This document shows positions 1 through 64,000 of a stretch of DNA of 64,000 nt, one piece after another (within the stretch, counting starts at the first letter, position 1; every line of letters begins with the position of its first letter). The stretch comes from Bacillus zhangzhouensis (GTDB lineage: Bacteria > Bacillota > Bacilli > Bacillales > Bacillaceae): the NCBI GenBank assembly GCA_025809375.1, contig CP099514.1, positions 1,116,001 to 1,180,000 of the forward strand, written 5' to 3'. A program made the translations under genes and the position numbers. The notes under the pieces were generated by a model that saw nothing but the letters and a program-made list of their open reading frames with translations, ran no database searches and was not told the origin of the DNA.

Positions 1-679
1 TGACCGTTTGATAGATTTCTTTTACGGCTTTTACATCTTCACTGGAAGCTGTGACAAGTGCAGGTTCATCAATTTGAACCCATTTAACGCCGGCTTCTTC
101 CAGTTCTTTTAAAAGCTGAGTATAAAGCGGCACTAGACGCTGCTGGATTTCTTTCACTTCATTTGCTTCATAACCTTTAGAAAGTGAGACAAATGTATAA
201 AGACCAAGTACAACCGGTTTTGTTTCAACACCAAATACCCTTTTCACCTTTTCGTAAGCTTCAAGCGGTTTGTTGTGTGTGAGTGTAAATTCTGTGCTTT
301 TTTCGTATTCTGGAACGATGTAGTGATAGTTTGTATTAAACCATTTTGTCATTTCACTTGAGACAGCATCTTTAGTACCTCTTGCCATCGCGAAGTATGT
401 ATCTAGCGGGTCTTTTAAGCTGCGGAAGCGCTCTGGAATCCAATTGAACATAACAGCAGTATCCAGCACGTGATCATAGAAGGTAAAGTCTCCAGAAGGA
501 ACAACATCAATTTGTTGATCGATTTGTGTTTTAATGGCAGTTAAAAATTGTTCATCCAAAGTGCTTAAGAGGGTTTCGCGGTCTGTTTGACCTTTCCAGT
601 AAGACTCAAGTGCTTTTTTCCATTCTCTGTTTAAACCAATTCGCGGAAAGCCTAGATTACTTGTTTTAACAATTGTCAA
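1..679 (-). CDS. metE: Cobalamin-independent methionine synthase MetE, N-terminal part
   Basis: MetE transfers a methyl group from methyltetrahydropteroyl-triglutamate to homocysteine, the last step of methionine synthesis, in the cytoplasm. The reading frame runs off the left window edge, so only about 226 N-terminal residues of a roughly 760-residue enzyme are present. The start is motif-like for the family ([20 protein letters not shown]), followed by the conserved [18 protein letters not shown] and [10 protein letters not shown] segments. I chose the TTG at 679-677 because a GGAGG motif lies 7 bases upstream and the next residues match the known N-terminus. No other start fits. The gene sits behind a B12 riboswitch and an intrinsic terminator, unlike the SAM-box control known in B. 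subtilis. Identity is near certain. Confidence 0.96.
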
Positions 680-705
680 TTCCAATTCCTCCTCTAAATA
701 TAAAA

Positions 706-747
706 AGACATTTACGCTCATGATCAAGATTGATGAGGTAAATGTCT
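706..747 (-). terminator. Leader terminator (attenuator) of metE
   Basis: On the minus strand a 10-bp perfect stem (AGACATTTAC with GTAAATGTCT) is followed by TTTTTAT and lies between the B12 aptamer and the metE ribosome binding site. This is the expected expression platform for transcriptional OFF control by the riboswitch. Confidence 0.85.
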
Positions 748-805
748 GGTTTAAAAGACAAAATGTGTGTGCGAAATAAGGCGTGAGTATCACTGACGCT
801 TTTTC

Positions 806-1005
806 CGACATCTCCTATCAACCGTAGGGGGGATATGTGATAGAGCGGCTGGTATCCTGGCTGGTGAATCTGCATGCTTTTCATCCTTCCCATCCTGATG
901 ACAGTGGATTTATGAGAAAAGTTCTCCTCACTCACAGTGGCGGGACGGCGCCCAATTTTCACCGGTCTTCCCAATTAAAATTCAACGTGTGATCGAATGA
1001 CCGAC
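806..1005 (-). promoter_or_regulatory. Cobalamin (AdoCbl) riboswitch upstream of metE
   Basis: On the minus strand the leader carries the family landmarks in order: GGGAA..CCGGTG, CCCGCCACTGT, GATGGGAAGG, and the B12 box AGCCAGGATACCAGCC at 862-847. A terminator hairpin follows before metE. Binding of adenosylcobalamin would be expected to stop metE transcription when a B12-dependent synthase (MetH) can take over. That implies a metH gene elsewhere in the genome, which is inference. The exact aptamer ends are approximate. Confidence 0.88.
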
Positions 1006-1032
1006 TCTTAAACTATGAATTTATTGTGTTCG

Positions 1033-1061
1033 ATTATATAACGTTCACTTCATTTCGTCAA
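1033..1061 (-). promoter_or_regulatory. SigA-type promoter of the metE leader
   Basis: The minus strand reads TTGACG (1061-1056), 17 bases, TATAAT (1038-1033). It is placed about 25-30 bases ahead of the first B12 riboswitch elements, so the transcript would start near 1026. Confidence 0.75.
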
Positions 1062-1091
1062 AGTAAATTTTGAATAATTTTAATTAAAAAA

Positions 1092-1121
1092 ATCCTGAGA
1101 AAATTCTATCTATTCTCAGGA
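1092..1121 (-). terminator. Terminator of ispA
   Basis: Minus strand stem TCCTGAGAA/TTCTCAGGA with an 11-base loop followed by seven T residues, 12 bases after the ispA stop codon. Confidence 0.85.
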
Positions 1122-1132
1122 CCTTATTTACG

Positions 1133-2092
1133 TTATAGAGATAAAAGATCTGCTTCCAATGTTTTTTCTAAAAGGACATCAGGCGCAGTTAAATATAAAA
1201 ATCCATTCCCTACAAGGGTTTTCGACTGCTTTAATGGAAGGGTTCTTCTGACAAGCTGAGCATAGACCTCAGGCTCTGTCAGCTTGCGCTGGAACGCTTC
1301 TTCTTCGGCATTTTTGATAATGGCTAGTGCACCGCTTACGTGAGGGGCAGCCATTGAAGTCCCTGTGAGTCTGCCATATTTATGGTTAGGGAGAGTGGAT
1401 AAAATGTCTTCTCCTGGAGCAACGAGGTCGATTTCTTTATTGGCATTAGAAAAGTCAGAGGATTTTCTAGCAAGGGAAACAGAACCGACGGCAATGACTT
1501 CATTGTATGCTGCTGGATAGGAGAACTCTTCCGTACGCTCGTCTCCGTCTCCTTCATTTCCTGCTGCACACACAACAAGCACACCGCTTTTTACCGCATT
1601 CTGAATGGCTTCCTGCAGAGCTGGCTCATTGCTTGGACCACCGAGAGACATGGAGATAATATCAGCCTTCTGCTCTGCGGCATAGTTGATGCCATCAATG
1701 ATCCATTCATATTTTCCGCTTCCATTTTCACCGCTAAGAACTTTCACGATAAGCAGCTTGGCTTCAGGGGCAACCCCTAAAATTCCGCCATTTTGATCTG
1801 TTGCTGCAATCGTTCCTGCTACATGGGTACCATGTCCATTGTAGTCTTTTACATTTTCAGCATCTCCATTGTCATCATCGGTGAAGTTCTTCCCTCCGAT
1901 AATCTGATCTTTTAAATCGGGATGCTCTGTGTCACAGCCTGTATCAAGGACAGCAATGGTTATGCCTTTTCCTTTGAAGCCACTTGACCAAAGTTCGGGT
2001 GCTTTAATCTCCTGAATACTTTCCGGCGTCTCTTTCGCTTCCATCACATTGGCTTTTACTTCATACGGAATTAAGCGAATTTCACCTTTCAT
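1133..2092 (-). CDS. ispA: Intracellular subtilisin-like serine protease IspA
   Basis: A cytoplasmic S8-family protease of 319 residues, the usual intracellular subtilisin size, with no signal peptide. The catalytic triad is visible in family motifs: Asp in AVLDTGCDTEHPDL (about residue 49), His in YNGHGTHVAGTIA (about 86) and Ser in LTGTSMAAPHVSG (about 250), with the oxyanion Asn in CAAGNEGDGD. The short N-terminus containing LIPYEV is typical of the inhibitory N-terminal extension of the intracellular class, which is removed on maturation. The start is the ATG at 2092 behind AAGGAGGA. The gene follows metE in the same orientation but has its own terminator. In B. subtilis it is expressed in stationary phase and contributes to protein turnover; that role is transferred from the family. 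Confidence 0.95.
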   Translation of the reverse strand: MKGEIRLIPYEVKANVMEAKETPESIQEIKAPELWSSGFKGKGITIAVLDTGCDTEHPDLKDQIIGGKNFTDDDNGDAENVKDYNGHGTHVAGTIAATDQNGGILGVAPEAKLLIVKVLSGENGSGKYEWIIDGINYAAEQKADIISMSLGGPSNEPALQEAIQNAVKSGVLVVCAAGNEGDGDERTEEFSYPAAYNEVIAVGSVSLARKSSDFSNANKEIDLVAPGEDILSTLPNHKYGRLTGTSMAAPHVSGALAIIKNAEEEAFQRKLTEPEVYAQLVRRTLPLKQSKTLVGNGFLYLTAPDVLLEKTLEADLLSL

Positions 2093-2461
2093 AAGAAAGT
2101 CCTCCTTATTTTGTTTTCAAAGTAGATTCAGGCTGTGTAATGTTATTGTATAAAAGAAACTTTTAATCGGAAAGGGTCAATTGTAATAATTTTTAAAATA
2201 ATCAATCTATTATCAAAAGTGCAGTTCTCCTCACTTATTGACGAAAGAGCTCATCTTTTGAAGAAATCTCTTGATATCATATGAAAAAGAAGGAAATGCT
2301 GCATAGTAAGGTTGCTCCTGTACAGATGAAAATGGGCGAATAGAACTAAAAAAGGCAGACTAAAAAATAATCAATAGATGGAAGAAGGAAAGAAAATAGA
2401 TAAACCACGAGAGAAGATTATTGCTTTTCAATGATAATTTTATAAAGAATAAGGAATGTAA
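2093..2461. other. Intergenic stretch upstream of ispA, no convincing gene
   Basis: About 370 AT-rich bases hold the ispA upstream region (read on the minus strand) and then sequence with no start codon and ribosome binding site pair. A 20-codon frame at 2281-2343 has no Shine-Dalgarno and I do not call it. The right part may be decayed sequence of the pseudogene pair that follows. Confidence 0.5.
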
Positions 2462-2584
2462 AGAGTATCTGACATTTTATTTGAAAGGGAACTAAAGATT
2501 GGATTACGTAAAGTTGTCTATTCAGTTATATTATTATTGATCGGATTGTTCATTTTTATCGCTTCAAGTGATTCAATAGGGTGA
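2462..2584 (+). pseudogene. C-terminal remnant of a small membrane protein
   Basis: An open stretch of 40 codons ends in TGA and encodes an ERELKIGLRK-like segment followed by a strongly hydrophobic helix (VILLLIGLFIFIA). It has no usable start codon; an in-frame TAA lies just upstream. It touches the start of a broken XRE regulator. Small XRE regulators of this type are often paired with a 2-4 helix membrane protein, so I read it as the decayed upstream partner. Function unknown. Confidence 0.5.
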
Positions 2585-2780
2585 TGAAATGCAGAATCAT
2601 ATGAGAGAACTAAGAAAATCTAATAAATTGTCTCAAGAAGAATTAGCTAAACTTTGTAAGGTGTCGTGACAAACCATTAATACGATCGAAAATGATAAAT
2701 ATGACCCAACTTTGCAATTCGCTTTTGTTTTGGAAACTTCAGTAGATCAGCTCTTTGTCAGCGGACCTATAAAGAAGTAA
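2584..2780 (+). pseudogene. Broken XRE-family (HTH_3) transcriptional regulator
   Basis: Translation from the ATG at 2589 gives RELRKSNKLSQEELAKLCKVS, then an in-frame TGA at 2667-2669 where the family has Arg, then QTINTIENDKYDPTLQFAF and a short C-terminus VDQLFVSGPIKK. About four residues are missing after the AF, where relatives carry the conserved helix segment (xLAxVL). The natural start at 2584 (ATG AAA TGC AGA ATC) runs into a stop after six codons; removing four bases near 2599 would join it to RELRK. So there is one nonsense codon, one small deletion and a probable frameshift: the gene is decaying. A hairpin with a T run follows. Confidence 0.75.
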
Positions 2781-2787
2781 TCAACAG

Positions 2788-2811
2788 GCCTCATGATGAG
2801 GTCTTTTTTTG
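2788..2811 (+). terminator. Terminator after the XRE pseudogene
   Basis: CCTCA TGA TGAGG hairpin followed by TCTTTTTTT, 8 bases after the pseudogene stop. Confidence 0.55.
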
Positions 2812-3013
2812 AGTGGTTAGCAGTTTTATTTTTCTTTCGATTGATGATGTATGATTACTGTGTTAAAAAACATCAATAAATTATGAAAACATCTTTATTA
2901 AATATATTTCTTCTTTCATGAAAAAATAGATGTGAAGATTGTGACTGTTCCAAATAAGAAAGGCAACATATAATAATGGAAACAAGCTTGCCTTTCAGAT
3001 AGGAGAGATAGAG

Positions 3014-3700
3014 ATGAACAAAGGGAAGATACTCGTAGTCGAAGATGAAAAGAAAATTGCAAGGGTTCTGTCACTCGAACTTGAATATGAGGGATATGAG
3101 GTGACAGTTAAAGAGACAGGCATGGATGGACTACAGGCTCTTGAAGACGAAAGCTTCGATTTGGTACTGCTTGACGTTATGCTGCCAGAATTAAGCGGTC
3201 TTGAAGTGCTCAGAAGGGTTCGAAAGACAAATACAGCGACACCGATTATGTTGATTACAGCAAGAGATAGTGTACCTGATAAGGTAAGCGGGCTGGATCT
3301 TGGAGCGAATGATTATATTACAAAGCCTTTTGACATAGAAGAATTATTAGCGCGAATACGCGCCCAGCTTAGATTGAATATAAACGAGCAAGAAGAGAAG
3401 GAGACGGAGCTGAGCATTGCAGATTTGACTGTCAACGAGAAAACAAGAGATATCCAAAGAGCCGGTCAAATGCTTGAACTCACGCCGAGAGAATATGACT
3501 TGCTGGTTCATTTGCTAAAGCATCAGCAGCAAGTGCTTACAAGAGATCAGCTTCTAACAGCGGTTTGGGGTTTTGATTATTTCGGTGATACAAACGTGGT
3601 AGATGTCTATATCCGTTATTTAAGGAAAAAAATCGATTACCCATTCGAAAAACAGCTAATTCACACAGTGAGAGGTGTGGGTTATGTGATGAAAGGATAA
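3014..3700 (+). CDS. ykoG: OmpR-family response regulator YkoG
   Basis: A two-component response regulator of 228 residues. The receiver domain (about 1-120) shows the acidic pair in VVEDEKK, the phospho-acceptor Asp in LVLLDVMLPE (about 53), the switch Thr in LITAR and the Lys in ITKPFD. The C-terminal winged helix (about 130-228) ends in the usual DVYIRYLRKKID..IHTVRGVGYVMKG. The start follows AGGAGAGATAGAG. It lies 3 bases before ykoH, with which it must be co-transcribed. The PepSY genes ykoI and ykoJ next door suggest an envelope-related regulon, but the signal is unknown. Confidence 0.93.
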   Translation: MNKGKILVVEDEKKIARVLSLELEYEGYEVTVKETGMDGLQALEDESFDLVLLDVMLPELSGLEVLRRVRKTNTATPIMLITARDSVPDKVSGLDLGANDYITKPFDIEELLARIRAQLRLNINEQEEKETELSIADLTVNEKTRDIQRAGQMLELTPREYDLLVHLLKHQQQVLTRDQLLTAVWGFDYFGDTNVVDVYIRYLRKKIDYPFEKQLIHTVRGVGYVMKG

Positions 3701-3703
3701 AGA

Positions 3704-5053
3704 ATGAGATTAAAAAATAAGATTCAGCTTTATACGTCGTTGTCTTTGTTTTTAATGGTGCTCTTGTTTCATACAGCCATTTATTTTATTTTTTCGATGA
3801 CCTTGACGCAAAAAGATATGTCCCGCTTGTCTGAGGTAGCTGAAAATATTGCCATTGCTTTAAAAAAATCAGAGGAAGAGGGTCTTCCATCCTCGGAGCT
3901 CCTGAAGGCATACCTGCCTCAAAATGGTATGATCCGTGTCGTGACAGAAACGGGAGAGTCAAAACTAACAGTCACAAAGCAATCAACGTTTAGTTCACTG
4001 CCTTTTACCTATGAATCAGGCCAGACGGCAGAAATCAAAAAATACAATAAGCATATGATTGCGTTGGCTACCATTCCGGTCATTTGGACAAATGGTGAGA
4101 TTATGTCGCTTCAAGTCTATGAAGAAATCGAAAATACGGAAGAGAACTTAGCGTTATTAAAAATGATTTTAATCGCTGCCGGCGTTTTGTTTATTATGCT
4201 TTCTTATTTTGCAGGCCACATTTTAACAAAGCAAATCGTCCGGCCGATAAGCAGAATGACGAATACCATGAAGGCAAGTATGAAAGAGAAGGCATTTAAA
4301 CGAATTGAATTAACAGGCGATTCAAAGGATGAACTATATCAAATGGGACAAACCTTTAATGAAATGTCCGAAATTCTCGAGAAGCATTATGAAAAAGAAC
4401 AGCAATTTTTGCATGATGCCTCCCATGAATTGAAGACACCGATTACCGTTATTATGAGCTACAGCAATTTACTAAAACGCTGGGGGCAAACACGACCAGA
4501 TGTTGTAGAAGAATCCTCCCAGGCGATTCATGATGAAGCGAAAAAAATGAAAAGACTGACAGATCAATTACTGACATTGGCGAAAAACGGCCAGCCGTTA
4601 TACTTGGATATGAAGCCGGTTGATCTTGATCATTTGTGCAAGCAGCTATGTCATACACTTGAAGTGGCCACAAATCGAACCATTCAATCCCATGTGAAAA
4701 CAGATCAGCCGCTTATCGCAGAAGGAGACGAAGAGAAAATCAAACAGCTTTTGACCATCTTAATCGATAATGCGGTCAAATATAGCAGAGAGCCAGTTGA
4801 TGTGACCTGCGGATGGGCAGGAGACAAGCCATATATTTCAGTGATTGATCAAGGAATTGGCATAAAAGAAGAGGATATCCCTAAAGTCTTTGACCGCTTT
4901 TTCCGTGTGGATGAAGCGAGAAACAGTGAGACAGGCGGAACCGGACTTGGTCTTTCAATTGCGAAGCAAATTGCAGAAGAACATGGGGCCGAACTGAAGG
5001 TAGACAGCCGTATCGGCGAAGGGACAGCCATGACCATTCTTTTTCAGAAATAA
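3704..5053 (+). CDS. ykoH: Sensor histidine kinase YkoH
   Basis: Partner kinase of YkoG, 449 residues. There are two membrane helices (about 10-32 and about 147-170) around an extracellular sensor region, then a HAMP linker (TKQIVRPISRMTNTM). The dimerisation and phosphorylation helix carries FLHDASHELKTPITVI with the His at about 240. The ATPase boxes are N (IDNAVKYS), G1 (VIDQGIGI), F (DRFFRVDEAR) and G2 (GGTGLGLSIAK). The gene starts at an ATG behind AAAGGATAAAGA, 3 bases after ykoG. Ligand unknown. Confidence 0.93.
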   Translation: MRLKNKIQLYTSLSLFLMVLLFHTAIYFIFSMTLTQKDMSRLSEVAENIAIALKKSEEEGLPSSELLKAYLPQNGMIRVVTETGESKLTVTKQSTFSSLPFTYESGQTAEIKKYNKHMIALATIPVIWTNGEIMSLQVYEEIENTEENLALLKMILIAAGVLFIMLSYFAGHILTKQIVRPISRMTNTMKASMKEKAFKRIELTGDSKDELYQMGQTFNEMSEILEKHYEKEQQFLHDASHELKTPITVIMSYSNLLKRWGQTRPDVVEESSQAIHDEAKKMKRLTDQLLTLAKNGQPLYLDMKPVDLDHLCKQLCHTLEVATNRTIQSHVKTDQPLIAEGDEEKIKQLLTILIDNAVKYSREPVDVTCGWAGDKPYISVIDQGIGIKEEDIPKVFDRFFRVDEARNSETGGTGLGLSIAKQIAEEHGAELKVDSRIGEGTAMTILFQK

Positions 5054-5119
5054 ATGGGTCTTTTCTCATCAATTTCTCATTTCTTCCTTATAAAATAGGG
5101 AATAGGAAGGGGGCACTGC

Positions 5120-5809
5120 ATGTCTAGAAAAACGAAAATGGTGCTTGCGCTCGCAGGATGTCTAGTGATTCTTGCGGCTTTTGCAATGCTCATGATCCAA
5201 ACCATTGATCAAAAAATATTAAGTGAAGTAGAAATGAAAAAGATGATCGCAAAAGACTACAATGGAAACATTACACATATTGACTTAATCAATCATAGAC
5301 AGGACTATACACTGACGCTGGAAAATGCAAATGGCATCTATCAAATCATTGCATCTTCTGCAAGCGGTCAAATGAAAGAAATTAGACAGTTAAAAAGTTA
5401 TCAAAAGCCAAATGAAAAAAATGCTGAGCTCCAGGCAGAAGAGGCGGCTGTTAAAAAGGTGAGCGGAACCGTCATTCAAAAGAAAGAGACGTCAAATCGT
5501 TTTATTTTTACCATTCAATCAAAAAAAGAATTATATCAAGTCGAGGTCGACAAACAATCGTTCAAGGTGCTTGAAGCAGAAATGAAAAAACCAACCTCTA
5601 AAGAAAAGAAGCTCACGAAAATCACCGTTGAAGAAGCCATCCAAATTGCCGTAAAAGAAGTTGGCGGAACAGTGGATGATGCTGATCTTGAAACATTCAG
5701 CGGCATGCTTGTATTTGAGGTGGAGCTGGATTTGCCTGACGGTAGAGAGGCAGAGGTGCTTGTGAACGCCTATACAGGCGACATTGAGGGCATTACGTAC
5801 GAAAACTAA
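5120..5809 (+). CDS. ykoI: Membrane-anchored PepSY-domain protein YkoI
   Basis: A 229-residue protein with one N-terminal membrane helix (about 7-27) and an extracytoplasmic part made of three PepSY-like repeats. The last is the clearest (KITVEEAIQIAVKEVGGTVD, then a beta region ending in VLVNAYTGDIEGI). PepSY domains are thought to modulate proteases or to sense envelope conditions; no catalytic residues are present. It follows ykoH by 66 bases behind GGAAGGGGG and is probably part of the same operon. It may supply the signal to YkoGH, but that is inference. Confidence 0.88.
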   Translation: MSRKTKMVLALAGCLVILAAFAMLMIQTIDQKILSEVEMKKMIAKDYNGNITHIDLINHRQDYTLTLENANGIYQIIASSASGQMKEIRQLKSYQKPNEKNAELQAEEAAVKKVSGTVIQKKETSNRFIFTIQSKKELYQVEVDKQSFKVLEAEMKKPTSKEKKLTKITVEEAIQIAVKEVGGTVDDADLETFSGMLVFEVELDLPDGREAEVLVNAYTGDIEGITYEN

Positions 5810-5902
5810 TCCTTTTCTCATGATATTCTCATGTTTCTTTCCTTGCTTTATCATCTTGTTTTCTTAAGATAGAGAAGAAATCAAACAGAGGAGGAAATGA
5901 AC

Positions 5903-6421
5903 ATGATGAAAAAAGTATTAGTAGCTACAGCATTAACGGGAACTCTTGTCGCAAGTGGTTTGACACTTCAAGCGCAAAATACAAATCAAACAGCAAACGC
6001 CGAGCAAGTCGTGCAAGAGAAATCATCATTTGTTTCAAAGAAACAAGCTGAAAAAGCAGCTTTAAAAGTGGTGAAAGGCTATGTAGACGATGTGGATCTT
6101 GAGCGTAAAAAAGGAAAATGGGTGTATGAGGTAGAGATTAAGAAAGGCGGCTTTGAATATAAAGTATATGTTGATGCAAAAAATGGAAAAGCGCTGAATG
6201 ATCCAGTGAAAGAAAAGAAACAGAATGTGAAGATCACGAAAAAACAGGCTGAGAAAATTGCTCTTGCAAAAGTAAAAGGCACAGTCACTGATTCTGATCT
6301 AGATAAAGAAAATGGTGTGTACATTTACGAAATTGAAATCACAACACCAAGCGGCGAGGAAGTTGATTTTGAGATTTCCGCTAAAACAGGCAAAATCCTG
6401 AAGCAAGAATGGGATGATTAA
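5903..6421 (+). CDS. ykoJ: Secreted PepSY-repeat protein YkoJ
   Basis: About 172 residues. It has a Sec signal peptide (KKVLVATALTGTLVASGLTL, probable cleavage after an ANA-like site near residue 33). Two PepSY repeats follow, each starting with a KKQAEKAAL/KKQAEKIAL helix and ending in YVDAKNGKAL or EISAKTGKIL. I chose the ATG at 5903 because GGAGG at 5890-5894 is 8 bases away; the upstream ATG at 5897 is only 2 bases from it. Fourth gene of the ykoGHIJ group, followed by a strong terminator. Function unknown beyond the PepSY fold. Confidence 0.87.
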   Translation: MMKKVLVATALTGTLVASGLTLQAQNTNQTANAEQVVQEKSSFVSKKQAEKAALKVVKGYVDDVDLERKKGKWVYEVEIKKGGFEYKVYVDAKNGKALNDPVKEKKQNVKITKKQAEKIALAKVKGTVTDSDLDKENGVYIYEIEITTPSGEEVDFEISAKTGKILKQEWDD

Positions 6422-6431
6422 GCCATCACCA

Positions 6432-6461
6432 AACCTTACACTTTTATGTGTAAGGTTTTTT
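6432..6461 (+). terminator. Terminator of ykoGHIJ
   Basis: Perfect AACCTTACAC/GTGTAAGGTT stem with a TTTTAT loop, followed by a T run. Confidence 0.9.
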
Positions 6462-6497
6462 CATTGGGACAAACTACGGGAAAGGAGGCGAGAGAAT

Positions 6498-6638
6498 ATG
6501 AAGAAAAAAGAAGAAGAGCAGACAATGGATCATGCGGAATACGTTCCGCATCCTGATGGAGAAGGATATGCTTTGTTTTTACATGATTCCTTTCATCTCC
6601 TCTCCCAAGAGGATATGAATCAGCCGGAAAAGGAATAA
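6498..6638 (+). CDS. Small hydrophilic protein of 46 residues
   Basis: A short gene with a strong ribosome binding site (AAAGGAGG, 8 bases before ATG) between two terminators. The product starts KKKEEEQTMDHAEYVPHPDG and is acidic, with no membrane segment and no motif I recognise. The clear initiation signal and its own terminator argue for a real gene. No function can be given. Confidence 0.6.
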   Translation: MKKKEEEQTMDHAEYVPHPDGEGYALFLHDSFHLLSQEDMNQPEKE

Positions 6639-6650
6639 AAAGACATGAAA

Positions 6651-6685
6651 AGGGCGATGGCCGAGCTGTCTATCGCTCTTTTTTT
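6651..6685 (+). terminator. Terminator after the 46-residue gene
   Basis: AGGGCGAT/ATCGCTCT stem (one mismatch) followed by seven T residues. Confidence 0.75.
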
Positions 6686-6726
6686 GAAAGTAAGCGAATA
6701 CATGAGGATTCTTGGCATCTTGCTTA

Positions 6727-6755
6727 TTGACATCTTTCCGCTTTTTCTGTAATCT
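6727..6755 (+). promoter_or_regulatory. SigA-type promoter of the mgtE leader
   Basis: TTGACA, 17-base spacer, TAATCT, just ahead of the M-box. Confidence 0.7.
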
Positions 6756-6776
6756 CAGTGTGTTAACAATATGAGA

Positions 6777-6929
6777 CTTCGTTAGGTGAGGCTCCTGTAT
6801 GGAGATACGCTGCTGCCCAAAAATGTCCAAAGACGCCAATGGGTCAACAGAAATCATCGACATAAGGTGATTTTTAATGCAGCTGGATTTTATCCTATGC
6901 CATATAGTGCTAAAGCTCTACGATTGAAG
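6777..6929 (+). promoter_or_regulatory. M-box (ykoK) magnesium riboswitch
   Basis: The leader matches the Mg2+-sensing M-box of B. subtilis mgtE (formerly ykoK) nearly base for base: outer stem CTTCGTTAGGTGAGGCTCC..GCTCTACGATTGAAG and the conserved GCTGCTGCCCAAAAATGTCC core. High Mg2+ compacts the aptamer and allows the following terminator to form, lowering MgtE synthesis. Confidence 0.95.
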
Positions 6930-6959
6930 GAGCAAGTGTTTATTTTGTCATGCTTACAA

Positions 6960-6990
6960 AGCGCCTTCATTCGGTTGAAGGTGCTTTTTT
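6960..6990 (+). terminator. Expression-platform terminator of the M-box
   Basis: GCGCCTTC/GAAGGTGC stem followed by six T residues, between the M-box aptamer and mgtE. Confidence 0.88.
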
Positions 6991-7011
6991 ATGAGAAAAG
7001 GAGGTGTGGGG

Positions 7012-7125
7012 ATGGATCATCCCGATTCGAGACACATAGAGTGTATGTCAAAAGATCAGATTGACGCATCAAACAGAGGAGATGCTGATCCCCGCACATT
7101 TTTTAGGGTTTCGGGTATCTCCTGA
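7012..7125 (+). CDS. Possible leader peptide (37 residues) upstream of mgtE
   Basis: A 37-codon frame starts at ATG 7012, 4-5 bases after AAAGGAGGTG, one of the best Shine-Dalgarno sites in this region. It ends 19 bases before mgtE. The product (starting MDHPDSRHIECMSKDQ) is polar, with 8 acidic residues and two Asp-Pro pairs. It lies inside the Mg-controlled transcript after the terminator. It could be a translated leader tuning mgtE, or a chance frame. No homologue is known to me. Confidence 0.4.
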   Translation: MDHPDSRHIECMSKDQIDASNRGDADPRTFFRVSGIS

Positions 7126-7144
7126 CTTTGGGGAGGTAACAGCG

Positions 7145-8503
7145 ATGATACAGAACATTACGTATGATGAACTCATTTTAAGAATCATTATTTTATTAAG
7201 AGATGGCAAACGCAAAGAATTTAAAAACATTATGGAAGAACTTCAGCCATATGATATGGCTTATTTATTTAAAGAACTTCCAGAAAAACACCGCGGCCGC
7301 TTCCTCAGCTTTTTAACAGTCGATGATGTGACGGAAATGATGGGTGAGCTTGAGCGCGAATACCAAGAAATTGTGCTTGAAAAAGTAGGGAAAGATAAAG
7401 CCGCCTTCGTCACAAACAAGATGGATAACGACGACCTGGCCAACTTGTTTGATGAAATGGATGATGAGCTGAAAGATCAGCTTTTATCAAACATGGAGGC
7501 AGAGGAATCAAAGGCCGTCCAGCTTCTCATGAATTATCCTGCTGAGACAGCAGGCCGGATCATGACCAATCGGTACGTATGGATTCCTAACCACTATACG
7601 GTTCAGGATGCAGTTGTAAAGCTGAAAAGTTTTGCTGAAATTGCAGAATCGATCAACTATTTATATGTCATTAATGATCAAAAGCAGCTTGTAGGGGTTC
7701 TGTCGTACCGCGATCTCATTTTAGGTGAACCAGATGAAAAAGTGCAGGATCTTATGTTTACAAGAGTGATTGCCGTTGGAGCCTTTCAGGATCAGGAAGA
7801 AATCGCCAAGCTGATTGAACGGTATGATTTTCTTGCCATTCCTGTTGTGGAAGAGAACAATGTCTTGGTCGGAATTGTCACAGTCGATGATATCATTGAT
7901 GTCGTCATTCAAGAGGCAGGAGAAGACTATGAGAAGTTCGCGGCCTCTGGTAAAGATATTACATTCGACACGCCCGCTTTTGTTGCAGCATACCGACGTC
8001 TCCCATGGCTCATTTTGCTCTTATTCATTGGGCTGATTTCAGGCAGTATTTTAAATTACTTTGAAGATACCCTTCAGCAAGTCGTCGCCTTAGCCTTCTT
8101 CATGCCGATGATTGCTGGAATGACAGGAAATACAGGAACACAGTCGCTGGCGGTCGTCATTAGAGGGCTTTCAAAAGAAAAATTAACGAAAAAAACCATT
8201 ATGCGCCTGATTTTTAGAGAGCTCCGAACAAGTATTTACATTGGGATTGTCTGTTCCATCATTATTACAATCGTCGCAATGGTGTGGCAGGGCAATATGA
8301 TTTTAGGATTTGTTGTCGGTTCCTCGCTACTTGCCACGCTGATTATTGGAACCATGGCAGGTACGATCGTGCCTATTATTTTACACAGATTAAACGTCGA
8401 CCCTGCTATTGCATCTGGGCCGCTCATTACCACATTGAATGATATTTTATCACTGCTCATCTATTTTGGAATCGCGACAGCGTTCCTCCATAGACTTATG
8501 TAG
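7145..8503 (+). CDS. mgtE: Magnesium transporter MgtE
   Basis: Main Mg2+ uptake channel, 452 residues (B. subtilis about 451). Domains in order: N-terminal superhelical domain (about 1-130), two CBS domains (about 135-260: TNRYVWIPNHYTVQDAV and VIAVGAFQDQEEIAKL), plug helix, and five membrane helices (about 285-450) with the pore motif GNTGTQS. Cytoplasmic Mg2+ sites in the N and CBS domains gate the channel. I chose ATG 7145 behind GGGGAGGT; earlier in-frame codons would add a tail absent from relatives. Regulated by the M-box upstream. Confidence 0.96.
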   Translation: MIQNITYDELILRIIILLRDGKRKEFKNIMEELQPYDMAYLFKELPEKHRGRFLSFLTVDDVTEMMGELEREYQEIVLEKVGKDKAAFVTNKMDNDDLANLFDEMDDELKDQLLSNMEAEESKAVQLLMNYPAETAGRIMTNRYVWIPNHYTVQDAVVKLKSFAEIAESINYLYVINDQKQLVGVLSYRDLILGEPDEKVQDLMFTRVIAVGAFQDQEEIAKLIERYDFLAIPVVEENNVLVGIVTVDDIIDVVIQEAGEDYEKFAASGKDITFDTPAFVAAYRRLPWLILLLFIGLISGSILNYFEDTLQQVVALAFFMPMIAGMTGNTGTQSLAVVIRGLSKEKLTKKTIMRLIFRELRTSIYIGIVCSIIITIVAMVWQGNMILGFVVGSSLLATLIIGTMAGTIVPIILHRLNVDPAIASGPLITTLNDILSLLIYFGIATAFLHRLM

Positions 8504-8509
8504 CAAGAA

Positions 8510-8542
8510 GACTGTAAAACATACCATTTTACAGTCTTTTTT
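8510..8542 (+). terminator. Terminator of mgtE
   Basis: GACTGTAAAA/TTTTACAGTC perfect stem followed by six T residues. Confidence 0.9.
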
Positions 8543-8604
8543 GTATAAAGATTGCATATAGCGCTTCCATCCTTTACATTTTAAGGAGAAGGTGGGAGAG
8601 AAAC

Positions 8605-9003
8605 ATGAAGAAGTTCTTATTCATTTTGATGTGTATGCTTTTGCTGAGTGCATGTCAAAGGGAAGACGAGGGGAAAGACCGGAGGCTCGTGGCTGCGGAG
8701 CATATGCTTGAAGCCATCACCGAAGGAAATAGAGGAAAAATGGAAGACGTCTACGTTGAAGGTGCGGTCCCGAGCCCAAATGACATTCTGAAATTGAAAA
8801 AAGAATGGGGCATAGACACGCTTTCTTATGAGGATTTTCAATTGGAAGAAGCCAGCATTCATGTGTTCCATGCGAATTATGAAGATGCAAAAACCGGAGA
8901 GAAAAAGGCGCTTGCCCTGCGGGTGAAAGAAGAGCCTGAAAGAGGCGGTGTGCTAATTGATTTTGTAGGGGTTGTTGAAGGTACTGAAGCTTCCTCTAAA
9001 TAA
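8605..9003 (+). CDS. Putative lipoprotein of unknown function
   Basis: 132 residues with a lipoprotein signal (basic start, hydrophobic core FLFILMCMLL, lipobox LLSAC with Cys at 17), so the mature protein would be attached to the outer face of the membrane. The mature part is mixed alpha/beta in appearance, with KLKKEWGIDTLSYEDFQ and a final strand LIDFVGVVEG. That fits a small NTF2- or DUF4878-like fold, but I cannot confirm it. The start follows AAGGAGAAGGTGGGAG. Convergent with tnrA. Confidence 0.75.
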   Translation: MKKFLFILMCMLLLSACQREDEGKDRRLVAAEHMLEAITEGNRGKMEDVYVEGAVPSPNDILKLKKEWGIDTLSYEDFQLEEASIHVFHANYEDAKTGEKKALALRVKEEPERGGVLIDFVGVVEGTEASSK

Positions 9004-9036
9004 AAAGAATCGTTCAAAAGAGCGATTCTTTTTTTG
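9004..9036. terminator. Bidirectional terminator between the lipoprotein gene and tnrA
   Basis: AAAGAATCGTTC/GAGCGATTCTTT stem with T runs on the plus strand and, less strongly, on the minus strand. Confidence 0.8.
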
Positions 9037-9037
9037 T

Positions 9038-9367
9038 TTAACGATTTTTATACCGAAAGTGTGCGTTAATTTGGCCTTCCAGCATTTTTTTCTTAAATTG
9101 TCCGCTTTTTAGCGCTTGTTCTTTTTTCTTCATGTCTTTTAAAATTTCAGCAGTCTGCACACCGTCTTCCCGTTTATTGGCGATGTCCATTAAACGTTCA
9201 ACATCTGAAAAAGAATATTTCCGTGTGCCTCTTGTTGACCGCTGGGGGTAGATGAGTTTACGTTCCTCATAATATCGGATTTGTCTGACGGAAAGCCCTG
9301 TTAATTCACTGACAATCCCGATTGAAATGACTTTTTTATCTTTATAAGATACATCTTCCTGCGTCAT
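9038..9367 (-). CDS. tnrA: Global nitrogen regulator TnrA (MerR family)
   Basis: TnrA activates and represses nitrogen-scavenging genes when nitrogen is limiting. Feedback-inhibited glutamine synthetase binds it and keeps it off DNA in nitrogen excess. The 109 residues show the MerR winged helix ([27 protein letters not shown], about 13-40) and the short C-terminal tail ending NAHFRYKNR that contacts glutamine synthetase. It is the usual TnrA length. A perfect TnrA box lies about 70 bases upstream. Divergent from ykzB-ykoL, as in B. subtilis. Confidence 0.96.
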
Positions 9368-9431
9368 ATACTCACCCCTGCAAGTCTTTTCTTCATATTA
9401 TATAGAACGAGAAGTAAAAAAACCTATCGTT

Positions 9432-9448
9432 TGTCAGAAAATATAACA
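9432..9448. promoter_or_regulatory. TnrA box in the tnrA-ykzB intergenic region
   Basis: The 17 bases match the palindromic consensus TGTNANAWWWTNTNACA at every fixed position. The site can serve tnrA autoactivation and the divergent ykzB-ykoL genes, which belong to the TnrA regulon in B. subtilis. Confidence 0.88.
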
Positions 9449-9554
9449 TAAAAATAAAAAAAGAAAAAATCATGGAAGGAAAGATAACAGATGGTGTGCA
9501 AGATATCTTACGGCGGCATATAATCATGGTGAGTTAACATAGGAGGAGGAGCAT

Positions 9555-9713
9555 ATGATGGAGCAAGCACAGATCATTCGTATGGCAAAAGAAATCATCG
9601 CATTAGATGTGAAGAGGGATGAATTGCTCGAGCAATTCATGCAGGCTGCAGGTCAGAATGCACATTCGCTTCTAAGAGTCGTGCAAAATGATTTGTATAA
9701 GAAGTCTTCATAA
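9555..9713 (+). CDS. ykzB: Small protein YkzB
   Basis: 52 residues starting MMEQAQIIRMAKEII, one predicted helical bundle, no membrane segment. AGGAGGAGGAG precedes two adjacent ATGs (9555, 9558). Length and position, divergent from tnrA and followed by a ykoL-like gene, match ykzB of the TnrA regulon. Function unknown. Confidence 0.75.
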   Translation: MMEQAQIIRMAKEIIALDVKRDELLEQFMQAAGQNAHSLLRVVQNDLYKKSS

Positions 9714-9750
9714 GTACCCAATCCAAATCACTTGATAGGAGGGATAATCG

Positions 9751-9909
9751 GTGCGGCGTATATTAAAAGAAGCTTTAGCAAAAGAAAGACATTATTATAT
9801 GAAGCAGCTATGTTCATTAGGGGTTTACAGCCCTGATGCAGCCAAGAACATGACAATTAGTGACTTAAAAAAAGAGTATCATTTCTTTTTCAACAAAACA
9901 GAGCGCTAA
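9751..9909 (+). CDS. ykoL: Small basic protein YkoL
   Basis: 52 residues from a GTG start 8 bases after GGAGGG. The pattern RRILKEALAKE..LCSLGVYSPD..TISDLKKEY resembles the small FbpA-type basic proteins of Bacillus (helix, GVY turn, LxxLxxEY helix). In B. subtilis ykoL follows ykzB and is TnrA-dependent; it was reported as stress-inducible. Mechanism unknown. The FbpA-like similarity is by eye only. Confidence 0.7.
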   Translation: MRRILKEALAKERHYYMKQLCSLGVYSPDAAKNMTISDLKKEYHFFFNKTER

Positions 9910-9915
9910 CTGTAA

Positions 9916-9958
9916 AAATCCCTTGAAATGTGTCTATGTCACATAAAGGGTTCTTTTT
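9916..9958 (+). terminator. Terminator of ykzB-ykoL
   Basis: Two-part stem, AATCCCTT/AAGGGTT outside and ATGTG/CACAT inside, followed by CTTTTTT. Confidence 0.75.
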
Positions 9959-10163
9959 TGTGTTTAATATTATAGCAATATTGAATTTTGTAGAAATTTG
10001 GCGAATGAAGTGCAAGAAACCATAGATTCTTTACAGATTATGTTAAAATGTGTCGCATTTTGATGGTTTGCTGAAAAAGCTTTTTTTCGAGATGATTGTG
10101 AAAAATAAGAAGGATTTTAAAAGTTTATATCGAAACTTATACATAACACGAATGGAGTCACTT

Positions 10164-10229
10164 ATGTGGTTGAAAGGGTTTTCAAAAACGTACTTCTATT
10201 TTTTACGAAAGGCTCCAACTGCACCGTAA
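10164..10229 (+). CDS. Possible 21-residue peptide upstream of ykoM
   Basis: The 9910-10270 gap (about 360 bases) contains, after the ykoL terminator, AT-rich sequence and one short frame encoding a basic aromatic peptide (starts MWLKGFSKTYFYFLRK). Only a weak Shine-Dalgarno (GGAG, 8 bases) is present. It may be a leader peptide or a chance frame. Confidence 0.2.
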   Translation: MWLKGFSKTYFYFLRKAPTAP

Positions 10230-10270
10230 GACAGCCTTGAAGTTAAAAAAATATTATAAGAGGTAGATAT

Positions 10271-10735
10271 GTGATGAGACTATCGTTTAATGAAGAAGAA
10301 GTAGAACGCTCCATGACGCTTTACAAGGTTTTTGCAAGAGCATTTAAAAGTGTTTCAGAACACAGTATTAGAGACAGCAAAGAGCATGGGTTTAATCCAA
10401 CTGAATTTGCCGTACTTGAATTACTGTACACAAGAGGTGCTCAAAAGCTTCAGCAAATCGGCTCAAGACTCCTGCTTGTCAGCGGGAATGTGACGTACGT
10501 AATTGACAAATTAGAACGAAATGGTTTCATTGAAAGAGAACAGGACCCCAAGGACAAACGGTCGGTTTATGCCCATTTAACGGATAAAGGGCGAAGCTAT
10601 CTTGACAAGATTTATCCGATCCATTCTCTTCGGATTGCGCGTGCATTCTCTGGTCTGACGCGTGAAGAACAAGAGCAATTGATTAGTCTATTAAAAAAAG
10701 CAGGTATTCACAGTCAGCATTTATTATTTAGATAA
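10271..10735 (+). CDS. ykoM: MarR-family transcriptional regulator YkoM
   Basis: 154 residues with a MarR winged-helix fold: dimer helix at the N-terminus, recognition region LQQIGSRLLLVSGNVTYVIDKLERNG (about 58-85), and wing with QDPKDKRSVYAHLTDKGR. It is closely similar to the second MarR protein in this window (MhqR at 36.0 kb), sharing NPTEFAVLELLY and LQQIG. MhqR-type proteins sense quinones and other electrophiles through cysteine chemistry, but YkoM has no cysteine, so a direct Cys switch is unlikely. The start is GTG 10271 or ATG 10274, both downstream of AGAGGT. The target is unknown. Confidence 0.88.
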   Translation: MMRLSFNEEEVERSMTLYKVFARAFKSVSEHSIRDSKEHGFNPTEFAVLELLYTRGAQKLQQIGSRLLLVSGNVTYVIDKLERNGFIEREQDPKDKRSVYAHLTDKGRSYLDKIYPIHSLRIARAFSGLTREEQEQLISLLKKAGIHSQHLLFR

Positions 10736-10749
10736 AACGAAAAGGTGCC

Positions 10750-10765
10750 ATAATTGGCACCTTTT
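10750..10765 (+). repeat. Left direct repeat flanking repeat-element copy 1
   Basis: ATAATTGGCACCTTTT, the loop plus 3' arm and T run of the ykoM terminator (stem AAAAGGTGCC/GGCACCTTTT). The same 16 bases recur exactly at 10909-10924, on the other side of the inserted element, as expected of a target-site duplication. Confidence 0.85.
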
Positions 10766-10908
10766 CAGATGGTTGACAAAGGGCTAAAATGATGTTGATT
10801 TTAGCCCTTTGTCTTCTTTTCAGCGTGATAAAAATTCTTTGCAGCCCTAGGAATGACGAGCACCAGCGCAGGACTTGACAACGAATGCGATGATTTGTCA
10901 GCGCGCTG
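10766..10908 (-). repeat. Dispersed structured repeat, copy 1 (inverted orientation)
   Basis: 143 bases whose reverse complement aligns with the copies at 22.2, 36.5 and 63.4 kb. In element orientation it begins CAGCGCG, carries CCTAGGGCTGCAAAG and TATCACGCTGAAAAG, and ends in the perfect 16-bp hairpin GACAAAGGGCTAAAAT/ATTTTAGCCCTTTGTC and CAACCATCTG. Both ends read CAG..CTG. It lies between convergent ykoM and ykoW, inside their shared terminator, and codes for nothing convincing. MITE-like or a mobile RNA-structure element; no autonomous partner is seen here. Confidence 0.85.
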
Positions 10909-10924
10909 ATAATTGGCACCTTTT
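10909..10924 (+). repeat. Right direct repeat flanking repeat-element copy 1
   Basis: Exact copy of 10750-10765; it ends one base before the ykoW stop codon and retains the longer T run. Confidence 0.85.
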
Positions 10925-13345
10925 TTATGTGTCCAGCTGCGCCGGATAGGCGATGAATTTTTCAATATCGCGTGCTGGCAGGGGCTTGGCGTAATAAAAC
11001 CCTTGCAGGTCGTCACATCCCTGGGCAGATAATAGCTGGGCCTGCGCAAACGTTTCAACACCTTCTGCTATGACTTCGAGAGATAATTGATGTCCCATCG
11101 CTATAATAGCCCCTGTAATCTGTTCAGACTTTGAATCACTCAATATTTCCTCAATAAAGGATTTATCAATTTTCAGTCGATGAATAGGTAAATCCTTTAA
11201 ATAGCTTAAAGAGCTGTGCCCTGTACCGAAATCATCAATACTAATGTGGACGCCAAGCTGTTTTAGCGACGTTAACACTTGTTTTGATTGCTTGATATTG
11301 TCCATTGTCATACTTTCTGTGACTTCAAGCTCCAAGAACGACGGTTTCAGATCGTATTTTTTCAGTGTCAGCTTGATCAAATCAATTAAGTCTTCAGAAT
11401 GGAATTGTTTCGCAGATAAATTGACAGCCACGGGGATTTTTAGCCCATCGTCATACCACATTTTTGCCTGCTTGGCAGCTGTATCTATGACCCATCTGCC
11501 AATATCAATGATCAGACCCGATTCCTCTGCCAGCTCAATAAAAGACTCAGGTGACTTTAAAGAACCATCTGGTGTCTTCATTCTTAAAAGTGCTTCAACC
11601 CCAGTCATCTTTCTTGTTTTGGCACTGACTTGCGGCTGATAGTGAAGGACAAATTGCTCTCTTTGAATGGCATCCCTCAGTTCCAGCTCCCGGTTTAATC
11701 TGTCCTCACTCAATCTTTCCATGGATTCGGTAAAGAATTCATATCGGCTTTGCTTATGTTTTTTGGATACATACATGGCCATATCGGCTTTTCTCATCAG
11801 CTCCATCCCGTCTTTGCCATTTTGCGGAGAGATGGCGATCCCGATGCTGATCGATGTAATGAGCTGATGGTTCTGGATGAAAAAAGGACGTTCAAATTGA
11901 TGGATGATATTTTTAGAAAATTGTTCGATTTTATGTGTATCATGACCTATATATGGAAAGATCATTAAAAATTCATCGCCGCCAATTCTTGCGATAAAGC
12001 CATTGTCTGGTAAACATTGCGTCAGTCTGTTTGCGGCAGCTTTCAGCAATAAGTCTCCGATGTTATGACCAAGTGCATCATTAATAATTTTAAAACGATT
12101 TAAGTCAAGAAACAGAACCGCTGTTGATGTTTTTGACTTTTCTTGAGCGGAGAGAACATCATTTAAATGATTGATGCCGTGTCGGCGGTTAGGAAGCTCT
12201 GTTAATGCATCATAATGTGCCATCACATGAATTTCTTTTTCTGCAATCCGCTGCTGCGTTAAATCTTTTAAAACAAGATAAATGCTGTCGAGTGAATTGT
12301 TCACATGAACAGGTATGTAAGTGACATGATAATAATAAAAACGATCTGCTGTTTTCAGTTCTGCTTCGCGTGTAATGGCTTTCTTTGACTGATAACTAAA
12401 TTCCTCCCACATCTCAGTCGGCATCACGTATTGACTGACATCATCACCGATCCAAGAATTGCACATTTTCAAGATTTGTTTACCTGAGTCATTCGCAGAA
12501 AGCACCTTTCGATCGACAGATAACACGATAATGCCGTCTATATTATGTTTGATAAGCGATTGAAACCGCTGTTCATTTTCTTTCAGTTGATCTACCTGCG
12601 TCATGATCCGGTGATCAATATAGGCACCAAAAATCATCAGCGTTTGGACAATAAGTGTCATCAATCCGATGAAAATCGACAGACTCAATGACGACATTTC
12701 AAGAAAACCACCTGCAGCGGCCTGTCCATTTGAATGAGAAAACTTGGTAGAGGCAGCCATACCAGTATAATGCATGCCTGCTATAGCACCCCCCATCAAC
12801 ATTGAACCAATACCCTTTAAAAGATAATTCGCCCGTTTACTTTTCGTGCAGTCAACACGAAAGAAGAGCTTCATTGAGAAGTAGGAAGTAATGGTAGCAA
12901 TGAAAAACGAAAGAAAGAAGAGGGCTGGATCATAGCTGATTGAGACATTGGCCATTGATTCCATTGCAAGATAATGCATGCTGCAAATAGCCGAACCCAT
13001 GGTGATTGAACTAATAAGCAGCCGTCTTCTAGAGAGCTGCTTTTGAATGCATATTGAAAAAGTGATCAAGGCTCCGATAAATGAGGCCAAAATCGATAAA
13101 ATCAGTAAGGATATATCATATGTAATGTCAACGCGCATTTGAAATGCTATCATGCCAATAAAATGCATCGACCATATCCCCATTCCCATGATCATTGCAC
13201 CTATGAGCAGCCAGACCTTTTTCTTTGCACCTTTTGTATGTGCTGCCCTGCTGACTATATGAAGAGCTGAGTAGGAGGCGACAGCGGCAACAGCGATTGA
13301 CAGAAAGACAAGCCATCCATTGTAGCTTCCTGTTAAATGGGTCAT
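10925..13345 (-). CDS. ykoW: MHYT-PAS-GGDEF-EAL c-di-GMP turnover protein YkoW (DgcW)
   Basis: About 806 residues. The N-terminal MHYT sensor has seven membrane helices with the paired motifs MHFIGM, MHYLAM and MHYTGM, which are proposed metal or gas ligands. It is followed by a PAS domain (about 265-370), a GGDEF domain with the intact ARIGGDEFLM motif (about residue 465) and an EAL domain with GVEALLRM, DDFGTGHSSL and EGVE motifs. Both catalytic signatures look intact, so it could make and break c-di-GMP; in B. subtilis DgcW is a diguanylate cyclase. I start at the ATG at 13345, nine bases after AGGAGG, which gives the family length (800). Convergent with ykoM across the repeat element. Confidence 0.92.
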   Translation of the reverse strand: MTHLTGSYNGWLVFLSIAVAAVASYSALHIVSRAAHTKGAKKKVWLLIGAMIMGMGIWSMHFIGMIAFQMRVDITYDISLLILSILASFIGALITFSICIQKQLSRRRLLISSITMGSAICSMHYLAMESMANVSISYDPALFFLSFFIATITSYFSMKLFFRVDCTKSKRANYLLKGIGSMLMGGAIAGMHYTGMAASTKFSHSNGQAAAGGFLEMSSLSLSIFIGLMTLIVQTLMIFGAYIDHRIMTQVDQLKENEQRFQSLIKHNIDGIIVLSVDRKVLSANDSGKQILKMCNSWIGDDVSQYVMPTEMWEEFSYQSKKAITREAELKTADRFYYYHVTYIPVHVNNSLDSIYLVLKDLTQQRIAEKEIHVMAHYDALTELPNRRHGINHLNDVLSAQEKSKTSTAVLFLDLNRFKIINDALGHNIGDLLLKAAANRLTQCLPDNGFIARIGGDEFLMIFPYIGHDTHKIEQFSKNIIHQFERPFFIQNHQLITSISIGIAISPQNGKDGMELMRKADMAMYVSKKHKQSRYEFFTESMERLSEDRLNRELELRDAIQREQFVLHYQPQVSAKTRKMTGVEALLRMKTPDGSLKSPESFIELAEESGLIIDIGRWVIDTAAKQAKMWYDDGLKIPVAVNLSAKQFHSEDLIDLIKLTLKKYDLKPSFLELEVTESMTMDNIKQSKQVLTSLKQLGVHISIDDFGTGHSSLSYLKDLPIHRLKIDKSFIEEILSDSKSEQITGAIIAMGHQLSLEVIAEGVETFAQAQLLSAQGCDDLQGFYYAKPLPARDIEKFIAYPAQLDT

Positions 13346-13590
13346 GTAAGAAAACCTCCTGTATCTTAAAACAGACATATACTTAATATATCGGATCAAA
13401 TGGCTTCTATGTTCACCTTTCCTTCACTTAAATATAACAATCAACGTTTTTTTCACCTTCTTTTATAGTAAAATCAAATTTAATGTAAAAAAACGACGAA
13501 AAGTGAATCGTTTCTTCGGTTTTATTCGTTTAATATATGGTGTGATTCTATAAGAGATAGAATCAGTCAAATGATTATGTGTGAAAGGGA

Positions 13591-14202
13591 TTGATAAACA
13601 TCGAAGATTTTATGATTTCTTTAGCTGATGCCTTTAAGAACTTGTCATACTTTGGCATCTTCCTCGCATTGTGCATTGAATTTGTACCTGCTGAAGTGGT
13701 TTTGCCTCTTGCGGGTTACTGGGTCTCAGAAGGGGACATGGCCTTTATCGGTGTTGTAGCGGCCGGCTCCATTGGCGGCGTGGCTGGCCCTTTGACCTTG
13801 TACTGGTTAGGACGTTACGGCGGCAGACCTTTTTTAAATAAATATGGAAAGTACTTTTTTATAAAACCTGAGTCGCTTGATAAATCGGATGCTTTCTTTG
13901 AAAAGCATGGCGGATTCGTCGCATTCAGCGGCCGGTTTATACCAGGAGTCAGAACGCTTATTTCCATCCCGTGCGGTATTGCCAAGATGAATGTGTGGGT
14001 TTTTTGTCTGTATACGTTTTTGGCAATTACACCAATTACCTTTGTGTATGTGTATCTTGGGTTTATGCTCGGAGAGAACTGGAAAGAGGTTGGCACCATG
14101 TTAGATCCATATCTTTTACCAATTGGGATCGGTGTTGTGTTATTGTTTGTTCTCTACTTATTTCTAAAACGAAAAAGAAAAACTCAAACGCCAACTGCCT
14201 AA
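13591..14202 (+). CDS. ykoX: DedA-family membrane protein YkoX
   Basis: About 203 residues, multi-pass. The DedA/SNARE-associated signature is visible: an E in IEFVPAEVVLPLAGYW, the GRYGGRPFLNKYGKYF loop, and FEKHGGFVAFSGRFIPGVRTLISIPCG with the conserved Arg and Gly residues. DedA proteins are membrane transporters, some of which recycle undecaprenyl phosphate or flip lipids; the exact substrate here is unknown. The start is uncertain: TTG 13591 directly abuts AAAGGGA, while ATG 13612 lacks a Shine-Dalgarno. The Mn riboswitch for ykoY follows. Confidence 0.88.
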   Translation: MINIEDFMISLADAFKNLSYFGIFLALCIEFVPAEVVLPLAGYWVSEGDMAFIGVVAAGSIGGVAGPLTLYWLGRYGGRPFLNKYGKYFFIKPESLDKSDAFFEKHGGFVAFSGRFIPGVRTLISIPCGIAKMNVWVFCLYTFLAITPITFVYVYLGFMLGENWKEVGTMLDPYLLPIGIGVVLLFVLYLFLKRKRKTQTPTA

Positions 14203-14286
14203 TCAATGGATCGAAGCGAAAGTCACCTGTTGACAATCCAGTGTCTATTGATTATGATATAAGTAATCTAAATATTCTAAATCCCG

Positions 14287-14400
14287 CCAAAGGGGAGTAG
14301 CGTCCGGTTGTTACCGGAAACAAAGTCGTCATTACATGGACTGATGTTCATCGGCTTTGTTGGCATGATTCTACATATCACATGTCTAGCAAGACCTTTG
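14287..14400 (+). promoter_or_regulatory. yybP-ykoY manganese riboswitch
   Basis: The P1 stem pairs CAAAGG with CCTTTG around the conserved AAAGGGGAGTAGCG start and the GCAAGACC end, with two internal hairpins. The 3' half of P1 is also the 5' arm of the following terminator, so Mn2+-stabilised aptamer prevents termination and turns ykoY on. Confidence 0.92.
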
Positions 14401-14426
14401 CCATTACAGGCAAAGGTCTTTTTTGC
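14391..14426 (+). terminator. Expression-platform terminator of the Mn riboswitch
   Basis: AAGACCTTTGCC/GGCAAAGGTCTT stem with loop ATTACA and a T run; it shares CCTTTG with the aptamer P1. Confidence 0.9.
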
Positions 14427-14481
14427 ATTCATAAGCCTTTGTCTGCTGTGGGACAATAGATAAAAACAAGGAGGAATGATG

Positions 14482-15273
14482 ATGGATGCAGCCATTATTT
14501 TAGAGTACGGGTGGGTTCTGCTTGTACTGATTGGATTAGAAGGGATTTTAGCAGCTGATAACGCGCTGGTCATGGCCGTGATGGTCAAACACCTTCCTGA
14601 AAAACAAAGAAAAAAGGCACTGTTTTACGGACTTGCAGGTGCGTTTGTCATGCGATTTGGTTCTCTGTTTCTTATTTCGTTTTTAGTAGATGTATGGCAA
14701 GTTCAAGCCATTGGCGCAATTTATCTTCTTTATATTTCCATCCACCATATTTTAAAATCGCACGTATTTAAGAAAAAGGAAACTGAAACAAATGTGAAAC
14801 AAAGCGGCTTCTGGGCAACTGTCGTGAAAGTAGAGCTTGCCGACATTGCTTTTGCCGTAGATTCCATTTTAGCAGCCGTCGCTTTAGCTGTGACACTGCC
14901 GAAAACAAGTCTTCCGCAAATCGGTGGACTCGATGGCGGTCAATTTATTGTTATTCTTTTAGGCGGTATTATTGGTCTTGTTATTATGCGATTTGCGGCA
15001 ACGGTCTTTGTGAAACTGCTCAAAACAAGACCTAGCCTAGAAACAGCAGCATTTGTCATTGTTGGATGGGTTGGCGTGAAGCTCACGCTTTATACACTGT
15101 CACATCCAGCTATTGGGGTCATATCGTCTCATTTTATCCATTCAGCATTATGGAAAGTGATTTTCTGGACAGTGCTTCTCGCAATTGCAGCATTTGGCTG
15201 GTTTTTATCAAATCCATCAAGAAAAGGCGGACAGGAAAACGAGGAGAAACAAGAGGCACGCCTAGAAGAGTAG
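14482..15273 (+). CDS. meeY: TerC-family manganese exporter YkoY (MeeY)
   Basis: About 263 residues, 7-8 membrane helices, TerC family. Acidic residues in helices (LEGILAADNALVMAVMV and VELADIAFAVDSILAAV) form the conserved metal path. In B. subtilis, MeeY (YkoY) exports Mn2+ and supports metalation of secreted enzymes. I chose the third of three adjacent ATGs (14482), 7 bases after AAGGAGG. Control by the Mn riboswitch upstream agrees with the role. The C-terminal tail is charged (GGQENEEKQEARLEE). Confidence 0.93.
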   Translation: MDAAIILEYGWVLLVLIGLEGILAADNALVMAVMVKHLPEKQRKKALFYGLAGAFVMRFGSLFLISFLVDVWQVQAIGAIYLLYISIHHILKSHVFKKKETETNVKQSGFWATVVKVELADIAFAVDSILAAVALAVTLPKTSLPQIGGLDGGQFIVILLGGIIGLVIMRFAATVFVKLLKTRPSLETAAFVIVGWVGVKLTLYTLSHPAIGVISSHFIHSALWKVIFWTVLLAIAAFGWFLSNPSRKGGQENEEKQEARLEE

Positions 15274-15322
15274 TTTTTTTGAAAGAAATATCATTTCATT
15301 TTCATAACACGTATATGACAAA

Positions 15323-15350
15323 TAAGGGGGAGATACCCCCTTATTTCTTT
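15323..15350 (+). terminator. Terminator of ykoY overlapping the sigI promoter
   Basis: TAAGGGGG/CCCCCTTA stem with loop AGATA followed by TTTCTTT. The 3' arm also contains ACCCCC, the -35 element expected for SigI. Confidence 0.7.
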
Positions 15351-15363
15351 GCTTTTAGACGAA
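15335..15363 (+). promoter_or_regulatory. Candidate SigI-dependent autoregulatory promoter
   Basis: ACCCCC (15335-15340) and CGAA (15360-15363), the -35 and -10 elements reported for SigI promoters in B. subtilis, are separated by 19 bases and lie about 125 bases upstream of sigI. The -35 sits in the 3' arm of the ykoY terminator. The spacing has not been checked against known examples. Confidence 0.6.
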
Positions 15364-15488
15364 AGATTGTAAAGTAGATGATGACATACATGTCATAATT
15401 GAGTAACAGGAAATGAATTCCTCATTTCTTCCTTTGCGCTTCCCTCATAAATTAGCTATCATAAATGAGTAATATAGGGAGAACTGAG

Positions 15489-16244
15489 GTGAAACCATTG
15501 CTTAGCCTTTTGTTTAAAAAAGGAAAGAAAAAGCAAACATTAGAGCAGTCGGCTATCAGTGTTCAACAAGGTGATATCGAACTGCAAAATGCATTAATAG
15601 AGCAATACAAACCATTTGTCGCTAAGACGGTTTCATCCGTTTGTAAACGATATATAGATGAAAAAGATGATGAATTCAGCATAGGCTTAATTGCCTTTAA
15701 TGAAGCGATAGAAAAATACTCTGCCGAAAAAGGAAACTCACTGCTTGCTTTTGCAGAATTAATTATTAAAAGAAAAGTGATTGACTATATTCGAAAAGAA
15801 GCGAGAAATGCGCCAACGGTTCAAATGGACCTGCAAGAAAGTGAGAATGGCGAATACTCTCAAAGCATGATTGAAGCAGAGCTCTCTGCAAATGAATATA
15901 GGCGTTTAATTGAACAAGAACATAGAAGAGAAGAGATTGAACATTTTAAAGAACGATTGAAAGTATACGGTCTCACGTTTCAAGAGCTGCTTGAGCATTC
16001 ACCAAAGCATGCAGATGCCAGGCAGAATGCCATTAAAGTAGCCCATACTCTCGTTGAACACGATGAGCTGAGAACCATTTTATTTCAGAAAAAACAATTG
16101 CCGGTCAAACAGCTGGAAAAGCTAGTAGTAGTCAGCCGCAAAACGATTGAGAGAAATAGAAAATATATCATTGCGATGGCGATCATTATGACAGGTGATT
16201 ATGTGTATTTGAAAGATTACCTTAAAGGGGTGCTTAATTCATGA
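15489..16244 (+). CDS. sigI: Alternative sigma factor SigI
   Basis: Sigma-70-like factor of 251 residues for heat and cell-wall stress genes (in B. subtilis lytE, mreBH, bcrC). The conserved core reads PFVAKTVSSVCKRYIDEKDDEFSIGLIAFNEAIEKY and FAELIIKRKVIDYIRKEARN (region 2). The C-terminal DNA-binding part contains KQLPVKQLEKLVVVSRKTIERNRKYI. I chose GTG 15489: GGGAGA is 6 bases upstream and the product then starts MKPLLSLLF and is 251 residues long, as in B. subtilis. The last bases overlap rsgI (ATGA), so the two are translationally coupled. Confidence 0.94.
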   Translation: MKPLLSLLFKKGKKKQTLEQSAISVQQGDIELQNALIEQYKPFVAKTVSSVCKRYIDEKDDEFSIGLIAFNEAIEKYSAEKGNSLLAFAELIIKRKVIDYIRKEARNAPTVQMDLQESENGEYSQSMIEAELSANEYRRLIEQEHRREEIEHFKERLKVYGLTFQELLEHSPKHADARQNAIKVAHTLVEHDELRTILFQKKQLPVKQLEKLVVVSRKTIERNRKYIIAMAIIMTGDYVYLKDYLKGVLNS

Positions 16245-17422
16245 GAAGAGGCATTATAGTAGAGAAAAACAAAAAATATGTCACGCTGCTGACCCCTGAT
16301 GGACAATTTCTGCGGACAAAATATGAACAGCAAAACTATGAAATCGGCCAAGAAGTGACATTTCCGAATGAATCACGTCTCGAAAGAAAAAGAGCCGGTT
16401 TTTTTGACCTGCTTCGTTTACGTCCGTTAAATGCAGGAATCCTATCAATAGCAGCGATTATTGTCGTGATTTTTACTATGATGCCATCTTTCTCAAGTCA
16501 AAAAGCATATGCGTATATGACAATTGACATTAACCCAAGCTTTGAGCTGAAGCTTGATCACAATTATCAAGTGATCGATGTCACACCGCTGAATAAAGAT
16601 GCAAAGCAAGTATTGGCGGGTATGAAGGATTTGGAAAAAAACGACATGACCAAAGTTGTGCGGGATATTATAGATGACTGTGACAAAAAAGGATATGTGA
16701 ACGACTCTAAAAGTATTTATATTTCAACTGTTTATGAAAACAAGCAGGACAATACATATAAAACAAACGTAAAAAGCAAAATTAACACCATTTCTGGTGA
16801 ATATCAAAAACGCCATTATAAGTTGGAAACTGTGGAAAGTGATCTGGAAACAAGAGAAAAAGCTCAGAAGGAAGGCATTTCAACAGGAACATATATTAGA
16901 AATCAAGAAATGCAAGACAAAGAACAAGAAGACATCAAAAAGGATGAAGACGCAGCAGAGAACGATGCTGTGAAGGAAGAAGATCCTGAAAAACATGATG
17001 AAGAACAAGCAGATAAAGACAAACAAGAAGACGTAAAGACAGACGATAGCGAAGAGATGCAGCCAGATCAAGAGATTCCTGAAGCTGAGGACAAAGAGCA
17101 GCAGGAGGCAGAGAGGGAAGAGCAAGGATCTGTTCAAAAGCCTCAAAAACCTGATGATGATGAAAGCAAAGACAACAAGATAAAGGAAGAAAAGGGTCCT
17201 ATTTTCGATAAAGAGCAAAAAAAAAATCACTCAACTGATCCTGATGAAAGAAGATACTGGAATGGCACATCACGTGGTGATGCGGAAAAACACGCAAAAA
17301 AAAACGGCAGGGATCAGAACGATCCAGCCGCTGAACGAAAAAGAGAACATGCCAAGCAAAAAGGGAAAGGTGCACCATCTCCTTATCGCGGGAACCGGCA
17401 TGAGCACACATATGAACAATAA
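16241..17422 (+). CDS. rsgI: Anti-sigma factor RsgI
   Basis: Membrane anti-sigma factor that holds SigI until stress-triggered proteolysis. 393 residues: N-terminal cytoplasmic RsgI domain (RRGIIVEKNKKYVTLLTPDG, about 1-60), one membrane helix (about 66-84, GILSIAAIIVVIFTMM), an extracytoplasmic domain starting AYMTIDINPSFEL, and a long, very charged low-complexity tail (about 205-393, rich in E, D, K and Q). The Asn-Pro in DINPS is the self-cleavage site described for RsgI homologues. The tail is repetitive and probably disordered, reaching into the wall. It overlaps sigI by 4 bases. Confidence 0.93.
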   Translation: MRRGIIVEKNKKYVTLLTPDGQFLRTKYEQQNYEIGQEVTFPNESRLERKRAGFFDLLRLRPLNAGILSIAAIIVVIFTMMPSFSSQKAYAYMTIDINPSFELKLDHNYQVIDVTPLNKDAKQVLAGMKDLEKNDMTKVVRDIIDDCDKKGYVNDSKSIYISTVYENKQDNTYKTNVKSKINTISGEYQKRHYKLETVESDLETREKAQKEGISTGTYIRNQEMQDKEQEDIKKDEDAAENDAVKEEDPEKHDEEQADKDKQEDVKTDDSEEMQPDQEIPEAEDKEQQEAEREEQGSVQKPQKPDDDESKDNKIKEEKGPIFDKEQKKNHSTDPDERRYWNGTSRGDAEKHAKKNGRDQNDPAAERKREHAKQKGKGAPSPYRGNRHEHTYEQ

Positions 17423-17423
17423 A

Positions 17424-17450
17424 AAAACGCCAGAATAGTTCCGGCGTATT
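17424..17450 (-). terminator. Terminator between rsgI and sspD
   Basis: ACGCC..GGCGT stem; the minus strand has seven T residues after it, so it mainly serves sspD and more weakly rsgI. Confidence 0.7.
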
Positions 17451-17461
17451 TCACCATGTCG

Positions 17462-17656
17462 TTATTTAGATTGACTGCCCATTTGTGATTGAGCCTGTTG
17501 AACGAGTCTTTTTGTGATTTCACCGCCAACAGAACCGTTCGCACGTGAGACTGTATCTGAACCGAGAGTGACGCCAAATTCTTGAGCGATCTCGTATTTA
17601 AATTGATCTAAAGCTTGTTCTACTCCTGGAACAAGGAGTTGATTTCGATTTGCCAT
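17462..17656 (-). CDS. sspD: Alpha/beta-type small acid-soluble spore protein SspD
   Basis: 64-residue SASP that coats and protects DNA in the dormant spore. The family signatures are present: a first motif in [17 protein letters not shown] with the GPR protease cleavage context (YEIAQEFG), and the second, [17 protein letters not shown] chose the ATG at 17656, just downstream of AAGGAGGAGG, which gives the B. subtilis length. Expression is expected in the forespore under SigG; I did not identify that promoter. Confidence 0.94.
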
Positions 17657-17743
17657 GTTCATCCTCCTCCTTTCAACCTCATGTTTGTCGCGCCTTCTTA
17701 TTTTGAAAAAAAAGCCGTACATTTATGCTGGCAATTGCTGTAC

Positions 17744-17774
17744 AAAAAAACCGAGGTGATGAAGGTCACCTCGG
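17744..17774 (-). terminator. Terminator of ykrK
   Basis: CCGAGGTGA/TCACCTCGG stem followed on the minus strand by seven T residues. Confidence 0.88.
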
Positions 17775-17782
17775 GTTCTTAT

Positions 17783-18493
17783 TTATCCTTTATTCAGCTG
17801 CAGCGTATTATACATCATTTCTTGAGCTGTACTTTGCAAATGAGAAGTAAATACAGAGAAAACGGTAGAACTGATAATACCTTTAATCAAATTCCATTGG
17901 CTCTTCGTCAATTCTGTAAACTTTTCATGGAGCTTGTCTGTCTGCTCCTCAGTTATTTCTCGTAAATTTGTTTCCTTTAATGGAAATTGTGTATGATGAT
18001 AAATAAAATCAAGGACGTGCGCATATGCTTCATAAAAACGGATTGGACTAATAAGATCATCTGTTCGATCTGTGATGGTGTTAAACAAGGCAGATAAGAT
18101 CATACGAATGGTATCGAAGTCAAAAACTGATTTTAAATCCCTGACAATTAATAAAATAACGACTTGATCAATAGAGTACTTCTTACCAAGCTCTGGATGG
18201 CCGATCATATCTTTAATATCACGTTTGATCCAATTTTGAATCGCCGTCGATTTAAGAGAAGTCAGCTCACACAAGTTGCCAAGTTCAACAATTTCATTTG
18301 TAGAAAGACCATGCTCTGATTTTTGCTTCCGCCGTTCAAGCTTCTCAAAAAAAGCCGGAATCTTTAATTCATCATAATCCTTGCCATTTTTTACAGATCG
18401 TTTCAAAAGCTGAAGCGGAGTCAGATCTCCCTCTCCTTTTAGAGAATACAGAAGTCTTGTCATGTCAATTCTCGTTAATTTAAAAGTAACCAT
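17783..18493 (-). CDS. ykrK: Repressor of htpX, YkrK (DUF1836)
   Basis: 236 residues, all-alpha with a MerR-like N-terminal helix-turn-helix segment (LKSTAIQNWIKRDIKDMIGHPELGKKYSIDQVVILLIVRDLK, described here by its pattern: TAIQNWIKRD then KYSIDQVV). In B. subtilis, YkrK represses the adjacent divergent htpX gene together with Rok. No membrane segments. The start is the ATG at 18493 behind GAGGTGG. The divergent position next to htpX supports the same role here. Confidence 0.85.
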   Translation of the reverse strand: MVTFKLTRIDMTRLLYSLKGEGDLTPLQLLKRSVKNGKDYDELKIPAFFEKLERRKQKSEHGLSTNEIVELGNLCELTSLKSTAIQNWIKRDIKDMIGHPELGKKYSIDQVVILLIVRDLKSVFDFDTIRMILSALFNTITDRTDDLISPIRFYEAYAHVLDFIYHHTQFPLKETNLREITEEQTDKLHEKFTELTKSQWNLIKGIISSTVFSVFTSHLQSTAQEMMYNTLQLNKG

Positions 18494-18771
18494 GTTCCAC
18501 CTCATTTGTACGTTAAAACGTGATTATTGATCTAATTCAACATCATAGTCTCTTTTTGATGAAAATGCAAAATAAACTCAAAATCAGGCCGGCGTGTCAC
18601 AATTTGTTCACTTTCCTGCTGGGACACATGTCGTAAATATTGATGTGATGGGGCTTTAGACGTTATGATAAACAAAGAAAGTGATTCCTTTTTCCTTGCA
18701 ATTTGAGACGTTTATTTTTATAATTTTATTAATAAGTTCATTTGAACTTAATATGACAGCGGAGGTTATGT

Positions 18772-19671
18772 ATGGGTAAGAGAATATTTCTGTTTATATT
18801 AACGAACATTCTTGTTATCACTACGATTGGTATTGTACTGTCGGTTATAAGTGCAGCAACTGGTGTTGGATCTTATATAGGAGCAGACGGTGGAATTAAT
18901 ATTGTTGCACTGTTAGTATTCAGTGCAGTTGTTGGTTTTGTTGGCTCGTTTATGTCACTCGCAATGTCTCGCTGGATGGCAAAAATGATGATGGGTGTAC
19001 GTGTGTTAAATCCAGAAAAGGATTCATTAACATATGACGAGCAGCAGCTTGTTGACCGCGTGCACAGACTTTCAAGAGCAGCAGGCCTCTCTAAAATGCC
19101 TGAAGTTGGTATTTATCAATCATCTGAAGTAAATGCTTTTGCAACAGGTCCTTCAAAGAGAAGATCACTTGTTGCGGTATCAACTGGACTGCTTCATGAA
19201 ATGGATGATGCAGCAGTTGAAGGTGTAATCGCCCACGAAGTCGCTCACGTTGCGAATGGTGACATGGTCACGATGACACTGCTTCAAGGGATCGTCAACA
19301 CGTTCGTTGTGTTCCTTTCAAGAATTGCGGCATGGATCGCAAGCCGTTTTGTTTCACGTGAAGAGCTTGTGCCGATTGTTCACTTTATCGCTGTGATTGT
19401 TTTCCAAATCATTTTCTCTATTCTAGGAAGCCTTGTCGTGTTTGCATATTCTAGACACCGTGAATTCCATGCAGACCGCGGCGGAGCCGACCTTGCAGGT
19501 AAAGACAAAATGATTCATGCACTTCGTTCACTTGAGGCGTACACGTCAAGAATCAAAGATGATGATCAAACATCAGTCGCTACGCTGAAAATCAGCGGTA
19601 AACGAAAAGCGTCTCTTTTCTCAACACACCCTGATTTAAACGAAAGAATCAGAAGACTAGAAGCAAAATAA
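18772..19671 (+). CDS. htpX: Membrane zinc metalloprotease HtpX
   Basis: M48-family heat-shock protease for quality control of membrane proteins, 299 residues. There are four membrane helices (about 5-25, 38-58, 165-185, 200-222) and the zinc site [10 protein letters not shown] (HEXXH, about residue 155), with the third ligand Glu in [11 protein letters not shown]. The start follows GCGGAGGT. The 278-base gap to ykrK is very AT-rich, consistent with Rok binding as described in B. subtilis. Confidence 0.95.
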
Positions 19672-19682
19672 GAAAGACGAAA

Positions 19683-19715
19683 AGACATTCTTTGACAGGA
19701 TGTCTTTTTCTTTTT
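19683..19715 (+). terminator. Terminator of htpX
   Basis: AGACATTC..GATGTCT stem followed by TTTTCTTTTT. Confidence 0.75.
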
Positions 19716-19815
19716 GATGAAAAAGAAAATAAAGCATAAAATAGCTTTAAAATCATGTCTCTTTTCATTAAAATGATAAAGGTATCCGAAAAGATAGATA
19801 AAAGAAGGAATGACA

Positions 19816-21162
19816 ATGAATCCGATAAAAAAGCTGATTGACCGGCTGTCAGCGTTTCAGTTGATTGCCCTTTATTATTTTCTTGCTGTGACCGTGTCGT
19901 TTATTCTTCTCAGCCTGCCAGTGGCTCATCAAGAGGGAGTGAAATGGACATTCATTGATGCCTTATTCACAGCGGTGAGTGCTGTAAGTGTCACAGGACT
20001 GACTGTTGTCGACACCTCACAAACATTTAGTGTGACAGGGATGTGGATCCTTGCGTTTGTTTTGCAAATCGGAGGCATTGGCATTATGACGCTCGGTACC
20101 TTCGTATGGCTGGTCATGCGAAAAAGAATTGGCATTAAAGAAAGAAAGCTGATCATGGCAGATCAAAACCAGAGCACTTTATCTGGAATTGTGAAACTAA
20201 TGAAGCAGGTTTTATATTTAATCTTGCTGATTGAGTTTGTCGGCGGTCTGATTTTAAGCATGTATTTTCTCAAATATTATGATGTGCAAGAGGCTTTCTT
20301 ACATGGCTTCTTCTCGAGTATTAGTGCGACGACCAATGGGGGCTTCGATATTACAGGGAACTCGCTTATCCCTTACAAAGATGATTATTTCGTCCAATTT
20401 ATTACAATGCTACTGATCATCTTTGGAGCGATTGGTTTTCCTGTGCTCGTGGAAGTAAAGGATTATTTGTTCAATCCGAACCGAAAGCACGCATCGTTTT
20501 CATTGTTTACAAAAATTACAACGATCACGTTCGGCGCCCTTGTCGTTGTTGGAGCAATTGGAATATATGCACTTGAAGCCGGGTTTAGCTTCGTAGGAAA
20601 AAGCTGGCATGAAATCTTGTTTTATTCTTTGTTCCAATCGACTGCAACAAGAAGCGGGGGACTGACAACGTTAGATATAACGCAGCTAACGGAACCGACG
20701 CTTTTATTTTTATGTATGCTCATGTTTATCGGGGCTTCCCCAAGCTCTGTGGGGGGCGGAATTCGGACAACTACGTTTGCCCTTAATTTATTGGCATTGT
20801 TTCATTTTGCTAGGGGAAATAAGTCCATTAAAATCTTCAAAAGAGAGCTTCATCAAGCGGATATTAATAAATCACTTATAGTGACAATGATGGCCTTTCT
20901 TTTGGTGTTTGGCGCTACGTTCTTGTTATCCTTGACAGAGCATAATACACTTCTTGAAAATTTATTTGAAGTTTGCTCTGCATTCGGAACAACAGGGCTG
21001 TCGCTTGGAATCACCTCTGACCTCACTGTGTTCGGTAAATGTATCATCATGGTCGTTATGTTTATTGGACGGATCGGCATCCCAAGCTTCTTATATTTAA
21101 TTGGCCGAAGAGAAAGCGAAGCGAATTATCATTATCCGAAAGAGCGTGTCATCATCGGCTAA
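19816..21162 (+). CDS. ktrD: Potassium channel subunit KtrD
   Basis: Membrane subunit of the low-affinity KtrCD K+ uptake system, 448 residues. The Trk/Ktr fold of four M1-P-M2 repeats shows selectivity-filter glycines in AVSVTGLTVVD, SATTNGGFDITG, STATRSGGLTTLD and AFGTTGLSLG. I chose ATG 19816, six bases after AAGAAGGAA. The regulatory RCK subunit KtrC is not in this window. Confidence 0.94.
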   Translation: MNPIKKLIDRLSAFQLIALYYFLAVTVSFILLSLPVAHQEGVKWTFIDALFTAVSAVSVTGLTVVDTSQTFSVTGMWILAFVLQIGGIGIMTLGTFVWLVMRKRIGIKERKLIMADQNQSTLSGIVKLMKQVLYLILLIEFVGGLILSMYFLKYYDVQEAFLHGFFSSISATTNGGFDITGNSLIPYKDDYFVQFITMLLIIFGAIGFPVLVEVKDYLFNPNRKHASFSLFTKITTITFGALVVVGAIGIYALEAGFSFVGKSWHEILFYSLFQSTATRSGGLTTLDITQLTEPTLLFLCMLMFIGASPSSVGGGIRTTTFALNLLALFHFARGNKSIKIFKRELHQADINKSLIVTMMAFLLVFGATFLLSLTEHNTLLENLFEVCSAFGTTGLSLGITSDLTVFGKCIIMVVMFIGRIGIPSFLYLIGRRESEANYHYPKERVIIG

Positions 21163-21191
21163 ACAGCATTCCAAGCGAATGCTGTTTTTTT
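21162..21191 (+). terminator. Terminator of ktrD
   Basis: AACAGCATTC/GAATGCTGTT stem with a CAAGC loop and seven T residues, starting at the stop codon. Confidence 0.88.
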
Positions 21192-21259
21192 ATTTCCATT
21201 ATCTAACTGGCTAAATCACATGGGATGTTCGCAATCTATAGGTAAGAGGTGAACGAGAC

Positions 21260-21778
21260 GTGCTGGATGTGTTATGGAAAGCGATTGTTATGCTGTTAGT
21301 CGGTACATTGCTGCTGAGAATAGCAGGGCCTAAATCCATTAGTCAATTAACTGTACAACAAACAGTGATCATGATTTCAATCGGATCAATTATTATCCAA
21401 CCCTTTATTGAACATAATTTACTTGAAACCATTTCTGCAGCCGCTATCTTTATTGTGGCACTTGTCATTATGGAAAAGCTGTCGATACAATCAGATTTCT
21501 TTGAAAAATTGCTTTCAGGGAAATCGGTCGTGATTTTACAGGATGGCAAAATGCTTGATCATAAGCTGAAGAAAACAAGGCTCACAAGGGACGAATTTAA
21601 AATGCGTTTAAAGCAGCAAGGCATCACTGATATCAGCTGTCTCAAAAGAGCCACGTTAGAAGCCAATGGACAAATTGGCTATGAGTTAAAACCGGAGGAA
21701 AAGCCAGTGACGGTCAAGCAAATGAAGGAACTTTTTGACCAATTAAGAGAAGAACTAAACCTGTTAAAAAAGGATTGA
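21260..21778 (+). CDS. DUF421 membrane protein
   Basis: 172 residues from a GTG start 8 bases after GAGGTG. Three membrane helices (about 5-20, 32-50, 55-75) are followed by a cytoplasmic domain with the family hallmark SVVILQDGKMLDHKLKKTRLT and LKQQGITDISCLKRATLEANGQIG. It belongs to the YetF/YkjA/YdfR group (DUF421), found in Bacillus envelopes; several are sporulation-linked. The biochemical role is not known. Two small genes follow closely. Confidence 0.85.
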   Translation: MLDVLWKAIVMLLVGTLLLRIAGPKSISQLTVQQTVIMISIGSIIIQPFIEHNLLETISAAAIFIVALVIMEKLSIQSDFFEKLLSGKSVVILQDGKMLDHKLKKTRLTRDEFKMRLKQQGITDISCLKRATLEANGQIGYELKPEEKPVTVKQMKELFDQLREELNLLKKD

Positions 21779-21784
21779 TTTCAG

Positions 21785-21949
21785 ATGAAAAGAAAAGCAG
21801 CGAAAAACGAAGCATTAACAAATAATATGACCCCGACAGAAAGTATGGCACATGATCAAGGACAAACCCAATTTGACGAACAATCAAGAGATCGTCAGGC
21901 AAATCGAAATTCTCATAAAGGAAAACAAGGAGGGGCATCTCGTGACTAA
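21785..21949 (+). CDS. Small hydrophilic protein of 54 residues
   Basis: Starts at ATG 21785, 6 bases after the DUF421 gene, with AAAGGA about 10 bases upstream. The product is very polar, rich in Q, N, K, R and D (KNEALTNNMTPTESMAHDQG), with no cysteine and no hydrophobic core, somewhat like gamma-type or minor spore proteins. It overlaps the next gene by 8 bases in another frame. A spore role is a guess from composition only. Confidence 0.65.
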   Translation: MKRKAAKNEALTNNMTPTESMAHDQGQTQFDEQSRDRQANRNSHKGKQGGASRD

Positions 21950-22115
21950 GAAGCATGTGAAGAGCAAAGAGATGAAGGAGCATAAAAAGCCAATGGACCC
22001 AGATATTTTAGAAGAGGAATTTGGCAGTGAGCTTGGGGATATCAACAGCAGCAAATGGATTGATACGTTGATGAAACCAAAGAAAGATGGTGGATGTAAG
22101 CAGAATAAGAAATAG
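21942..22115 (+). CDS. Small charged protein of 57 residues
   Basis: GTG start at 21942, 7 bases after AAGGAGGGG, overlapping the end of the previous gene by 8 bases. The product has a Lys/Glu-rich start (KKHVKSKEMKEHKKP), an acidic middle (DILEEEFGSELGDIN) and SSKWIDTLMKPKK. The coupled start, strong ribosome binding site and coherent composition support a real gene. Family not recognised. Confidence 0.65.
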   Translation: MTKKHVKSKEMKEHKKPMDPDILEEEFGSELGDINSSKWIDTLMKPKKDGGCKQNKK

Positions 22116-22118
22116 AAA

Positions 22119-22141
22119 AAACAATCCAATAAGGATCGTTT
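22119..22141 (+). repeat. Left terminator copy flanking repeat-element copy 2
   Basis: AAACAATCC AATA AGGATCGTTT, the terminator hairpin of the small gene. It recurs at 22264-22286 with two mismatches, so the whole hairpin is duplicated around the element. Confidence 0.8.
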
Positions 22142-22263
22142 CAGCGTGCACGAATGACCAATTCGCTCCTCGCCAGTGCTCGCCATTTCTAGGGCTGCAA
22201 AAGGTTTTCTATCACGCTGAAAAGAAAGACAAAGGGCTAAAATCAATATCATTTTAGCCCTTT
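22142..22263 (+). repeat. Dispersed structured repeat, copy 2 (3' truncated)
   Basis: 122 bases beginning CAGCGTG, with CTAGGGCTGCAAAAGG, TATCACGCTGAAAAG and the hairpin GACAAAGGGCTAAAAT/ATTTTAGCCCTTT. It lacks the final GTCAACAATCTG seen in copies 3 and 4. It lies between the convergent small gene and ykrP, bracketed by two copies of a terminator hairpin. Confidence 0.85.
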
Positions 22264-22286
22264 AAACGATCCAATAAGGATTGTTT
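22264..22286 (+). repeat. Right terminator copy flanking repeat-element copy 2
   Basis: AAACGATCC AATA AGGATTGTTT followed by more T residues. It still forms a terminator and ends 2 bases from the ykrP stop codon. Confidence 0.8.
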
Positions 22287-22287
22287 T

Positions 22288-23307
22288 TTATTTGATATAA
22301 CTCCCTTGCCTGCCGGTGATCGTTCGCATGAGATTGTTCATTTTGAGTTCAATCACTGGCTGTGCAACGGTTTTGACAAAAGTGCTGGACAGGGTAAAGG
22401 TTAACAGAATGGTGAGCAGCAACAAAATAAGTACACTTGCTGTATTTAGCGCCCAGTCATCAAACCAAGTGGTTCTTAGCAGCTTGATCACAAAGCCATG
22501 TAATAAATAAACATATAACGTTCTTGTTCCCCATTTTGTAAAGAAGAAACGGCGTGTGGGAACTAATGCAAAGAAGCTGAATGTAGCGCCAAATGCAAGC
22601 AAATACCATGCCATTCGTTTTATCGCCGCAATCATTCCTTCATCTCCTAGAGAAGCATAGGACTTTGAACCAAATAAGAAGGAATAATCAAATTCATAGA
22701 AGTAGCAAAACAGGAAGACAGCTATTAATACAAAAAGTGCTGCGAGTTTTCCTTTGCTTGTACGGATGAATTCAAAATGCTGCTTTTTTAAATAAAATCC
22801 AGCTAAAAACATAGGCAAAAAGACAAACGTACGTGATAAGCTGAGTGTATTGCTGATGCTGTCGACGTAACCGACAAGTAATGCAATCGATAAACTGACG
22901 ATCATCGCCCAGTGGAACGGCAGTTTTGAAAAAGGGATAAGCAGCAAGTTCCAAAAGAATAAACTAATTAGAAACCATAAGGACCATTGCGGATCAATGG
23001 GATTTAAATTGGCCATGCTTTGATCCTGTAAGAGATAATAGTAAATCGAATAGATCACCTGAAAGATTAAATATGGGATGAGCAGCTTAACGGCGACTTT
23101 TTTCATAAAGCCCGGTTTTCTAAACCCTTTTGCAAAAAAGCCAGAAACTAAAATAAAGGCGGGCATGTGAAAGGTATAAATAAACTTGTATAAATAGAGC
23201 ATCCAATCATTATCATGAATGAATGATCGTAACAAATGACCAAAAACCACAAGGAAAATCAGAAGAAATTTCGCATTATCAAAATAACTATCTCGTGAAG
23301 ATGTCAT
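22288..23307 (-). CDS. ykrP: Acyltransferase-3 family membrane protein YkrP
   Basis: About 339 residues with ten membrane helices, acyltransferase family 3 (fucose 4-O-acetylase/OatA-like). The N-terminal motif [22 protein letters not shown] contains the conserved His (about 20), and [17 protein letters not shown] is the second signature. It probably O-acetylates a sugar or cell-wall compound; the substrate is unknown. The start is the ATG at 23307 behind AGGAAAGGTGAT; an upstream extension has no ribosome binding site. It sits between ktrD and kinE, as in B. subtilis. Confidence 0.88.
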
Positions 23308-23599
23308 AACATCACCTTTCCTGCTCAATTTCAAACATAAATGTTCTAAGTGCACTGTTCCCTTATTTGGCTCATTCTAAAATACATTTTGGCTCAATTC
23401 GCTATTTGATGTAAAATTGTAGAACGGTTGTAAAAGAATCGTAAGAAAAGTGAATCGTTATACAATCCTGTCATCCAAATGAAATAAATGAGACAGTCTT
23501 CGTGTAAAAAGTTATCTTTTTTTATGAGTCGAATGAAGGAACAATGAAAATGTTGTAGAAATATTGTAGAGGAATGAGGCTGGAAAGGAGTGTATGAGA

Positions 23600-25804
23600 A
23601 TGACTGAAACGCTCGATGGCAATAGGTTAATCCCAGATATCAGAAAATTAGAAAAAGAGAACGAATACTTGCGAACTGAGTTGATGCAGCAAAAAATGCT
23701 GTTAAATAAGACGCTAGATGCCATTTTTATATTTGATCAGCACCTCAACATTATCCAAGCCAATGAAGCAACATGCAGGCTTGTACAGACACCGAAAGAA
23801 GACCTCCTCAATAAATCCGTTCTGGATTTCCTATACGGCATCCCGAAAGATAAAATTGAATGCTCACTCGATTTATTTTTTCGAAAAGGTATGTTAAAAA
23901 GAGAAATATCCATTCAGCTTGAAAATGGCGAAACAAAATACATTGAATTTGTCGCAGAGCATGACACCATGAATCAGCAGTTTATTGTGGTCATGCGGGA
24001 TATTTCCTCAAAGAAAATATTAGAACGAGAACGCTCCATGAATGAGCAGCTGTTCAAAGATTTGTTTGACCGAGCCATTGACGGGATGGTCATCTTTGAT
24101 CAGGATGGCTGCATGATCGATGCTAATCATTCTTTTTGCCAGAGCTTTGAGCTGCAAAAGACGGATTTAACCGATCGCTATTTACATGAATTTGTCGAAG
24201 AAGAAAATCTTCCAGCTTTGCAGCACCTTTTAACGTCACTTAAAGAAACAGGGAAAGCAAAAGGAGAGCTTCCTGTTACTCTTCAATCTGGCCGGCACAA
24301 ATTATTTGAACTCACCATTACATCAAATGTTATGAGTGGTTTTTATATGTCCATTATGCGTGATATTACAGAAAAAAGGCTGATGGAAGAGAAACTGTTA
24401 AAAAGTGAAGAACGCTTTAGAGAAATTGTCGAAAATGCAATGGATGCCATTATTATTTGGACAGACGATGGAGAAATTGTGAAAGCCAATGAATCAGCCT
24501 GCCGCATTTTTGAATTACCTATGCACTCGCTGATTGGCAAAAAGCTTACCGACTTTCTCGTCAAATCTGATAAGAGATATAGACCAACAAGAAGACGCTA
24601 TATCCGGAATCATGAAATAAGGGAAGAGCTGTTGTTCAAAATGGCAAATGGACAGTTTAAAGAGCTTGAGTTTACATCAAAGCATGCGGTATTAGAAGGT
24701 CAGCACTTAACCATTTTACGTAATGTAAGTGATCGAAAAAGAATGGAGCAGGAGCTGCGTGAAAGTGAGCTCAAATTCCGTAAAGTATTTAATGGGTCAA
24801 TGGACGGCATTGTTCTTTTTGATAATCAATATCGAATCATTGAAGTCAATCCATCTGCCAGCGAGCTGCTTCAATTGAAGGACGATCATTTAACAGAAAT
24901 GAATCTTTTCCATATCCTTGCCCCTTATCAAATTGAAAATTTGGCTCAGCCTGCCGAGGCGATGTCATTAGATGAAATGGATAATGAGGTTCCGTTTATA
25001 CTGAACCATCCAGATCAGCGTATACTGGAATTCTCTTTTAAACGCAACATTATTCATAATATGAATTTGGCGATCTTTAGAGATGTGACAGAGCGGAAGG
25101 AATTAGAAGAGCGGGTGAGAAAATCAGATACCCTTCATGTGGTCGGAGAGCTTGCCGCTGGAATTGCTCATGAAATTAGAAACCCGATGACAGCATTAAA
25201 AGGCTTCATTCAGCTGTTAAAAGGAAATATAGAAGGGGAGTATTCGCTCTATTTCAATGTCATTACCTCAGAGCTGAAAAGAATTGAATCCATCATCACC
25301 GAATTTTTGATTTTAGCGAAACCGCAAGCCATTGTATATGAAGAAAAAAATGTGGTGCAAATCGTGAAAGATACGATGGATCTTCTGCATGCACAGGCGA
25401 ATCTTGGCAATGTCCAAATGCATCTCAATGTGCTTGACGAGATTCCATTGATTTATTGTGAACAAAACCAATTAAAGCAAGTCTTTATTAACATTTTAAA
25501 AAATGCAATTGAAGTTATGCCGCGTAAAGGAAATGTCTATGTGAGCATACAGCGGAAGGGAGAAAAGCATATTGTCATTTCACTGCGTGATGAAGGCTGC
25601 GGAATGGCAGAGGATAAGCTAAAGCGTCTAGGTGAGCCTTTTTATACAACGAAAGAAAGAGGAACTGGACTTGGTTTAATGGTTAGTTATAAAATCATTG
25701 AAGAGCATCAAGGAACCATTGAGGTAGAAAGTGAGGAAGGCGTAGGAACCGTCTTCCATCTCACGCTGCCACTAAGTCAGCAGAAACAAGAAGGAGAGCA
25801 GTAA
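23600..25804 (+). CDS. kinE: Sporulation-type sensor histidine kinase KinE
   Basis: Orphan soluble kinase of about 734 residues. After a short coiled coil come four PAS domains, recognisable from their starts: LDAIFIFDQHLNIIQANEAT, FDRAIDGMVIFDQDG, VENAMDAIIIWTDDG and FNGSMDGIVLFDNQ. The phosphorylated His is in GELAAGIAHEIRNPMTALKGF (shortened here). The ATPase motifs are NILKNAIEVMP, DEGCGM and GTGLGLMVSYK. It feeds the Spo0F phosphorelay in B. subtilis, weakly. ATG 23600 is preferred, 9 bases after AAGGAG. It overlaps no gene and runs into ogt with 1 base between. Confidence 0.92.
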   Translation: MTETLDGNRLIPDIRKLEKENEYLRTELMQQKMLLNKTLDAIFIFDQHLNIIQANEATCRLVQTPKEDLLNKSVLDFLYGIPKDKIECSLDLFFRKGMLKREISIQLENGETKYIEFVAEHDTMNQQFIVVMRDISSKKILERERSMNEQLFKDLFDRAIDGMVIFDQDGCMIDANHSFCQSFELQKTDLTDRYLHEFVEEENLPALQHLLTSLKETGKAKGELPVTLQSGRHKLFELTITSNVMSGFYMSIMRDITEKRLMEEKLLKSEERFREIVENAMDAIIIWTDDGEIVKANESACRIFELPMHSLIGKKLTDFLVKSDKRYRPTRRRYIRNHEIREELLFKMANGQFKELEFTSKHAVLEGQHLTILRNVSDRKRMEQELRESELKFRKVFNGSMDGIVLFDNQYRIIEVNPSASELLQLKDDHLTEMNLFHILAPYQIENLAQPAEAMSLDEMDNEVPFILNHPDQRILEFSFKRNIIHNMNLAIFRDVTERKELEERVRKSDTLHVVGELAAGIAHEIRNPMTALKGFIQLLKGNIEGEYSLYFNVITSELKRIESIITEFLILAKPQAIVYEEKNVVQIVKDTMDLLHAQANLGNVQMHLNVLDEIPLIYCEQNQLKQVFINILKNAIEVMPRKGNVYVSIQRKGEKHIVISLRDEGCGMAEDKLKRLGEPFYTTKERGTGLGLMVSYKIIEEHQGTIEVESEEGVGTVFHLTLPLSQQKQEGEQ

Positions 25805-25805
25805 C

Positions 25806-26297
25806 GTGTATTATACCGTCTATCACGCACCCATCGGGGCATTATACATACTAGAAAAGAACGGTGCCATCGTCGAAGTGATGTTTGATGATGAGCCGAT
25901 TTTAGAAAAAAAGCAGGTAGCCAATCTCAAACAAGCCGATACGCCTGTCTTACAAGAAGCCAAAAAGCAGCTGGATGAATATTTCAAGGGTGAGCGTCAA
26001 GTATTCGATCTCCCGCTCAAGCAATCAGGTTCTCCGTTCCAAGAGCAGGTGTGGGAAGCATTGTCCGCCATTCCATATGGTGAATCAAAAAGCTATGCAG
26101 ATATTGCAGAAGCGATTGGCAATCCAAAGGCTGTAAGAGCCATCGGACAAGCTAACAGACGAAATGCATTACCTATTTTTATCCCGTGTCACAGGGTGAT
26201 TGGAAAAGACCGGTCTCTGACGGGCTATGCAGGATCGAAGACAGATATGAAAGCGGTCCTGCTCGAATTAGAAGGCATCCCATTTGTTCAAAAATAA
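25806..26297 (+). CDS. ogt: Methylated-DNA-protein cysteine methyltransferase Ogt
   Basis: 163-residue suicide DNA repair protein that removes methyl from O6-methylguanine. The active-site motif IPCHRVIG (Cys at about 129) is intact. The helix-turn-helix region PYGESKSYADIAEAIGNPKAVRAIG supports minor-groove binding (quoted by its key part SYADIAEAIG). GTG start behind AAGGAGAG, directly downstream of kinE and probably co-transcribed. Confidence 0.95.
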   Translation: MYYTVYHAPIGALYILEKNGAIVEVMFDDEPILEKKQVANLKQADTPVLQEAKKQLDEYFKGERQVFDLPLKQSGSPFQEQVWEALSAIPYGESKSYADIAEAIGNPKAVRAIGQANRRNALPIFIPCHRVIGKDRSLTGYAGSKTDMKAVLLELEGIPFVQK

Positions 26298-26386
26298 ATC
26301 AATTGACCTGTTCCAAATGTTTGTCAAGCGACATATCCTTTTATTAAGCTAAAAAAGTTGGTTGAGGGAAAAAGGAAGGTGCTGGC

Positions 26387-26524
26387 ATGTTTTGGGGCAA
26401 AAAAGATAAAATGTATGCCTTTACGTCATTATGTGTCAAAATGAACGTCTTGACGGAAGAACAGAAAAAAGAAATCTTAACAAAAACGAATCAAGAAATA
26501 AAAAAGGGCGGTGCTCTTAAATGA
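26387..26524 (+). CDS. Small protein of 45 residues
   Basis: ATG 26387 is preceded by AAAGGAAGGTG at 7 bases. The product (MFWGKKDKMYAFTSLCVKMN, then LTEEQKKEILTKTNQEIKKGG) looks like a compact helical protein. The 3' end of the gene forms part of the hairpin shared with convergent mtnA. Family unknown; the initiation signal and codon use are convincing. Confidence 0.65.
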   Translation: MFWGKKDKMYAFTSLCVKMNVLTEEQKKEILTKTNQEIKKGGALK

Positions 26525-26544
26525 CAAGAACACGGCGCTTTTTT
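26502..26544. terminator. Imperfect bidirectional terminator before mtnA
   Basis: AAAAAGGGCGGTG pairs imperfectly with CACGGCGCTTTTTT around a 17-base loop; T runs occur on both strands. It overlaps the end of the 45-residue gene. Confidence 0.5.
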
Positions 26545-26548
26545 GTAA

Positions 26549-27610
26549 TCAATGGGAGATGCTTTCGGCGAAAAGAGCATCAATCTCTTCTGCATAGTTC
26601 GATGTGATAATTCCCTTCTCTGTAATGATGCCTGAAATGAGATGATGAGGAGTGACATCAAAGGCTGGATTGAATACCTGAACATCAGGCGGTGCAATGG
26701 GGACGCCGTTTAATTCCTTTACTTCCAGCGGGTCGCGCTCTTCAATTGGAATATCTGACCCGCCGCGGGTAGATAAATCAAAGGTTGAAAGCGGTGCTGC
26801 TACAAAAAACGGAATGTGAAAGTGCTTGGCTAGAACGGCAAGTCCTAGTGTTCCAATCTTATTCGCTGTATCTCCATTACGGGCGATACGGTCAGCTCCA
26901 ACAATGACAGCAGAAATTTGTTTTTCTTTCATCGTATGGGCTGCCATGTTATCTGTAATGAGCGTCACATCCACGCCTCCTTGCATAAGCTCCCATGTTG
27001 TCAGACGAGCGCCTTGAAGGACAGGGCGTGTTTCACATGCATAAATGTGAAGATCAAGATTTTTCTTTTTGGCTAAATAAAAAGGAGCAAGGGCTGTTCC
27101 GTACCGGCTCGTTGCGATGGAGCCTGCATTACAAATGGTCATGATACGGTCACCTGATGTAAAGAGCTGAAGTGCATTTTGACCGATTTGTCTGCATGTT
27201 TCTTCATCTTCAATTTGAATTTGAATGGCTTCATGGACAAGGTCTGTTTTGGCTGCATTCACTGATGCTGCACGCTTCATACGCTTTAGCAGCCGGTCTA
27301 ATGCCCAGACGAGGTTCACAGCGGTTGGACGAGCACTGTTTAAATATTCTTTTATCCGCATGACTTCTTGTTTAAACACATCCATTTCTTCTGTCACAAT
27401 TGCTTGTGCACTAAGCGCCAGCCCAAAAGCTGCTGTAATGCCAATCGCAGGCGCTCCGCGTACTTTTAATGTCACAATCGCATCATACACATCTTCTTTC
27501 GTATATAAATGCTCAAAAACGGTTTCGGCCGGTAATTTTTGCTGATTTACAATCTTAATACGGTTTTCTTCCCATTCGACAGAACGGGGTACTTCAAATT
27601 CTTTTGACAA
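26549..27610 (-). CDS. mtnA: Methylthioribose-1-phosphate isomerase MtnA
   Basis: Second step of methionine salvage: methylthioribose-1-P to methylthioribulose-1-P. 353 residues, eIF2B-like fold. The catalytic Cys lies in [17 protein letters not shown] and the Asp in [18 protein letters not shown]. The TTG start is 9-10 bases after AAAGGAG. It lies 6 bases downstream of mtnK in a SAM-riboswitch-controlled operon. Confidence 0.95.
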
Positions 27611-27616
27611 AACCCG

Positions 27617-28882
<1,266 letters not shown>

Positions 28883-28890
28883 TCAAAGCC

Positions 28891-29051
28891 TCTCTTATCT
28901 CTCAGCACATACGTCTGATGGAATTAGCACCGTGCCCTATAAGACAATTGTCTTGGCGCGTTACTTGCTGCGCCCCACTTCACAGTGGTATTAACGGTCG
29001 GTTGCTGTTGGGGTCAAAAGGCCAAATCCCTCGCCCAACTCTCGATAAGAG
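28891..29051 (-). promoter_or_regulatory. SAM-I (S-box) riboswitch of mtnKA
   Basis: Minus strand leader with P1 CTCTTATC/GATAAGAG, the GAGGGATTTGGCC and GACCCCAACAGCAACC core and the GGTGCTAATTCC segment, ending GCTGAGAGATAAGAG. It also contains an enlarged P3/P4 region relative to the mtnW copy. High SAM stops transcription at the terminator. Confidence 0.94.
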
Positions 29052-29214
29052 AAATCAATATGGAATTGTTTCGTGTCTGTTTGCATTTCTTAATTCATGA
29101 TATTATCAGAGCTGCGCTTTACATGTCAATCTTTTTTCAAAATTGCTTTACAATTCATAAAACAATCCAGTACAGTGATTGTATTGTCAAGTAACTTGAA
29201 TAGAAGGTGAAGAA

Positions 29215-30405
29215 ATGGAATTCCAGCAATCAGATGTGTTGAAACAATTACCGAAACAATTTTTTGCATCCCTTGTCCAAAAGGTGCAGAAAAAAGTGCA
29301 GGAAGGGGCAGATATCATTAATTTGGGACAGGGAAATCCTGATCAGCCAACTCCTCAGCACATTGTAAAAGCCATGCAGGAAGCGGTATTAAAACCTGAA
29401 AATCATCAATACTCCTCATTCCGTGGAACAGCGAAATTAAAAAAGGCTGCTGCCGCTTTTTATGAAAGAGAATATGGCGTCACACTTGATCCAAAGACGG
29501 AAATTGCGATTTTATTTGGCGGGAAAGCAGGGCTTGTTGAGCTGCCGCAATGCCTGCTAAATCCGGGTGATACGCTTCTCGTCCCTGACCCTGGTTATCC
29601 TGATTATTGGTCAGGTGCTGTCCTTGCTGGAGCTCATATGGTGACCATGCCGCTTCTTGAAAAAAATGATTTTTTACCTGACTACGATTTACTGTCTGAG
29701 AATGATAAGAAAAAGGCAAAATTAATGTACTTAAATTACCCCAACAATCCGACGGGGGCTACGGCGAACCGTGCATTTTTTGAAGAAACCGTGACATTTG
29801 CGAAAGATCACAAACTATGTGTTGTCCATGATTTTGCCTATGGCGGCATTGGATTTGATGGGGAAAAGCCGATCAGCTTTCTGCAAGTAAATGGAGCGAA
29901 AGAGGTGGGAATTGAAATTTACACATTATCTAAAACGTACAATATGGCAGGATGGAGAGTTGGATTTGCAGCAGGGAATCCATCTGTTATAGAAGCGATG
30001 GAGCTTTATCAGGATCATCTGTTTGTCTCTCTGTTTAAAGCCACACAAGATGCAGCAGCGGAAGCCCTATTAGGTGATCAAACGTGCGTACAGGTGCAAA
30101 ATGATCGATATGAGAAAAGACGGAATGTGTGGATTGCAGCCTGCAAAGAAATCGGCTGGGAAGTCAGTGCCCCAAGGGGATCATTTTTTGCTTGGTTAAA
30201 GGTGCCAAAAGGATATACATCTGAAGCTTTTTCTGACTTATTATTAGAGAAAGCACATGTTGCTGTAGCGCCAGGTAATGGCTTTGGTGCTCACGGTGAA
30301 GGGTATGTGAGAGTAGGGCTTCTAACAAGTGAGGAGCGATTACAAGAAGCTGCTCAGCGCATCGCTGACTTGAAGCTGTTTGAAAAAAAGCCATTGACAA
30401 CATAA
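29215..30405 (+). CDS. mtnE: Methionine-producing aminotransferase MtnE
   Basis: Fold-type I PLP transaminase converting 2-oxo-4-methylthiobutyrate to methionine, the last salvage step. 396 residues: NYPNNPTGA, the PLP Lys in TLSKTYNMAGWRVGFAAG, and the C-terminal Arg in YVRVGLLTSEERL. ATG behind GAAGGTGAAG. Divergent from mtnK and upstream of mtnW; I see no S-box directly in front of it. Called mtnV/ykrV in older B. subtilis annotation. The hydrolase gene mtnU that I recall beside it there is missing. Confidence 0.92.
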   Translation: MEFQQSDVLKQLPKQFFASLVQKVQKKVQEGADIINLGQGNPDQPTPQHIVKAMQEAVLKPENHQYSSFRGTAKLKKAAAAFYEREYGVTLDPKTEIAILFGGKAGLVELPQCLLNPGDTLLVPDPGYPDYWSGAVLAGAHMVTMPLLEKNDFLPDYDLLSENDKKKAKLMYLNYPNNPTGATANRAFFEETVTFAKDHKLCVVHDFAYGGIGFDGEKPISFLQVNGAKEVGIEIYTLSKTYNMAGWRVGFAAGNPSVIEAMELYQDHLFVSLFKATQDAAAEALLGDQTCVQVQNDRYEKRRNVWIAACKEIGWEVSAPRGSFFAWLKVPKGYTSEAFSDLLLEKAHVAVAPGNGFGAHGEGYVRVGLLTSEERLQEAAQRIADLKLFEKKPLTT

Positions 30406-30450
30406 AGAAATGGTGCGATAATTCAGGCAATATTTAAGAAAATTGAATAT

Positions 30451-30550
30451 TCTTATCAAGAGTAGGCAGAGGGACTAGCCCAATGAAGCCCGGCAACCGA
30501 CTTCCATGAAGCACGGTGCTAATTCTTGCAGCAAGCGCTGAGAGATAAGA
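30451..30550 (+). promoter_or_regulatory. SAM-I (S-box) riboswitch of mtnWXBD
   Basis: TCTTATCAAGAG..GAGAGATAAGA P1 stem, GAGGGACTAGCCCAATGAAG and CCGGCAACC core, and GGTGCTAATTC. Textbook SAM-I aptamer. Confidence 0.96.
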
Positions 30551-30571
30551 TTCGGATGAATGACACGAAAC

Positions 30572-30614
30572 AACCTCTTTAAGGCGCTCAAGAAGCACTT
30601 GAAGAGGTTTTTTT
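30572..30614 (+). terminator. Expression-platform terminator of mtnWXBD
   Basis: AACCTCTT..GAAGAGGTT stem with an inner stem and seven T residues. Confidence 0.88.
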
Positions 30615-30653
30615 ATTGGACATATGCATGACGCAATCGAAAGGGGATTCCTA

Positions 30654-31874
30654 GTGAGTGAATTACTGGCAACATACGTATTAACACATCGAGAGGATGA
30701 ACAAATCACTCGAAAAGCGGAGCACATCGCGCTTGGTTTAACAGTTGGATCATGGACGGATTTGCCGCAGCTCAAAAAGGAGCAGCTTCAAAAGCATAAA
30801 GGCCGAGTTGAAAAAGTATTAGAAAAGGCTGCTCCAGCCGAAAATGGGTTTTATCAATCAGAGGTGACCATTGCTTATCCTGAGGCAAACTTTTCAGCTG
30901 ATTTACCAGCTGTTTTCACGACGATTTTTGGAAAGCTTTCACTAGACGGAAAAGTGAAGCTAGTTGATATCCAGTTTTCTGAAGAATTAAAAAAAAGCCT
31001 GCCAGGACCTGTATATGGAATTGATGGCATACGAAAAAAGGTAAATGTATTTGATCGTCCATTATTAATGAGTATTTTTAAAGGCGTTATCGGCCGTGAT
31101 ATGCAGGATTTAAAAGAGCAGCTCCGTATACAGGCATTAGGCGGGGTTGACTTCATCAAAGACGATGAAATTTTATTTGAAAATCCATTAGCTCCTTTTG
31201 AAGAGCGAATCAAAGAAGGAAAAGAGATTTTAAAAGAAACCTATGAAGAGACAGGACACCGCACGCTGTATGCTGTCAATTTAACGGGCAGAACCTTTGA
31301 CCTGAAGGATCGAGCGCGAAAAGCTGCTGAACTGGGAGCAGATGCGCTCTTATTCAATGTCTTTGCTTACGGGCTGGATGTCATGCAAAGCCTAGCTGAG
31401 GACCCGGACATTCCACTACCTATTATGGCGCATCCCGCTGTGAGTGGTGCTTTGACATCCTCTCCTGAATATGGATTCTCGCATTCTCTTCTCTTAGGCA
31501 AATTAAATCGATATGCTGGTGCTGATTTGAGCCTCTTTCCCTCACCTTATGGGTCGGTTGCACTTCCGAAAAAAGATGCTCTTGGAATCTATGAAGCTTG
31601 CGTAAAAGAGGATACGGTTCAAAAAACATTCCCTGTCCCGTCAGCAGGCATTCATCCAGGAATGGTTCCAGTATTGATCAAAGATTTTGGAATTGATCAT
31701 GTGATGAACGCAGGTGGAGGCATTCACGGACATCCGCGGGGAGCCATCGGCGGAGGGAAGGCATTTCGTTCGATCATTGATGCAGTGATACATGAAGAGT
31801 CCATCCGAGATAAGGCCGTTTCCTGCCAAGACTTAAAAGCGGCACTTGATCTTTGGGGAAGGGTAGCAGAATAA
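30654..31874 (+). CDS. mtnW: RuBisCO-like 2,3-diketo-5-methylthiopentyl-1-P enolase MtnW
   Basis: A RuBisCO-like protein that enolises the diketo intermediate in methionine salvage and does not fix CO2. 406 residues. The carbamylated-Lys motif [10 protein letters not shown] and the [10 protein letters not shown] and [21 protein letters not shown] segments are present. I chose GTG 30654 behind AAAGGGGA, matching the B. subtilis start MSELLATY. The stop overlaps the mtnX start by one base. Confidence 0.95.
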
Positions 31875-32569
31875 TGAAAAAACCAATTGTATGTTGTGAT
31901 TTTGATGGAACAATTACAAAAAATGATAATATCATCCGCATTATGAAACAGTTTGCACCAAGTGAATGGACGAAGCTGAAGAATGGTGTCCTGTCAAAGG
32001 AAATCACCATTCAAGAAGGCGTCGGGCAGATGTTTCAATTACTGACAAGTGATCAGAAGGAAGCCATTCAATCATTTATTTTAGAGGATACTGAAATTCG
32101 AGAAGGATTTAAGCCATTTGTAGATAAGGTAAAAAAAGCAGACATTCCTTTCTATGTACTTAGCGGGGGGATGGACTTTTTTGTATACCCTATCCTCGAA
32201 GATATTGTCGATCGAGACAATATTTATTGCAATCATGCATCATTTGGGGAAGAACATATTCAGATTGAATGGCCGCATGCCTGCGATACGCAATGTCAAA
32301 ATGGCTGCGGATGCTGCAAGCCCTCAATCATTCGAAAGCTGACTCATGAGGATGACTTCATCATCATGATCGGAGATTCAGTGACTGATGTGGAGGCGGC
32401 GAAACATGCGGATCTTACGTTTGCGCGCGATTACTTGCTCAATGAATGTCAAGAGCTCGGACTCGTACATAAGGAGTTTGACACATTTATTGATCTACAC
32501 GCGCAATTTGTTCAAATAAAGGAAGTGTATGAATGGCAGACGCAAAGAGCAAACGCTGGCAGGAGCTAG
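31874..32569 (+). CDS. mtnX: HK-MTPenyl-1-P phosphatase MtnX
   Basis: HAD-family phosphatase acting on 2-hydroxy-3-keto-5-methylthiopentenyl-1-P. 231 residues: motif [12 protein letters not shown], motif [12 protein letters not shown], and motif [16 protein letters not shown] cysteine cluster ([15 protein letters not shown]) is notable and may bind metal. ATG 31874 shares its A with the mtnW stop. The 3' end overlaps mtnB by 37 bases. Confidence 0.93.
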
Positions 32570-33171
32570 CAGACGTTAAACGTGAACTGGCCCAAAGAGA
32601 CTGGTTTTTCGGAACAAGCGGTAATTTATCAATCAAGGTGTCGGAGGAGCCAATTACGTTTTTGGTGACGGCAAGCGGCAAAGATAAACGAAAAGAAACA
32701 AACGAAGATTTTGTCCTAGTAAATGCAGCAGGCCAGCCTCATGATCCGAACGAGCCGCTTAGACCATCAGCTGAAACACTGCTTCACACGTACGTGTATG
32801 AACGGACAAACGCAGGCTGCTGCCTCCATGTCCATACAATCGATAATAATGTGATGTCTGAGCTGTATGGGGAGAAGGGAGAGATTCGTTTTAAAGGCAA
32901 TGAAATCATCAAAGCGCTTGGTTATTGGGAAGAGGAGGCAGAAGTGTCGATTCCGATTATTGAAAATCCAGCCCATATTCCACATCTCGCAGAGCAATTT
33001 GCAAAACATCTGACACTAGAGGCGTCATCTGGTGCTGTACTCATTCGCAATCATGGCATCACAGTTTGGGGAAAAACAGCCTTTGAAGCAAAACGAGTCT
33101 TAGAAGCATATGAATTTTTATTTAGCTATCACTTAAAATTAGCGCTTTATCAACAGCAGCTTGTTAGATAA
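32533..33171 (+). CDS. mtnB: Methylthioribulose-1-phosphate dehydratase MtnB
   Basis: Class II aldolase-like zinc enzyme, 212 residues, third step of the pathway. Motifs: [19 protein letters not shown], the zinc ligands in [11 protein letters not shown] and [11 protein letters not shown]. The start at ATG 32533 uses AAGGAAGTG inside mtnX, so the two genes overlap by 37 bases and are probably coupled in translation. Confidence 0.95.
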
Positions 33172-33187
33172 AAAGGAGGAAAAGCAC

Positions 33188-33718
33188 ATGGCGACGATTT
33201 TGATTCATAACAAAGAGAACACATTACTGGAAAGCGAGCAAGAGGTAGCATCATATTTAGAAAAACAAGGAGTCATTTATGAGCATTGGGATATTGAAAA
33301 GCTGCCAAACCGTTTATCAGAAAAGTATGATTTAACCGATGAGGAAAAGGAAGAGATTTTGGCTGTTTTCCAAAAGGAAATCCAAAGTATTTCAGAAAAA
33401 AGAGGGTACAAAGCGCAGGATGTGATTTCATTATCTGATACCACGCCAAATCTTGATGAGTTGCTCCAAAACTTTAAACGTGAGCATCATCATACAGATG
33501 ATGAAGTACGTTTTATTGTAAGCGGGCACGGAATCTTTGCTATTCAAGGAAAGGATGGCGTCTTTTTTGATGTGAGACTGAATCCAGGTGATTTGATTTC
33601 TGTTCCGCCAAACATTCGTCATTACTTTACACTTCAAGAGGATCGAAAAGTGGTCGCAGTTCGCATATTTGTCACAACTGAGGGCTGGGTGCCAATTTAC
33701 GAGGAAGAAACGGTTTAA
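33188..33718 (+). CDS. mtnD: Acireductone dioxygenase MtnD
   Basis: Cupin enzyme (ARD) that oxidises acireductone to 2-oxo-4-methylthiobutyrate and formate with Fe2+, or off-pathway with Ni2+. 176 residues. The metal site is HHHTDDEVRF (His, His, Glu) with the distal His in PPNIRHYFTL. ATG 33188 is 7 bases after AAAGGAGG. Last gene of mtnWXBD. Confidence 0.95.
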   Translation: MATILIHNKENTLLESEQEVASYLEKQGVIYEHWDIEKLPNRLSEKYDLTDEEKEEILAVFQKEIQSISEKRGYKAQDVISLSDTTPNLDELLQNFKREHHHTDDEVRFIVSGHGIFAIQGKDGVFFDVRLNPGDLISVPPNIRHYFTLQEDRKVVAVRIFVTTEGWVPIYEEETV

Positions 33719-33724
33719 TAATAG

Positions 33725-33764
33725 AGCTGATCATTCCGCATGAGGTGGAAGGTCAGCTTTTTTT
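33725..33764 (+). terminator. Terminator of mtnWXBD
   Basis: AGCTGATCATTCC..GGAAGGTCAGCT stem followed by seven T residues. Confidence 0.85.
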
Positions 33765-34017
33765 AGGAATTTAGACATAAAATGAGCAAGAAAATAGTTG
33801 ATTTTGATCTTCTGTATAGGATAAAATTCTGTTTAATCAATGTGTCAGTCCTGTCCAAATTTGAAGTTTACCCCCAAATTTGATTGGGTAAAAGGTCTTT
33901 AGGCTGTAAAAAATTAAATAAAATAAGCATATTTCATTTAATTTACAAATAAAGTATAATTTTGGTGTCGGATCATTTTGAGCACAGACAGTCGAAATCA
34001 TTGCGGGAGCTGAGATC

Positions 34018-34260
34018 ATGAATATTTATGTAAGGAAAGAACAATTGCTGATGTCCATTGATGAGAAGAGAAAACAAATGGTAGAAGCTGCTCAAGTGGA
34101 AGGGTACACTGGTGAGATGACAATTAAATATAGTCAAGAACTGGACAACCTGATGAATGAGTATCAGCATCTTCTTTTTCATGAGAAACAATCTGCCCCC
34201 TCCTTTCATGATCTGGTGTCTCAAATGAGTCTTCTATCTGTGAACCGCCCCTCTTATTGA
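34018..34260 (+). CDS. spo0E: Spo0E-family aspartyl-phosphate phosphatase
   Basis: 80-residue phosphatase that dephosphorylates Spo0A~P and delays sporulation. The helix-hairpin-helix signature is LLMSIDEKRKQMVEAAQVEG and the catalytic SQELDNLMNEYQ (Ser-Gln-Glu-Leu-Asp). ATG 34018 lies behind GGGAGCTGAG. The 299-base gap upstream contains only AT-rich promoter-like sequence. It is next to kinD, as in B. subtilis, although the eag gene I recall between them is absent. Confidence 0.9.
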   Translation: MNIYVRKEQLLMSIDEKRKQMVEAAQVEGYTGEMTIKYSQELDNLMNEYQHLLFHEKQSAPSFHDLVSQMSLLSVNRPSY

Positions 34261-34264
34261 TTTG

Positions 34265-34293
34265 AAAAACCGGTCTTGCATAAGCAAAACCGG
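34265..34293 (-). terminator. Terminator of kinD
   Basis: Minus strand CCGGTTTTGC/GCAAGACCGG stem with loop TTAT and a T run. Confidence 0.8.
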
Positions 34294-34306
34294 CTGGCAT
34301 CTTCAG

Positions 34307-35815
34307 CTATGCTGAGTGAGCAGAAGGAAGCATGATCATGACAGTTGTTCCTTTATTCACTTCGCTATGAATATCAATTGTTCCGCCATACATCGAAATG
34401 ATTCGTTTACACACGACAAGTCCAAGGCCTGTGCCTTTTTCCTTCGACGTAATGAAGGGGAGGAAGATGTGCTTTAACATCTCTTCTGGTATGCCTTCAC
34501 CTGTATCCTCTACTTTAATGATGACATGTTCTTTTTCAGCTTCGATCACAATCTTCAAATGACCGCCGTTTGGCATCGCTTCTAAAGAGTTCTTTGCTAC
34601 ATTTAAAACGACTTGTTTAATATGATCCTTCGTGCAATACACGCCAACATCTTGAATTGTATTGATTTGCAAATCCACTTCGACATTATAAAGGTTTGCC
34701 TCAGAGAAAACGATCGGCATGATCTCACTGACAATTTCTTTTACAGAGTTATTCTGCCATTTTTCTGCCGTTGGTTTTCCTAATACAAGAAATTCACTGA
34801 CAATTTGGTTGATCCGTTTAATTTCTTCCTCGATGACAGAAAAATAGAGCTGATCTTCTTCTGAATGATACTTCTTTTGCAATAGCTGGATAAATCCGCT
34901 AATCCCTGTTAATGGGTTGCGAATTTCGTGTGCCGTACTTGCTGCGAGGGTTCCGATCAATTCAAGCTTCTGCGCTTCGTTTTGATGACGCTCCTGCTGA
35001 GTTTGCCGCCTTAACACGATATATTGGACAAGTGTGAATAAAATATTTAATAAAATAAAAGCACTGGATAAAGGGATGAGCATCACAGACAGCACTTCAC
35101 TTGTTGAAGCACGCTGCGGAAAGACCTCCAGCTTCCAACTGTTTTCATCTAAATAGGTAGACACGGTGCTGCCGTTTTCGGATACTGGATGTGGACCACT
35201 TGTAAACACGACATGTCCATTTTGATTCAGCATCTTAAAATGAAGATCAGGGTTCAACACATTCATAATATTTCTTAAATAATCAATTTGAATGGCGGCA
35301 ATCAGCACATTGGTGACTTTTTCATTTTCATCGAGAACAGGCACACAAATGGAGAGAATCCGCTGTTTTGTAATTCGGCTCACATAGTTGTCTGTGATCA
35401 CGGTCTGCTTGACCACTTGAATGCGTTTAAAGTAATCTCTGAATGATAGGTTAATTTTTTCCTTTAACGGGGTGGTGCTTGCTGTTACATTTCCTTTTTT
35501 GTCTAGGAGATACAGACCTGAAAAACGAGGTTCTTGTTTATAGATTTTCTCTAGGATGTTTTGTACTTTTTTCGTCTCAAGCGGCTGGTCAAATCCCATG
35601 GCAAGGGAAGTTAATCTCGCTTCTGTTTCACTTATTAAATAATTCATTTGGTTTTTGTGAATATTTAACATAAGTGTAGCGGTTTGTTTGTTCTTTAAAT
35701 CGATTTTTTCAGTTTCTTTTTCGTAGATAAAATAACTAATGATTAGGGTTGGAAGCATGACCAAAATAAGGTAAAGCCTGATCTTCTTCCAAAACCCTTT
35801 CAGTATACTCATCAT
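34307..35815 (-). CDS. kinD: Sporulation/biofilm sensor histidine kinase KinD
   Basis: 502-residue membrane kinase of the phosphorelay. Two membrane helices (about 12-30 and 237-262) enclose an extracellular double-Cache type sensor (starts near NKQTATLML, includes YLLDKKGNVTASTTPL and FRDYFKRIQV). The transmitter has His in STAHEIRNPLTGISGF and ATPase boxes NVAKNSLEAMP, VEDTGEGIP and GTGLGLVVCKRI. In B. subtilis, KinD responds to small organic acids and osmotic or matrix cues. Ligand not determinable here. Confidence 0.93.
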   Translation of the reverse strand: MMSILKGFWKKIRLYLILVMLPTLIISYFIYEKETEKIDLKNKQTATLMLNIHKNQMNYLISETEARLTSLAMGFDQPLETKKVQNILEKIYKQEPRFSGLYLLDKKGNVTASTTPLKEKINLSFRDYFKRIQVVKQTVITDNYVSRITKQRILSICVPVLDENEKVTNVLIAAIQIDYLRNIMNVLNPDLHFKMLNQNGHVVFTSGPHPVSENGSTVSTYLDENSWKLEVFPQRASTSEVLSVMLIPLSSAFILLNILFTLVQYIVLRRQTQQERHQNEAQKLELIGTLAASTAHEIRNPLTGISGFIQLLQKKYHSEEDQLYFSVIEEEIKRINQIVSEFLVLGKPTAEKWQNNSVKEIVSEIMPIVFSEANLYNVEVDLQINTIQDVGVYCTKDHIKQVVLNVAKNSLEAMPNGGHLKIVIEAEKEHVIIKVEDTGEGIPEEMLKHIFLPFITSKEKGTGLGLVVCKRIISMYGGTIDIHSEVNKGTTVMIMLPSAHSA

Positions 35816-35950
35816 TCATCGCTCCAACGTATTACCTAATAGACTTATTATAACATTGAACCTATCTTTATTACGATGACTTGTGTGATTTTTAAAAAAT
35901 TAGGTGATTCGTTCTGGTCTCATGTTCGTGCTAAAGATGGATTAACATGT

Positions 35951-35980
35951 TGACATTTTACTTATTGTTTATTAATGTCA
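35951..35980. promoter_or_regulatory. Inverted repeat upstream of mhqR
   Basis: TGACATT (35951-35957) and AATGTCA (35974-35980) form a 7-bp perfect inverted repeat with a 16-base AT-rich spacer, about 40 bases before the mhqR start. It could be an operator or part of the promoter (a TTGACA sits in it). No match to a known consensus claimed. Confidence 0.35.
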
Positions 35981-36016
35981 CATTAGTGGGTTGCATTTCA
36001 TAAAGGATGATAAAAA

Positions 36017-36472
36017 ATGGAAAATCATAATGTTGAAAAATCATTGAAATTATTTATTGTATTATCACGTGCCTATCGCTCAATTAATCATCACATGAAC
36101 AAACATATTGTGAAACACGGGCTAAATCCAACTGAATTTGCTGTACTAGAATTGCTGTATCATAAAGGTGATCAGCCGCTTCAGCAAATCGGTGATAAGA
36201 TTTTACTTGCAAGCGGCAGCATCACGTATGTGGTCGATAAATTGGAGAAGAAAGAACTCCTCAGTCGCAAGGCTTGTGCAGAAGATCGCAGGGTGACATT
36301 TGCTCATATTACTAAGCAAGGACGAGCTTTGCTTGATGACATCTTCCCAGATCATGCAAAAGAAATTCATGAGATGATCAGTGTTTTGAGCGAAGAAGAG
36401 AAAGATGCCTGCATCGATATGCTCAAACATGTAGGGCTGCGTGCAAAACATTTATATGATCATCAAGAATAA
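36017..36472 (+). CDS. mhqR: MarR-family repressor MhqR
   Basis: 151 residues, MarR winged helix with DNA-reading region LQQIGDKILLASGSITYVVDKLEKK and wing AEDRRVTFAHITKQGR. In B. subtilis, MhqR represses dioxygenase and azoreductase genes and responds to methylhydroquinone and other quinones. The two cysteines (CAEDRR and DACIDM) could be involved in sensing. ATG behind AAAGGATG. Paralogous to YkoM in this window. Its terminator has been invaded by repeat copy 3. Confidence 0.9.
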   Translation: MENHNVEKSLKLFIVLSRAYRSINHHMNKHIVKHGLNPTEFAVLELLYHKGDQPLQQIGDKILLASGSITYVVDKLEKKELLSRKACAEDRRVTFAHITKQGRALLDDIFPDHAKEIHEMISVLSEEEKDACIDMLKHVGLRAKHLYDHQE

Positions 36473-36477
36473 ATTAA

Positions 36478-36502
36478 AAAGGAAGCCGCTGGGCTTCCTT
36501 TT
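36478..36502 (+). repeat. Left terminator copy flanking repeat-element copy 3
   Basis: AAAGGAAGCC..GGCTTCCTTTT hairpin after mhqR. A similar, slightly shortened sequence occurs at 36664-36685 on the other side of the element. Confidence 0.75.
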
Positions 36503-36662
36503 CAGCGCGAGGGTGTCAGTCCTGCGTGCCGGTCCTCACGAATGCCAATTCGCTCCGGTACTCATCCTTCCTAGGGCTGCAAAGGATTTCTATCACGCTG
36601 AAGCTGAAAAAGAAGACAAAGGGCTAAAATAGTGATCATTTTAGCCCTTTGTCAACAATCTG
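36503..36662 (+). repeat. Dispersed structured repeat, copy 3
   Basis: 160 bases, CAGCGCG at the 5' end and CAACAATCTG at the 3' end. Contains GGTGTCAGTCCTGCG, CACGAATG..CCAATTCG, CCTAGGGCTGCAAAGG, TATCACGCTGAA and the perfect hairpin GACAAAGGGCTAAAAT/ATTTTAGCCCTTTGTC. It lies between convergent mhqR and motB and is bracketed by two versions of one terminator. Confidence 0.87.
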
Positions 36663-36663
36663 T

Positions 36664-36685
36664 AAAGTAGCCGCTGGCTCCTTTT
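36664..36685 (+). repeat. Right terminator copy flanking repeat-element copy 3
   Basis: AAAGTAGCCGCTGGCTCCTTTT, which matches the left copy apart from small deletions, keeps a T run and ends next to the motB stop codon. Confidence 0.7.
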
Positions 36686-36686
36686 T

Positions 36687-37451
36687 TTATTTCGCTTTTT
36701 TCTCAATCGGTAAAATGAGTACTTCTACACGTCGGTTTTTACTTCTGCCTTCTGCTGTATCGTTTGAGGCAATCGGTTTGAATTCGCCGTAACCTTTTGT
36801 ACTAAAGTTCTCTTGGTCTAGATCGCTGTTTTCAAGAAGAATATTTAAAAAGTTCACAGCACGAATGGCGCTTAAATACCAGTTTGATTGAAATTCTGAA
36901 TTTCTGATCGGTACATTATCTGTATGTCCGCTAATGACAATGTCACGAGCGGGATTAATGACGAGCAGCTTTGAGATTTCTTTTGCTAACGGGACATCCT
37001 GAGGGCGAATAACTGCCCGCCCAGAATCAAAGAAGATGCTGTCCTCAATCGTAATGAGAAGTCCTTCATCCGTAAGTTTTGTTTCGAGCTTGGAACCAAG
37101 TTTTTTATTTGCAATGAATGAATCGACCTGCTTTTTGACCTTTGTGAGAACCGCTTTGTCTCGAGCCTTTGCTCTGGCTTCTTCATCTTCCTCGGCTGCT
37201 TTCTTGACTTGGTTGCTATGTTCAGTTTCTTCCGTGCTCTGCATGCTGGATTGATCCATCACACCAGTACCGCCAGTAAAGACGACATTAAAAGACTTAG
37301 CCATCTGTTCGTACTTTGCCGCATCAATCGAACTTGATGCAAAAAGCACAATGAAGAGGGCGACAAGAAGCGTTAGAAGATCGGCATAAGGAAGCAGCCA
37401 AGACTCGTCTACATGGTCTTCGTGATCATGTTTTTTACGTTTCCTAGCCAT
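36687..37451 (-). CDS. motB: Flagellar stator protein MotB
   Basis: 254 residues. It has one membrane helix (about 22-42) with the proton-carrying Asp in LLPYADLLTLLVALF, a plug and linker, and a C-terminal OmpA-like peptidoglycan-binding domain (about 130-245: IFFDSGRAVIRPQD, ISGHTDNVPI, NRRVEVLI). With MotA it forms the H+-driven stator. The start at 37451 overlaps motA by 8 bases and lies behind AAGAAGGAG. Confidence 0.95.
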   Translation of the reverse strand: MARKRKKHDHEDHVDESWLLPYADLLTLLVALFIVLFASSSIDAAKYEQMAKSFNVVFTGGTGVMDQSSMQSTEETEHSNQVKKAAEEDEEARAKARDKAVLTKVKKQVDSFIANKKLGSKLETKLTDEGLLITIEDSIFFDSGRAVIRPQDVPLAKEISKLLVINPARDIVISGHTDNVPIRNSEFQSNWYLSAIRAVNFLNILLENSDLDQENFSTKGYGEFKPIASNDTAEGRSKNRRVEVLILPIEKKAK

Positions 37452-38238
37452 TTTGTTTTTCTCCTTCTTCCATGACAAGGTTGGCACGCTCTTTCGCTGG
37501 TAAGTACATAAGAAGTTTTTGTTCAATTACTTTTGGAGATTGCCCTTCAAGAACAGATAGAATACCTTCAATCATAATCAGACGAAGCTTCACTTCTTCT
37601 TTTGATTTACGCTTCAGCTTGTTGGCAAATGGATGCCATAATACATACCCAGTAAAAATCCCAAGCAGTGTGGCGACAAAGGCAGCGCTGATCGCATGCC
37701 CAAGCTGCTCAATATCTCCCATATTGGCTAGTGCGGCAATGAGTCCAACAACAGCTCCAAGTACACCAAGCGATGGAGCGTATGTGCCTGCTTGTGTAAA
37801 GATTAAAGCACCTGATTGATGTCGTTCAGCCATGGCGTCAACTTCTTCTGTTAAGATGTCGCGAATAAATTCAGCACTTTGGCCGTCAACTGCCATGCTT
37901 AAGCCGTTCTTAAGAAAATCATCATCAACTTCCTCAAGGCTTGCTTCTAATGCCAATAGACCTTCACGACGCGCGATTTGCGCCCAGTTTGAAAATAGTG
38001 GGATCATTTCTTGAATCGTTAGAAGTTGGCTTTCTTTGAAGATTATGCCGAACAATTTTGGTGTTTTCTTAATTTCACTAGATGGGAATGCAATGACAAC
38101 AGCTGAAATTGTCCCAGCAATAATGATTAATATAGCCGCAGGGTTGATAAGAGCGGTTAGACTCACACCTTTCAAAACCATACCTACACCAAGTGCAATT
38201 ATTGCTAAAATAATACCAATTAACGATGTTTTGTCCAT
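37444..38238 (-). CDS. motA: Flagellar stator protein MotA
   Basis: 264 residues with four membrane helices (about 4-22, 30-50, 150-170, 180-200). The cytoplasmic loop (about 55-145) carries the charged residues that contact FliG, including REGLLALEASLEEVDD. The helix-3 region TYAPSLGVLGAVVGLIAALANM is conserved (shortened key: PSLGVLGAVVGL). A SigD-type promoter precedes it. Confidence 0.95.
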   Translation of the reverse strand: MDKTSLIGIILAIIALGVGMVLKGVSLTALINPAAILIIIAGTISAVVIAFPSSEIKKTPKLFGIIFKESQLLTIQEMIPLFSNWAQIARREGLLALEASLEEVDDDFLKNGLSMAVDGQSAEFIRDILTEEVDAMAERHQSGALIFTQAGTYAPSLGVLGAVVGLIAALANMGDIEQLGHAISAAFVATLLGIFTGYVLWHPFANKLKRKSKEEVKLRLIMIEGILSVLEGQSPKVIEQKLLMYLPAKERANLVMEEGEKQNG

Positions 38239-38280
38239 TATCTCACCAAATCCTTTAACTATCTTTTTCTTCTATAGTTA

Positions 38281-38307
38281 TTATCGGTGTGATCCAGAAG
38301 GGTTTTA
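38281..38307 (-). promoter_or_regulatory. SigD promoter of motAB
   Basis: Minus strand TAAA, exactly 15 bases, ACCGATAA, differing from the SigD consensus TAAA-N15-GCCGATAT at two positions. It lies about 45 bases before the motA start. Confidence 0.8.
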
Positions 38308-38452
38308 GTCAGAATATAAAATTAAGACACTTTCTGTGAAGAAATTTTGATGAAATCGTTTTCTAAATATGTAAAAAGAAACTCCCTCTAGCATAAAGGG
38401 AGTCTACATTTAATCGTTTTTTAGCTGTTTCATCTAAATGAAGCAGCTCTTT

Positions 38453-38503
38453 TCATTTTTCTTCATACATGATTTTGACAAGATCATAGCTCCACTTCAT
38501 CAT
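38453..38503 (-). CDS. Possible 16-residue peptide downstream of clpE
   Basis: The 38239-38618 gap holds the motA promoter, two hairpins (38389-38413; AGCTGTTTCAT/ATGAAGCAGCT at 38423-38448) and this short frame, MMKWSYDLVKIMYEEK, behind AAAGAGGTGG at 6-9 bases. Reading past its TGA continues in frame for about 30 residues with coding-like composition (KELLHLDETAKKRLNVDSLY), so it may be the start of a small gene broken by a stop codon. Function unknown. Confidence 0.3.
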   Translation of the reverse strand: MMKWSYDLVKIMYEEK

Positions 38504-38618
38504 GTGATCCACCTCTTTTTCTTTTATCGTAAAGGAAAGGAGGCGGGGGAGCGCCGGCGTTCAGATGGAACTTAGACACCGCAACATGATGGAGATGCAT
38601 ATTATCCTGAAGGTGTAG

Positions 38619-40721
38619 TTATCTTTTTTTTACTACGATTTCGTCATGTTCAACATCCACAGTAAAGCCAGAAAGCTGCTCCTCTTCAAGCAGGATCTCC
38701 GTCATTTGATCTTCAACGTGCTCTTGGATGGTTCTTCGAAGTGGACGAGCACCAAATGCAGGGTGATATCCAAGCTCTGCGATTTTTTCTTTCGCTTCAT
38801 TTGTGACATGGACTGTTAAATTCTGCTCTTTTAATTGCTCTGACAGCTCATTAAGCAGAAGATCAACAATCTTCACTAGATCATCTCTGTCTAATGAATC
38901 AAACTGAATGATGCTGTCAAAACGGTTCAGGAATTCTGGTTTGAAGTAGTTGCTGAGTGAATCAATGAGTGATTGTTCCTCAATCGCTTCTTCCTGATCA
39001 GACTGGAAGCCGACCTTGACCGTTTTATCTGTGCTGCCTGCGTTACTTGTCATGATGATGACTGTATCTTTAAAGCTGACCGTTCTGCCTTGGCTGTCTG
39101 TTAAGCGGCCATCATCCATGATTTGAAGGAATATGTGCTGTACATCTGGGTGTGCTTTTTCGATTTCATCCAGCAAAATGATGCTGTATGGTTTTCGGCG
39201 CACTTTTTCAGTCAGCTGGCCAGCTTCATCATGACCAACGTAACCAGGAGGAGAACCGATGAGTTTGGACACAGAGTGTTTCTCCATGTACTCACTCATA
39301 TCTAAACGAATGATCGCATCTCTTGAACCAAATAATTCTTCAGCTAGCGTTTTAGACAATTCGGTTTTCCCGACACCTGTTGGACCAACGAAAAGGAAGG
39401 AGCCTGTCGGTCTTTTTTTCGATTTTAATCCAGCTCTGCTTCTTTTCACGGCTTTCGCCACTTTATCAACCGCATGCTCCTGCCCAATTACTCGTGCTTT
39501 TAGACGGACGTCAATTTCTTTCATTTTGGTTTGTTCGTCTGCTTGCAGTTTGCCGACAGGAATGCCAGTTTTTTGTTCCACTATGGCCTGAATGTCCTCT
39601 CTTGTGACGATATGCTCTTTATCAGTTGTTTTGTTTTGAAGTCTTGCTTCAATGGCTTCTTCTTCATCGCGAAGCTTCGCTGCTTTTTCATATTGTTCTT
39701 CTTTTAGCGCAGCTTGTTTTTCTGTAGCAATTTGCGCTAGTCGGTTTGTCAGTTCATCTTCACTTGCTGCATCAATGGAGAGATTCGCTTTTGAACCAGC
39801 TTCATCCATTAAATCAATGGCTTTATCCGGCAAATGACGGTCCTGAATATACCGCGAAGATAATTGAACACACGCTTTGATGGCTTCATCTGAATAGGTG
39901 ACACCATGATAGGCCTCGTATTTATCTTGAATGCCTTTTAAGATGTCGATCGCTTCATCTTGTGTTGGCTCATCTACGATGACGGGCTGGAAGCGCCGTT
40001 CGAGTGCAGCATCTTTTTCAATTTGGCGGTATTCTTTTAATGTCGTCGCACCTACTAGCTGCAGTTCGCCTCTTGCAAGGGCTGGTTTTAAGATGTTTCC
40101 AGCATCCATTGATCCTTCTGCAGAGCCTGCGCCGACAAGAAGGTGGATTTCATCGACAAATAAGATGATATTTTTACGGCTTTGCAGTTCTTTGATTAAC
40201 TGATTCATTCTTTCCTCAAATTGACCGCGTACACCTGTGTTTGCGACAAGTGAAGAAACATCTAATAAATAGATTTGTTTGTTCTTTAATTTATTTGGCA
40301 CATCGCCGCTCGCAATTTTGAGCGCGAGTCCTTCTGCGACCGCTGTTTTCCCAACACCTGGTTCACCAATGAGAACAGGGTTATTTTTATTTCTTCTATT
40401 TAAAATCTCAATGACTCTTGTGACTTCTTCATCACGGCCAATGACTGGATCAATTAAACCAGCATTTGCTCCATCTGTTAAGTTACGGCCAAGCTCATCG
40501 AGTAAGCCTTTTTGCTTTGGCTGCTCCCCGTTTGGGGCATGTCCTGCTGGCTGGGAGAAGAATGAACTTCCTCCAAAAAGCTGAGGTCCCATTTTCATTT
40601 TTGACTGCTTCATTAAAGAGGTATAGCAGTCTTCACATAAAACCATTTGGCTCCGGGACGAATTTACTTGCATATTCAGGCGAATAGTTGCTTCATTTAC
40701 TTGACAATGTTGACAACGCAT
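38619..40721 (-). CDS. clpE: ATP-dependent unfoldase ClpE
   Basis: HSP100 protein of 700 residues that works with ClpP and in CtsR turnover. An N-terminal zinc finger ([13 protein letters not shown]) is followed by the first AAA module (Walker [10 protein letters not shown], Walker B ILFVDEIH), a UVR-like coiled coil ([15 protein letters not shown]) and the second AAA module ([18 protein letters not shown], sensor TSNAGS). The ClpP-binding loop region near [12 protein letters not shown] is normal. Heat-induced through CtsR, as shown by three operator boxes upstream. Confidence 0.96.
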
Positions 40722-40746
40722 TTGCCATGCCCTCCTTAAAATAAAG

Positions 40747-40763
40747 TTTGACTTTATTTGACC
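40747..40763 (-). promoter_or_regulatory. CtsR box 3 (leader)
   Basis: Minus strand GGTCAAATAAAGTCAAA, matching the CtsR heptad direct repeat RGTCAAANANRGTCAAA, between the clpE start of transcription and the start codon. Confidence 0.85.
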
Positions 40764-40791
40764 AATGAATGTTAAAGAAAATGGTCTTTTG

Positions 40792-40808
40792 TTTGACCAT
40801 CTTTGACT
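40792..40808 (-). promoter_or_regulatory. CtsR box 2
   Basis: Minus strand AGTCAAAGATGGTCAAA, a full match to the CtsR repeat, immediately downstream of the -10. Confidence 0.88.
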
Positions 40809-40810
40809 AT

Positions 40811-40839
40811 AGTATACTCTGACCTATTTTGACTTTCAA
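40811..40839 (-). promoter_or_regulatory. SigA promoter of clpE with overlapping CtsR box 1
   Basis: Minus strand TTGAAA (40839-40834), 17 bases, TATACT (40816-40811). The spacer contains AGTCAAAATAGGTCAGA (40834-40818), a CtsR box with one deviation. CtsR bound here would block RNA polymerase. Confidence 0.8.
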
Positions 40840-40965
40840 CTGTTTTGCTCAAAAGGAAATAAAAATCCTTTTTTGCATTTAATCATGGTTTGTTCTTCTT
40901 TTCAAGGAACTTGTCTCATAGGATAAAAAAGGAACAATTGAAAGTGATGGGTGCGGAGGGGTCAC

Positions 40966-42009
40966 ATGAAACGTTCAAATGAATCCGCTTTTCAGCTTGC
41001 CTTTGTATATGTAGGAACAGTGGTTGGAGCTGGGTTTGCGACAGGAAAAGAAATCGTAGAATTTTTTGTTCGTTTTGGCTGGATCGGTCTAGTAGGAATT
41101 CTGATCAGCGGTGTTATTTTTACTGGCCTTGGGGCAAAAATGATGCTGATTTCGAAACGAATCAAAGCAGAATCTTATCAAGATATGAACCGTTTTTTAT
41201 TTGGCTCAGCTGCGAGTCGATATATTAATATTGTCATGTTTTTTATTTTACTTGGTGTCACCTCAGTCATGATTTCAGGCGCAGGGTCTATTTTTGAAGA
41301 ACAACTTGGTATATCGAAGGAGTATGGGATCTTTTTGACGATCATTCTGAGCATCATTGTACTTTTTAAAGGTTCAAAAGGGCTATTCGGTATCAACGTC
41401 CTTGTCGTTCCAATGCTGATTTTCTTTTCAATGATCGTGTTTCTTGATTCATTTGTGTTTAGCAGCAGTGAAAGTTATGTTCTTGCGCTGCAAATGGGTG
41501 AGGGCGAGTGGATATTATCAGCAGTGTCATATGGTGCCTTTAATTTAGCACTGTCACAGGCAGTGTTAGTACCCGTCGCAAATGAAATGACCTCTGAAGC
41601 AGTCATTAAAAAGGGAGCGGTGCTTGGGGGCGTCATGCTGACACTCATTTTGCTTGCTTGCTTCTTATCTCTTTCTTCATTAGATATGCTGGAGGCGTTT
41701 GATATTCCAATGGCCCAGGTGGTGTATCAAGTTGCAAACTCGATTCATCTCATTTATTTATTTGTCATCTTCGGTGAAGTTTTTACATCCGTCATAGGTA
41801 ATATATACGGGCTGGAGAGACAAGTGAGGGCATATATCCGAATGAACAGCCTCTTTACGATATCCCTTATTCTCATATGCTGCTATGTGATTAGTAAAAT
41901 TGGTTACGGTACACTGATTTCAACGGTGTATCCGGTTTTTGGCTATGTCAGCCTCTTTTTTATCCTCTTTCTTTGTCTAAAAAAAGTGCCTGCATCGCTA
42001 GATAAGTAA
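40966..42009 (+). CDS. ykvI: Membrane transporter-like protein YkvI
   Basis: 347 residues with about ten membrane helices. The start (FQLAFVYVGTVVGAGFATGKEIVEFF) resembles the LeuT-fold amino acid/cation symporters, with an unwound-helix GAGFATGKE motif. Substrate unknown. ATG 40966 lies behind GGAGGGG. It occupies the clpE-queC interval, as in B. subtilis. Confidence 0.85.
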   Translation: MKRSNESAFQLAFVYVGTVVGAGFATGKEIVEFFVRFGWIGLVGILISGVIFTGLGAKMMLISKRIKAESYQDMNRFLFGSAASRYINIVMFFILLGVTSVMISGAGSIFEEQLGISKEYGIFLTIILSIIVLFKGSKGLFGINVLVVPMLIFFSMIVFLDSFVFSSSESYVLALQMGEGEWILSAVSYGAFNLALSQAVLVPVANEMTSEAVIKKGAVLGGVMLTLILLACFLSLSSLDMLEAFDIPMAQVVYQVANSIHLIYLFVIFGEVFTSVIGNIYGLERQVRAYIRMNSLFTISLILICCYVISKIGYGTLISTVYPVFGYVSLFFILFLCLKKVPASLDK

Positions 42010-42085
42010 AGAAGGGATAGCCTGCATGAAAAATATGTGGTACACTATCCACTGTGAAAATTGAACAAAAATCCGTGAAGACGGG

Positions 42086-42119
42086 AGAGGTTCTAGCAAA
42101 ACCCTCTATAAAAAACTAA
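42086..42119 (+). promoter_or_regulatory. preQ1-I riboswitch of queCDEF
   Basis: AGAGGTTCTAGC..ACCCTCTATAAAAAACTAA matches the class I preQ1 aptamer almost base for base, including the A-rich tail that forms the pseudoknot. Confidence 0.96.
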
Positions 42120-42124
42120 GGACT

Positions 42125-42160
42125 TGCCGTATCCTTGGATGTGGCATTTTTTATTTTTTA
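42125..42160 (+). terminator. Expression-platform terminator of the preQ1 riboswitch
   Basis: TGCCGTATCC/GGATGTGGCA stem followed by T-rich sequence. Confidence 0.88.
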
Positions 42161-42284
42161 TGGCTGGGACACCTCATATACATGTAAAGGTGTCTTTTCT
42201 TTTGAGAAAAATAGGTGGGGTTAGGAGCCTTTCAGCTGCAGTGTTGTACGGTTGTACGCATCTGCAAAAGGAGGAGAACAGATA

Positions 42285-42941
42285 ATGAAAAATGAAAAAG
42301 CAGTTGTTGTCTTTAGCGGGGGACAGGACAGTACGACATGTTTATTATGGGCACTTCAACAATTTGAAGAGGTAGAAACTGTGACCTTTCATTATAATCA
42401 GCGTCATCAAGAAGAAATTGATGTCGCCAAAAGAATCGCTGACAAATTAGGTGTGAAGAATCATCTATTAGATATGTCTCTTTTAAATCAGCTGGCACCT
42501 AATGCTTTAACAAGAGATGACATTGACATTGTGGAAAAAGAAGGAGAGCTTCCTTCCACATTTGTGCCAGGGAGAAACTTAGTGTTCTTATCCTTTGCCT
42601 CTATTCTTGCGTATCAAATCGGAGCAAGACATATTATCACTGGTGTTTGTGAGACAGATTTTAGCGGCTATCCAGATTGCCGTGACGAGTTTGTGAAATC
42701 TTGCAATGTCACAGTGAATTTAGCAATGGAAAAACCTTTTGTCATTCATACACCACTTATGTGGCTGAATAAAGCAGAAACATGGAAGCTGGCAGATGAG
42801 CTCAATGCGCTGGATTTTGTGAAAAATGAAACGCTCACTTGCTATAACGGCATCATCTCAGATGGTTGCGGGGAATGTCCTGCGTGTAAGCTGCGGAAAA
42901 ACGGCTATGACACTTATATGGAAATGAAGGAGGCAAAATAA
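42285..42941 (+). CDS. queC: 7-cyano-7-deazaguanine synthase QueC
   Basis: ATP-dependent enzyme that converts carboxy-deazaguanine to preQ0. 218 residues with the PP-loop [16 protein letters not shown] and a C-terminal zinc site (C in LTCYNG, then [10 protein letters not shown]). ATG 42285 is behind AAAGGAGGAG. First of four genes of preQ1 synthesis, needed for queuosine in tRNA. Confidence 0.96.
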
Positions 42942-43382
42942 ATGCTTTCTCAAATCTACCCACAAACCGATCATCCATTTTCATTTGAATTGAACAAAGA
43001 TATGCATGTATCGGCTGCCCATTTCATCCCGCGAGAAGATGCTGGCGCATGCAGCCGTGTTCATGGCCATACGTACACCATCAATATCACAATTGCGGGA
43101 GACGAGCTAGATGAATCGGGTTTCCTTGTCAATTTCAGTACATTGAAAAAGCTTATTCATGGGCAGTACGATCACACGCTGCTCAATGATCATGAGGAGT
43201 TCTCATCAAATGATCGAACCGCAATGCCAACCACTGAGGTGGTGGCTAAGACTGTACATGACAAAGTCGCAGCGTATTTATCGACTTTAGCAAACAAGCC
43301 GACATGTGTTCAGGTTTTTGTCAGAGAGACACCAACAAGCTACTGCATTTACCGTCCGAAACGAGTTGAGATTAATGGCTAA
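42942..43382 (+). CDS. queD: 6-carboxytetrahydropterin synthase QueD
   Basis: First dedicated step from dihydroneopterin triphosphate to CPH4. 146 residues, T-fold. The catalytic Cys and zinc His residues occur in SAAHFIPREDAGACSRVHGHTY (key: CSRVHGHTY). It starts directly after the queC stop and overlaps queE by 8 bases. Confidence 0.95.
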   Translation: MLSQIYPQTDHPFSFELNKDMHVSAAHFIPREDAGACSRVHGHTYTINITIAGDELDESGFLVNFSTLKKLIHGQYDHTLLNDHEEFSSNDRTAMPTTEVVAKTVHDKVAAYLSTLANKPTCVQVFVRETPTSYCIYRPKRVEING

Positions 43383-44106
43383 AGCGATTCCCGTATTAGA
43401 AATCTTTGGTCCCACCATTCAAGGAGAAGGAATGGTTATTGGACAAAAGACCATGTTTGTCAGAACGGCTGGCTGTGACTACTCGTGTAGCTGGTGTGAT
43501 TCCTCCTTTACATGGGATGGCTCAGCGAAGCATGATATACAGTGGCTTGAGGCAGAAGACATTGTCAAAGAATTAAAAAGAATAGGCGGACAGGCTTTTT
43601 CTCATGTCACCATTTCAGGAGGAAACCCGGCGCTTTTAAAACAAATGGAATCCCTTATTGATTTGCTGCATGAAGAGGGGATTGATACAGCGCTTGAAAC
43701 ACAAGGGACGATGTATCAGGAATGGTTTTTGAAAATTGATGATTTAACCATTTCTCCTAAGCCGCCAAGCTCGAATATGAAAACAGATTTTACAAAACTA
43801 ACACGTATCATAGAGGAGCTAAAAAGCGGAAATAGATTGCAGCATGCAAGCCTGAAGGTCGTGATCTTTGACGATCGTGATCTAGCCTATGCGAAGGATG
43901 TTCATGCGAAATACCCTGAGCTCCCTTTTTATTTGCAGGTAGGAAATGATGACACGACGACAGGTGATGATGCCTACTTATTGACACATTTATTAAAGAA
44001 ATATGAAGCGCTTGTAGGTCAAGTCGCGCAAGATCCAGACTTAAATCGTGTAAGAGTGCTGCCGCAGCTGCACACGTTATTGTGGGGAAATAAACGAGGC
44101 GTATAG
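43375..44106 (+). CDS. queE: 7-carboxy-7-deazaguanine synthase QueE
   Basis: Radical SAM enzyme, 243 residues. The cluster motif is CDYSCSWCDSSF (CX3CX2C) with GPTIQGEG before it and the SAM-binding TISGGNPAL. It converts CPH4 to CDG. ATG 43375 overlaps the queD stop, which indicates translational coupling. Confidence 0.95.
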   Translation: MAKAIPVLEIFGPTIQGEGMVIGQKTMFVRTAGCDYSCSWCDSSFTWDGSAKHDIQWLEAEDIVKELKRIGGQAFSHVTISGGNPALLKQMESLIDLLHEEGIDTALETQGTMYQEWFLKIDDLTISPKPPSSNMKTDFTKLTRIIEELKSGNRLQHASLKVVIFDDRDLAYAKDVHAKYPELPFYLQVGNDDTTTGDDAYLLTHLLKKYEALVGQVAQDPDLNRVRVLPQLHTLLWGNKRGV

Positions 44107-44121
44107 AAAGGAAGAGATAAC

Positions 44122-44619
44122 ATGACGACAAGAAAACCAGAAGAATTAGAAGGTGTCACATTACTAGGAAACCAAGGAACCAATTATTTGTTTGATTATG
44201 CACCCCAAGTGCTTGAAACGTTCCCAAATAAACATAAAAATAGAGATTATTTTGTGAAATTCAACTGCCCAGAATTTACGTCACTTTGTCCGCAAACAGG
44301 ACAGCCGGATTTTGCGACAGTTTATATCAGCTATATTCCAAATGAAATCATGGTCGAAAGTAAATCGCTGAAATTATATTTGTTCAGTTTCCGTAACCAT
44401 GGTGACTTCCATGAGGATTGTATGAACATTATTATGAACGACCTGATTGAATTGATGGACCCAAGGTATATTGAAGTATGGGGCAAATTTACACCAAGAG
44501 GCGGTATTTCCATTGACCCGTATACCAACTACGGTAAACCTGGGACTAAGTATGAAGAAATGGCATCATATCGTATGATGAACCATGATATGTATCCAGA
44601 AACGATTGATAATCGCTAA
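44122..44619 (+). CDS. queF: NADPH-dependent preQ0 reductase QueF
   Basis: Reduces preQ0 to preQ1. 165 residues of the short, single-domain type. The catalytic Cys lies in [16 protein letters not shown], and the QueF motif [21 protein letters not shown] is intact (key: [11 protein letters not shown]). ATG is preceded by AAAGGAAGAG. Last gene of the operon. Confidence 0.96.
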
Positions 44620-44630
44620 TAAATAGGAAG

Positions 44631-44657
44631 AGACATGCCATATGCATGTCTTTTTTT
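44631..44657 (+). terminator. Terminator of queCDEF
   Basis: AGACATGC/GCATGTCT stem followed by T residues. Confidence 0.9.
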
Positions 44658-44678
44658 AGGATTGAAGCGATTCAATCC

Positions 44679-44761
44679 AAAAAAAAGAGAAGAGTTATGA
44701 CACTCTTCTCATACGAATGGGAATAGAACTTGCTAGGACGGCTGGGGGCTACCAGCTCGTA
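44679..44761 (-). ncRNA. Candidate small RNA of about 80 nt
   Basis: On the minus strand a promoter-like pair (44767-44796) is followed by a transcript-sized stretch. It has a 5' hairpin AGCTGG..CCAGC with a C-rich loop (GTAGCCCCC), an unpaired CU-rich middle (TTCTATTCCC), and ends with an 8-bp perfect stem GAGAAGAG/CTCTTCTC and eight T residues at 44686-44679. It contains no reading frame longer than a few codons. Architecture and C-rich loop resemble regulatory RNAs of Bacillus (FsrA and RoxS types), but it is not one I recognise. Confidence 0.5.
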
Positions 44762-44766
44762 AATAT

Positions 44767-44796
44767 ATTATACATGTCAGAACGTATGTTTGTAAA
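44767..44796 (-). promoter_or_regulatory. Promoter of the candidate small RNA
   Basis: Minus strand TTTACA (44796-44791), 18 bases, TATAAT (44772-44767). Confidence 0.5.
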
Positions 44797-44876
44797 GGTG
44801 AATCATGCTTTTTTTGCTTATCTCATTTGATTTAAGATAAAATAGAGGCACTGAATGATAAACGGAGGCGTTTGAG

Positions 44877-45095
44877 TTGGCAAACAAAGAAGAGAAGACA
44901 GAGCTGCTGCTAACGGAGCTGAGAGAAGAGCTTCAAATGCTTGAACATCAAAACAAAGAACGGTATAAATGGAGTGCCTCCACATTGCTTGGAGTGATTG
45001 CCCTCTTAATTGATAAAGGAGTGATCACACCCGAGGAAGTCGAGATGTACAAGATGAAGGCGGAAATGCAAACCTTTCATACACAAAAAGACTGA
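44877..45095 (+). CDS. Small helical protein of 72 residues
   Basis: TTG start 6 bases after GGAGGCG. The protein has an acidic helix (KTELLLTELREELQMLEHQN), a WSASTLLGVIALLIDKGVITPEEVEMYK segment and a short tail; it could be a small coiled-coil or recruitment protein. The pattern IDKGVITPEE is common in small Bacillus proteins. Family not identified. Confidence 0.65.
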   Translation: MANKEEKTELLLTELREELQMLEHQNKERYKWSASTLLGVIALLIDKGVITPEEVEMYKMKAEMQTFHTQKD

Positions 45096-45129
45096 TGCTG
45101 ACATTATATGATGTAAGGCGAAAATAAGA

Positions 45130-45173
45130 AAAGGACATAACAAATTGATGACTCAATTGATATTATGTCCTTT
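45130..45173. repeat. 44-bp hairpin at the broken end of the GNAT pseudogene
   Basis: AAAGGACATAA (45130-45140) and TTATGTCCTTT (45163-45173) are a perfect 11-bp inverted repeat; the interior is also partly self-complementary (AATTGA..TCAATT). The reading frame of the pseudogene ends inside it. It may be a terminator for the 72-residue gene or the scar of a small insertion. Confidence 0.55.
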
Positions 45174-45466
45174 ATAGCTCTTATGCACCATCAACCAGTA
45201 TGAGAAGTTCTTTTTCTATTTGATGAATGTTCAAAGGCTATCCATCCAATGACTTTCTTATCAGTTTGAGCAACTATGTACGTTTCGTTTGCATTTTCTA
45301 TTCTTTTCTGTATCTATTCCCTATGTTCTAAGAGGGTTTTTTTGTTTTCTTCAGGCGATGTAAGTAGATCATCTGATTCAGCAACAACTGATTTCTGTAT
45401 TTCTAAAGTCGTTTCTGCATCTTCCATTTTTCCAAAACGTACAATGATATCATTGGAGTTTTGCAT
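45153..45466 (-). pseudogene. Truncated GNAT-family acetyltransferase
   Basis: Minus strand translation gives the N-terminal half of a GNAT enzyme: IIVRFGKMEDAETTLEIQKS, LLTSPEENKKTLLEHRE, then an in-frame TAG, then IQKRIENANETYIVAQTDKK and VIGWIAFEHSSNRKRTSHTG. A frameshift follows (LMVHKSYKGHNIN in another frame) and it stops before the acetyl-CoA loop would be complete. So there are at least three lesions. Upstream, the open frame extends to 45607 with 47 residues of unknown origin (TYEAKLITIWPNGVRYFNTL). Confidence 0.75.
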
Positions 45467-45608
45467 TACTTTCTCTTGTCTAGAGCTAATAAGCATCTCA
45501 TCATTTTTTAAAATGAAAAAGAGGGTATTGAAATAGCGTACACCATTTGGCCAAATCGTGATTAGCTTTGCTTCGTATGTACCGATGGTCTGAATTGAGG
45601 ATTGCAAA

Positions 45609-45797
45609 TTAATGTACGGAGTCTTTGATGATTTTATAGTTTTTATGATTAACGACTGTTAGTGAATCCAGTTCTAAATCTCTATAGTTGTCCATAATAG
45701 TGACATCCACAATGACAGAGTTTTCATTCACTTTTTCAACTACACCTGTTAAACCATTTCTAAATTCGATCACATTTCCAATTTTTGCAATCTTCAA
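45609..45797 (-). CDS. ykvS: DUF2187 protein YkvS
   Basis: 62 residues, small KOW/SH3-like beta protein: KIAKIGNVIEFRNGLTGVVE then VNENSVIVDVTIMDNYRDLELD and LTVVNHKNYKII. Start behind AAAGGAGAGGGA. A nucleic-acid or ribosome-associated role is plausible from the fold, not shown. Confidence 0.85.
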   Translation of the reverse strand: MKIAKIGNVIEFRNGLTGVVEKVNENSVIVDVTIMDNYRDLELDSLTVVNHKNYKIIKDSVH

Positions 45798-45964
45798 CCG
45801 ATCCCTCTCCTTTAAAAACAGATTTCATTCCCTATTAAAAAGTATTTTGCAATATTTTCATACCAATGTAAAGGATAAAGACGTTTTTGTTTTGTTTTCG
45901 TTGTATGCTCTTTTAACGAATGGTATATTTAATAATTGATCATGGCTGAAAAGGAGGGGTTTTT

Positions 45965-46159
45965 TTGACTGAAGAACAAATCCTCACAATACTCGAATCT
46001 TTGCGGAATGGGACGGAAAAACAGGTGACCATCCAAAAAGAAGACTTTTTAATGTTTCGTTCTGTTTTGGTGAAGCAAGATGATTTTAAACATTTTCGCG
46101 GGATCGCCAAACATGGTGGAGATGTTATTTTTGAATATCTTACAGAAGCAAGAAGCTAA
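45965..46159 (+). CDS. Small protein of 64 residues
   Basis: TTG start 7 bases after AAGGAGGGG. The product ([20 protein letters not shown], then [23 protein letters not shown]) is soluble, probably alpha/beta, with its own terminator. It resembles short uncharacterised Bacillus proteins; no function known. Confidence 0.65.
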
Positions 46160-46192
46160 GCTTTTTCTCATTGATGAGAGAAAGCTTTTTTA
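46158..46192 (+). terminator. Terminator after the 64-residue gene
   Basis: AAGCTTTTTCTC/GAGAAAGCTT stem followed by TTTTTA. Confidence 0.85.
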
Positions 46193-46464
46193 TTTTTATT
46201 CTTTTGTCACACTTCAAACCCCTCTGATACATATGAAAAGAAAATGTAATAACCCATAATTAGGAGCATAAGGATGATGATAGGTGAAAAAGGGGCCTTT
46301 TTAAGCGCTAACAAATCCATTTTATGTGCGCTCAACTAGGACATGCCATTTAATGACGGAATTTGGTCAGGCATGTAAATCTTTGTGCGTGAAAATAGAA
46401 TGAGCTCTTGTTAGAGTGGACAAGTATCTTACAGCCTACTTTGATTAAAGGAGGAAAAAGGCGA
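46193..46464 (+). other. Intergenic region upstream of ykvT
   Basis: About 270 bases without a convincing gene. A 21-codon frame at 46274-46342 (starting MMIGEKGAF after AGGAGCATAAGG) is possible but weak. The segment presumably carries the ykvT promoter; I could not assign a sigma factor. Confidence 0.4.
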
Positions 46465-47079
46465 ATGATTAAAATTCATACAGCTCTTTTTGTCATCCTT
46501 ATGCTGGTTGCAGCAATGAAGATGGACAATATACAAGAGCAGCAAGGTACATTAAGTCACGAACTTTCAAAAGCACCTGTTCAACATCAGCTTTCAAATA
46601 TAGATCAACATCACGATCAAGTCATCCCAGCATTTTCTGAGAAGAAGCGTCAGCCAAAAGTGAAAATGCTAAGTACGTCAACAGAAGAAAAGTCTTCAAA
46701 ACCGAGGCCAAGCGGCAAACAGTATTCTAATGAAGAAATGGACTTGCTTTCTCGATTGGTACACGCTGAAGCAAAAGGTGAATCTTACGAAGGGAAAAAA
46801 GCGGTGGCAAGCGTTATTTTAAACAGGGTGGAGCATCGTTCTTTTCCTGACAGCGTTAAAGGTGTGATTTATCAGCGAAATGCTTTCCAGCCAGTATCGA
46901 ATGGAAGTATTCATAATAAGGCAGATCAGGATTCTATTAAAGCTGTGAAGCAGGTAGTAAAAGAACATGACAGAACAACAAATGCTATTTATTTTTATAA
47001 TCCAAAAACGGCAACAGATCATTGGATTCGTTCCCGCAAAATCGTAGAACGCATCGGACGTCACGTATTTGCCGTATAA
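46465..47079 (+). CDS. ykvT: Cell-wall hydrolase YkvT (SleB/CwlJ family)
   Basis: 204 residues. An N-terminal hydrophobic segment (about 5-18, probably a signal anchor) and a polar linker lead to a C-terminal Hydrolase_2 domain (about 90-204): YSNEEMDLLSRLVHAEAKGESYEGKKAVASVILNR with the catalytic Glu in HAEAKGE. Relatives are spore-cortex lytic enzymes. ATG 46465 lies behind AAAGGAGGA. A role in spore or cell-wall turnover is inferred. Confidence 0.9.
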   Translation: MIKIHTALFVILMLVAAMKMDNIQEQQGTLSHELSKAPVQHQLSNIDQHHDQVIPAFSEKKRQPKVKMLSTSTEEKSSKPRPSGKQYSNEEMDLLSRLVHAEAKGESYEGKKAVASVILNRVEHRSFPDSVKGVIYQRNAFQPVSNGSIHNKADQDSIKAVKQVVKEHDRTTNAIYFYNPKTATDHWIRSRKIVERIGRHVFAV

Positions 47080-47084
47080 AGAAA

Positions 47085-47113
47085 AGAGCGATCCATTAGA
47101 TTGCTCTTTTTTT
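47085..47113 (+). terminator. Terminator of ykvT
   Basis: AGAGCGATCC/GATTGCTCT stem followed by seven T residues. Confidence 0.85.
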
Positions 47114-47191
47114 GTCTTCAATTATTAAAATATTTTTTGGACTTGTCTCATAGAATGTGAAAAGAATTTGCTTTAGACAAGGGGAGGCTAC

Positions 47192-48508
47192 ATGAATCGA
47201 TTTGTAAAAGGGGTCATTCTGCTATCTGTCGCAGCTTTTATTGCGGAGTGTATAGAGTTTTTAGTCAATATGATTTTAGCGAGAGAGCTTGGAGAACATG
47301 GAATGGGTTTATATATGAGTATCCTTCCAATCATCATGCTTGTTCTTGTGGTCGCCAGCTTAGAATTGCCAGTCTCCATTTCTAAATTCATTGCAGAATC
47401 ACACGAGCGTCTCCACAAAAGTATGCTCCGTCATGCCTTTAAAATGACGCTTGTGGTGACAAGTACAACAACAGGTATAGCAGCCATTGTACTGCCTTTC
47501 ATTCCAGTGTTTCAGTCGTATCATCCGCTTATGAAAGGCTTGGTACTGTCACTTATCCCGATTATTGCGTTTACTTCCATTGCCCGCGGTTATTTTATGG
47601 GAAAGCAGCAAATGGGCAGAATCGCTCTAGCTAATATGCTGAAGAAAACGATCCAGCTCATCTGCTTGTTTTTGTTTTTTCATTGGTATTCGTTTGATAT
47701 TGAAACCGCGGTACTCATTGCCATTGGTGTGATTGTTGCGAGTGATCTTGTCGTTTTTATTTATTTATACTCCCAATACGTCATGGCAAAAAATGCTGTG
47801 AATGTCAGGTCTGTTGAATTAAGAGGGAGTGATGTGCGAAAGCGCCTATTAGCGGTTTCCATTCCGACAACGGGCATGCGCATCTTTCATGCGGTCGCCA
47901 ATGCGGTTGAACCATTTTTAATTAAAGGAGCGCTTGTAGCAGCAGGCATCTCTGGAACACTTGCTGTTGATCATTACGGCATGCTGGCTGGTGTCGCGAT
48001 GTCGATCGGTTTTTTCCCAGCGTTTATCGCTCATTCCATCATGATTGTGATGATTCCCAGTGTCTCTGAAGCCTATGCTTTAGGTCAGTATGATCTAGTA
48101 AAAAAACGTGTCAGACAGGCAATTCTCATCACGTTTGGATACGGGGTGCCGGCAGTGATGGTCATGTATTATTTTGCTTACCCTTTCACACAGCTGTTTT
48201 TTGATTCACCGCAAGCTGCTATTTATTTACAGCTGCTTTGGCCATACTTTTTATGCCATCTGTTTGTGATGCCGTTTCAAGCGTGTTTAATCGGTATGGG
48301 ACTTATCAAAGATGTGTTCCTGCATAATATATGGGTGCATGTCGTCTCTTTTTCTATGGTGTATTTCCTCGGTTCAATTGAAAGCTTGAATATGATGGGA
48401 GTCATTTTAGGGATGAACACAGGCATGCTGCTTTTGACTACCCTGCATTATGCGACGATTTGTAAGGAACTCGGTGTTTCAATGTTTCTTACAATGAAAA
48501 AAACTTGA
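47192..48508 (+). CDS. ykvU: SpoVB-like flippase YkvU
   Basis: 438 residues, 12-14 membrane helices, MOP/MATE superfamily (polysaccharide or lipid flippase type). The N-terminal part VKGVILLSVAAFIAECIEF and LARELGEHGMGLY matches SpoVB/YtgP/YkvU proteins. In B. subtilis, ykvU is in an operon with stoA and expressed in sporulation; it may aid cortex precursor transport. ATG behind AAGGGGAGG. Followed by stoA after 54 bases. Confidence 0.9.
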   Translation: MNRFVKGVILLSVAAFIAECIEFLVNMILARELGEHGMGLYMSILPIIMLVLVVASLELPVSISKFIAESHERLHKSMLRHAFKMTLVVTSTTTGIAAIVLPFIPVFQSYHPLMKGLVLSLIPIIAFTSIARGYFMGKQQMGRIALANMLKKTIQLICLFLFFHWYSFDIETAVLIAIGVIVASDLVVFIYLYSQYVMAKNAVNVRSVELRGSDVRKRLLAVSIPTTGMRIFHAVANAVEPFLIKGALVAAGISGTLAVDHYGMLAGVAMSIGFFPAFIAHSIMIVMIPSVSEAYALGQYDLVKKRVRQAILITFGYGVPAVMVMYYFAYPFTQLFFDSPQAAIYLQLLWPYFLCHLFVMPFQACLIGMGLIKDVFLHNIWVHVVSFSMVYFLGSIESLNMMGVILGMNTGMLLLTTLHYATICKELGVSMFLTMKKT

Positions 48509-48562
48509 ATGTCATCGCCATCGAGAGGGCAGGCTATAAGAAAACTGGGAAGGAAGATCCTG

Positions 48563-49051
48563 ATGAATCGTAAACATCTACCCGCCAGTGTTCTGATAAT
48601 GGCCATGCTTCTATTTCTAATGAGCACAGCAGCAGAAGCAAAAGAGCCTGTGATGGCGCCAAGAATAGAAGCGCCGACATTAACTGGTGACATGCAGATG
48701 GTTCCCGCAAAAGGAAAAAAGACCATTTTGCATTTTTGGACAACATGGTGTCCGTCCTGTAAAATGGAGCTGCCCGAATTTGAACAGATTGTGAAAGAAA
48801 ATCAGAGTGATGTTGACATTTTGACTGTAAATTTACTAGGTGCTGAACAAAGTAAACATGCTGTTGCCCAATTTGTGAAAGACAGAAGGTTTACATTCCC
48901 GATCATACTAGATGAGCACGGAGAAATGATGAAGAAATATCAAATCATCACCATTCCAACGACCTTTTTGATTAATGAAAAAGGAGAAGTGGTAAAAAAT
49001 CATGTAGGTCCACTGACGAAAAAACAAATCAAAGAGTGGACGAATTCGTAG
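48563..49051 (+). CDS. stoA: Sporulation thiol-disulfide oxidoreductase StoA
   Basis: 162 residues: signal anchor (about 8-25), then a thioredoxin fold with the active site FWTTWCPSCKMELPEF and cis-Pro in TIPTTF. StoA reduces proteins such as SpoVD in the forespore envelope, for cortex synthesis. ATG 48563 is 7 bases after GGAAGGAAG; the in-frame ATG at 48509 has no Shine-Dalgarno. Confidence 0.93.
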   Translation: MNRKHLPASVLIMAMLLFLMSTAAEAKEPVMAPRIEAPTLTGDMQMVPAKGKKTILHFWTTWCPSCKMELPEFEQIVKENQSDVDILTVNLLGAEQSKHAVAQFVKDRRFTFPIILDEHGEMMKKYQIITIPTTFLINEKGEVVKNHVGPLTKKQIKEWTNS

Positions 49052-49069
49052 AACAAATCCTTTCTGTTT

Positions 49070-49096
49070 AAGAACCAATTCTGTTGGTTCTTTTTT
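49070..49096 (+). terminator. Terminator of ykvU-stoA
   Basis: AAGAACCAA/TTGGTTCTT stem, T run. Confidence 0.88.
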
Positions 49097-49162
49097 GTGT
49101 TCATTTGCTTTTCATCTGAATACACTGTGCTCAGAAGAAGAAGGAACGGCCTATATCAATAA

Positions 49163-49177
49163 TGATAATTATTATCA
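49163..49177. promoter_or_regulatory. Fur box upstream of pfeT
   Basis: TGATAATTATTATCA, a perfect 7-1-7 match to the Bacillus Fur core. It lies upstream of the PerR box and the -35, an activator-like position. Confidence 0.85.
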
Positions 49178-49185
49178 AAAAGAAA

Positions 49186-49200
49186 TTATAATAATTATTA
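49186..49200. promoter_or_regulatory. PerR box upstream of pfeT
   Basis: TTATAATAATTATTA differs at one position from the PerR consensus TTATAATNATTATAA. It directly abuts the -35 region. Confidence 0.8.
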
Positions 49201-49201
49201 A

Positions 49202-49229
49202 TTGAAAATCGTTTAGAACCTGTTATAAT
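49202..49229 (+). promoter_or_regulatory. SigA promoter of pfeT
   Basis: TTGAAA, 16 bases, TATAAT, just downstream of the Fur and PerR boxes. Confidence 0.75.
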
Positions 49230-49294
49230 GAATTACAGACCAATAAAAAGCTTGAAATAGTAGAAAATATAGATAGGGAAAGAAACGGGCAACG

Positions 49295-49321
49295 ATTGAT
49301 AATGTGAAAACAATTATCAAT
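49295..49321. repeat. Inverted repeat in the pfeT leader
   Basis: ATTGATAAT, nine bases, ATTATCAAT: a perfect 9-bp inverted repeat in the transcribed leader that ends just before the Shine-Dalgarno. The arms resemble Fur half-sites but the spacing is not that of a Fur box. Confidence 0.6.
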
Positions 49322-49340
49322 TAGGAAGGAGAAAACAATT

Positions 49341-51260
49341 ATGAATGAGAATACAGCACTTTACCAAACGACAAATCAAAAGGAATCGAAATGGTTCATA
49401 CACAAATGGGCACAGCACGGAGAATTAATTGCAGCAGGCATATCGGGGATTCTCATTTTAATTGGATGGATTCTGAAGGATGAGAGCATGTGGAGTCTTC
49501 CTCTTTTCATTCTAGCATTTGTCATTGGAGGTTTTGCAAAGGCGAAAGAAGGAATTGAAGAAACGATCTCGTCTAAGACCTTGAATGTGGAACTTTTAAT
49601 GATTTTCGCAGCAATAGGATCAGCTCTGATCGGCTATTGGGCAGAAGGGGCTATCTTAATTTTTATTTTCTCACTGAGTGGTGCGCTTGAAACATATACG
49701 TCAAATAAAAGCAAGAAAGATTTAACAGCATTAATGAGCATTGCACCAGATGAAGCAACTTTAATTGAAGAAGATGGTACGACCATTCAAATTGCCGCTT
49801 CATCATTAACACCAGGTGACCGTATTATGATCAAAGCTGGGGAACGCATTGCAGCTGATGGTGTGATTTTAAGCGGGAGAACAAGTGTGGATGAATCTGC
49901 ACTCACAGGCGAATCTGTTCCGCAGGAAAAAGGGCAGGGGGAAGACGTATTTGCAGGAACAGTGAACTTAAATGGTTCTTTAACAGTAGAAGTCACGAAA
50001 CATAATGAAGAAACGCTTTTCCATAAAATTATTAAACTTGTAAAATCTGCTCAAGAAAGTGTTTCGCCGAGCCAAGCATTTATCGAAAAATTCGAGGGTG
50101 CCTATGTAAAAGGTGTGCTGATCACCGTCGTCATTTTAATGGTTCTCCCTCATTTTGTACTCGGCTGGAGCATGAGTGAAACGTTCTACCGGGCAATGGT
50201 GTTTATGGTCGTTGCTTCACCCTGTGCTCTTGTTGCTTCCATTATGCCAGCAGCACTGTCACTGATCTCAAATGGCGCAAGAAATGGAATGCTTGTCAAA
50301 GGAAGTGTCTTTTTAGAAAAACTAGGCACAAGCAGCATGATTGCTTTTGATAAAACGGGGACGATTACAAGCGGTAAGCCAGCCGTAGAACAAGTCGTCA
50401 TGGCTAAAGGGCAGGATGAGTCTGCCTTTTATCAGGCACTCTATCAAATTGAGAGTCAATCAAACCACCCATTAGCGAAAGCAATTTCTGATATGGCTAA
50501 AGAGCACCAAACAGAAAGATGGGTCCATGTCACCATTGAAGAAACCTCCGGATTTGGTGTGAAAGCAGAATTAGATGGAGAAACGTGGCGGATTGGGAAG
50601 AAAGACTTTGCTGGAAAGGCGACAATTGACCGCGAGATTGAAGAGACAGGTGATGATCTTTCAACGCAAGGATACACAGTGGTCTACGTTCAAAAGGGTG
50701 AAGAAGTCGTTGGCTGTCTTGGCCTTAAGGACCAAATCAGACCTGAAGCCAAAAAAATGATTCAAGAACTAAATGATTTAGGCATCCAAACCGTCATGCT
50801 GACAGGAGATCAGCAAAAAACGGCTGAAGCGATTGCGCAGGAAGCCGGCATCCAAACCGTAGTGGCAGAATGTCTTCCAGATGAAAAGGTACATGAGGTC
50901 AATCAATTAAAAAAACAAGGTCATTCAATCATCATGGTAGGAGACGGAATCAATGATGCGCCTGCACTCGCCTCAGCAGATGTTGGGGTTGCGATGGGCG
51001 GAGGCACAGACGTTGCCTTAGAAACAGCGGATCTCATCTTAATGAAGAACAATTTAAATAATCTAACAAAGATGATCCGTCTTTCAAAAAAAATGAATCG
51101 AATCATTAAGCAAAACATTATTTTCTCATTAACGGTAATCTGTCTGTTAATCTGTGCGAATTTCTTACAAGTGCTTGATTTGCCTTTTGGCGTCATTGGG
51201 CATGAAGGAAGTACGATTTTGGTCATTTTAAATGGTCTGCGTCTGCTTCGTGCATCTTAA
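49341..51260 (+). CDS. pfeT: P1B4-type iron(II) efflux ATPase PfeT (ZosA)
   Basis: 639-residue metal-transporting P-type ATPase. The membrane metal site is SPCAL (MVVASPCALVAS) and the C-terminal helix carries HEGST (VIGHEGSTILVI), the two hallmarks of the P1B4 group. Phosphorylation motif AFDKTGTITSG, TGES in ALTGESVP, nucleotide domain, and GDGINDAPAL hinge are intact. First named zosA (zinc uptake), now seen as peroxide-induced Fe2+ exporter in B. subtilis. Adjacent Fur and PerR boxes support iron and peroxide control. ATG behind AGGAAGGAG. Confidence 0.95.
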   Translation: MNENTALYQTTNQKESKWFIHKWAQHGELIAAGISGILILIGWILKDESMWSLPLFILAFVIGGFAKAKEGIEETISSKTLNVELLMIFAAIGSALIGYWAEGAILIFIFSLSGALETYTSNKSKKDLTALMSIAPDEATLIEEDGTTIQIAASSLTPGDRIMIKAGERIAADGVILSGRTSVDESALTGESVPQEKGQGEDVFAGTVNLNGSLTVEVTKHNEETLFHKIIKLVKSAQESVSPSQAFIEKFEGAYVKGVLITVVILMVLPHFVLGWSMSETFYRAMVFMVVASPCALVASIMPAALSLISNGARNGMLVKGSVFLEKLGTSSMIAFDKTGTITSGKPAVEQVVMAKGQDESAFYQALYQIESQSNHPLAKAISDMAKEHQTERWVHVTIEETSGFGVKAELDGETWRIGKKDFAGKATIDREIEETGDDLSTQGYTVVYVQKGEEVVGCLGLKDQIRPEAKKMIQELNDLGIQTVMLTGDQQKTAEAIAQEAGIQTVVAECLPDEKVHEVNQLKKQGHSIIMVGDGINDAPALASADVGVAMGGGTDVALETADLILMKNNLNNLTKMIRLSKKMNRIIKQNIIFSLTVICLLICANFLQVLDLPFGVIGHEGSTILVILNGLRLLRAS

Positions 51261-51271
51261 AATCATCAGGG

Positions 51272-51300
51272 CGCACTGGATTGATGCCAGTGCGCTTTTG
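51272..51300 (+). terminator. Terminator of pfeT
   Basis: GCGCACTGG/CCAGTGCGC perfect stem followed by TTTT. Confidence 0.85.
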
Positions 51301-51361
51301 TGCGAAATACAGCAAAAACTGATACAATAGACCAGTAGTAAAACGTGTGAGGAGGATCATG

Positions 51362-52456
51362 ATGAACCGAATGAAGAGCTTGTCTTCTTGGCTTAAGAAA
51401 AAAGACATTCAAGGTGCATTTATACATACTAAGGAAAATGTGTTTTATCTATCTGGATACTTCACAGAGCCGCATGAAAGAGTGATGGGGCTGTTTGTGT
51501 TTCAAGAGGCAGAACCATTTTTTATTTTGCCTAAAATGGAAGTCGAGCAGGCAAAAAATGCAGGATGGTCCGGCGATATCATTGGATATGAAGATCATGA
51601 GAATCCATTTGATTTCATTCAATCAGCGTTCGAAAAACGAGGTGTTCAAGCGGCGCGTCTTGCGATTGAAAAAGAATCGATACCGCTTCAAAGAGCAGAG
51701 CAGCTCCAAGCTGTCACCGGGGCAGAAACTTTCGTCCGGGCTGAAGATGAGCTCAATCAGCTCAGACTGATTAAAGATGAATCTGAAATTGCTACATTGA
51801 AAAAAGCGGCTCAAATGGCGGATGAAGGTGTAAAAATAGGGGTTAACGCCTTACAAGAAGGAATCACAGAAACAGAAGTGCTCGCTGTCATTGAATATGA
51901 ACTAAAGAAAAAAGGCATTCAAGGCATGTCCTTTTCCACCATGGTTCTCTTTGGTGAAAAATCAGGCGAGCCTCATGGAAATCCAGGGCAGGCAGTCTTA
52001 AAAAAAGGCGATTTTGTGTTATTTGACCTTGGCGTCATTGTAGATGGATATTGCTCAGACATTACAAGAACATTCATCTACCAGGAAGCTTCTGAAAAAC
52101 AAAAAGACATTTATCAAACCGTCTTAAATGCAGAAATGGCAGCACTTGAAATGAGTAAGCCCGGCGTGAGAATCGGTGATCTTGACTTAAAAGCTCGCGG
52201 GCTGATCACAGAAGCGGGATATGGTGAATATTTCCCGCATCGCCTCGGACATGGGTTAGGGGTTTCTGTTCATGAGTTTCCTTCTATGAGCAAGGCAAAT
52301 GACGACCTTCTGCAAGAAGGTATGGTGTTTACGATTGAACCAGGAATTTATGTGCCGGGAGTCGGCGGCGTAAGAATTGAAGATGATGTTCTCATTACGG
52401 CAGATGGTCCAGTCACCTTAACCAATTATCCGAAAGAGCTGACGATCATTAAGTAA
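51362..52456 (+). CDS. ykvY: M24-family aminopeptidase / proline dipeptidase YkvY
   Basis: 364 residues. It has a creatinase-like N-domain (about 1-125) and a pita-bread catalytic domain with the five metal ligands: Asp in VLFDLGVIVDGY and SDITRTF, His in HRLGHGLG, Glu in TIEPGIYV, and Glu in VRIEDDV. It cleaves Xaa-Pro or N-terminal peptides in the cytoplasm. ATG 51362 is 6 bases after GGAGG; ATG 51359 is equally possible. Confidence 0.92.
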   Translation: MNRMKSLSSWLKKKDIQGAFIHTKENVFYLSGYFTEPHERVMGLFVFQEAEPFFILPKMEVEQAKNAGWSGDIIGYEDHENPFDFIQSAFEKRGVQAARLAIEKESIPLQRAEQLQAVTGAETFVRAEDELNQLRLIKDESEIATLKKAAQMADEGVKIGVNALQEGITETEVLAVIEYELKKKGIQGMSFSTMVLFGEKSGEPHGNPGQAVLKKGDFVLFDLGVIVDGYCSDITRTFIYQEASEKQKDIYQTVLNAEMAALEMSKPGVRIGDLDLKARGLITEAGYGEYFPHRLGHGLGVSVHEFPSMSKANDDLLQEGMVFTIEPGIYVPGVGGVRIEDDVLITADGPVTLTNYPKELTIIK

Positions 52457-52461
52457 TGAAA

Positions 52462-52508
52462 AAATCACGATGAACGTCCATGTTTTGGAAGCTTCATCGT
52501 GATTTTTT
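52462..52508. terminator. Terminator of ykvY, shared with the convergent small gene
   Basis: AAATCACGATGA/TCATCGTGATTT stem with a 23-base loop and T runs on both strands. Confidence 0.8.
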
Positions 52509-52509
52509 A

Positions 52510-52653
52510 TCACCCTTCTCGATCCTTATCAATAAAAAAATCATCAATTGATTGAAACCGTTTGATTTTATGTTCTTTTCCTAAAGGATGTAGTGCAAAA
52601 CGAGCAGAAAACAAAACAGTCATACATAATATCACCCAAATGATGAAACCCAT
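52510..52653 (-). CDS. Small membrane protein of 47 residues
   Basis: Minus strand ATG 52653 behind AAAGGGG. The peptide begins with a membrane helix (MGFIIWVILCMTVLFSARFA) and ends in a basic/acidic tail (KRFQSIDDFFIDKDREG). Convergent with ykvY over a shared terminator. Too short for confident assignment; function unknown. Confidence 0.6.
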   Translation of the reverse strand: MGFIIWVILCMTVLFSARFALHPLGKEHKIKRFQSIDDFFIDKDREG

Positions 52654-52746
52654 CTTGAATTCCCCTTTCCATTCAGTGATTTGTTCAGCTCACATACATC
52701 TTAAAGTATGAAACGCTTACCATATCAAGAGAAATTAGGAGAAAAA

Positions 52747-52824
52747 ATGGCAAACAGAAGGGAGATTGCGAAAAGAGCGGACATATTTGTGACAACAACA
52801 ACCGTTTTGGAAAACAATCGTTGA
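52747..52824 (+). pseudogene. ykvZ: Remnant of LacI-family regulator gene ykvZ
   Basis: MANRREIAKRADIFVTTTTVLENNR then TGA. This is the first helix-turn-helix of a LacI-type repressor (relatives read MANIREIAKxAGVSVTTVSRVLN), including degenerate residues at the recognition helix, and nothing downstream continues it. In B. subtilis the LacI regulator ykvZ stands exactly here, between ykvY and glcT. So the gene has been reduced to 25 codons, by deletion up to the glcT leader. Confidence 0.7.
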
Positions 52825-52879
52825 CGCACGTTTCATCTGTTTTGTACGATAAGAGGGATTGAATAAGAAGGAGGTGGGG

Positions 52880-53734
52880 ATGTTCATGGTTTCCTTCACC
52901 GTTGATAAAGCGTTAAATAATAATGTCATCATTGCAAGACACTTTTCTTTGGGCGAAGTGGTTCTGATTGGGAAAGGGATTGGCTTTGGGAAAAAATCGG
53001 GGGATGTTCTTGATCAAGACGTGTTTGAAAAAATGTTTGTGTTAAAAAACACGAAGGAACAAATAGAATATAAACTACTGCTTCATCATATTGATGAGAA
53101 CATGATCGAGCTTGCTAATGACGTCATTTATCATATACGGGAAAAAATGGGACAGCGCTTGAATGAGCATATTCATGTTGCGCTGACCGACCATATTGCG
53201 TTTAGTTTTAAGCGGGTGCAGCAAGGCTATGATATCACGAACCCTTTTATGCTTGAGACGCAATCGCTATACCCAAAAGAATACGAGGTCGCAAAGGAAG
53301 TCATTGAACTGATTAACGAGCGGCCAGATGTCGAAACGAAGCTGCCAGAAGGAGAAATTGGCTTTATAGCGCTCCATATCCATTCAGCTCTGACGAATCG
53401 GCCGTTATCTGAGGTAAATCGTCACTCGCAGCTCATTACACAAATGATCCAAGTCATCGAAGATTCATTTCATATGAAAGTAGACAGAGAAAGTATTCAT
53501 TATTTACGCTTATTACGCCATATTACGTTTTCAATTGAGCGTATCAAACGGGGAGAATCATTAGAGGAGCCGGAAAAATTGCTTCATCTATTGAAAAATG
53601 AATATCCTTTATGCTACAATACTGCTTGGAAAATGATCAAAATTTTGCAGCATGCATTGAAAAAGCCTGTACAGGATGCTGAGGCCGTCTACCTGACACT
53701 TCATCTGTACAGATTGACAAAAAAAATTTCATAG
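52880..53734 (+). CDS. glcT: PTS-regulated antiterminator GlcT
   Basis: BglG-family RNA-binding antiterminator of ptsG. 284 residues: the N-terminal CAT domain (about 1-60: SFTVDKALNNNVIIARH, VVLIGKGIGFGKK), PRD1 (His in LNEHIHVALTDHIAF) and PRD2 (His in RLLRHITFSIERI). PtsG phosphorylates PRD1 when glucose is absent, which inactivates it. I chose ATG 52880, 5 bases after AAGGAGG; the ATG at 52886 is the alternative. It lies directly upstream of its RNA target. Confidence 0.95.
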   Translation: MFMVSFTVDKALNNNVIIARHFSLGEVVLIGKGIGFGKKSGDVLDQDVFEKMFVLKNTKEQIEYKLLLHHIDENMIELANDVIYHIREKMGQRLNEHIHVALTDHIAFSFKRVQQGYDITNPFMLETQSLYPKEYEVAKEVIELINERPDVETKLPEGEIGFIALHIHSALTNRPLSEVNRHSQLITQMIQVIEDSFHMKVDRESIHYLRLLRHITFSIERIKRGESLEEPEKLLHLLKNEYPLCYNTAWKMIKILQHALKKPVQDAEAVYLTLHLYRLTKKIS

Positions 53735-53739
53735 TTTCC

Positions 53740-53772
53740 TTGAAACGTGTAACTGATTCGATCAGGCATGAG
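53740..53772 (+). promoter_or_regulatory. RAT (ribonucleic antiterminator) of ptsG
   Basis: The sequence around GTGTAACTGATTCGATCAGG forms the imperfect hairpin bound by GlcT and overlaps the 5' arm of the following terminator, as in B. subtilis. Confidence 0.8.
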
Positions 53773-53838
53773 TGACTTAAGGTAAATACAGGATAAGATC
53801 CTGTTATTTGCGCAACCTTATACCACCATGCCTTTTTT
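53764..53838 (+). terminator. ptsG leader terminator
   Basis: AGGCATG (53764-53770) pairs with CATGCCT, enclosing a second stem ACAGGAT/ATCCTGT, and is followed by T residues. GlcT-bound RAT would prevent it. Confidence 0.85.
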
Positions 53839-53936
53839 TGCGTTTGAAATTGAAATGTAAACGGTTAATTATGAAATGTACGTCAGGGAGCAGCCCGAAT
53901 GTATGTTGTAAGCGAAAACAAAAGGAGGTTCAATCA

Positions 53937-56036
53937 GTGTTTAAATCACTTTTTGGTGTGTTGCAAAAAATTGGACGAGCACTCATGCTTCCAGTTGCGA
54001 TTCTTCCTGCTGCCGGTATTTTACTCGCACTTGGGAATGCGATGCAAAATCCGCAGCTGATTGATGTCGCTCAATTTTTAAGCAATGATACAATTCAGCT
54101 TGTTGCAAGTGTCATGGAGAATGCGGGGAACATCGTCTTCTCGAATCTTCCACTTTTATTTGCTGTAGGGGTTGCCATCGGTCTTGCCAATGGAGACGGT
54201 GTGGCAGGGATTGCCGCTATCATCGGTTACCTTGTCATGAACGTAACGATGAGTGCCGTATTAATGGCCAACGGATCCATTCCATCCGATTCCATCAAAT
54301 TGGCTAAGTTCTTCAAGGAAAGCCATCCAGCATATATTAATATGCTCGGTATACCGACCTTGTCTACCGGCGTTTTTGGCGGGATTATCGTCGGGGTATT
54401 AGCCGCTTATATGTATAATAAATTTTACAAAATTGAACTCCCGCAATATCTTGGCTTCTTTGCTGGTAAACGTTTTGTTCCAATCGTCACTTCTGTTTCA
54501 GCACTTATTTTAGGGCTATTGATGCTAGTCATTTGGCCGCCAATCCAAGGTGCACTGAACTCATTTTCAACAGGACTGCTTGCAGCGAATGAGCCGCTGG
54601 CTGCCCTTGTATTCGGTGTCATTGAACGCTCATTAATTCCGTTTGGTCTGCACCACATTTTCTACTCGCCATTCTGGTATGAGTTCTTTAGCTATAAGAG
54701 CTTATCAGGAGAGCTTGTCCGTGGTGACCAGCGTATTTTCATGGCGCAAATCAAAGATGGTGTGCAGCTGACAGCTGGTACATTCATGACTGGGAAATAT
54801 CCGTTCATGATGTTCGGTCTTCCAGCAGCAGCACTTGCGATTTACCATGAAGCAAAACCAAAGAATAAAAAGATTGTAGCAGGAATTATGGGATCAGCGG
54901 CCCTAACTTCTTTCCTTACAGGAATTACTGAACCGCTTGAATTCTCATTCTTGTTTGTTGCACCAGTATTATTTGCGATTCACTGTCTATTCGCTGGATT
55001 ATCTTTTATGATAATGGATATTCTAAACGTGAAAATCGGGATGACCTTTTCAGGAGGGTTAATTGACTTCTTCCTATTTGGTATCCTGCCAAATAGAACT
55101 GCTTGGTGGCTTGTCATTCCAGTAGGTCTCGTACTTGCAGTCATTTACTACTTCGGATTTAGATTCGCTATTCGCAAATTTAATCTGCAAACGCCAGGCC
55201 GCGAGGATGAAGCAGCAGATGGAGCAAGTGAGACGAAGTCTGAAAAAGGTAATGACTTGCCTTACGAAATCCTTGAAGCAATGGGTGATCAAGAAAACAT
55301 TAAGCACCTTGATGCTTGTATTACGCGTTTACGTGTTACTGTCAATGATCAGAAGAAAGTGGATAAAGACCGCTTGAAAAAGCTTGGCGCTTCTGGTGTT
55401 CTCGAAGTAGGGAACAACATCCAGGCCATTTTCGGCCCGCGCTCGGATAATTTAAAAACACAAATGCAGGACATTATTGCAGGCCGCACGCCTCGTCCAG
55501 CGAAAGACCCTTCTGCAAAAGAAGAAGTCAGCCAGCAGGTCGAAGAAGTCATTGCAAAGCCGCTTCAAAATGAGCAAGGGGAAGAAATTTTTGCTTCACC
55601 AATTACAGGGGTGCTTCATCCAATTACAGATGTACCAGATCAAGTATTCTCAGGGAAAATGATGGGCGACGGTTTCGCCATCTTGCCAACAGATGGAACG
55701 GTGGTTTCACCGGTAAAAGGGAAAATCTTAAATGTGTTCCCGACGAAACACGCCATTGGCCTGCAGTCTGACGGTGGACTTGAAATTTTGATCCACTTCG
55801 GAATTGATACGGTCAGCCTCAAAGGAGAAGGATTTGAAGCATTTGTACAAGAGGGAGATCAAGTAGAAATCGGTCAAAAGCTTTTAGAGGTTGATATAGA
55901 TAAAATTAAGACTGAAGTACCATCTTTGATGACACCCATTGTATTTACCAACTTAAGTGAAGGACAATTTATTGATCTTCAAGAATCAGGTGACATCAAA
56001 GCTGGACAAGAAAACTTCATGAAAATTTCAAAATAA
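53937..56036 (+). CDS. ptsG: Glucose-specific PTS transporter EIICBA, PtsG
   Basis: 699 residues, identical in length to B. subtilis PtsG. EIIC membrane domain (about 1-410, beginning [20 protein letters not shown]), EIIB (about 440-530, phospho-Cys in [16 protein letters not shown]) and EIIA (about 560-699, active His in [16 protein letters not shown]; also [13 protein letters not shown]). It imports and phosphorylates glucose. GTG 53937 is 6 bases after AAAGGAGG. Confidence 0.97.
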
Positions 56037-56045
56037 TTTTTTATA

Positions 56046-56079
56046 ACTGCCGTTCTTGTTAGATGACAAGCTCGGCAGT
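56046..56079 (+). repeat. Hairpin between ptsG and ptsH
   Basis: ACTGCCG..CGGCAGT with inner CTTGT/ACAAG, no T run after it. It could be a weak terminator or a processing/stability element in the ptsG-ptsHI transcript; the ptsH promoter (TATAAT at about 56082) starts right after it. Confidence 0.55.
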
Positions 56080-56130
56080 ATGATATAATATTGTGGATGT
56101 ATTAATTGTATAAAAAGGAGATTGATAAAA

Positions 56131-56397
56131 ATGGCTCAACAAACATTCAAAGTAACTGCAGATTCTGGGATTCACGCACGTCCTGCAACAGTTCTTGTAC
56201 AAACTGCTAGTAAATATGATGCTGATATCAACTTAGAATATAATGGTAAAACAGTGAACCTGAAATCTATTATGGGTGTAATGTCTCTAGGAATTGCAAA
56301 AGGTGCTACAATCACAATCTCTGCCTCTGGTTCTGATGAAAATGATGCACTTGCTGCGCTTAAAGACACAATGAAAAGTGAAGGCCTAGGCGAGTAA
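56131..56397 (+). CDS. ptsH: Phosphocarrier protein HPr
   Basis: 88 residues. His15 in [11 protein letters not shown] is phosphorylated by PtsI; Ser46 in [13 protein letters not shown] by HprK for CcpA-mediated catabolite control. ATG 56131 behind AAAGGAG. Overlaps ptsI by one base. Confidence 0.98.
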
Positions 56398-58115
56398 TGC
56401 AGCAACTGAAAGGAATCGGTGCTTCAGCAGGTGTTGCGATTGCAAAAGCATATCGTCTGGAAGAACCAGATTTAACAGTTCACCAAAAAGACATCAACAA
56501 TCCAGAGACAGAAGTGAAGCGTTTTGAAGAAGCAATTCATGTTTCTAAACAAGAACTTGAAGCAATTAAAGAACATGCGCTAAAAGAGCTTGGCCAAGAC
56601 AAAGCAGATATCTTTTCTGCCCATCTTCTTGTGTTAAGTGATCCTGAACTGCTCAACCCAGTAAAGGATAAAATCAAATCTGATAAAGTAAATGCTGAAT
56701 TTGCTCTAAAAGAAACAGCGACGATGTTTGTCACAATGTTCGAAGCAATGGACAATGAATACATGAAGGAACGTGCAGCGGATATTCGCGACGTAACAAA
56801 ACGTGTGACTGGACATTTGCTGGGCGTTGACATTCCAAACCCAAGCATGATTTCTGAAGAAGTCATCATCATTGCTGAAGATTTAACACCTTCTGATACT
56901 GCTCAGCTGAACAGACAATTTGTCAAAGGCTTTGCGACAGATATCGGCGGTCGTACTTCTCATTCAGCGATCATGGCAAGATCCATGGAGATTCCAGCAG
57001 TTGTTGGGACAAAAGAAGCAACAAAAACGGTGAAAAACGATGATCTCATCATTGTGGATGGTATTAGCGGAGACGTCATCATTCAGCCTTCTGAAGATGA
57101 AGTGAAAGCGTATCAAAAAAAGCATGGAGACTACTTAGCTCAAAAAGCGGAATGGGCGAAACTTGTTGACCAGCCAACGGTTACAAAAGACGGTGTTCAC
57201 GTAGAGCTAGCTGCAAATATTGGAACACCTGAAGATGTACAAGGTGTACTTGAAAATGGCGGCGAAGCAGTCGGATTGTACCGTACTGAATTTTTATACA
57301 TGGGCAGAGACCAGCTTCCTACAGAAGAAGAACAGTTCGATGCGTATAAAACAGTTTTAGAGAAGATGGAAGGAAAAGCAGTGGTTGTCCGCACACTAGA
57401 TATCGGTGGCGATAAAGAACTTCCTTACTTGCAGCTTCCAAAAGAAATGAACCCGTTCCTTGGCTATAGAGCCATTCGCCTTTGCCTGGAAGAACAGGAG
57501 ATTTTCAGAACACAACTACGCGCCTTACTTCGTGCAAGTACATATGGAAACTTGAAAATCATGTTCCCTATGATTGCGACATTATCAGAATTTAGAGAAG
57601 CAAAAGCCATTTTACTTGAAGAAAAAGAAGCATTGGTTGCCGCTGGTACAGACGTTTCTGATTCCATTGAAATCGGAATGATGGTAGAAATTCCATCAAC
57701 AGCTGTCATTGCAGACCAATTTGCAAAAGAAGTAGATTTCTTCAGTATTGGAACGAATGATTTGATTCAATACACAATGGCTGCTGACCGAATGAACGAA
57801 CGAGTGTCTTATCTTTACCAGCCTTACAACCCAGCAATTTTACGCCTCATTACGCTTGTGATTGAAGCAGCGCATAAAGAGGGTAAATGGGTCGGTATGT
57901 GCGGTGAGATGGCAGGGGATGAAATCGCAATCCCTCTTCTACTTGGATTAGGATTAGACGAATTCTCAATGAGTGCAACATCTATTCTTCCAGCTAGAAC
58001 GCAGCTAAGCAAGCTTTCTAAGGAAGAAGCTGCATCATTTAAAGAGCATATTTTATCACTTAGTACAACAGAAGAAGTTGTTGATTTTGTTAAGAAAACG
58101 TTTCAACAAAACTAA
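56397..58115 (+). CDS. ptsI: PTS enzyme I, PtsI
   Basis: 572 residues. Transfers phosphate from PEP to HPr. Active His in [21 protein letters not shown] (key: GGRTSHSAI). PEP-binding TIM barrel with [29 protein letters not shown] (key: LKIMFPM) and [11 protein letters not shown] with the Cys. The start shares the last A of the ptsH stop. Confidence 0.98.
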
Positions 58116-58123
58116 TTGAATTA

Positions 58124-58155
58124 AAACCAGACGGGAGAGACTGTCTGGTTTTTTT
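58124..58155 (+). terminator. Terminator of ptsHI
   Basis: AAACCAGAC/GTCTGGTTT stem and T run. Confidence 0.9.
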
Positions 58156-58230
58156 GTCGAATTTTATCATAATGAGTCATATTGGGCAGTGAGAAGGGCA
58201 TCCTATAATTAAAAAATGGAGGTGGCCAGA

Positions 58231-58458
58231 TTGCCTTTCTCAAACTATAAACCGGGTGATCAAGTATATGTGATTTATCGAAATCCACATGCTGCAAATG
58301 TAGCACAAATTAAAGAAGCGGAAATTGTTTCACATCCATACAACGAAGAAGAGCTTGCCTTATTTTTACTTGAAACGTATCATCCATTAGCACCTGATGA
58401 TGCTGTTTTTCCAACATATGAAGAAGCAGAAGCTCTTTATCAAGACTTGTTTGAATAA
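58231..58458 (+). CDS. splA: SplA, regulator of spore photoproduct lyase
   Basis: 75 residues, TRAP-like protein that represses splB in B. subtilis. Core YKPGDQVYVIYRNPHAANVAQIKEAEIV (key: VYVIYRNPH) and LALFLLETYHPLAPDDAVF. TTG 58231 lies 5 bases after GGAGGTGG; the earlier ATG is inside that ribosome binding site. Confidence 0.9.
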   Translation: MPFSNYKPGDQVYVIYRNPHAANVAQIKEAEIVSHPYNEEELALFLLETYHPLAPDDAVFPTYEEAEALYQDLFE

Positions 58459-58540
58459 GGGAGATTTTAGAAAGGATAAAAGCCATCCTGTGCGGTTAAA
58501 GTAACGGTAAGAAAACGTTAAAGGTAAGGATGTGCTTAAT

Positions 58541-59569
58541 ATGATCAAACCTTTCGTTCCCCAGCTTGTTTACATTGAACCCCGGGCATTAGAGTACCCG
58601 TTAGGACGAGAGCTGAAGGAAAAGTTCGAGGGTATGGGAATCGAAATAAGAGAAACGACCTCACACAACCAGGTAAGAAATATTCCGGGAAAAAATGACC
58701 TGCAAAAGTATCGTAATGCGAAGTCAACGCTTGTCATTGGTGTGAGAAAGACATTGAAGTTTGACTCGTCTAAACCATCTGCAGAGTATGCGATTCCATT
58801 TGCAACAGGATGTATGGGACATTGTCATTATTGCTATTTGCAAACAACAATGGGAAGTAAGCCGTACATTCGAACGTACGTCAATGTAGAAGAAATATTA
58901 GATCAGGCTGAGCAATACATGAACGAGCGAGCGCCGGATATCACGAGATTTGAAGCATCTTGTACTTCAGACATCGTAGGAATTGACCATTTGACACATA
59001 CACTCAAACGAGCGATTGAATACTTCGGGCAGACCGAGTTAGGAAAACTTCGCTTTGTCACGAAATTCCATCATGTCGATCATCTGTTAGATGCAAAGCA
59101 TAATGGCCGGACAAGATTCCGTTTTAGTGTCAATGCTGATTATGTCATTAAATATTTCGAGCCTGGAACATCACCGCTTGATCAGCGGATTGAAGCGGCT
59201 GTAAAAGTAGCAGAGGCTGGCTATCCTCTAGGCTTTATTATTGCGCCAATCTACATACACGAAGGCTGGCAGGAAGGATATAAAGTTCTATTCGAAAAGC
59301 TCGATGCATCCCTTCCTGAAGATGTGAGAGACGATATCACCTTTGAGATGATTCAGCATCGCTTTACAAAACCAGCAAAGCGTGTGATTCAAAAAAACTA
59401 CCCGAAATCAAAATTAGAATTAGATGAAGAAAAAAGACGATACAAGTGGGGCAGGTATGGGATTGGGAAATATATCTACCAAAAAGATGAGGAACAAGAA
59501 CTGAGAGAGACGTTAGCATTATATATTGATCAGTACTTTCCATCCGCAAAAATTGAATATTTTACTTAA
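58541..59569 (+). CDS. splB: Spore photoproduct lyase SplB
   Basis: Radical SAM DNA repair enzyme reversing the thymine spore photoproduct during germination. 342 residues. The cluster motif is CMGHCHYCYLQ (CX3CX2C), and the catalytic Cys is at about 140 in FEASCTSDIVGID. ATG 58541 is 10 bases after AAGGA and gives the same length as B. subtilis SplB. Confidence 0.96.
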   Translation: MIKPFVPQLVYIEPRALEYPLGRELKEKFEGMGIEIRETTSHNQVRNIPGKNDLQKYRNAKSTLVIGVRKTLKFDSSKPSAEYAIPFATGCMGHCHYCYLQTTMGSKPYIRTYVNVEEILDQAEQYMNERAPDITRFEASCTSDIVGIDHLTHTLKRAIEYFGQTELGKLRFVTKFHHVDHLLDAKHNGRTRFRFSVNADYVIKYFEPGTSPLDQRIEAAVKVAEAGYPLGFIIAPIYIHEGWQEGYKVLFEKLDASLPEDVRDDITFEMIQHRFTKPAKRVIQKNYPKSKLELDEEKRRYKWGRYGIGKYIYQKDEEQELRETLALYIDQYFPSAKIEYFT

Positions 59570-59594
59570 AACAAGCCTTTAAGGCTTGTTTTTT
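59570..59594 (+). terminator. Terminator of splAB
   Basis: AACAAGCC TTTAA GGCTTGTT stem then TTTT. Confidence 0.88.
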
Positions 59595-59620
59595 CTATTT
59601 TAAATGTCCTAGCAACTATT

Positions 59621-59645
59621 GAAAGCAGTACCATTTTGCCGATAT
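59621..59645 (+). promoter_or_regulatory. Candidate SigD promoter of mcpC
   Basis: GCCGATAT at 59638-59645 is a perfect SigD -10. The upstream GAAA is 13 bases away (consensus TAAA at 15), so the -35 is weak. It lies 40 bases before mcpC. Confidence 0.65.
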
Positions 59646-59684
59646 ATAAAATAAGGTATGAAAGTAGGATGTAGGGGTGATGAG

Positions 59685-61646
59685 ATGTTTAAGAAACTTC
59701 AAGTGAGAATAGCTGTTTTCATCTCAGTTATTTTAATTTTAACCGTTGTGGCTGTTCAAGTGGGTTCTAACATAGTATTAACACCACTTATTGAACGAGA
59801 TGCAAAAACCACCGCAGCAGCGACGGCAGAAAACATGAGAGATGTGATTACAGAAAAGCTTGATAATTACAGCAATACAATTTACAAATTGGCAACGAGT
59901 ACAATGACTGAAGAGTTTGCGCAAAAACAAACAAAACAAACATTAGCCTTCGAAAATGATGAGCTAAAAGGCTTGCAGGAGCAAGATGAACTCATTTCAC
60001 TTGCCTATATTGGAACAAGTGACGGTAAAATGTTCGCCTTCCCAGAGTCCGATTTTGGCGAAGGGTATGACCCAACTAAACGAGATTGGTTTATTCAATC
60101 AGCTGAAAAGCCTGACGAAGTTATTTGGACTGATCCATATATTGATAAAGCAACAAATGAAATGGTTGTCTCAGCCGCAAAGGCGATTGTCAGAAACGGA
60201 AAGGTTGTTGGGGTTGCTGCCCTTGATTTAAAACTATCCTCCATTCAATCCTATATAAAGGAACAAAAGATTCCTTATATGGGTACCGCTTTCTTAGTTG
60301 ACAGCAAAGGAACCATTTTAGCACATCCAACAGAGCAAGGAAAAAACATATCAAAAGTAGCTTCTGTGAAAAAAGCGATCGACAATTCAGGTATTGATGA
60401 CAGAAAAAAACTGACGGTCATATCTAAAATCAAAGAAGCTGATTGGACGATTGGTGTCAGCTTTGAGAAAAAGAAACTGCTTTGGATCACAGAACAAATG
60501 AATCAGACAAGCATCATTATTTCCGTGATTGCCATTATTCTTGCGATGATCCTCAGCTTCTTATTAGCAAGAAGTATTACAATGCCAATCAAGCGTCTAA
60601 TAGAGCATGTGCGTAAGGTGGCAGAAGGTGATTTAACCAGCTCGCTTGAAGTGAAGTCCCAAGATGAAATTGGTTTCCTTACGAAAAGCTTCAATCAAAT
60701 GACCGAGGGTATCAAGGAGTTAATTGAAAAAGTGAAAGGGGCTTCAGAGCAAGTTGTGAAATCAACAGATGAAGTGACCCGGATTTCAAATGAGACCTTG
60801 CTGTCGAGCGAACAGATTGCAACAGCCATTCAAGAGGTGGCAACAGGGGCATCTAAGCAAGCATCCGAAGCAGAAACAATTAATGAGAAATCAGACCAAT
60901 TGTATGAGAAAGTGCGCCATATGGGTGAGCTTGCCTCACAAATGCAAACCAACTCAAAATCATCTGAAGATGCTAGCTATAAAGGGCTTGATGCACTTGG
61001 TGTGCTCGTTCAAAAATCAACACAAGCAAGCGAAGAATCGAAAAAGGTAGAGCAAATGCTGCTAGACCTTGAGCATAAAACGAAAAATATTGAAAACGTC
61101 GTAACCGCCATCTCTGAAATCTCTGATCAAACGAATTTACTTGCACTGAATGCAAGCATTGAAGCAGCGAGAGCAGGAGAAAGTGGACGAGGATTTGCTG
61201 TAGTTGCAGAAGAAGTGAGAAAGCTTGCTGAACAATCTGCGCAGTCAACAAAACACATTAGTGAAACCGTCAAACTCATTCAAGATGAATCGAAAAAGGC
61301 GGCGGAAGCGATGACAGCAGCAAGTAAAATGAATGAGGAACAAGGTGTTGCCATCAATGCAACAGGTGAGGCACTCAGCAGCATCACAATGGAAATGCAA
61401 GCACTTGTCGGTTCAATCGATAGCATTCATACACAGATTAATGAAATGACAGAAGAACAGCAGAAGATGAGTGACTCCATTCAAAGCATTGCTGCCATTT
61501 CACAAGAATCTGCTGCCTCAGCTGAAGAAGTGCATGCGTCTACAGATGAACAAGTTCAAGTGTTAGAAAGAACGAAAACCTCGACCGAAATGCTGAACGA
61601 ATCCAGCCAGGCATTGCGTCAGGCGGTTGACCGGTTTAAGCTTTAA
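59685..61646 (+). CDS. mcpC: Methyl-accepting chemotaxis protein McpC
   Basis: 653-residue membrane chemoreceptor. First helix at about 8-30, extracellular dCache sensor (about 35-275, with [13 protein letters not shown] and [22 protein letters not shown]; key: DWFIQS), second helix about 280-302, HAMP ([15 protein letters not shown]), and the signalling coiled coil with hairpin tip [21 protein letters not shown] (key: [18 protein letters not shown]). In B. subtilis, McpC senses many amino acids and PTS sugars. ATG 59685 behind AGGGGTGAT. Confidence 0.93.
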
Positions 61647-61658
61647 TCAAGTGGAAAG

Positions 61659-61688
61659 GAACCTTGCGATGTGAGCAAGGTTCTTTTT
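61659..61688 (+). terminator. Terminator of mcpC
   Basis: GAACCTTGC/GCAAGGTTC stem, TTTTT. Confidence 0.88.
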
Positions 61689-61720
61689 GTATGATAAAAT
61701 AAATTAAAGGAGGTGTTGAC

Positions 61721-62506
61721 ATGGATCTCAATCTAACTGGAAAAAAAGCATTGGTAGCTGCAAGCAGTCAAGGTATTGGAAAAGCGACTGCCTTTGCTCT
61801 AGCAAAAGAAGGAGCAGATGTGATGCTTTCGGGAAGACATGAACAGAGGCTGAAAGAAACAGTTAACGAGCTGTCTCCGCTTGTCAAAGGACAGCTGACT
61901 TATCAAGTATGTGACGTATCTGACGCCAGGCAAATCAAGGCGCTTGTTCAAGCAGCGGCCGGTGATGAGAAGTGTCTAGACATTCTTGTAAACAATACAG
62001 GCGGGCCTAAAACAGGGACGCTTGACACCTTAACAGATGAAGATTGGATCGAATCATTTCAGCTTCATTTACTCAGCTATATTCGATTATTAAAAGAGGC
62101 ATTACCTTATTTGAAAAAACGCGGCGCACGTGTGTTAAATATTGCGTCAATGTCAGTGAAAGAACCGATCCCAGGCTTGATGCTGTCGAATACATTTAGA
62201 CCGGCTATAGCCGGCTGGACAAAAACAGCCGCTCAGGAGCTTGCAAAGGATGGTATTTTGATCAATACGTTAGCACCGGGAAAAATTGAAACAGACCGTG
62301 TTAAACAGCTGGATAAGCACCGTGCACAAGCAGAGAATCGAACAATTGAAGAAATTAAAGCATTGGCTGAACGGGCGATCCCGATTGGCCGTTACGGACA
62401 GCCAGAGGAATTTGCAGCATATGCAGCTTTTCTTTTATCTGAAGCCAATACATATATGACAGGTCAAACACTGATCATTGATGGTGGATTGACAAAGTCT
62501 CTTTAA
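61721..62506 (+). CDS. Short-chain dehydrogenase/reductase-like protein with non-canonical active site
   Basis: 261 residues, SDR fold. The nucleotide motif is ASSQGIGKATA (where classical members have TGxxxGIG), DILVNNTGGP replaces NNAG, and the C-terminus is normal (YMTGQTLIIDGG). The catalytic Tyr-x3-Lys is missing: aligned residues read SNTFRP, i.e. Ser/Leu and Arg in place of Tyr and Lys. It resembles the CDD group of BKR-like SDRs that lack a perfect tetrad. Annotated as 3-oxoacyl-ACP reductase in such genomes, but the real reaction is uncertain. It overlaps no neighbour; ykwC follows after 13 bases in one operon. Confidence 0.85.
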   Translation: MDLNLTGKKALVAASSQGIGKATAFALAKEGADVMLSGRHEQRLKETVNELSPLVKGQLTYQVCDVSDARQIKALVQAAAGDEKCLDILVNNTGGPKTGTLDTLTDEDWIESFQLHLLSYIRLLKEALPYLKKRGARVLNIASMSVKEPIPGLMLSNTFRPAIAGWTKTAAQELAKDGILINTLAPGKIETDRVKQLDKHRAQAENRTIEEIKALAERAIPIGRYGQPEEFAAYAAFLLSEANTYMTGQTLIIDGGLTKSL

Positions 62507-62519
62507 GGAGGAACAAGTG

Positions 62520-63392
62520 ATGGCACAAATCAAAACAGTTGGTTTTATAGGAATCGGTGTCATGGGGCGCAGTATGGCAGGACATTTAATGGATGCAGGC
62601 TATGAAGTTCTCGTGTATACAAGAACGAAAGCAAAAGCAGACGCATTGATTCAAAAAGGGGCATCATGGAAGCCGGCAGTAAAGGAGATTGCAGAAAGTG
62701 CAGATGCTGTCATCACAATGGTGGGATATCCATCGGATGTAGAAGAGGTCTATTTAGGTGAAGACGGGATTGTGGCACATGCCGCGCCTGGTACATATCT
62801 CATTGATATGACGACATCGAAGCCTCAGCTTGCAAAAGAAATTGAGTTGAAAGCGAAGGAAAGAGGTGTATTTGCATTAGATGCGCCTGTATCAGGCGGA
62901 GACATAGGAGCCCAAAATGGCACGCTGGCCATTATGGTCGGCGGAGAAAGGTCAGCCTATGAAGCCTGTCTGCCGCTATTTGAGCAAATGGGTGAAAACA
63001 TTCAATATCAAGGACCGGCAGGGAGCGGCCAGCATACAAAAATGTGTAACCAAATTGCCATCGCAGCGGGGATGATAGGTGTTGCAGAAGCAATGGCCTA
63101 TGCCAAAAAATCAGGGCTTGATCCAGAGCAGGTGCTCAAAAGCATCACAACAGGTGCAGCCGGCAGCTGGTCTTTATCAAACCTTGCACCAAGAATGCTG
63201 AAAGGCGATTTCGAGCCAGGGTTTTATGTGAAGCATTTTATCAAGGATATGGGCATTGCACTTGAAGAAGCAGAGCTTATGGGTGCAGAAATGCCGGGAC
63301 TCTCACTTGCGAAGTCACTTTATGAGAAGCTGAGCGAACAAGGTGAAGAAAACAGCGGGACACAGAGTATCTATAAATTATGGGTCAAATAA
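62520..63392 (+). CDS. ykwC: Beta-hydroxyacid dehydrogenase YkwC
   Basis: 290 residues of the 3-hydroxyisobutyrate/tartronate semialdehyde reductase family. NAD(P)-binding GFIGIGVMGRSMAGHL at the N-terminus, substrate motif DAPVSGGDIGAQNGTLAIMVGG (key: DAPVSGGDIGA), and catalytic Lys in GSGQHTKMCNQI. ATG 62520 is 7 bases after AAGGAGG. The substrate is unknown. Its terminator is next to repeat copy 4. Confidence 0.92.
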   Translation: MAQIKTVGFIGIGVMGRSMAGHLMDAGYEVLVYTRTKAKADALIQKGASWKPAVKEIAESADAVITMVGYPSDVEEVYLGEDGIVAHAAPGTYLIDMTTSKPQLAKEIELKAKERGVFALDAPVSGGDIGAQNGTLAIMVGGERSAYEACLPLFEQMGENIQYQGPAGSGQHTKMCNQIAIAAGMIGVAEAMAYAKKSGLDPEQVLKSITTGAAGSWSLSNLAPRMLKGDFEPGFYVKHFIKDMGIALEEAELMGAEMPGLSLAKSLYEKLSEQGEENSGTQSIYKLWVK

Positions 63393-63395
63393 AAA

Positions 63396-63423
63396 AACTG
63401 CTCCGCCTAGGTGGAACAGTTTG
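63396..63423 (+). terminator. Terminator of ykwC, left flank of repeat copy 4
   Basis: AAACTGCTCC..GGAACAGTTT hairpin; its T run is interrupted after three T residues by the repeat element (TTT then GCAGCGTG). Confidence 0.75.
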
Positions 63424-63588
63424 CAGCGTGTAAACAAGCCCTCGCACTCGGTGTCAGTCCTCTGCGCTGGTGCTCACGAATGTCCAATTCGCTCCGCGCC
63501 AGCCTAGGGCTGCAAAGGTTTTCTATCACGCTGAAAAGAAGACAAAGGGCTAAAATCAACATCATTTTAGCCCTTTGTCAACAATCTG
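63424..63588 (+). repeat. Dispersed structured repeat, copy 4 (longest)
   Basis: 165 bases: CAGCGTG at the 5' end; AAGCCCT pairing with AGGGCTG; GGTGTCAGTCCTCTGCGCTGG; CACGAATGTCCAATTCG; CTAGGGCTGCAAAGG; TATCACGCTGAAAAGAAG; the perfect hairpin GACAAAGGGCTAAAAT/ATTTTAGCCCTTTGTC; and CAACAATCTG at the 3' end. Between convergent ykwC and ykwD. The right flank (AGGTTTTTTT) keeps only the end of a terminator, so the duplication is degenerate here. Confidence 0.87.
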
Positions 63589-63602
63589 AGGTTTTTTTGA
63601 TA

Positions 63603-64000
63603 TTATTTTCCGATGAATTGCTGTGTCCAGTAGTTGCCAGATTTCACATAACCAACACCGATATGTGTATAGTTTTTGTTTAAAATGTTCGCTCTGTGGC
63701 CTTCACTGTTCATCCATGCTGTCACAACCTCTTGAGGGGATCTTTGACCTTGGGCAATGTTTTCACCTGCTGATTTATAAGTGATGCCGAATTGCTTCAT
63801 TTGATCAAATGGAGATCCATAAGTTGGGCTTGTATGAGAGAAATAGTTTTTATCTTTCATATCTTGAGATTTTGCGCGAGCAGATTTGCTTAATTTAGAA
63901 TCAACAGAAAGTGCCTTTAAGCCTTGCTTTGCACGCTCTTTATTTGTAAGCTCAACTACTTCTTTCTCAAATGCATTTAAGCTGCTGTCTGCTTTAGATG
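63603..64000 (-). CDS. ykwD: CAP/SCP-domain secreted protein YkwD, C-terminal part
   Basis: The frame enters from the right window edge; about 132 C-terminal residues are seen. They form a CAP (cysteine-rich secretory, SCP) domain: ELTNKERAKQGLKALSVDSKL, FSHTSPTYGSPFDQMKQ, AGENIAQGQRSPQEVVTAWM (key: AGENIA) and SEGHRANILNKNYTHIGVG with the conserved Glu and His residues. B. subtilis YkwD is about twice as long, with a signal peptide. Function of bacterial CAP proteins is poorly known. The stop lies 14 bases past the repeat element. Confidence 0.92.
   Translation of the reverse strand, partial: SKADSSLNAFEKEVVELTNKERAKQGLKALSVDSKLSKSARAKSQDMKDKNYFSHTSPTYGSPFDQMKQFGITYKSAGENIAQGQRSPQEVVTAWMNSEGHRANILNKNYTHIGVGYVKSGNYWTQQFIGK

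Follow-up and report, generated by a model that had tools for sequence, protein, structure and literature searches.

A window of 64,000 nucleotides from Bacillus zhangzhouensis (contig CP099514.1, positions 1,116,001 to 1,180,000, read on the forward strand) holds four copies of a structured repeat, each bordered on one or both sides by a terminator hairpin or part of one. We treat the repeat as a putative MITE. Scores below are from R1, a covariance model built from 29 copies with 41 pairs, whose E-values are rough. The features are listed by window coordinate.

10740..10765, minus strand: right direct repeat of copy 1 plus the remainder of an intact terminator hairpin (sequence read)
10766..10908, minus strand: putative MITE, copy 1 (L029), 143 bp, internally shortened; R1 125.3 bits
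10909..10924, minus strand: left direct repeat of copy 1 (AAAAGGTGCCAATTAT), made up of the target terminator's 5' arm and loop, 16/16 identical to the right one
22119..22141, plus strand: left terminator hairpin of copy 2 (AAACAATCCAATAAGGATCGTTT; direct reading)
22142..22263, plus strand: putative MITE, copy 2, with internal deletion and truncated right end; R1 63.9 bits over 22101-22273, limits set by eye
22264..22286, plus strand: right terminator hairpin of copy 2 (AAACGATCCAATAAGGATTGTTT), followed by a T run (direct reading)
36479..36502, plus strand: left terminator hairpin of copy 3 (AAGGAAGCCGCTGGGCTTCCTTTT), diverged relative to the right one (direct reading)
36503..36662, plus strand: putative MITE, copy 3, without part of the left interior; R1 107.7 bits
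36663..36689, plus strand: right terminator hairpin of copy 3, diverged, with a T run (direct reading)
63395..63422, plus strand: terminator hairpin left of copy 4 (terminator-like stem)
63424..63588, plus strand: putative MITE, copy 4 (L001), 165 bp, both ends intact; R1 165.2 bits
63541..63579, plus strand: right-end hairpin of copy 4, 16 pairs (fold; covariation, helix 6)

The four repeats named in a first-pass annotation of this DNA are real in that R1 recovers all of them (64 to 165 bits); copy 4 is the only window copy among the 29 that built the model, so its own match follows by construction. The sequence features said to unite them need small corrections. Copies 3 and 4 carry the block CTAGGGCTGCAAAGG exactly, but copy 1 ends in ..AAAGAA and copy 2 in ..AAAAGG. 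Copies 3 and 4 also share an exact CAACAATCTG, which takes the form CAACCATCTG in copy 1 and is absent from copy 2. The 16-bp terminal hairpin, complete in the other three copies, is shortened in copy 2, the right end of which lacks about 13 bp. In copy 4 the outer arm of this hairpin holds part of the right inverted repeat. Searched alone with up to three mismatches, the motif CTAGGGCTGCAAAG gave 8 matches against a shuffle mean of 4.6, which is weaker evidence than that from the whole family. Rfam returned six riboswitch matches in the window at gathering score, none on the four copies. A phage search with the repeat gave no match. That first reading missed the terminator location, the hairpin duplication and the transposase family discussed below.

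Size, distribution and fold of the family

Four copies in 64 kb had been taken to imply a large genomic family, and this expectation was borne out: 77 R1 rows in the 3.28-Mb genome of the same strain reduce to 54 distinct places at E <= 7.2e-6, a count made by hand after antisense and overlapping rows were dropped. At least 60 bits is reached at 39 of the 54, and two further weak places lie near E 1e-4; the weaker places may be remnants or bare hairpins. A blastn search with copy 4, in which 40 of 76 candidates were scored, gave at least 70 rows in this genome (40 primary, 30 antisense self-matches of the end hairpin). Full-length copies are about 176 bp long and shorter forms, down to about 142 bp, are without the inner arm. 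Among the non-redundant copies, from which those below 140 bp were left out, 39 of 40 span 142-188 bp and one measures 235 bp, which is too short for a transposase gene.

Matches to the family occur in 39 of 44 genomes of the genus Bacillus (33 at E <= 1e-30, 6 weak; the best 19 candidates at most were scored per genome). Across an order-wide sample, with the best two candidates per genome scored, 9 of 299 genomes gave a match; six of these belong to Bacillus, and the three outside the genus are pieces of at most 39 bp. One conserved core pattern was found in B. pumilus, stratosphericus, australimaris, zhangzhouensis, inaquosorum, spizizenii, tequilensis, swezeyi, haynesii, paralicheniformis and glycinifermentans and in two Bacillus sp., a set that we take to include members of the subtilis and licheniformis groups. 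The annotation had placed the repeat in the B. pumilus group; species of that group do carry it, but so do the other two. On the strength of these sequence matches, the putative MITE family is spread through the genus Bacillus.

Copy 4 folds beyond its shuffles on both strands (z -8.2 and -6.1). For covariation, 79 copies were reduced to 40 (at least 140 bp, below 93% identity), and 29 of these were aligned after 11, mostly short or aberrant, had been dropped. In the named structure 94.9% of cells pair, compared with 89.1% in shuffled alignments and 31.6-46.5% when the structure is slid. Changes on both sides affect 12 pairs (8 in the right-end hairpin, 3 in the inner stem) and 90 cells; shuffles give 6.4 and 30.5, and attain the observed counts in 1 and 0 of 500 cases. 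These shuffles ignore the relatedness of the copies and the figures are not probabilities. The count of further pair types was no better than in shuffles (reached in 267 of 500), and RNAalifold alone gave a left half partly different from the named structure. As far as the alignment can tell, the folds of the family covary.

Target sites and hairpin duplication

Direct repeats were sought around 78 non-redundant two-ended copies from this genome and its relatives, with fragments left out; window copies 2, with its missing ends, and 3 fall outside this set. A repeat scoring at least 9 flanks 49 of the 78 copies, and none was found in any of 20 rounds with random flanks. Each takes in a whole hairpin or one of its arms, the hairpin being in most cases a rho-independent terminator. 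They are 12-32 bp long (median 25), and in 46 of 49 the hairpin dyad is no more than 2 bp away from the repeat centre; 43 directly adjoin the element and 22 are perfect. The repeat starts with A and ends with T in 36, and its head is A-rich or its tail T-rich in 47. Repeats covering one arm were seen at L014 and L029, and at L024 as 7 bp, under the score. The 29 copies below the score include three (L101, L114, L122) that show both hairpins with indels, and others that show none. Repeat length was expected to equal the folded hairpin span, and this was not supported (r = 0.24, p = 0.09), which means that joining does not take place precisely at the foot of the stem.

A crude ORF caller placed 19 of 39 copies in this genome between convergent, 17 between tandem and 2 between divergent gene pairs, with 1 undecided; by the same caller a gene 3' end lies on at least one side of 37 of the 39, and a called ORF overlaps the element in 6 rows. 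The MITE thus appears to be an element that inserts into gene-end hairpins and usually duplicates the hairpin, so that the copy comes to lie between two terminators.

Empty sites, which the annotation had proposed to look for in related strains, were found at both sites compared, where one terminator stands at empty and two at occupied loci. The L004 site was followed in 17 loci. Among those measured, the MITE is present in the B. zhangzhouensis genome only and 13 others have one terminator; three loci were unmeasurable, one of them in G050, where the same terminator holds an IS1182 element flanked by a 27-bp duplication. The site's two flank matches in G052 overlap by 25 bp, exactly the duplication length. 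The copy 4 site, followed in 30 loci, is occupied in 5 (the window copy included), carries decayed remnants in 2 and has a single terminator in 16; 2 have something else (one a different single hairpin) and 5 were unmeasurable. Seven of the single terminators (L230, L231, L233-L237) resemble the occupied one, and the other nine are more distant, with a different terminator sequence. Copy 4 itself showed no direct repeat in the repeat test and has no right terminator duplicate in its own genome; three occupied orthologous loci, L223, L224 and L225, do have this duplicate.

These observations bear on what the insertion does to its target. According to passages in PMC4923244 and PMC5678879, the staphylococcal elements IS1272 and TnSha1, of the IS1182 family, target hairpins including terminators without a sequence consensus, and IS1272 deletes or replaces the hairpin without duplication; a palindromic target for IS1182 is also stated there, citing Siguier et al. 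The MITE resembles IS1272 in using hairpins, including terminators, as targets. A transposase family and hairpin targets in common would fit replacement of the hairpin here too, yet we consider this very improbable: the hairpin survives and is present twice at both compared sites and around 49 of 78 copies of the MITE, and the IS1272-type outcome, a lost hairpin with no duplication, was not seen there. That contradiction applies to the duplicated copies; among those without repeats, window copy 4 is the one compared with empty sites. Unlike IS1272 as reported, the MITE duplicates the hairpin, which corresponds to the alternative pathway b drawn only as a model in Fig. 13 of PMC5678879. For the whole-hairpin duplication that Wan et al. 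(2017) put forward in theory, the present data supply dozens of natural cases, two of them with empty sites.

Terminal repeats and IS1182 transposases

The MITE terminates in imperfect inverted repeats, CAGCGTGTAGACAAA and CAGATTGTTGACAAA, with the pattern CAGnnTGTnGACAAA, which matches the ends of IS1182-family elements in this and related genomes; terminal inverted repeats are therefore common to the MITE and to IS1182. A transposase with terminal repeats beginning CAG had been suggested as the thing to look for, and the IS1182-family inverted repeats begin in this way. An intact IS1182 element in G016 and G050 has the ends CAGCTTGTAGACAAA and CAGACCGTAGACAAA (14 and 12 of 15 positions as in the MITE, by eye), and a degraded relative in G053 begins CAGCGTGTAGACAAA, 15/15 with the MITE left end (by eye). 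This second IS1182 type, intact in G016 and G050, is also present as remnants. In two hybrids the MITE is joined to IS sequence: a MITE piece continues into an IS left end at L070, and a MITE-like left end continues into IS1182 transposase coding sequence at L153. The MITE is like the IS1182 family in its inverted-repeat pattern, its hairpins at both termini and its hairpin targets, and unlike IS1182 elements in being about 176 bp long, with no transposase coding sequence apart from the hybrid remnants.

IS1182 elements behave in the same way at their targets. Duplications of 10-31 bp flank 25 of 27 two-ended pairs; two of the pairs span MITE and IS and are not single elements (L137, which measures 1,745 bp and has a repeat, and L151, which lacks one), leaving 24 of 25. 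Copies in the B. zhangzhouensis genome have a duplication in 10 of 10, of 19-25 bp. The transposase is broken in some of the two-ended copies. At L150 the repeat, of 10 bp, is not hairpin-like. In Bacillus, then, MITE and IS1182 share the kind of target and its duplication. Stacked insertions were also found, with IS1182 inside the MITE hairpin at L066 and MITE plus IS in one terminator at L137 and L065.

Taken together, we consider it probable (about 0.87) that the repeat is a non-autonomous MITE moved by IS1182-family DDE transposases, with duplication of the palindromic target. The annotation's suggestion of a non-autonomous mobile element (a MITE or another kind) with strong RNA structure agrees with the genomic copies, the empty sites, the IS1182-type CAG ends and the fold of copy 4. 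Counted against the transposase assignment are the lack, among the loci examined from 44 genomes, of an intact IS1182 element with both ends close to those of the MITE, and the MITE-bearing genomes G023, G046, G056 and G012, which gave no match to the IS1182 query. Matches to NF033551 (IS1182) occur in 34 of 41 genomes, this one included, and exceed the cut-off in 16.

The mover could instead be the IS1182 element resident in the B. zhangzhouensis genome, rather than the GACAAA type. Its ends are CAGGCTGTCGAGAAA and CAGATTGTAGAGAAA, with GAGAAA in place of GACAAA. The genome has nine full-length transposases (NF033551, E 5.3e-142, with equal scores) and a broken tenth, and the copies differ in DNA at a few positions near the left end. 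This element uses the same target with duplication, and its right end agrees with that of the MITE at 13 of 15 positions; its left end agrees at 11 of 15, a number that in GACAAA-type elements is 15 or 14. We regard it as a serious candidate, though the less probable one.

Some known elements unrelated to IS1182 must also be weighed. Group IIC introns and IS200/IS605 elements use hairpin-related targets, and a reduced group IIC intron or a REP-like IS200/IS605 element might on that likeness be directed to terminators. The ends, however, are inverted repeats common to IS1182, the Rfam scans gave no group II match, and neither kind of element is known to make target duplications as long as those present here. 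With IS1182-type ends and long duplications, both were set aside as extremely improbable.

If the IS1182 reading holds, the transposase would bind the imperfect inverted ends (CAGnnTGTnGACAAA) and join them to the target at two symmetric points flanking a palindrome. The palindrome is in most cases a rho-independent terminator, and the join on either strand usually directly precedes an A. Repair of the gaps would duplicate the segment that lies between the two joins; this is normally the hairpin, of 12-32 bp, and the product would have the order hairpin, MITE, hairpin, T run. We infer extrusion of the target into a cruciform, so that both joining points would meet at the four-way junction for any arm length, which would explain the variable stagger. 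The stagger of a DDE transpososome is normally fixed, and most DDE transposases duplicate a fixed, short target length; a stagger of 12-32 bp that is still palindrome-centred is most easily explained by strands presented at a cruciform junction. The value of r = 0.24 and the one-arm repeats speak against a strict version of this. More generally, duplications of 12-32 bp for the MITE and 10-31 bp for IS1182, nearly always centred on a palindrome, point to recognition of DNA shape. Insertion is likely to cost little, because the terminator survives downstream, and would leave a new hairpin for the next insertion. This suggests how a bacterium carries some 40-50 intergenic insertions at little cost, and the Bacillus species with this MITE can be assayed.

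Parts of this picture are known from elsewhere. ISBpu1, of the IS1182 family, is named for B. pumilus in a passage of PMC7820076. Methanosarcina acetivorans has IS1182-linked MITEs of 160 and 169 bp, relatives of ISMac2, with table rows of 26/4 and 25/0 that we take as inverted and direct repeat sizes (PMC3852290, in part); they are similar in size to the Bacillus MITE and also tied to IS1182, but archaeal. IS1182 MITEs in archaea and, from the passages noted above, IS1182 hairpin targeting in staphylococci are thus already described. Hairpin duplication in Bacillus, a genus-wide MITE and RNA cargo appear to be new, none having been found in the literature searched: a search on IS1182 targets and on Bacillus MITEs and repeats, which most subscription papers lay outside, found no such Bacillus MITE and no demonstrated hairpin duplication. 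The '190-bp element' of B. subtilis gave nothing usable in that literature and is not described in the accessible part of PMC2885750.

The conserved interior and Bacillaceae-1

Two sequence types of the MITE, with 12 and 17 copies, were compared. Three interior blocks (GTGCTCACGAA, CTCG.CCTTCCTA and CCTCGCATTCGTTGTCAG) are 0.91-0.99 identical between them, whereas identity is 0.70-0.81 in the rest of the interior, 0.53 in the right hairpin loop and 0.30 in the apical loop. Since the ends are all that a MITE needs in order to move, a conserved interior suggests either that this part has a function or that copies have been exchanged between the types.

A conserved regulatory or structural RNA, held at gene 3' ends by selection, with the repeats and any mobility old or incidental, would fit the contrast between interior blocks and apical loop, the covarying stems and the Bacillaceae-1 RNA carried by a long variant. 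Its positions, though, vary among relatives (the L004 site is empty in 13 measured, and the copy 4 site is variable), and duplicated target sites are a mark of insertion. We judge such an origin unlikely, and a plain regulatory RNA was set aside on its unconserved positions and the duplicated sites.

The longer form of the MITE in related genomes carries Bacillaceae-1 (RF01690) at the apical loop, and Bacillaceae-1 was matched directly in L151 (64.2 bits) and L303; the Rfam search found none in the window copies. By coordinates, in a comparison covering four of eight genomes, 10 of 30 RF01690 matches among those listed lie inside a MITE (6/16 in G020, 3/5 in G021, 1/7 in G012 and 0/2 in G004). 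Other Bacillaceae-1 copies sit just upstream of 16S rRNA genes. The MITE thereby offers a mobile-element context for this orphan RNA family. According to an excerpt of PMC4333381, the reverse complement of Bacillaceae-1 matches a CsrA-binding motif, and a CsrA link of the Bacillaceae-1 form of the MITE may be taken as a lead only. A bolder combination, which we think improbable if somewhat less so than the plain regulatory RNA, would have IS1182 join at an extruded four-way junction, with the DNA fold setting the duplication length, and the MITE interior under selection, spreading Bacillaceae-1 to gene 3' ends and tying many unrelated mRNAs to one RNA-binding regulator.

Bacillaceae-1 and the long form of the MITE

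The apical loop of the long form of the MITE holds the orphan RNA Bacillaceae-1 (RF01690), as seen directly at two loci:

L151:322-388, Bacillaceae-1 within the long MITE form
L303:1501-1567, Bacillaceae-1 within the long MITE form

By coordinates, the same nesting occurs in three related Bacillus genomes (G020, G021 and G012). Among the Bacillaceae-1 matches listed for four genomes, 10 of 30 are flanked by two MITE halves.

Other Bacillaceae-1 copies directly adjoin the 5' end of 16S rRNA (loci L284, L285, L289, L293, L294, L296, L299 and L301), and at least five copies in the own genome have identical scores. By eye, Bacillaceae-1 also forms a tandem array at L305 and lies next to tRNA-gene-like sequences at L306 and L307.

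A variant MITE, and copies in possibly mislabelled records

A short variant MITE begins at position 2930 of L155, from the related genome G043, with an outer stem of CAGCTTG/CAAGCT and an end hairpin carrying GAGC/GCTC. These stem differences are compensatory changes, and they lie outside the alignment used for covariation counts.

The MITE is also present in NZ_CP078511.1, NZ_CP078512.1 and CP063894.1, records labelled as Stutzerimonas or Klebsiella plasmids, which may be wrongly labelled Bacillus contigs.

IS1182 elements and riboswitches

Nine full-length IS1182 elements, all with equal transposase scores, occur in the own genome (at G000:C1:742296 and eight other places), which suggests that IS1182 has recently been active there.

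An Rfam search of the window gave six riboswitch matches, namely cobalamin, M-box, yybP-ykoY, SAM (twice) and preQ1, at the following places:

830-1021, riboswitch
6771-6935, riboswitch
14280-14447, riboswitch
28893-29050, riboswitch
30450-30551, riboswitch
42081-42125, riboswitch
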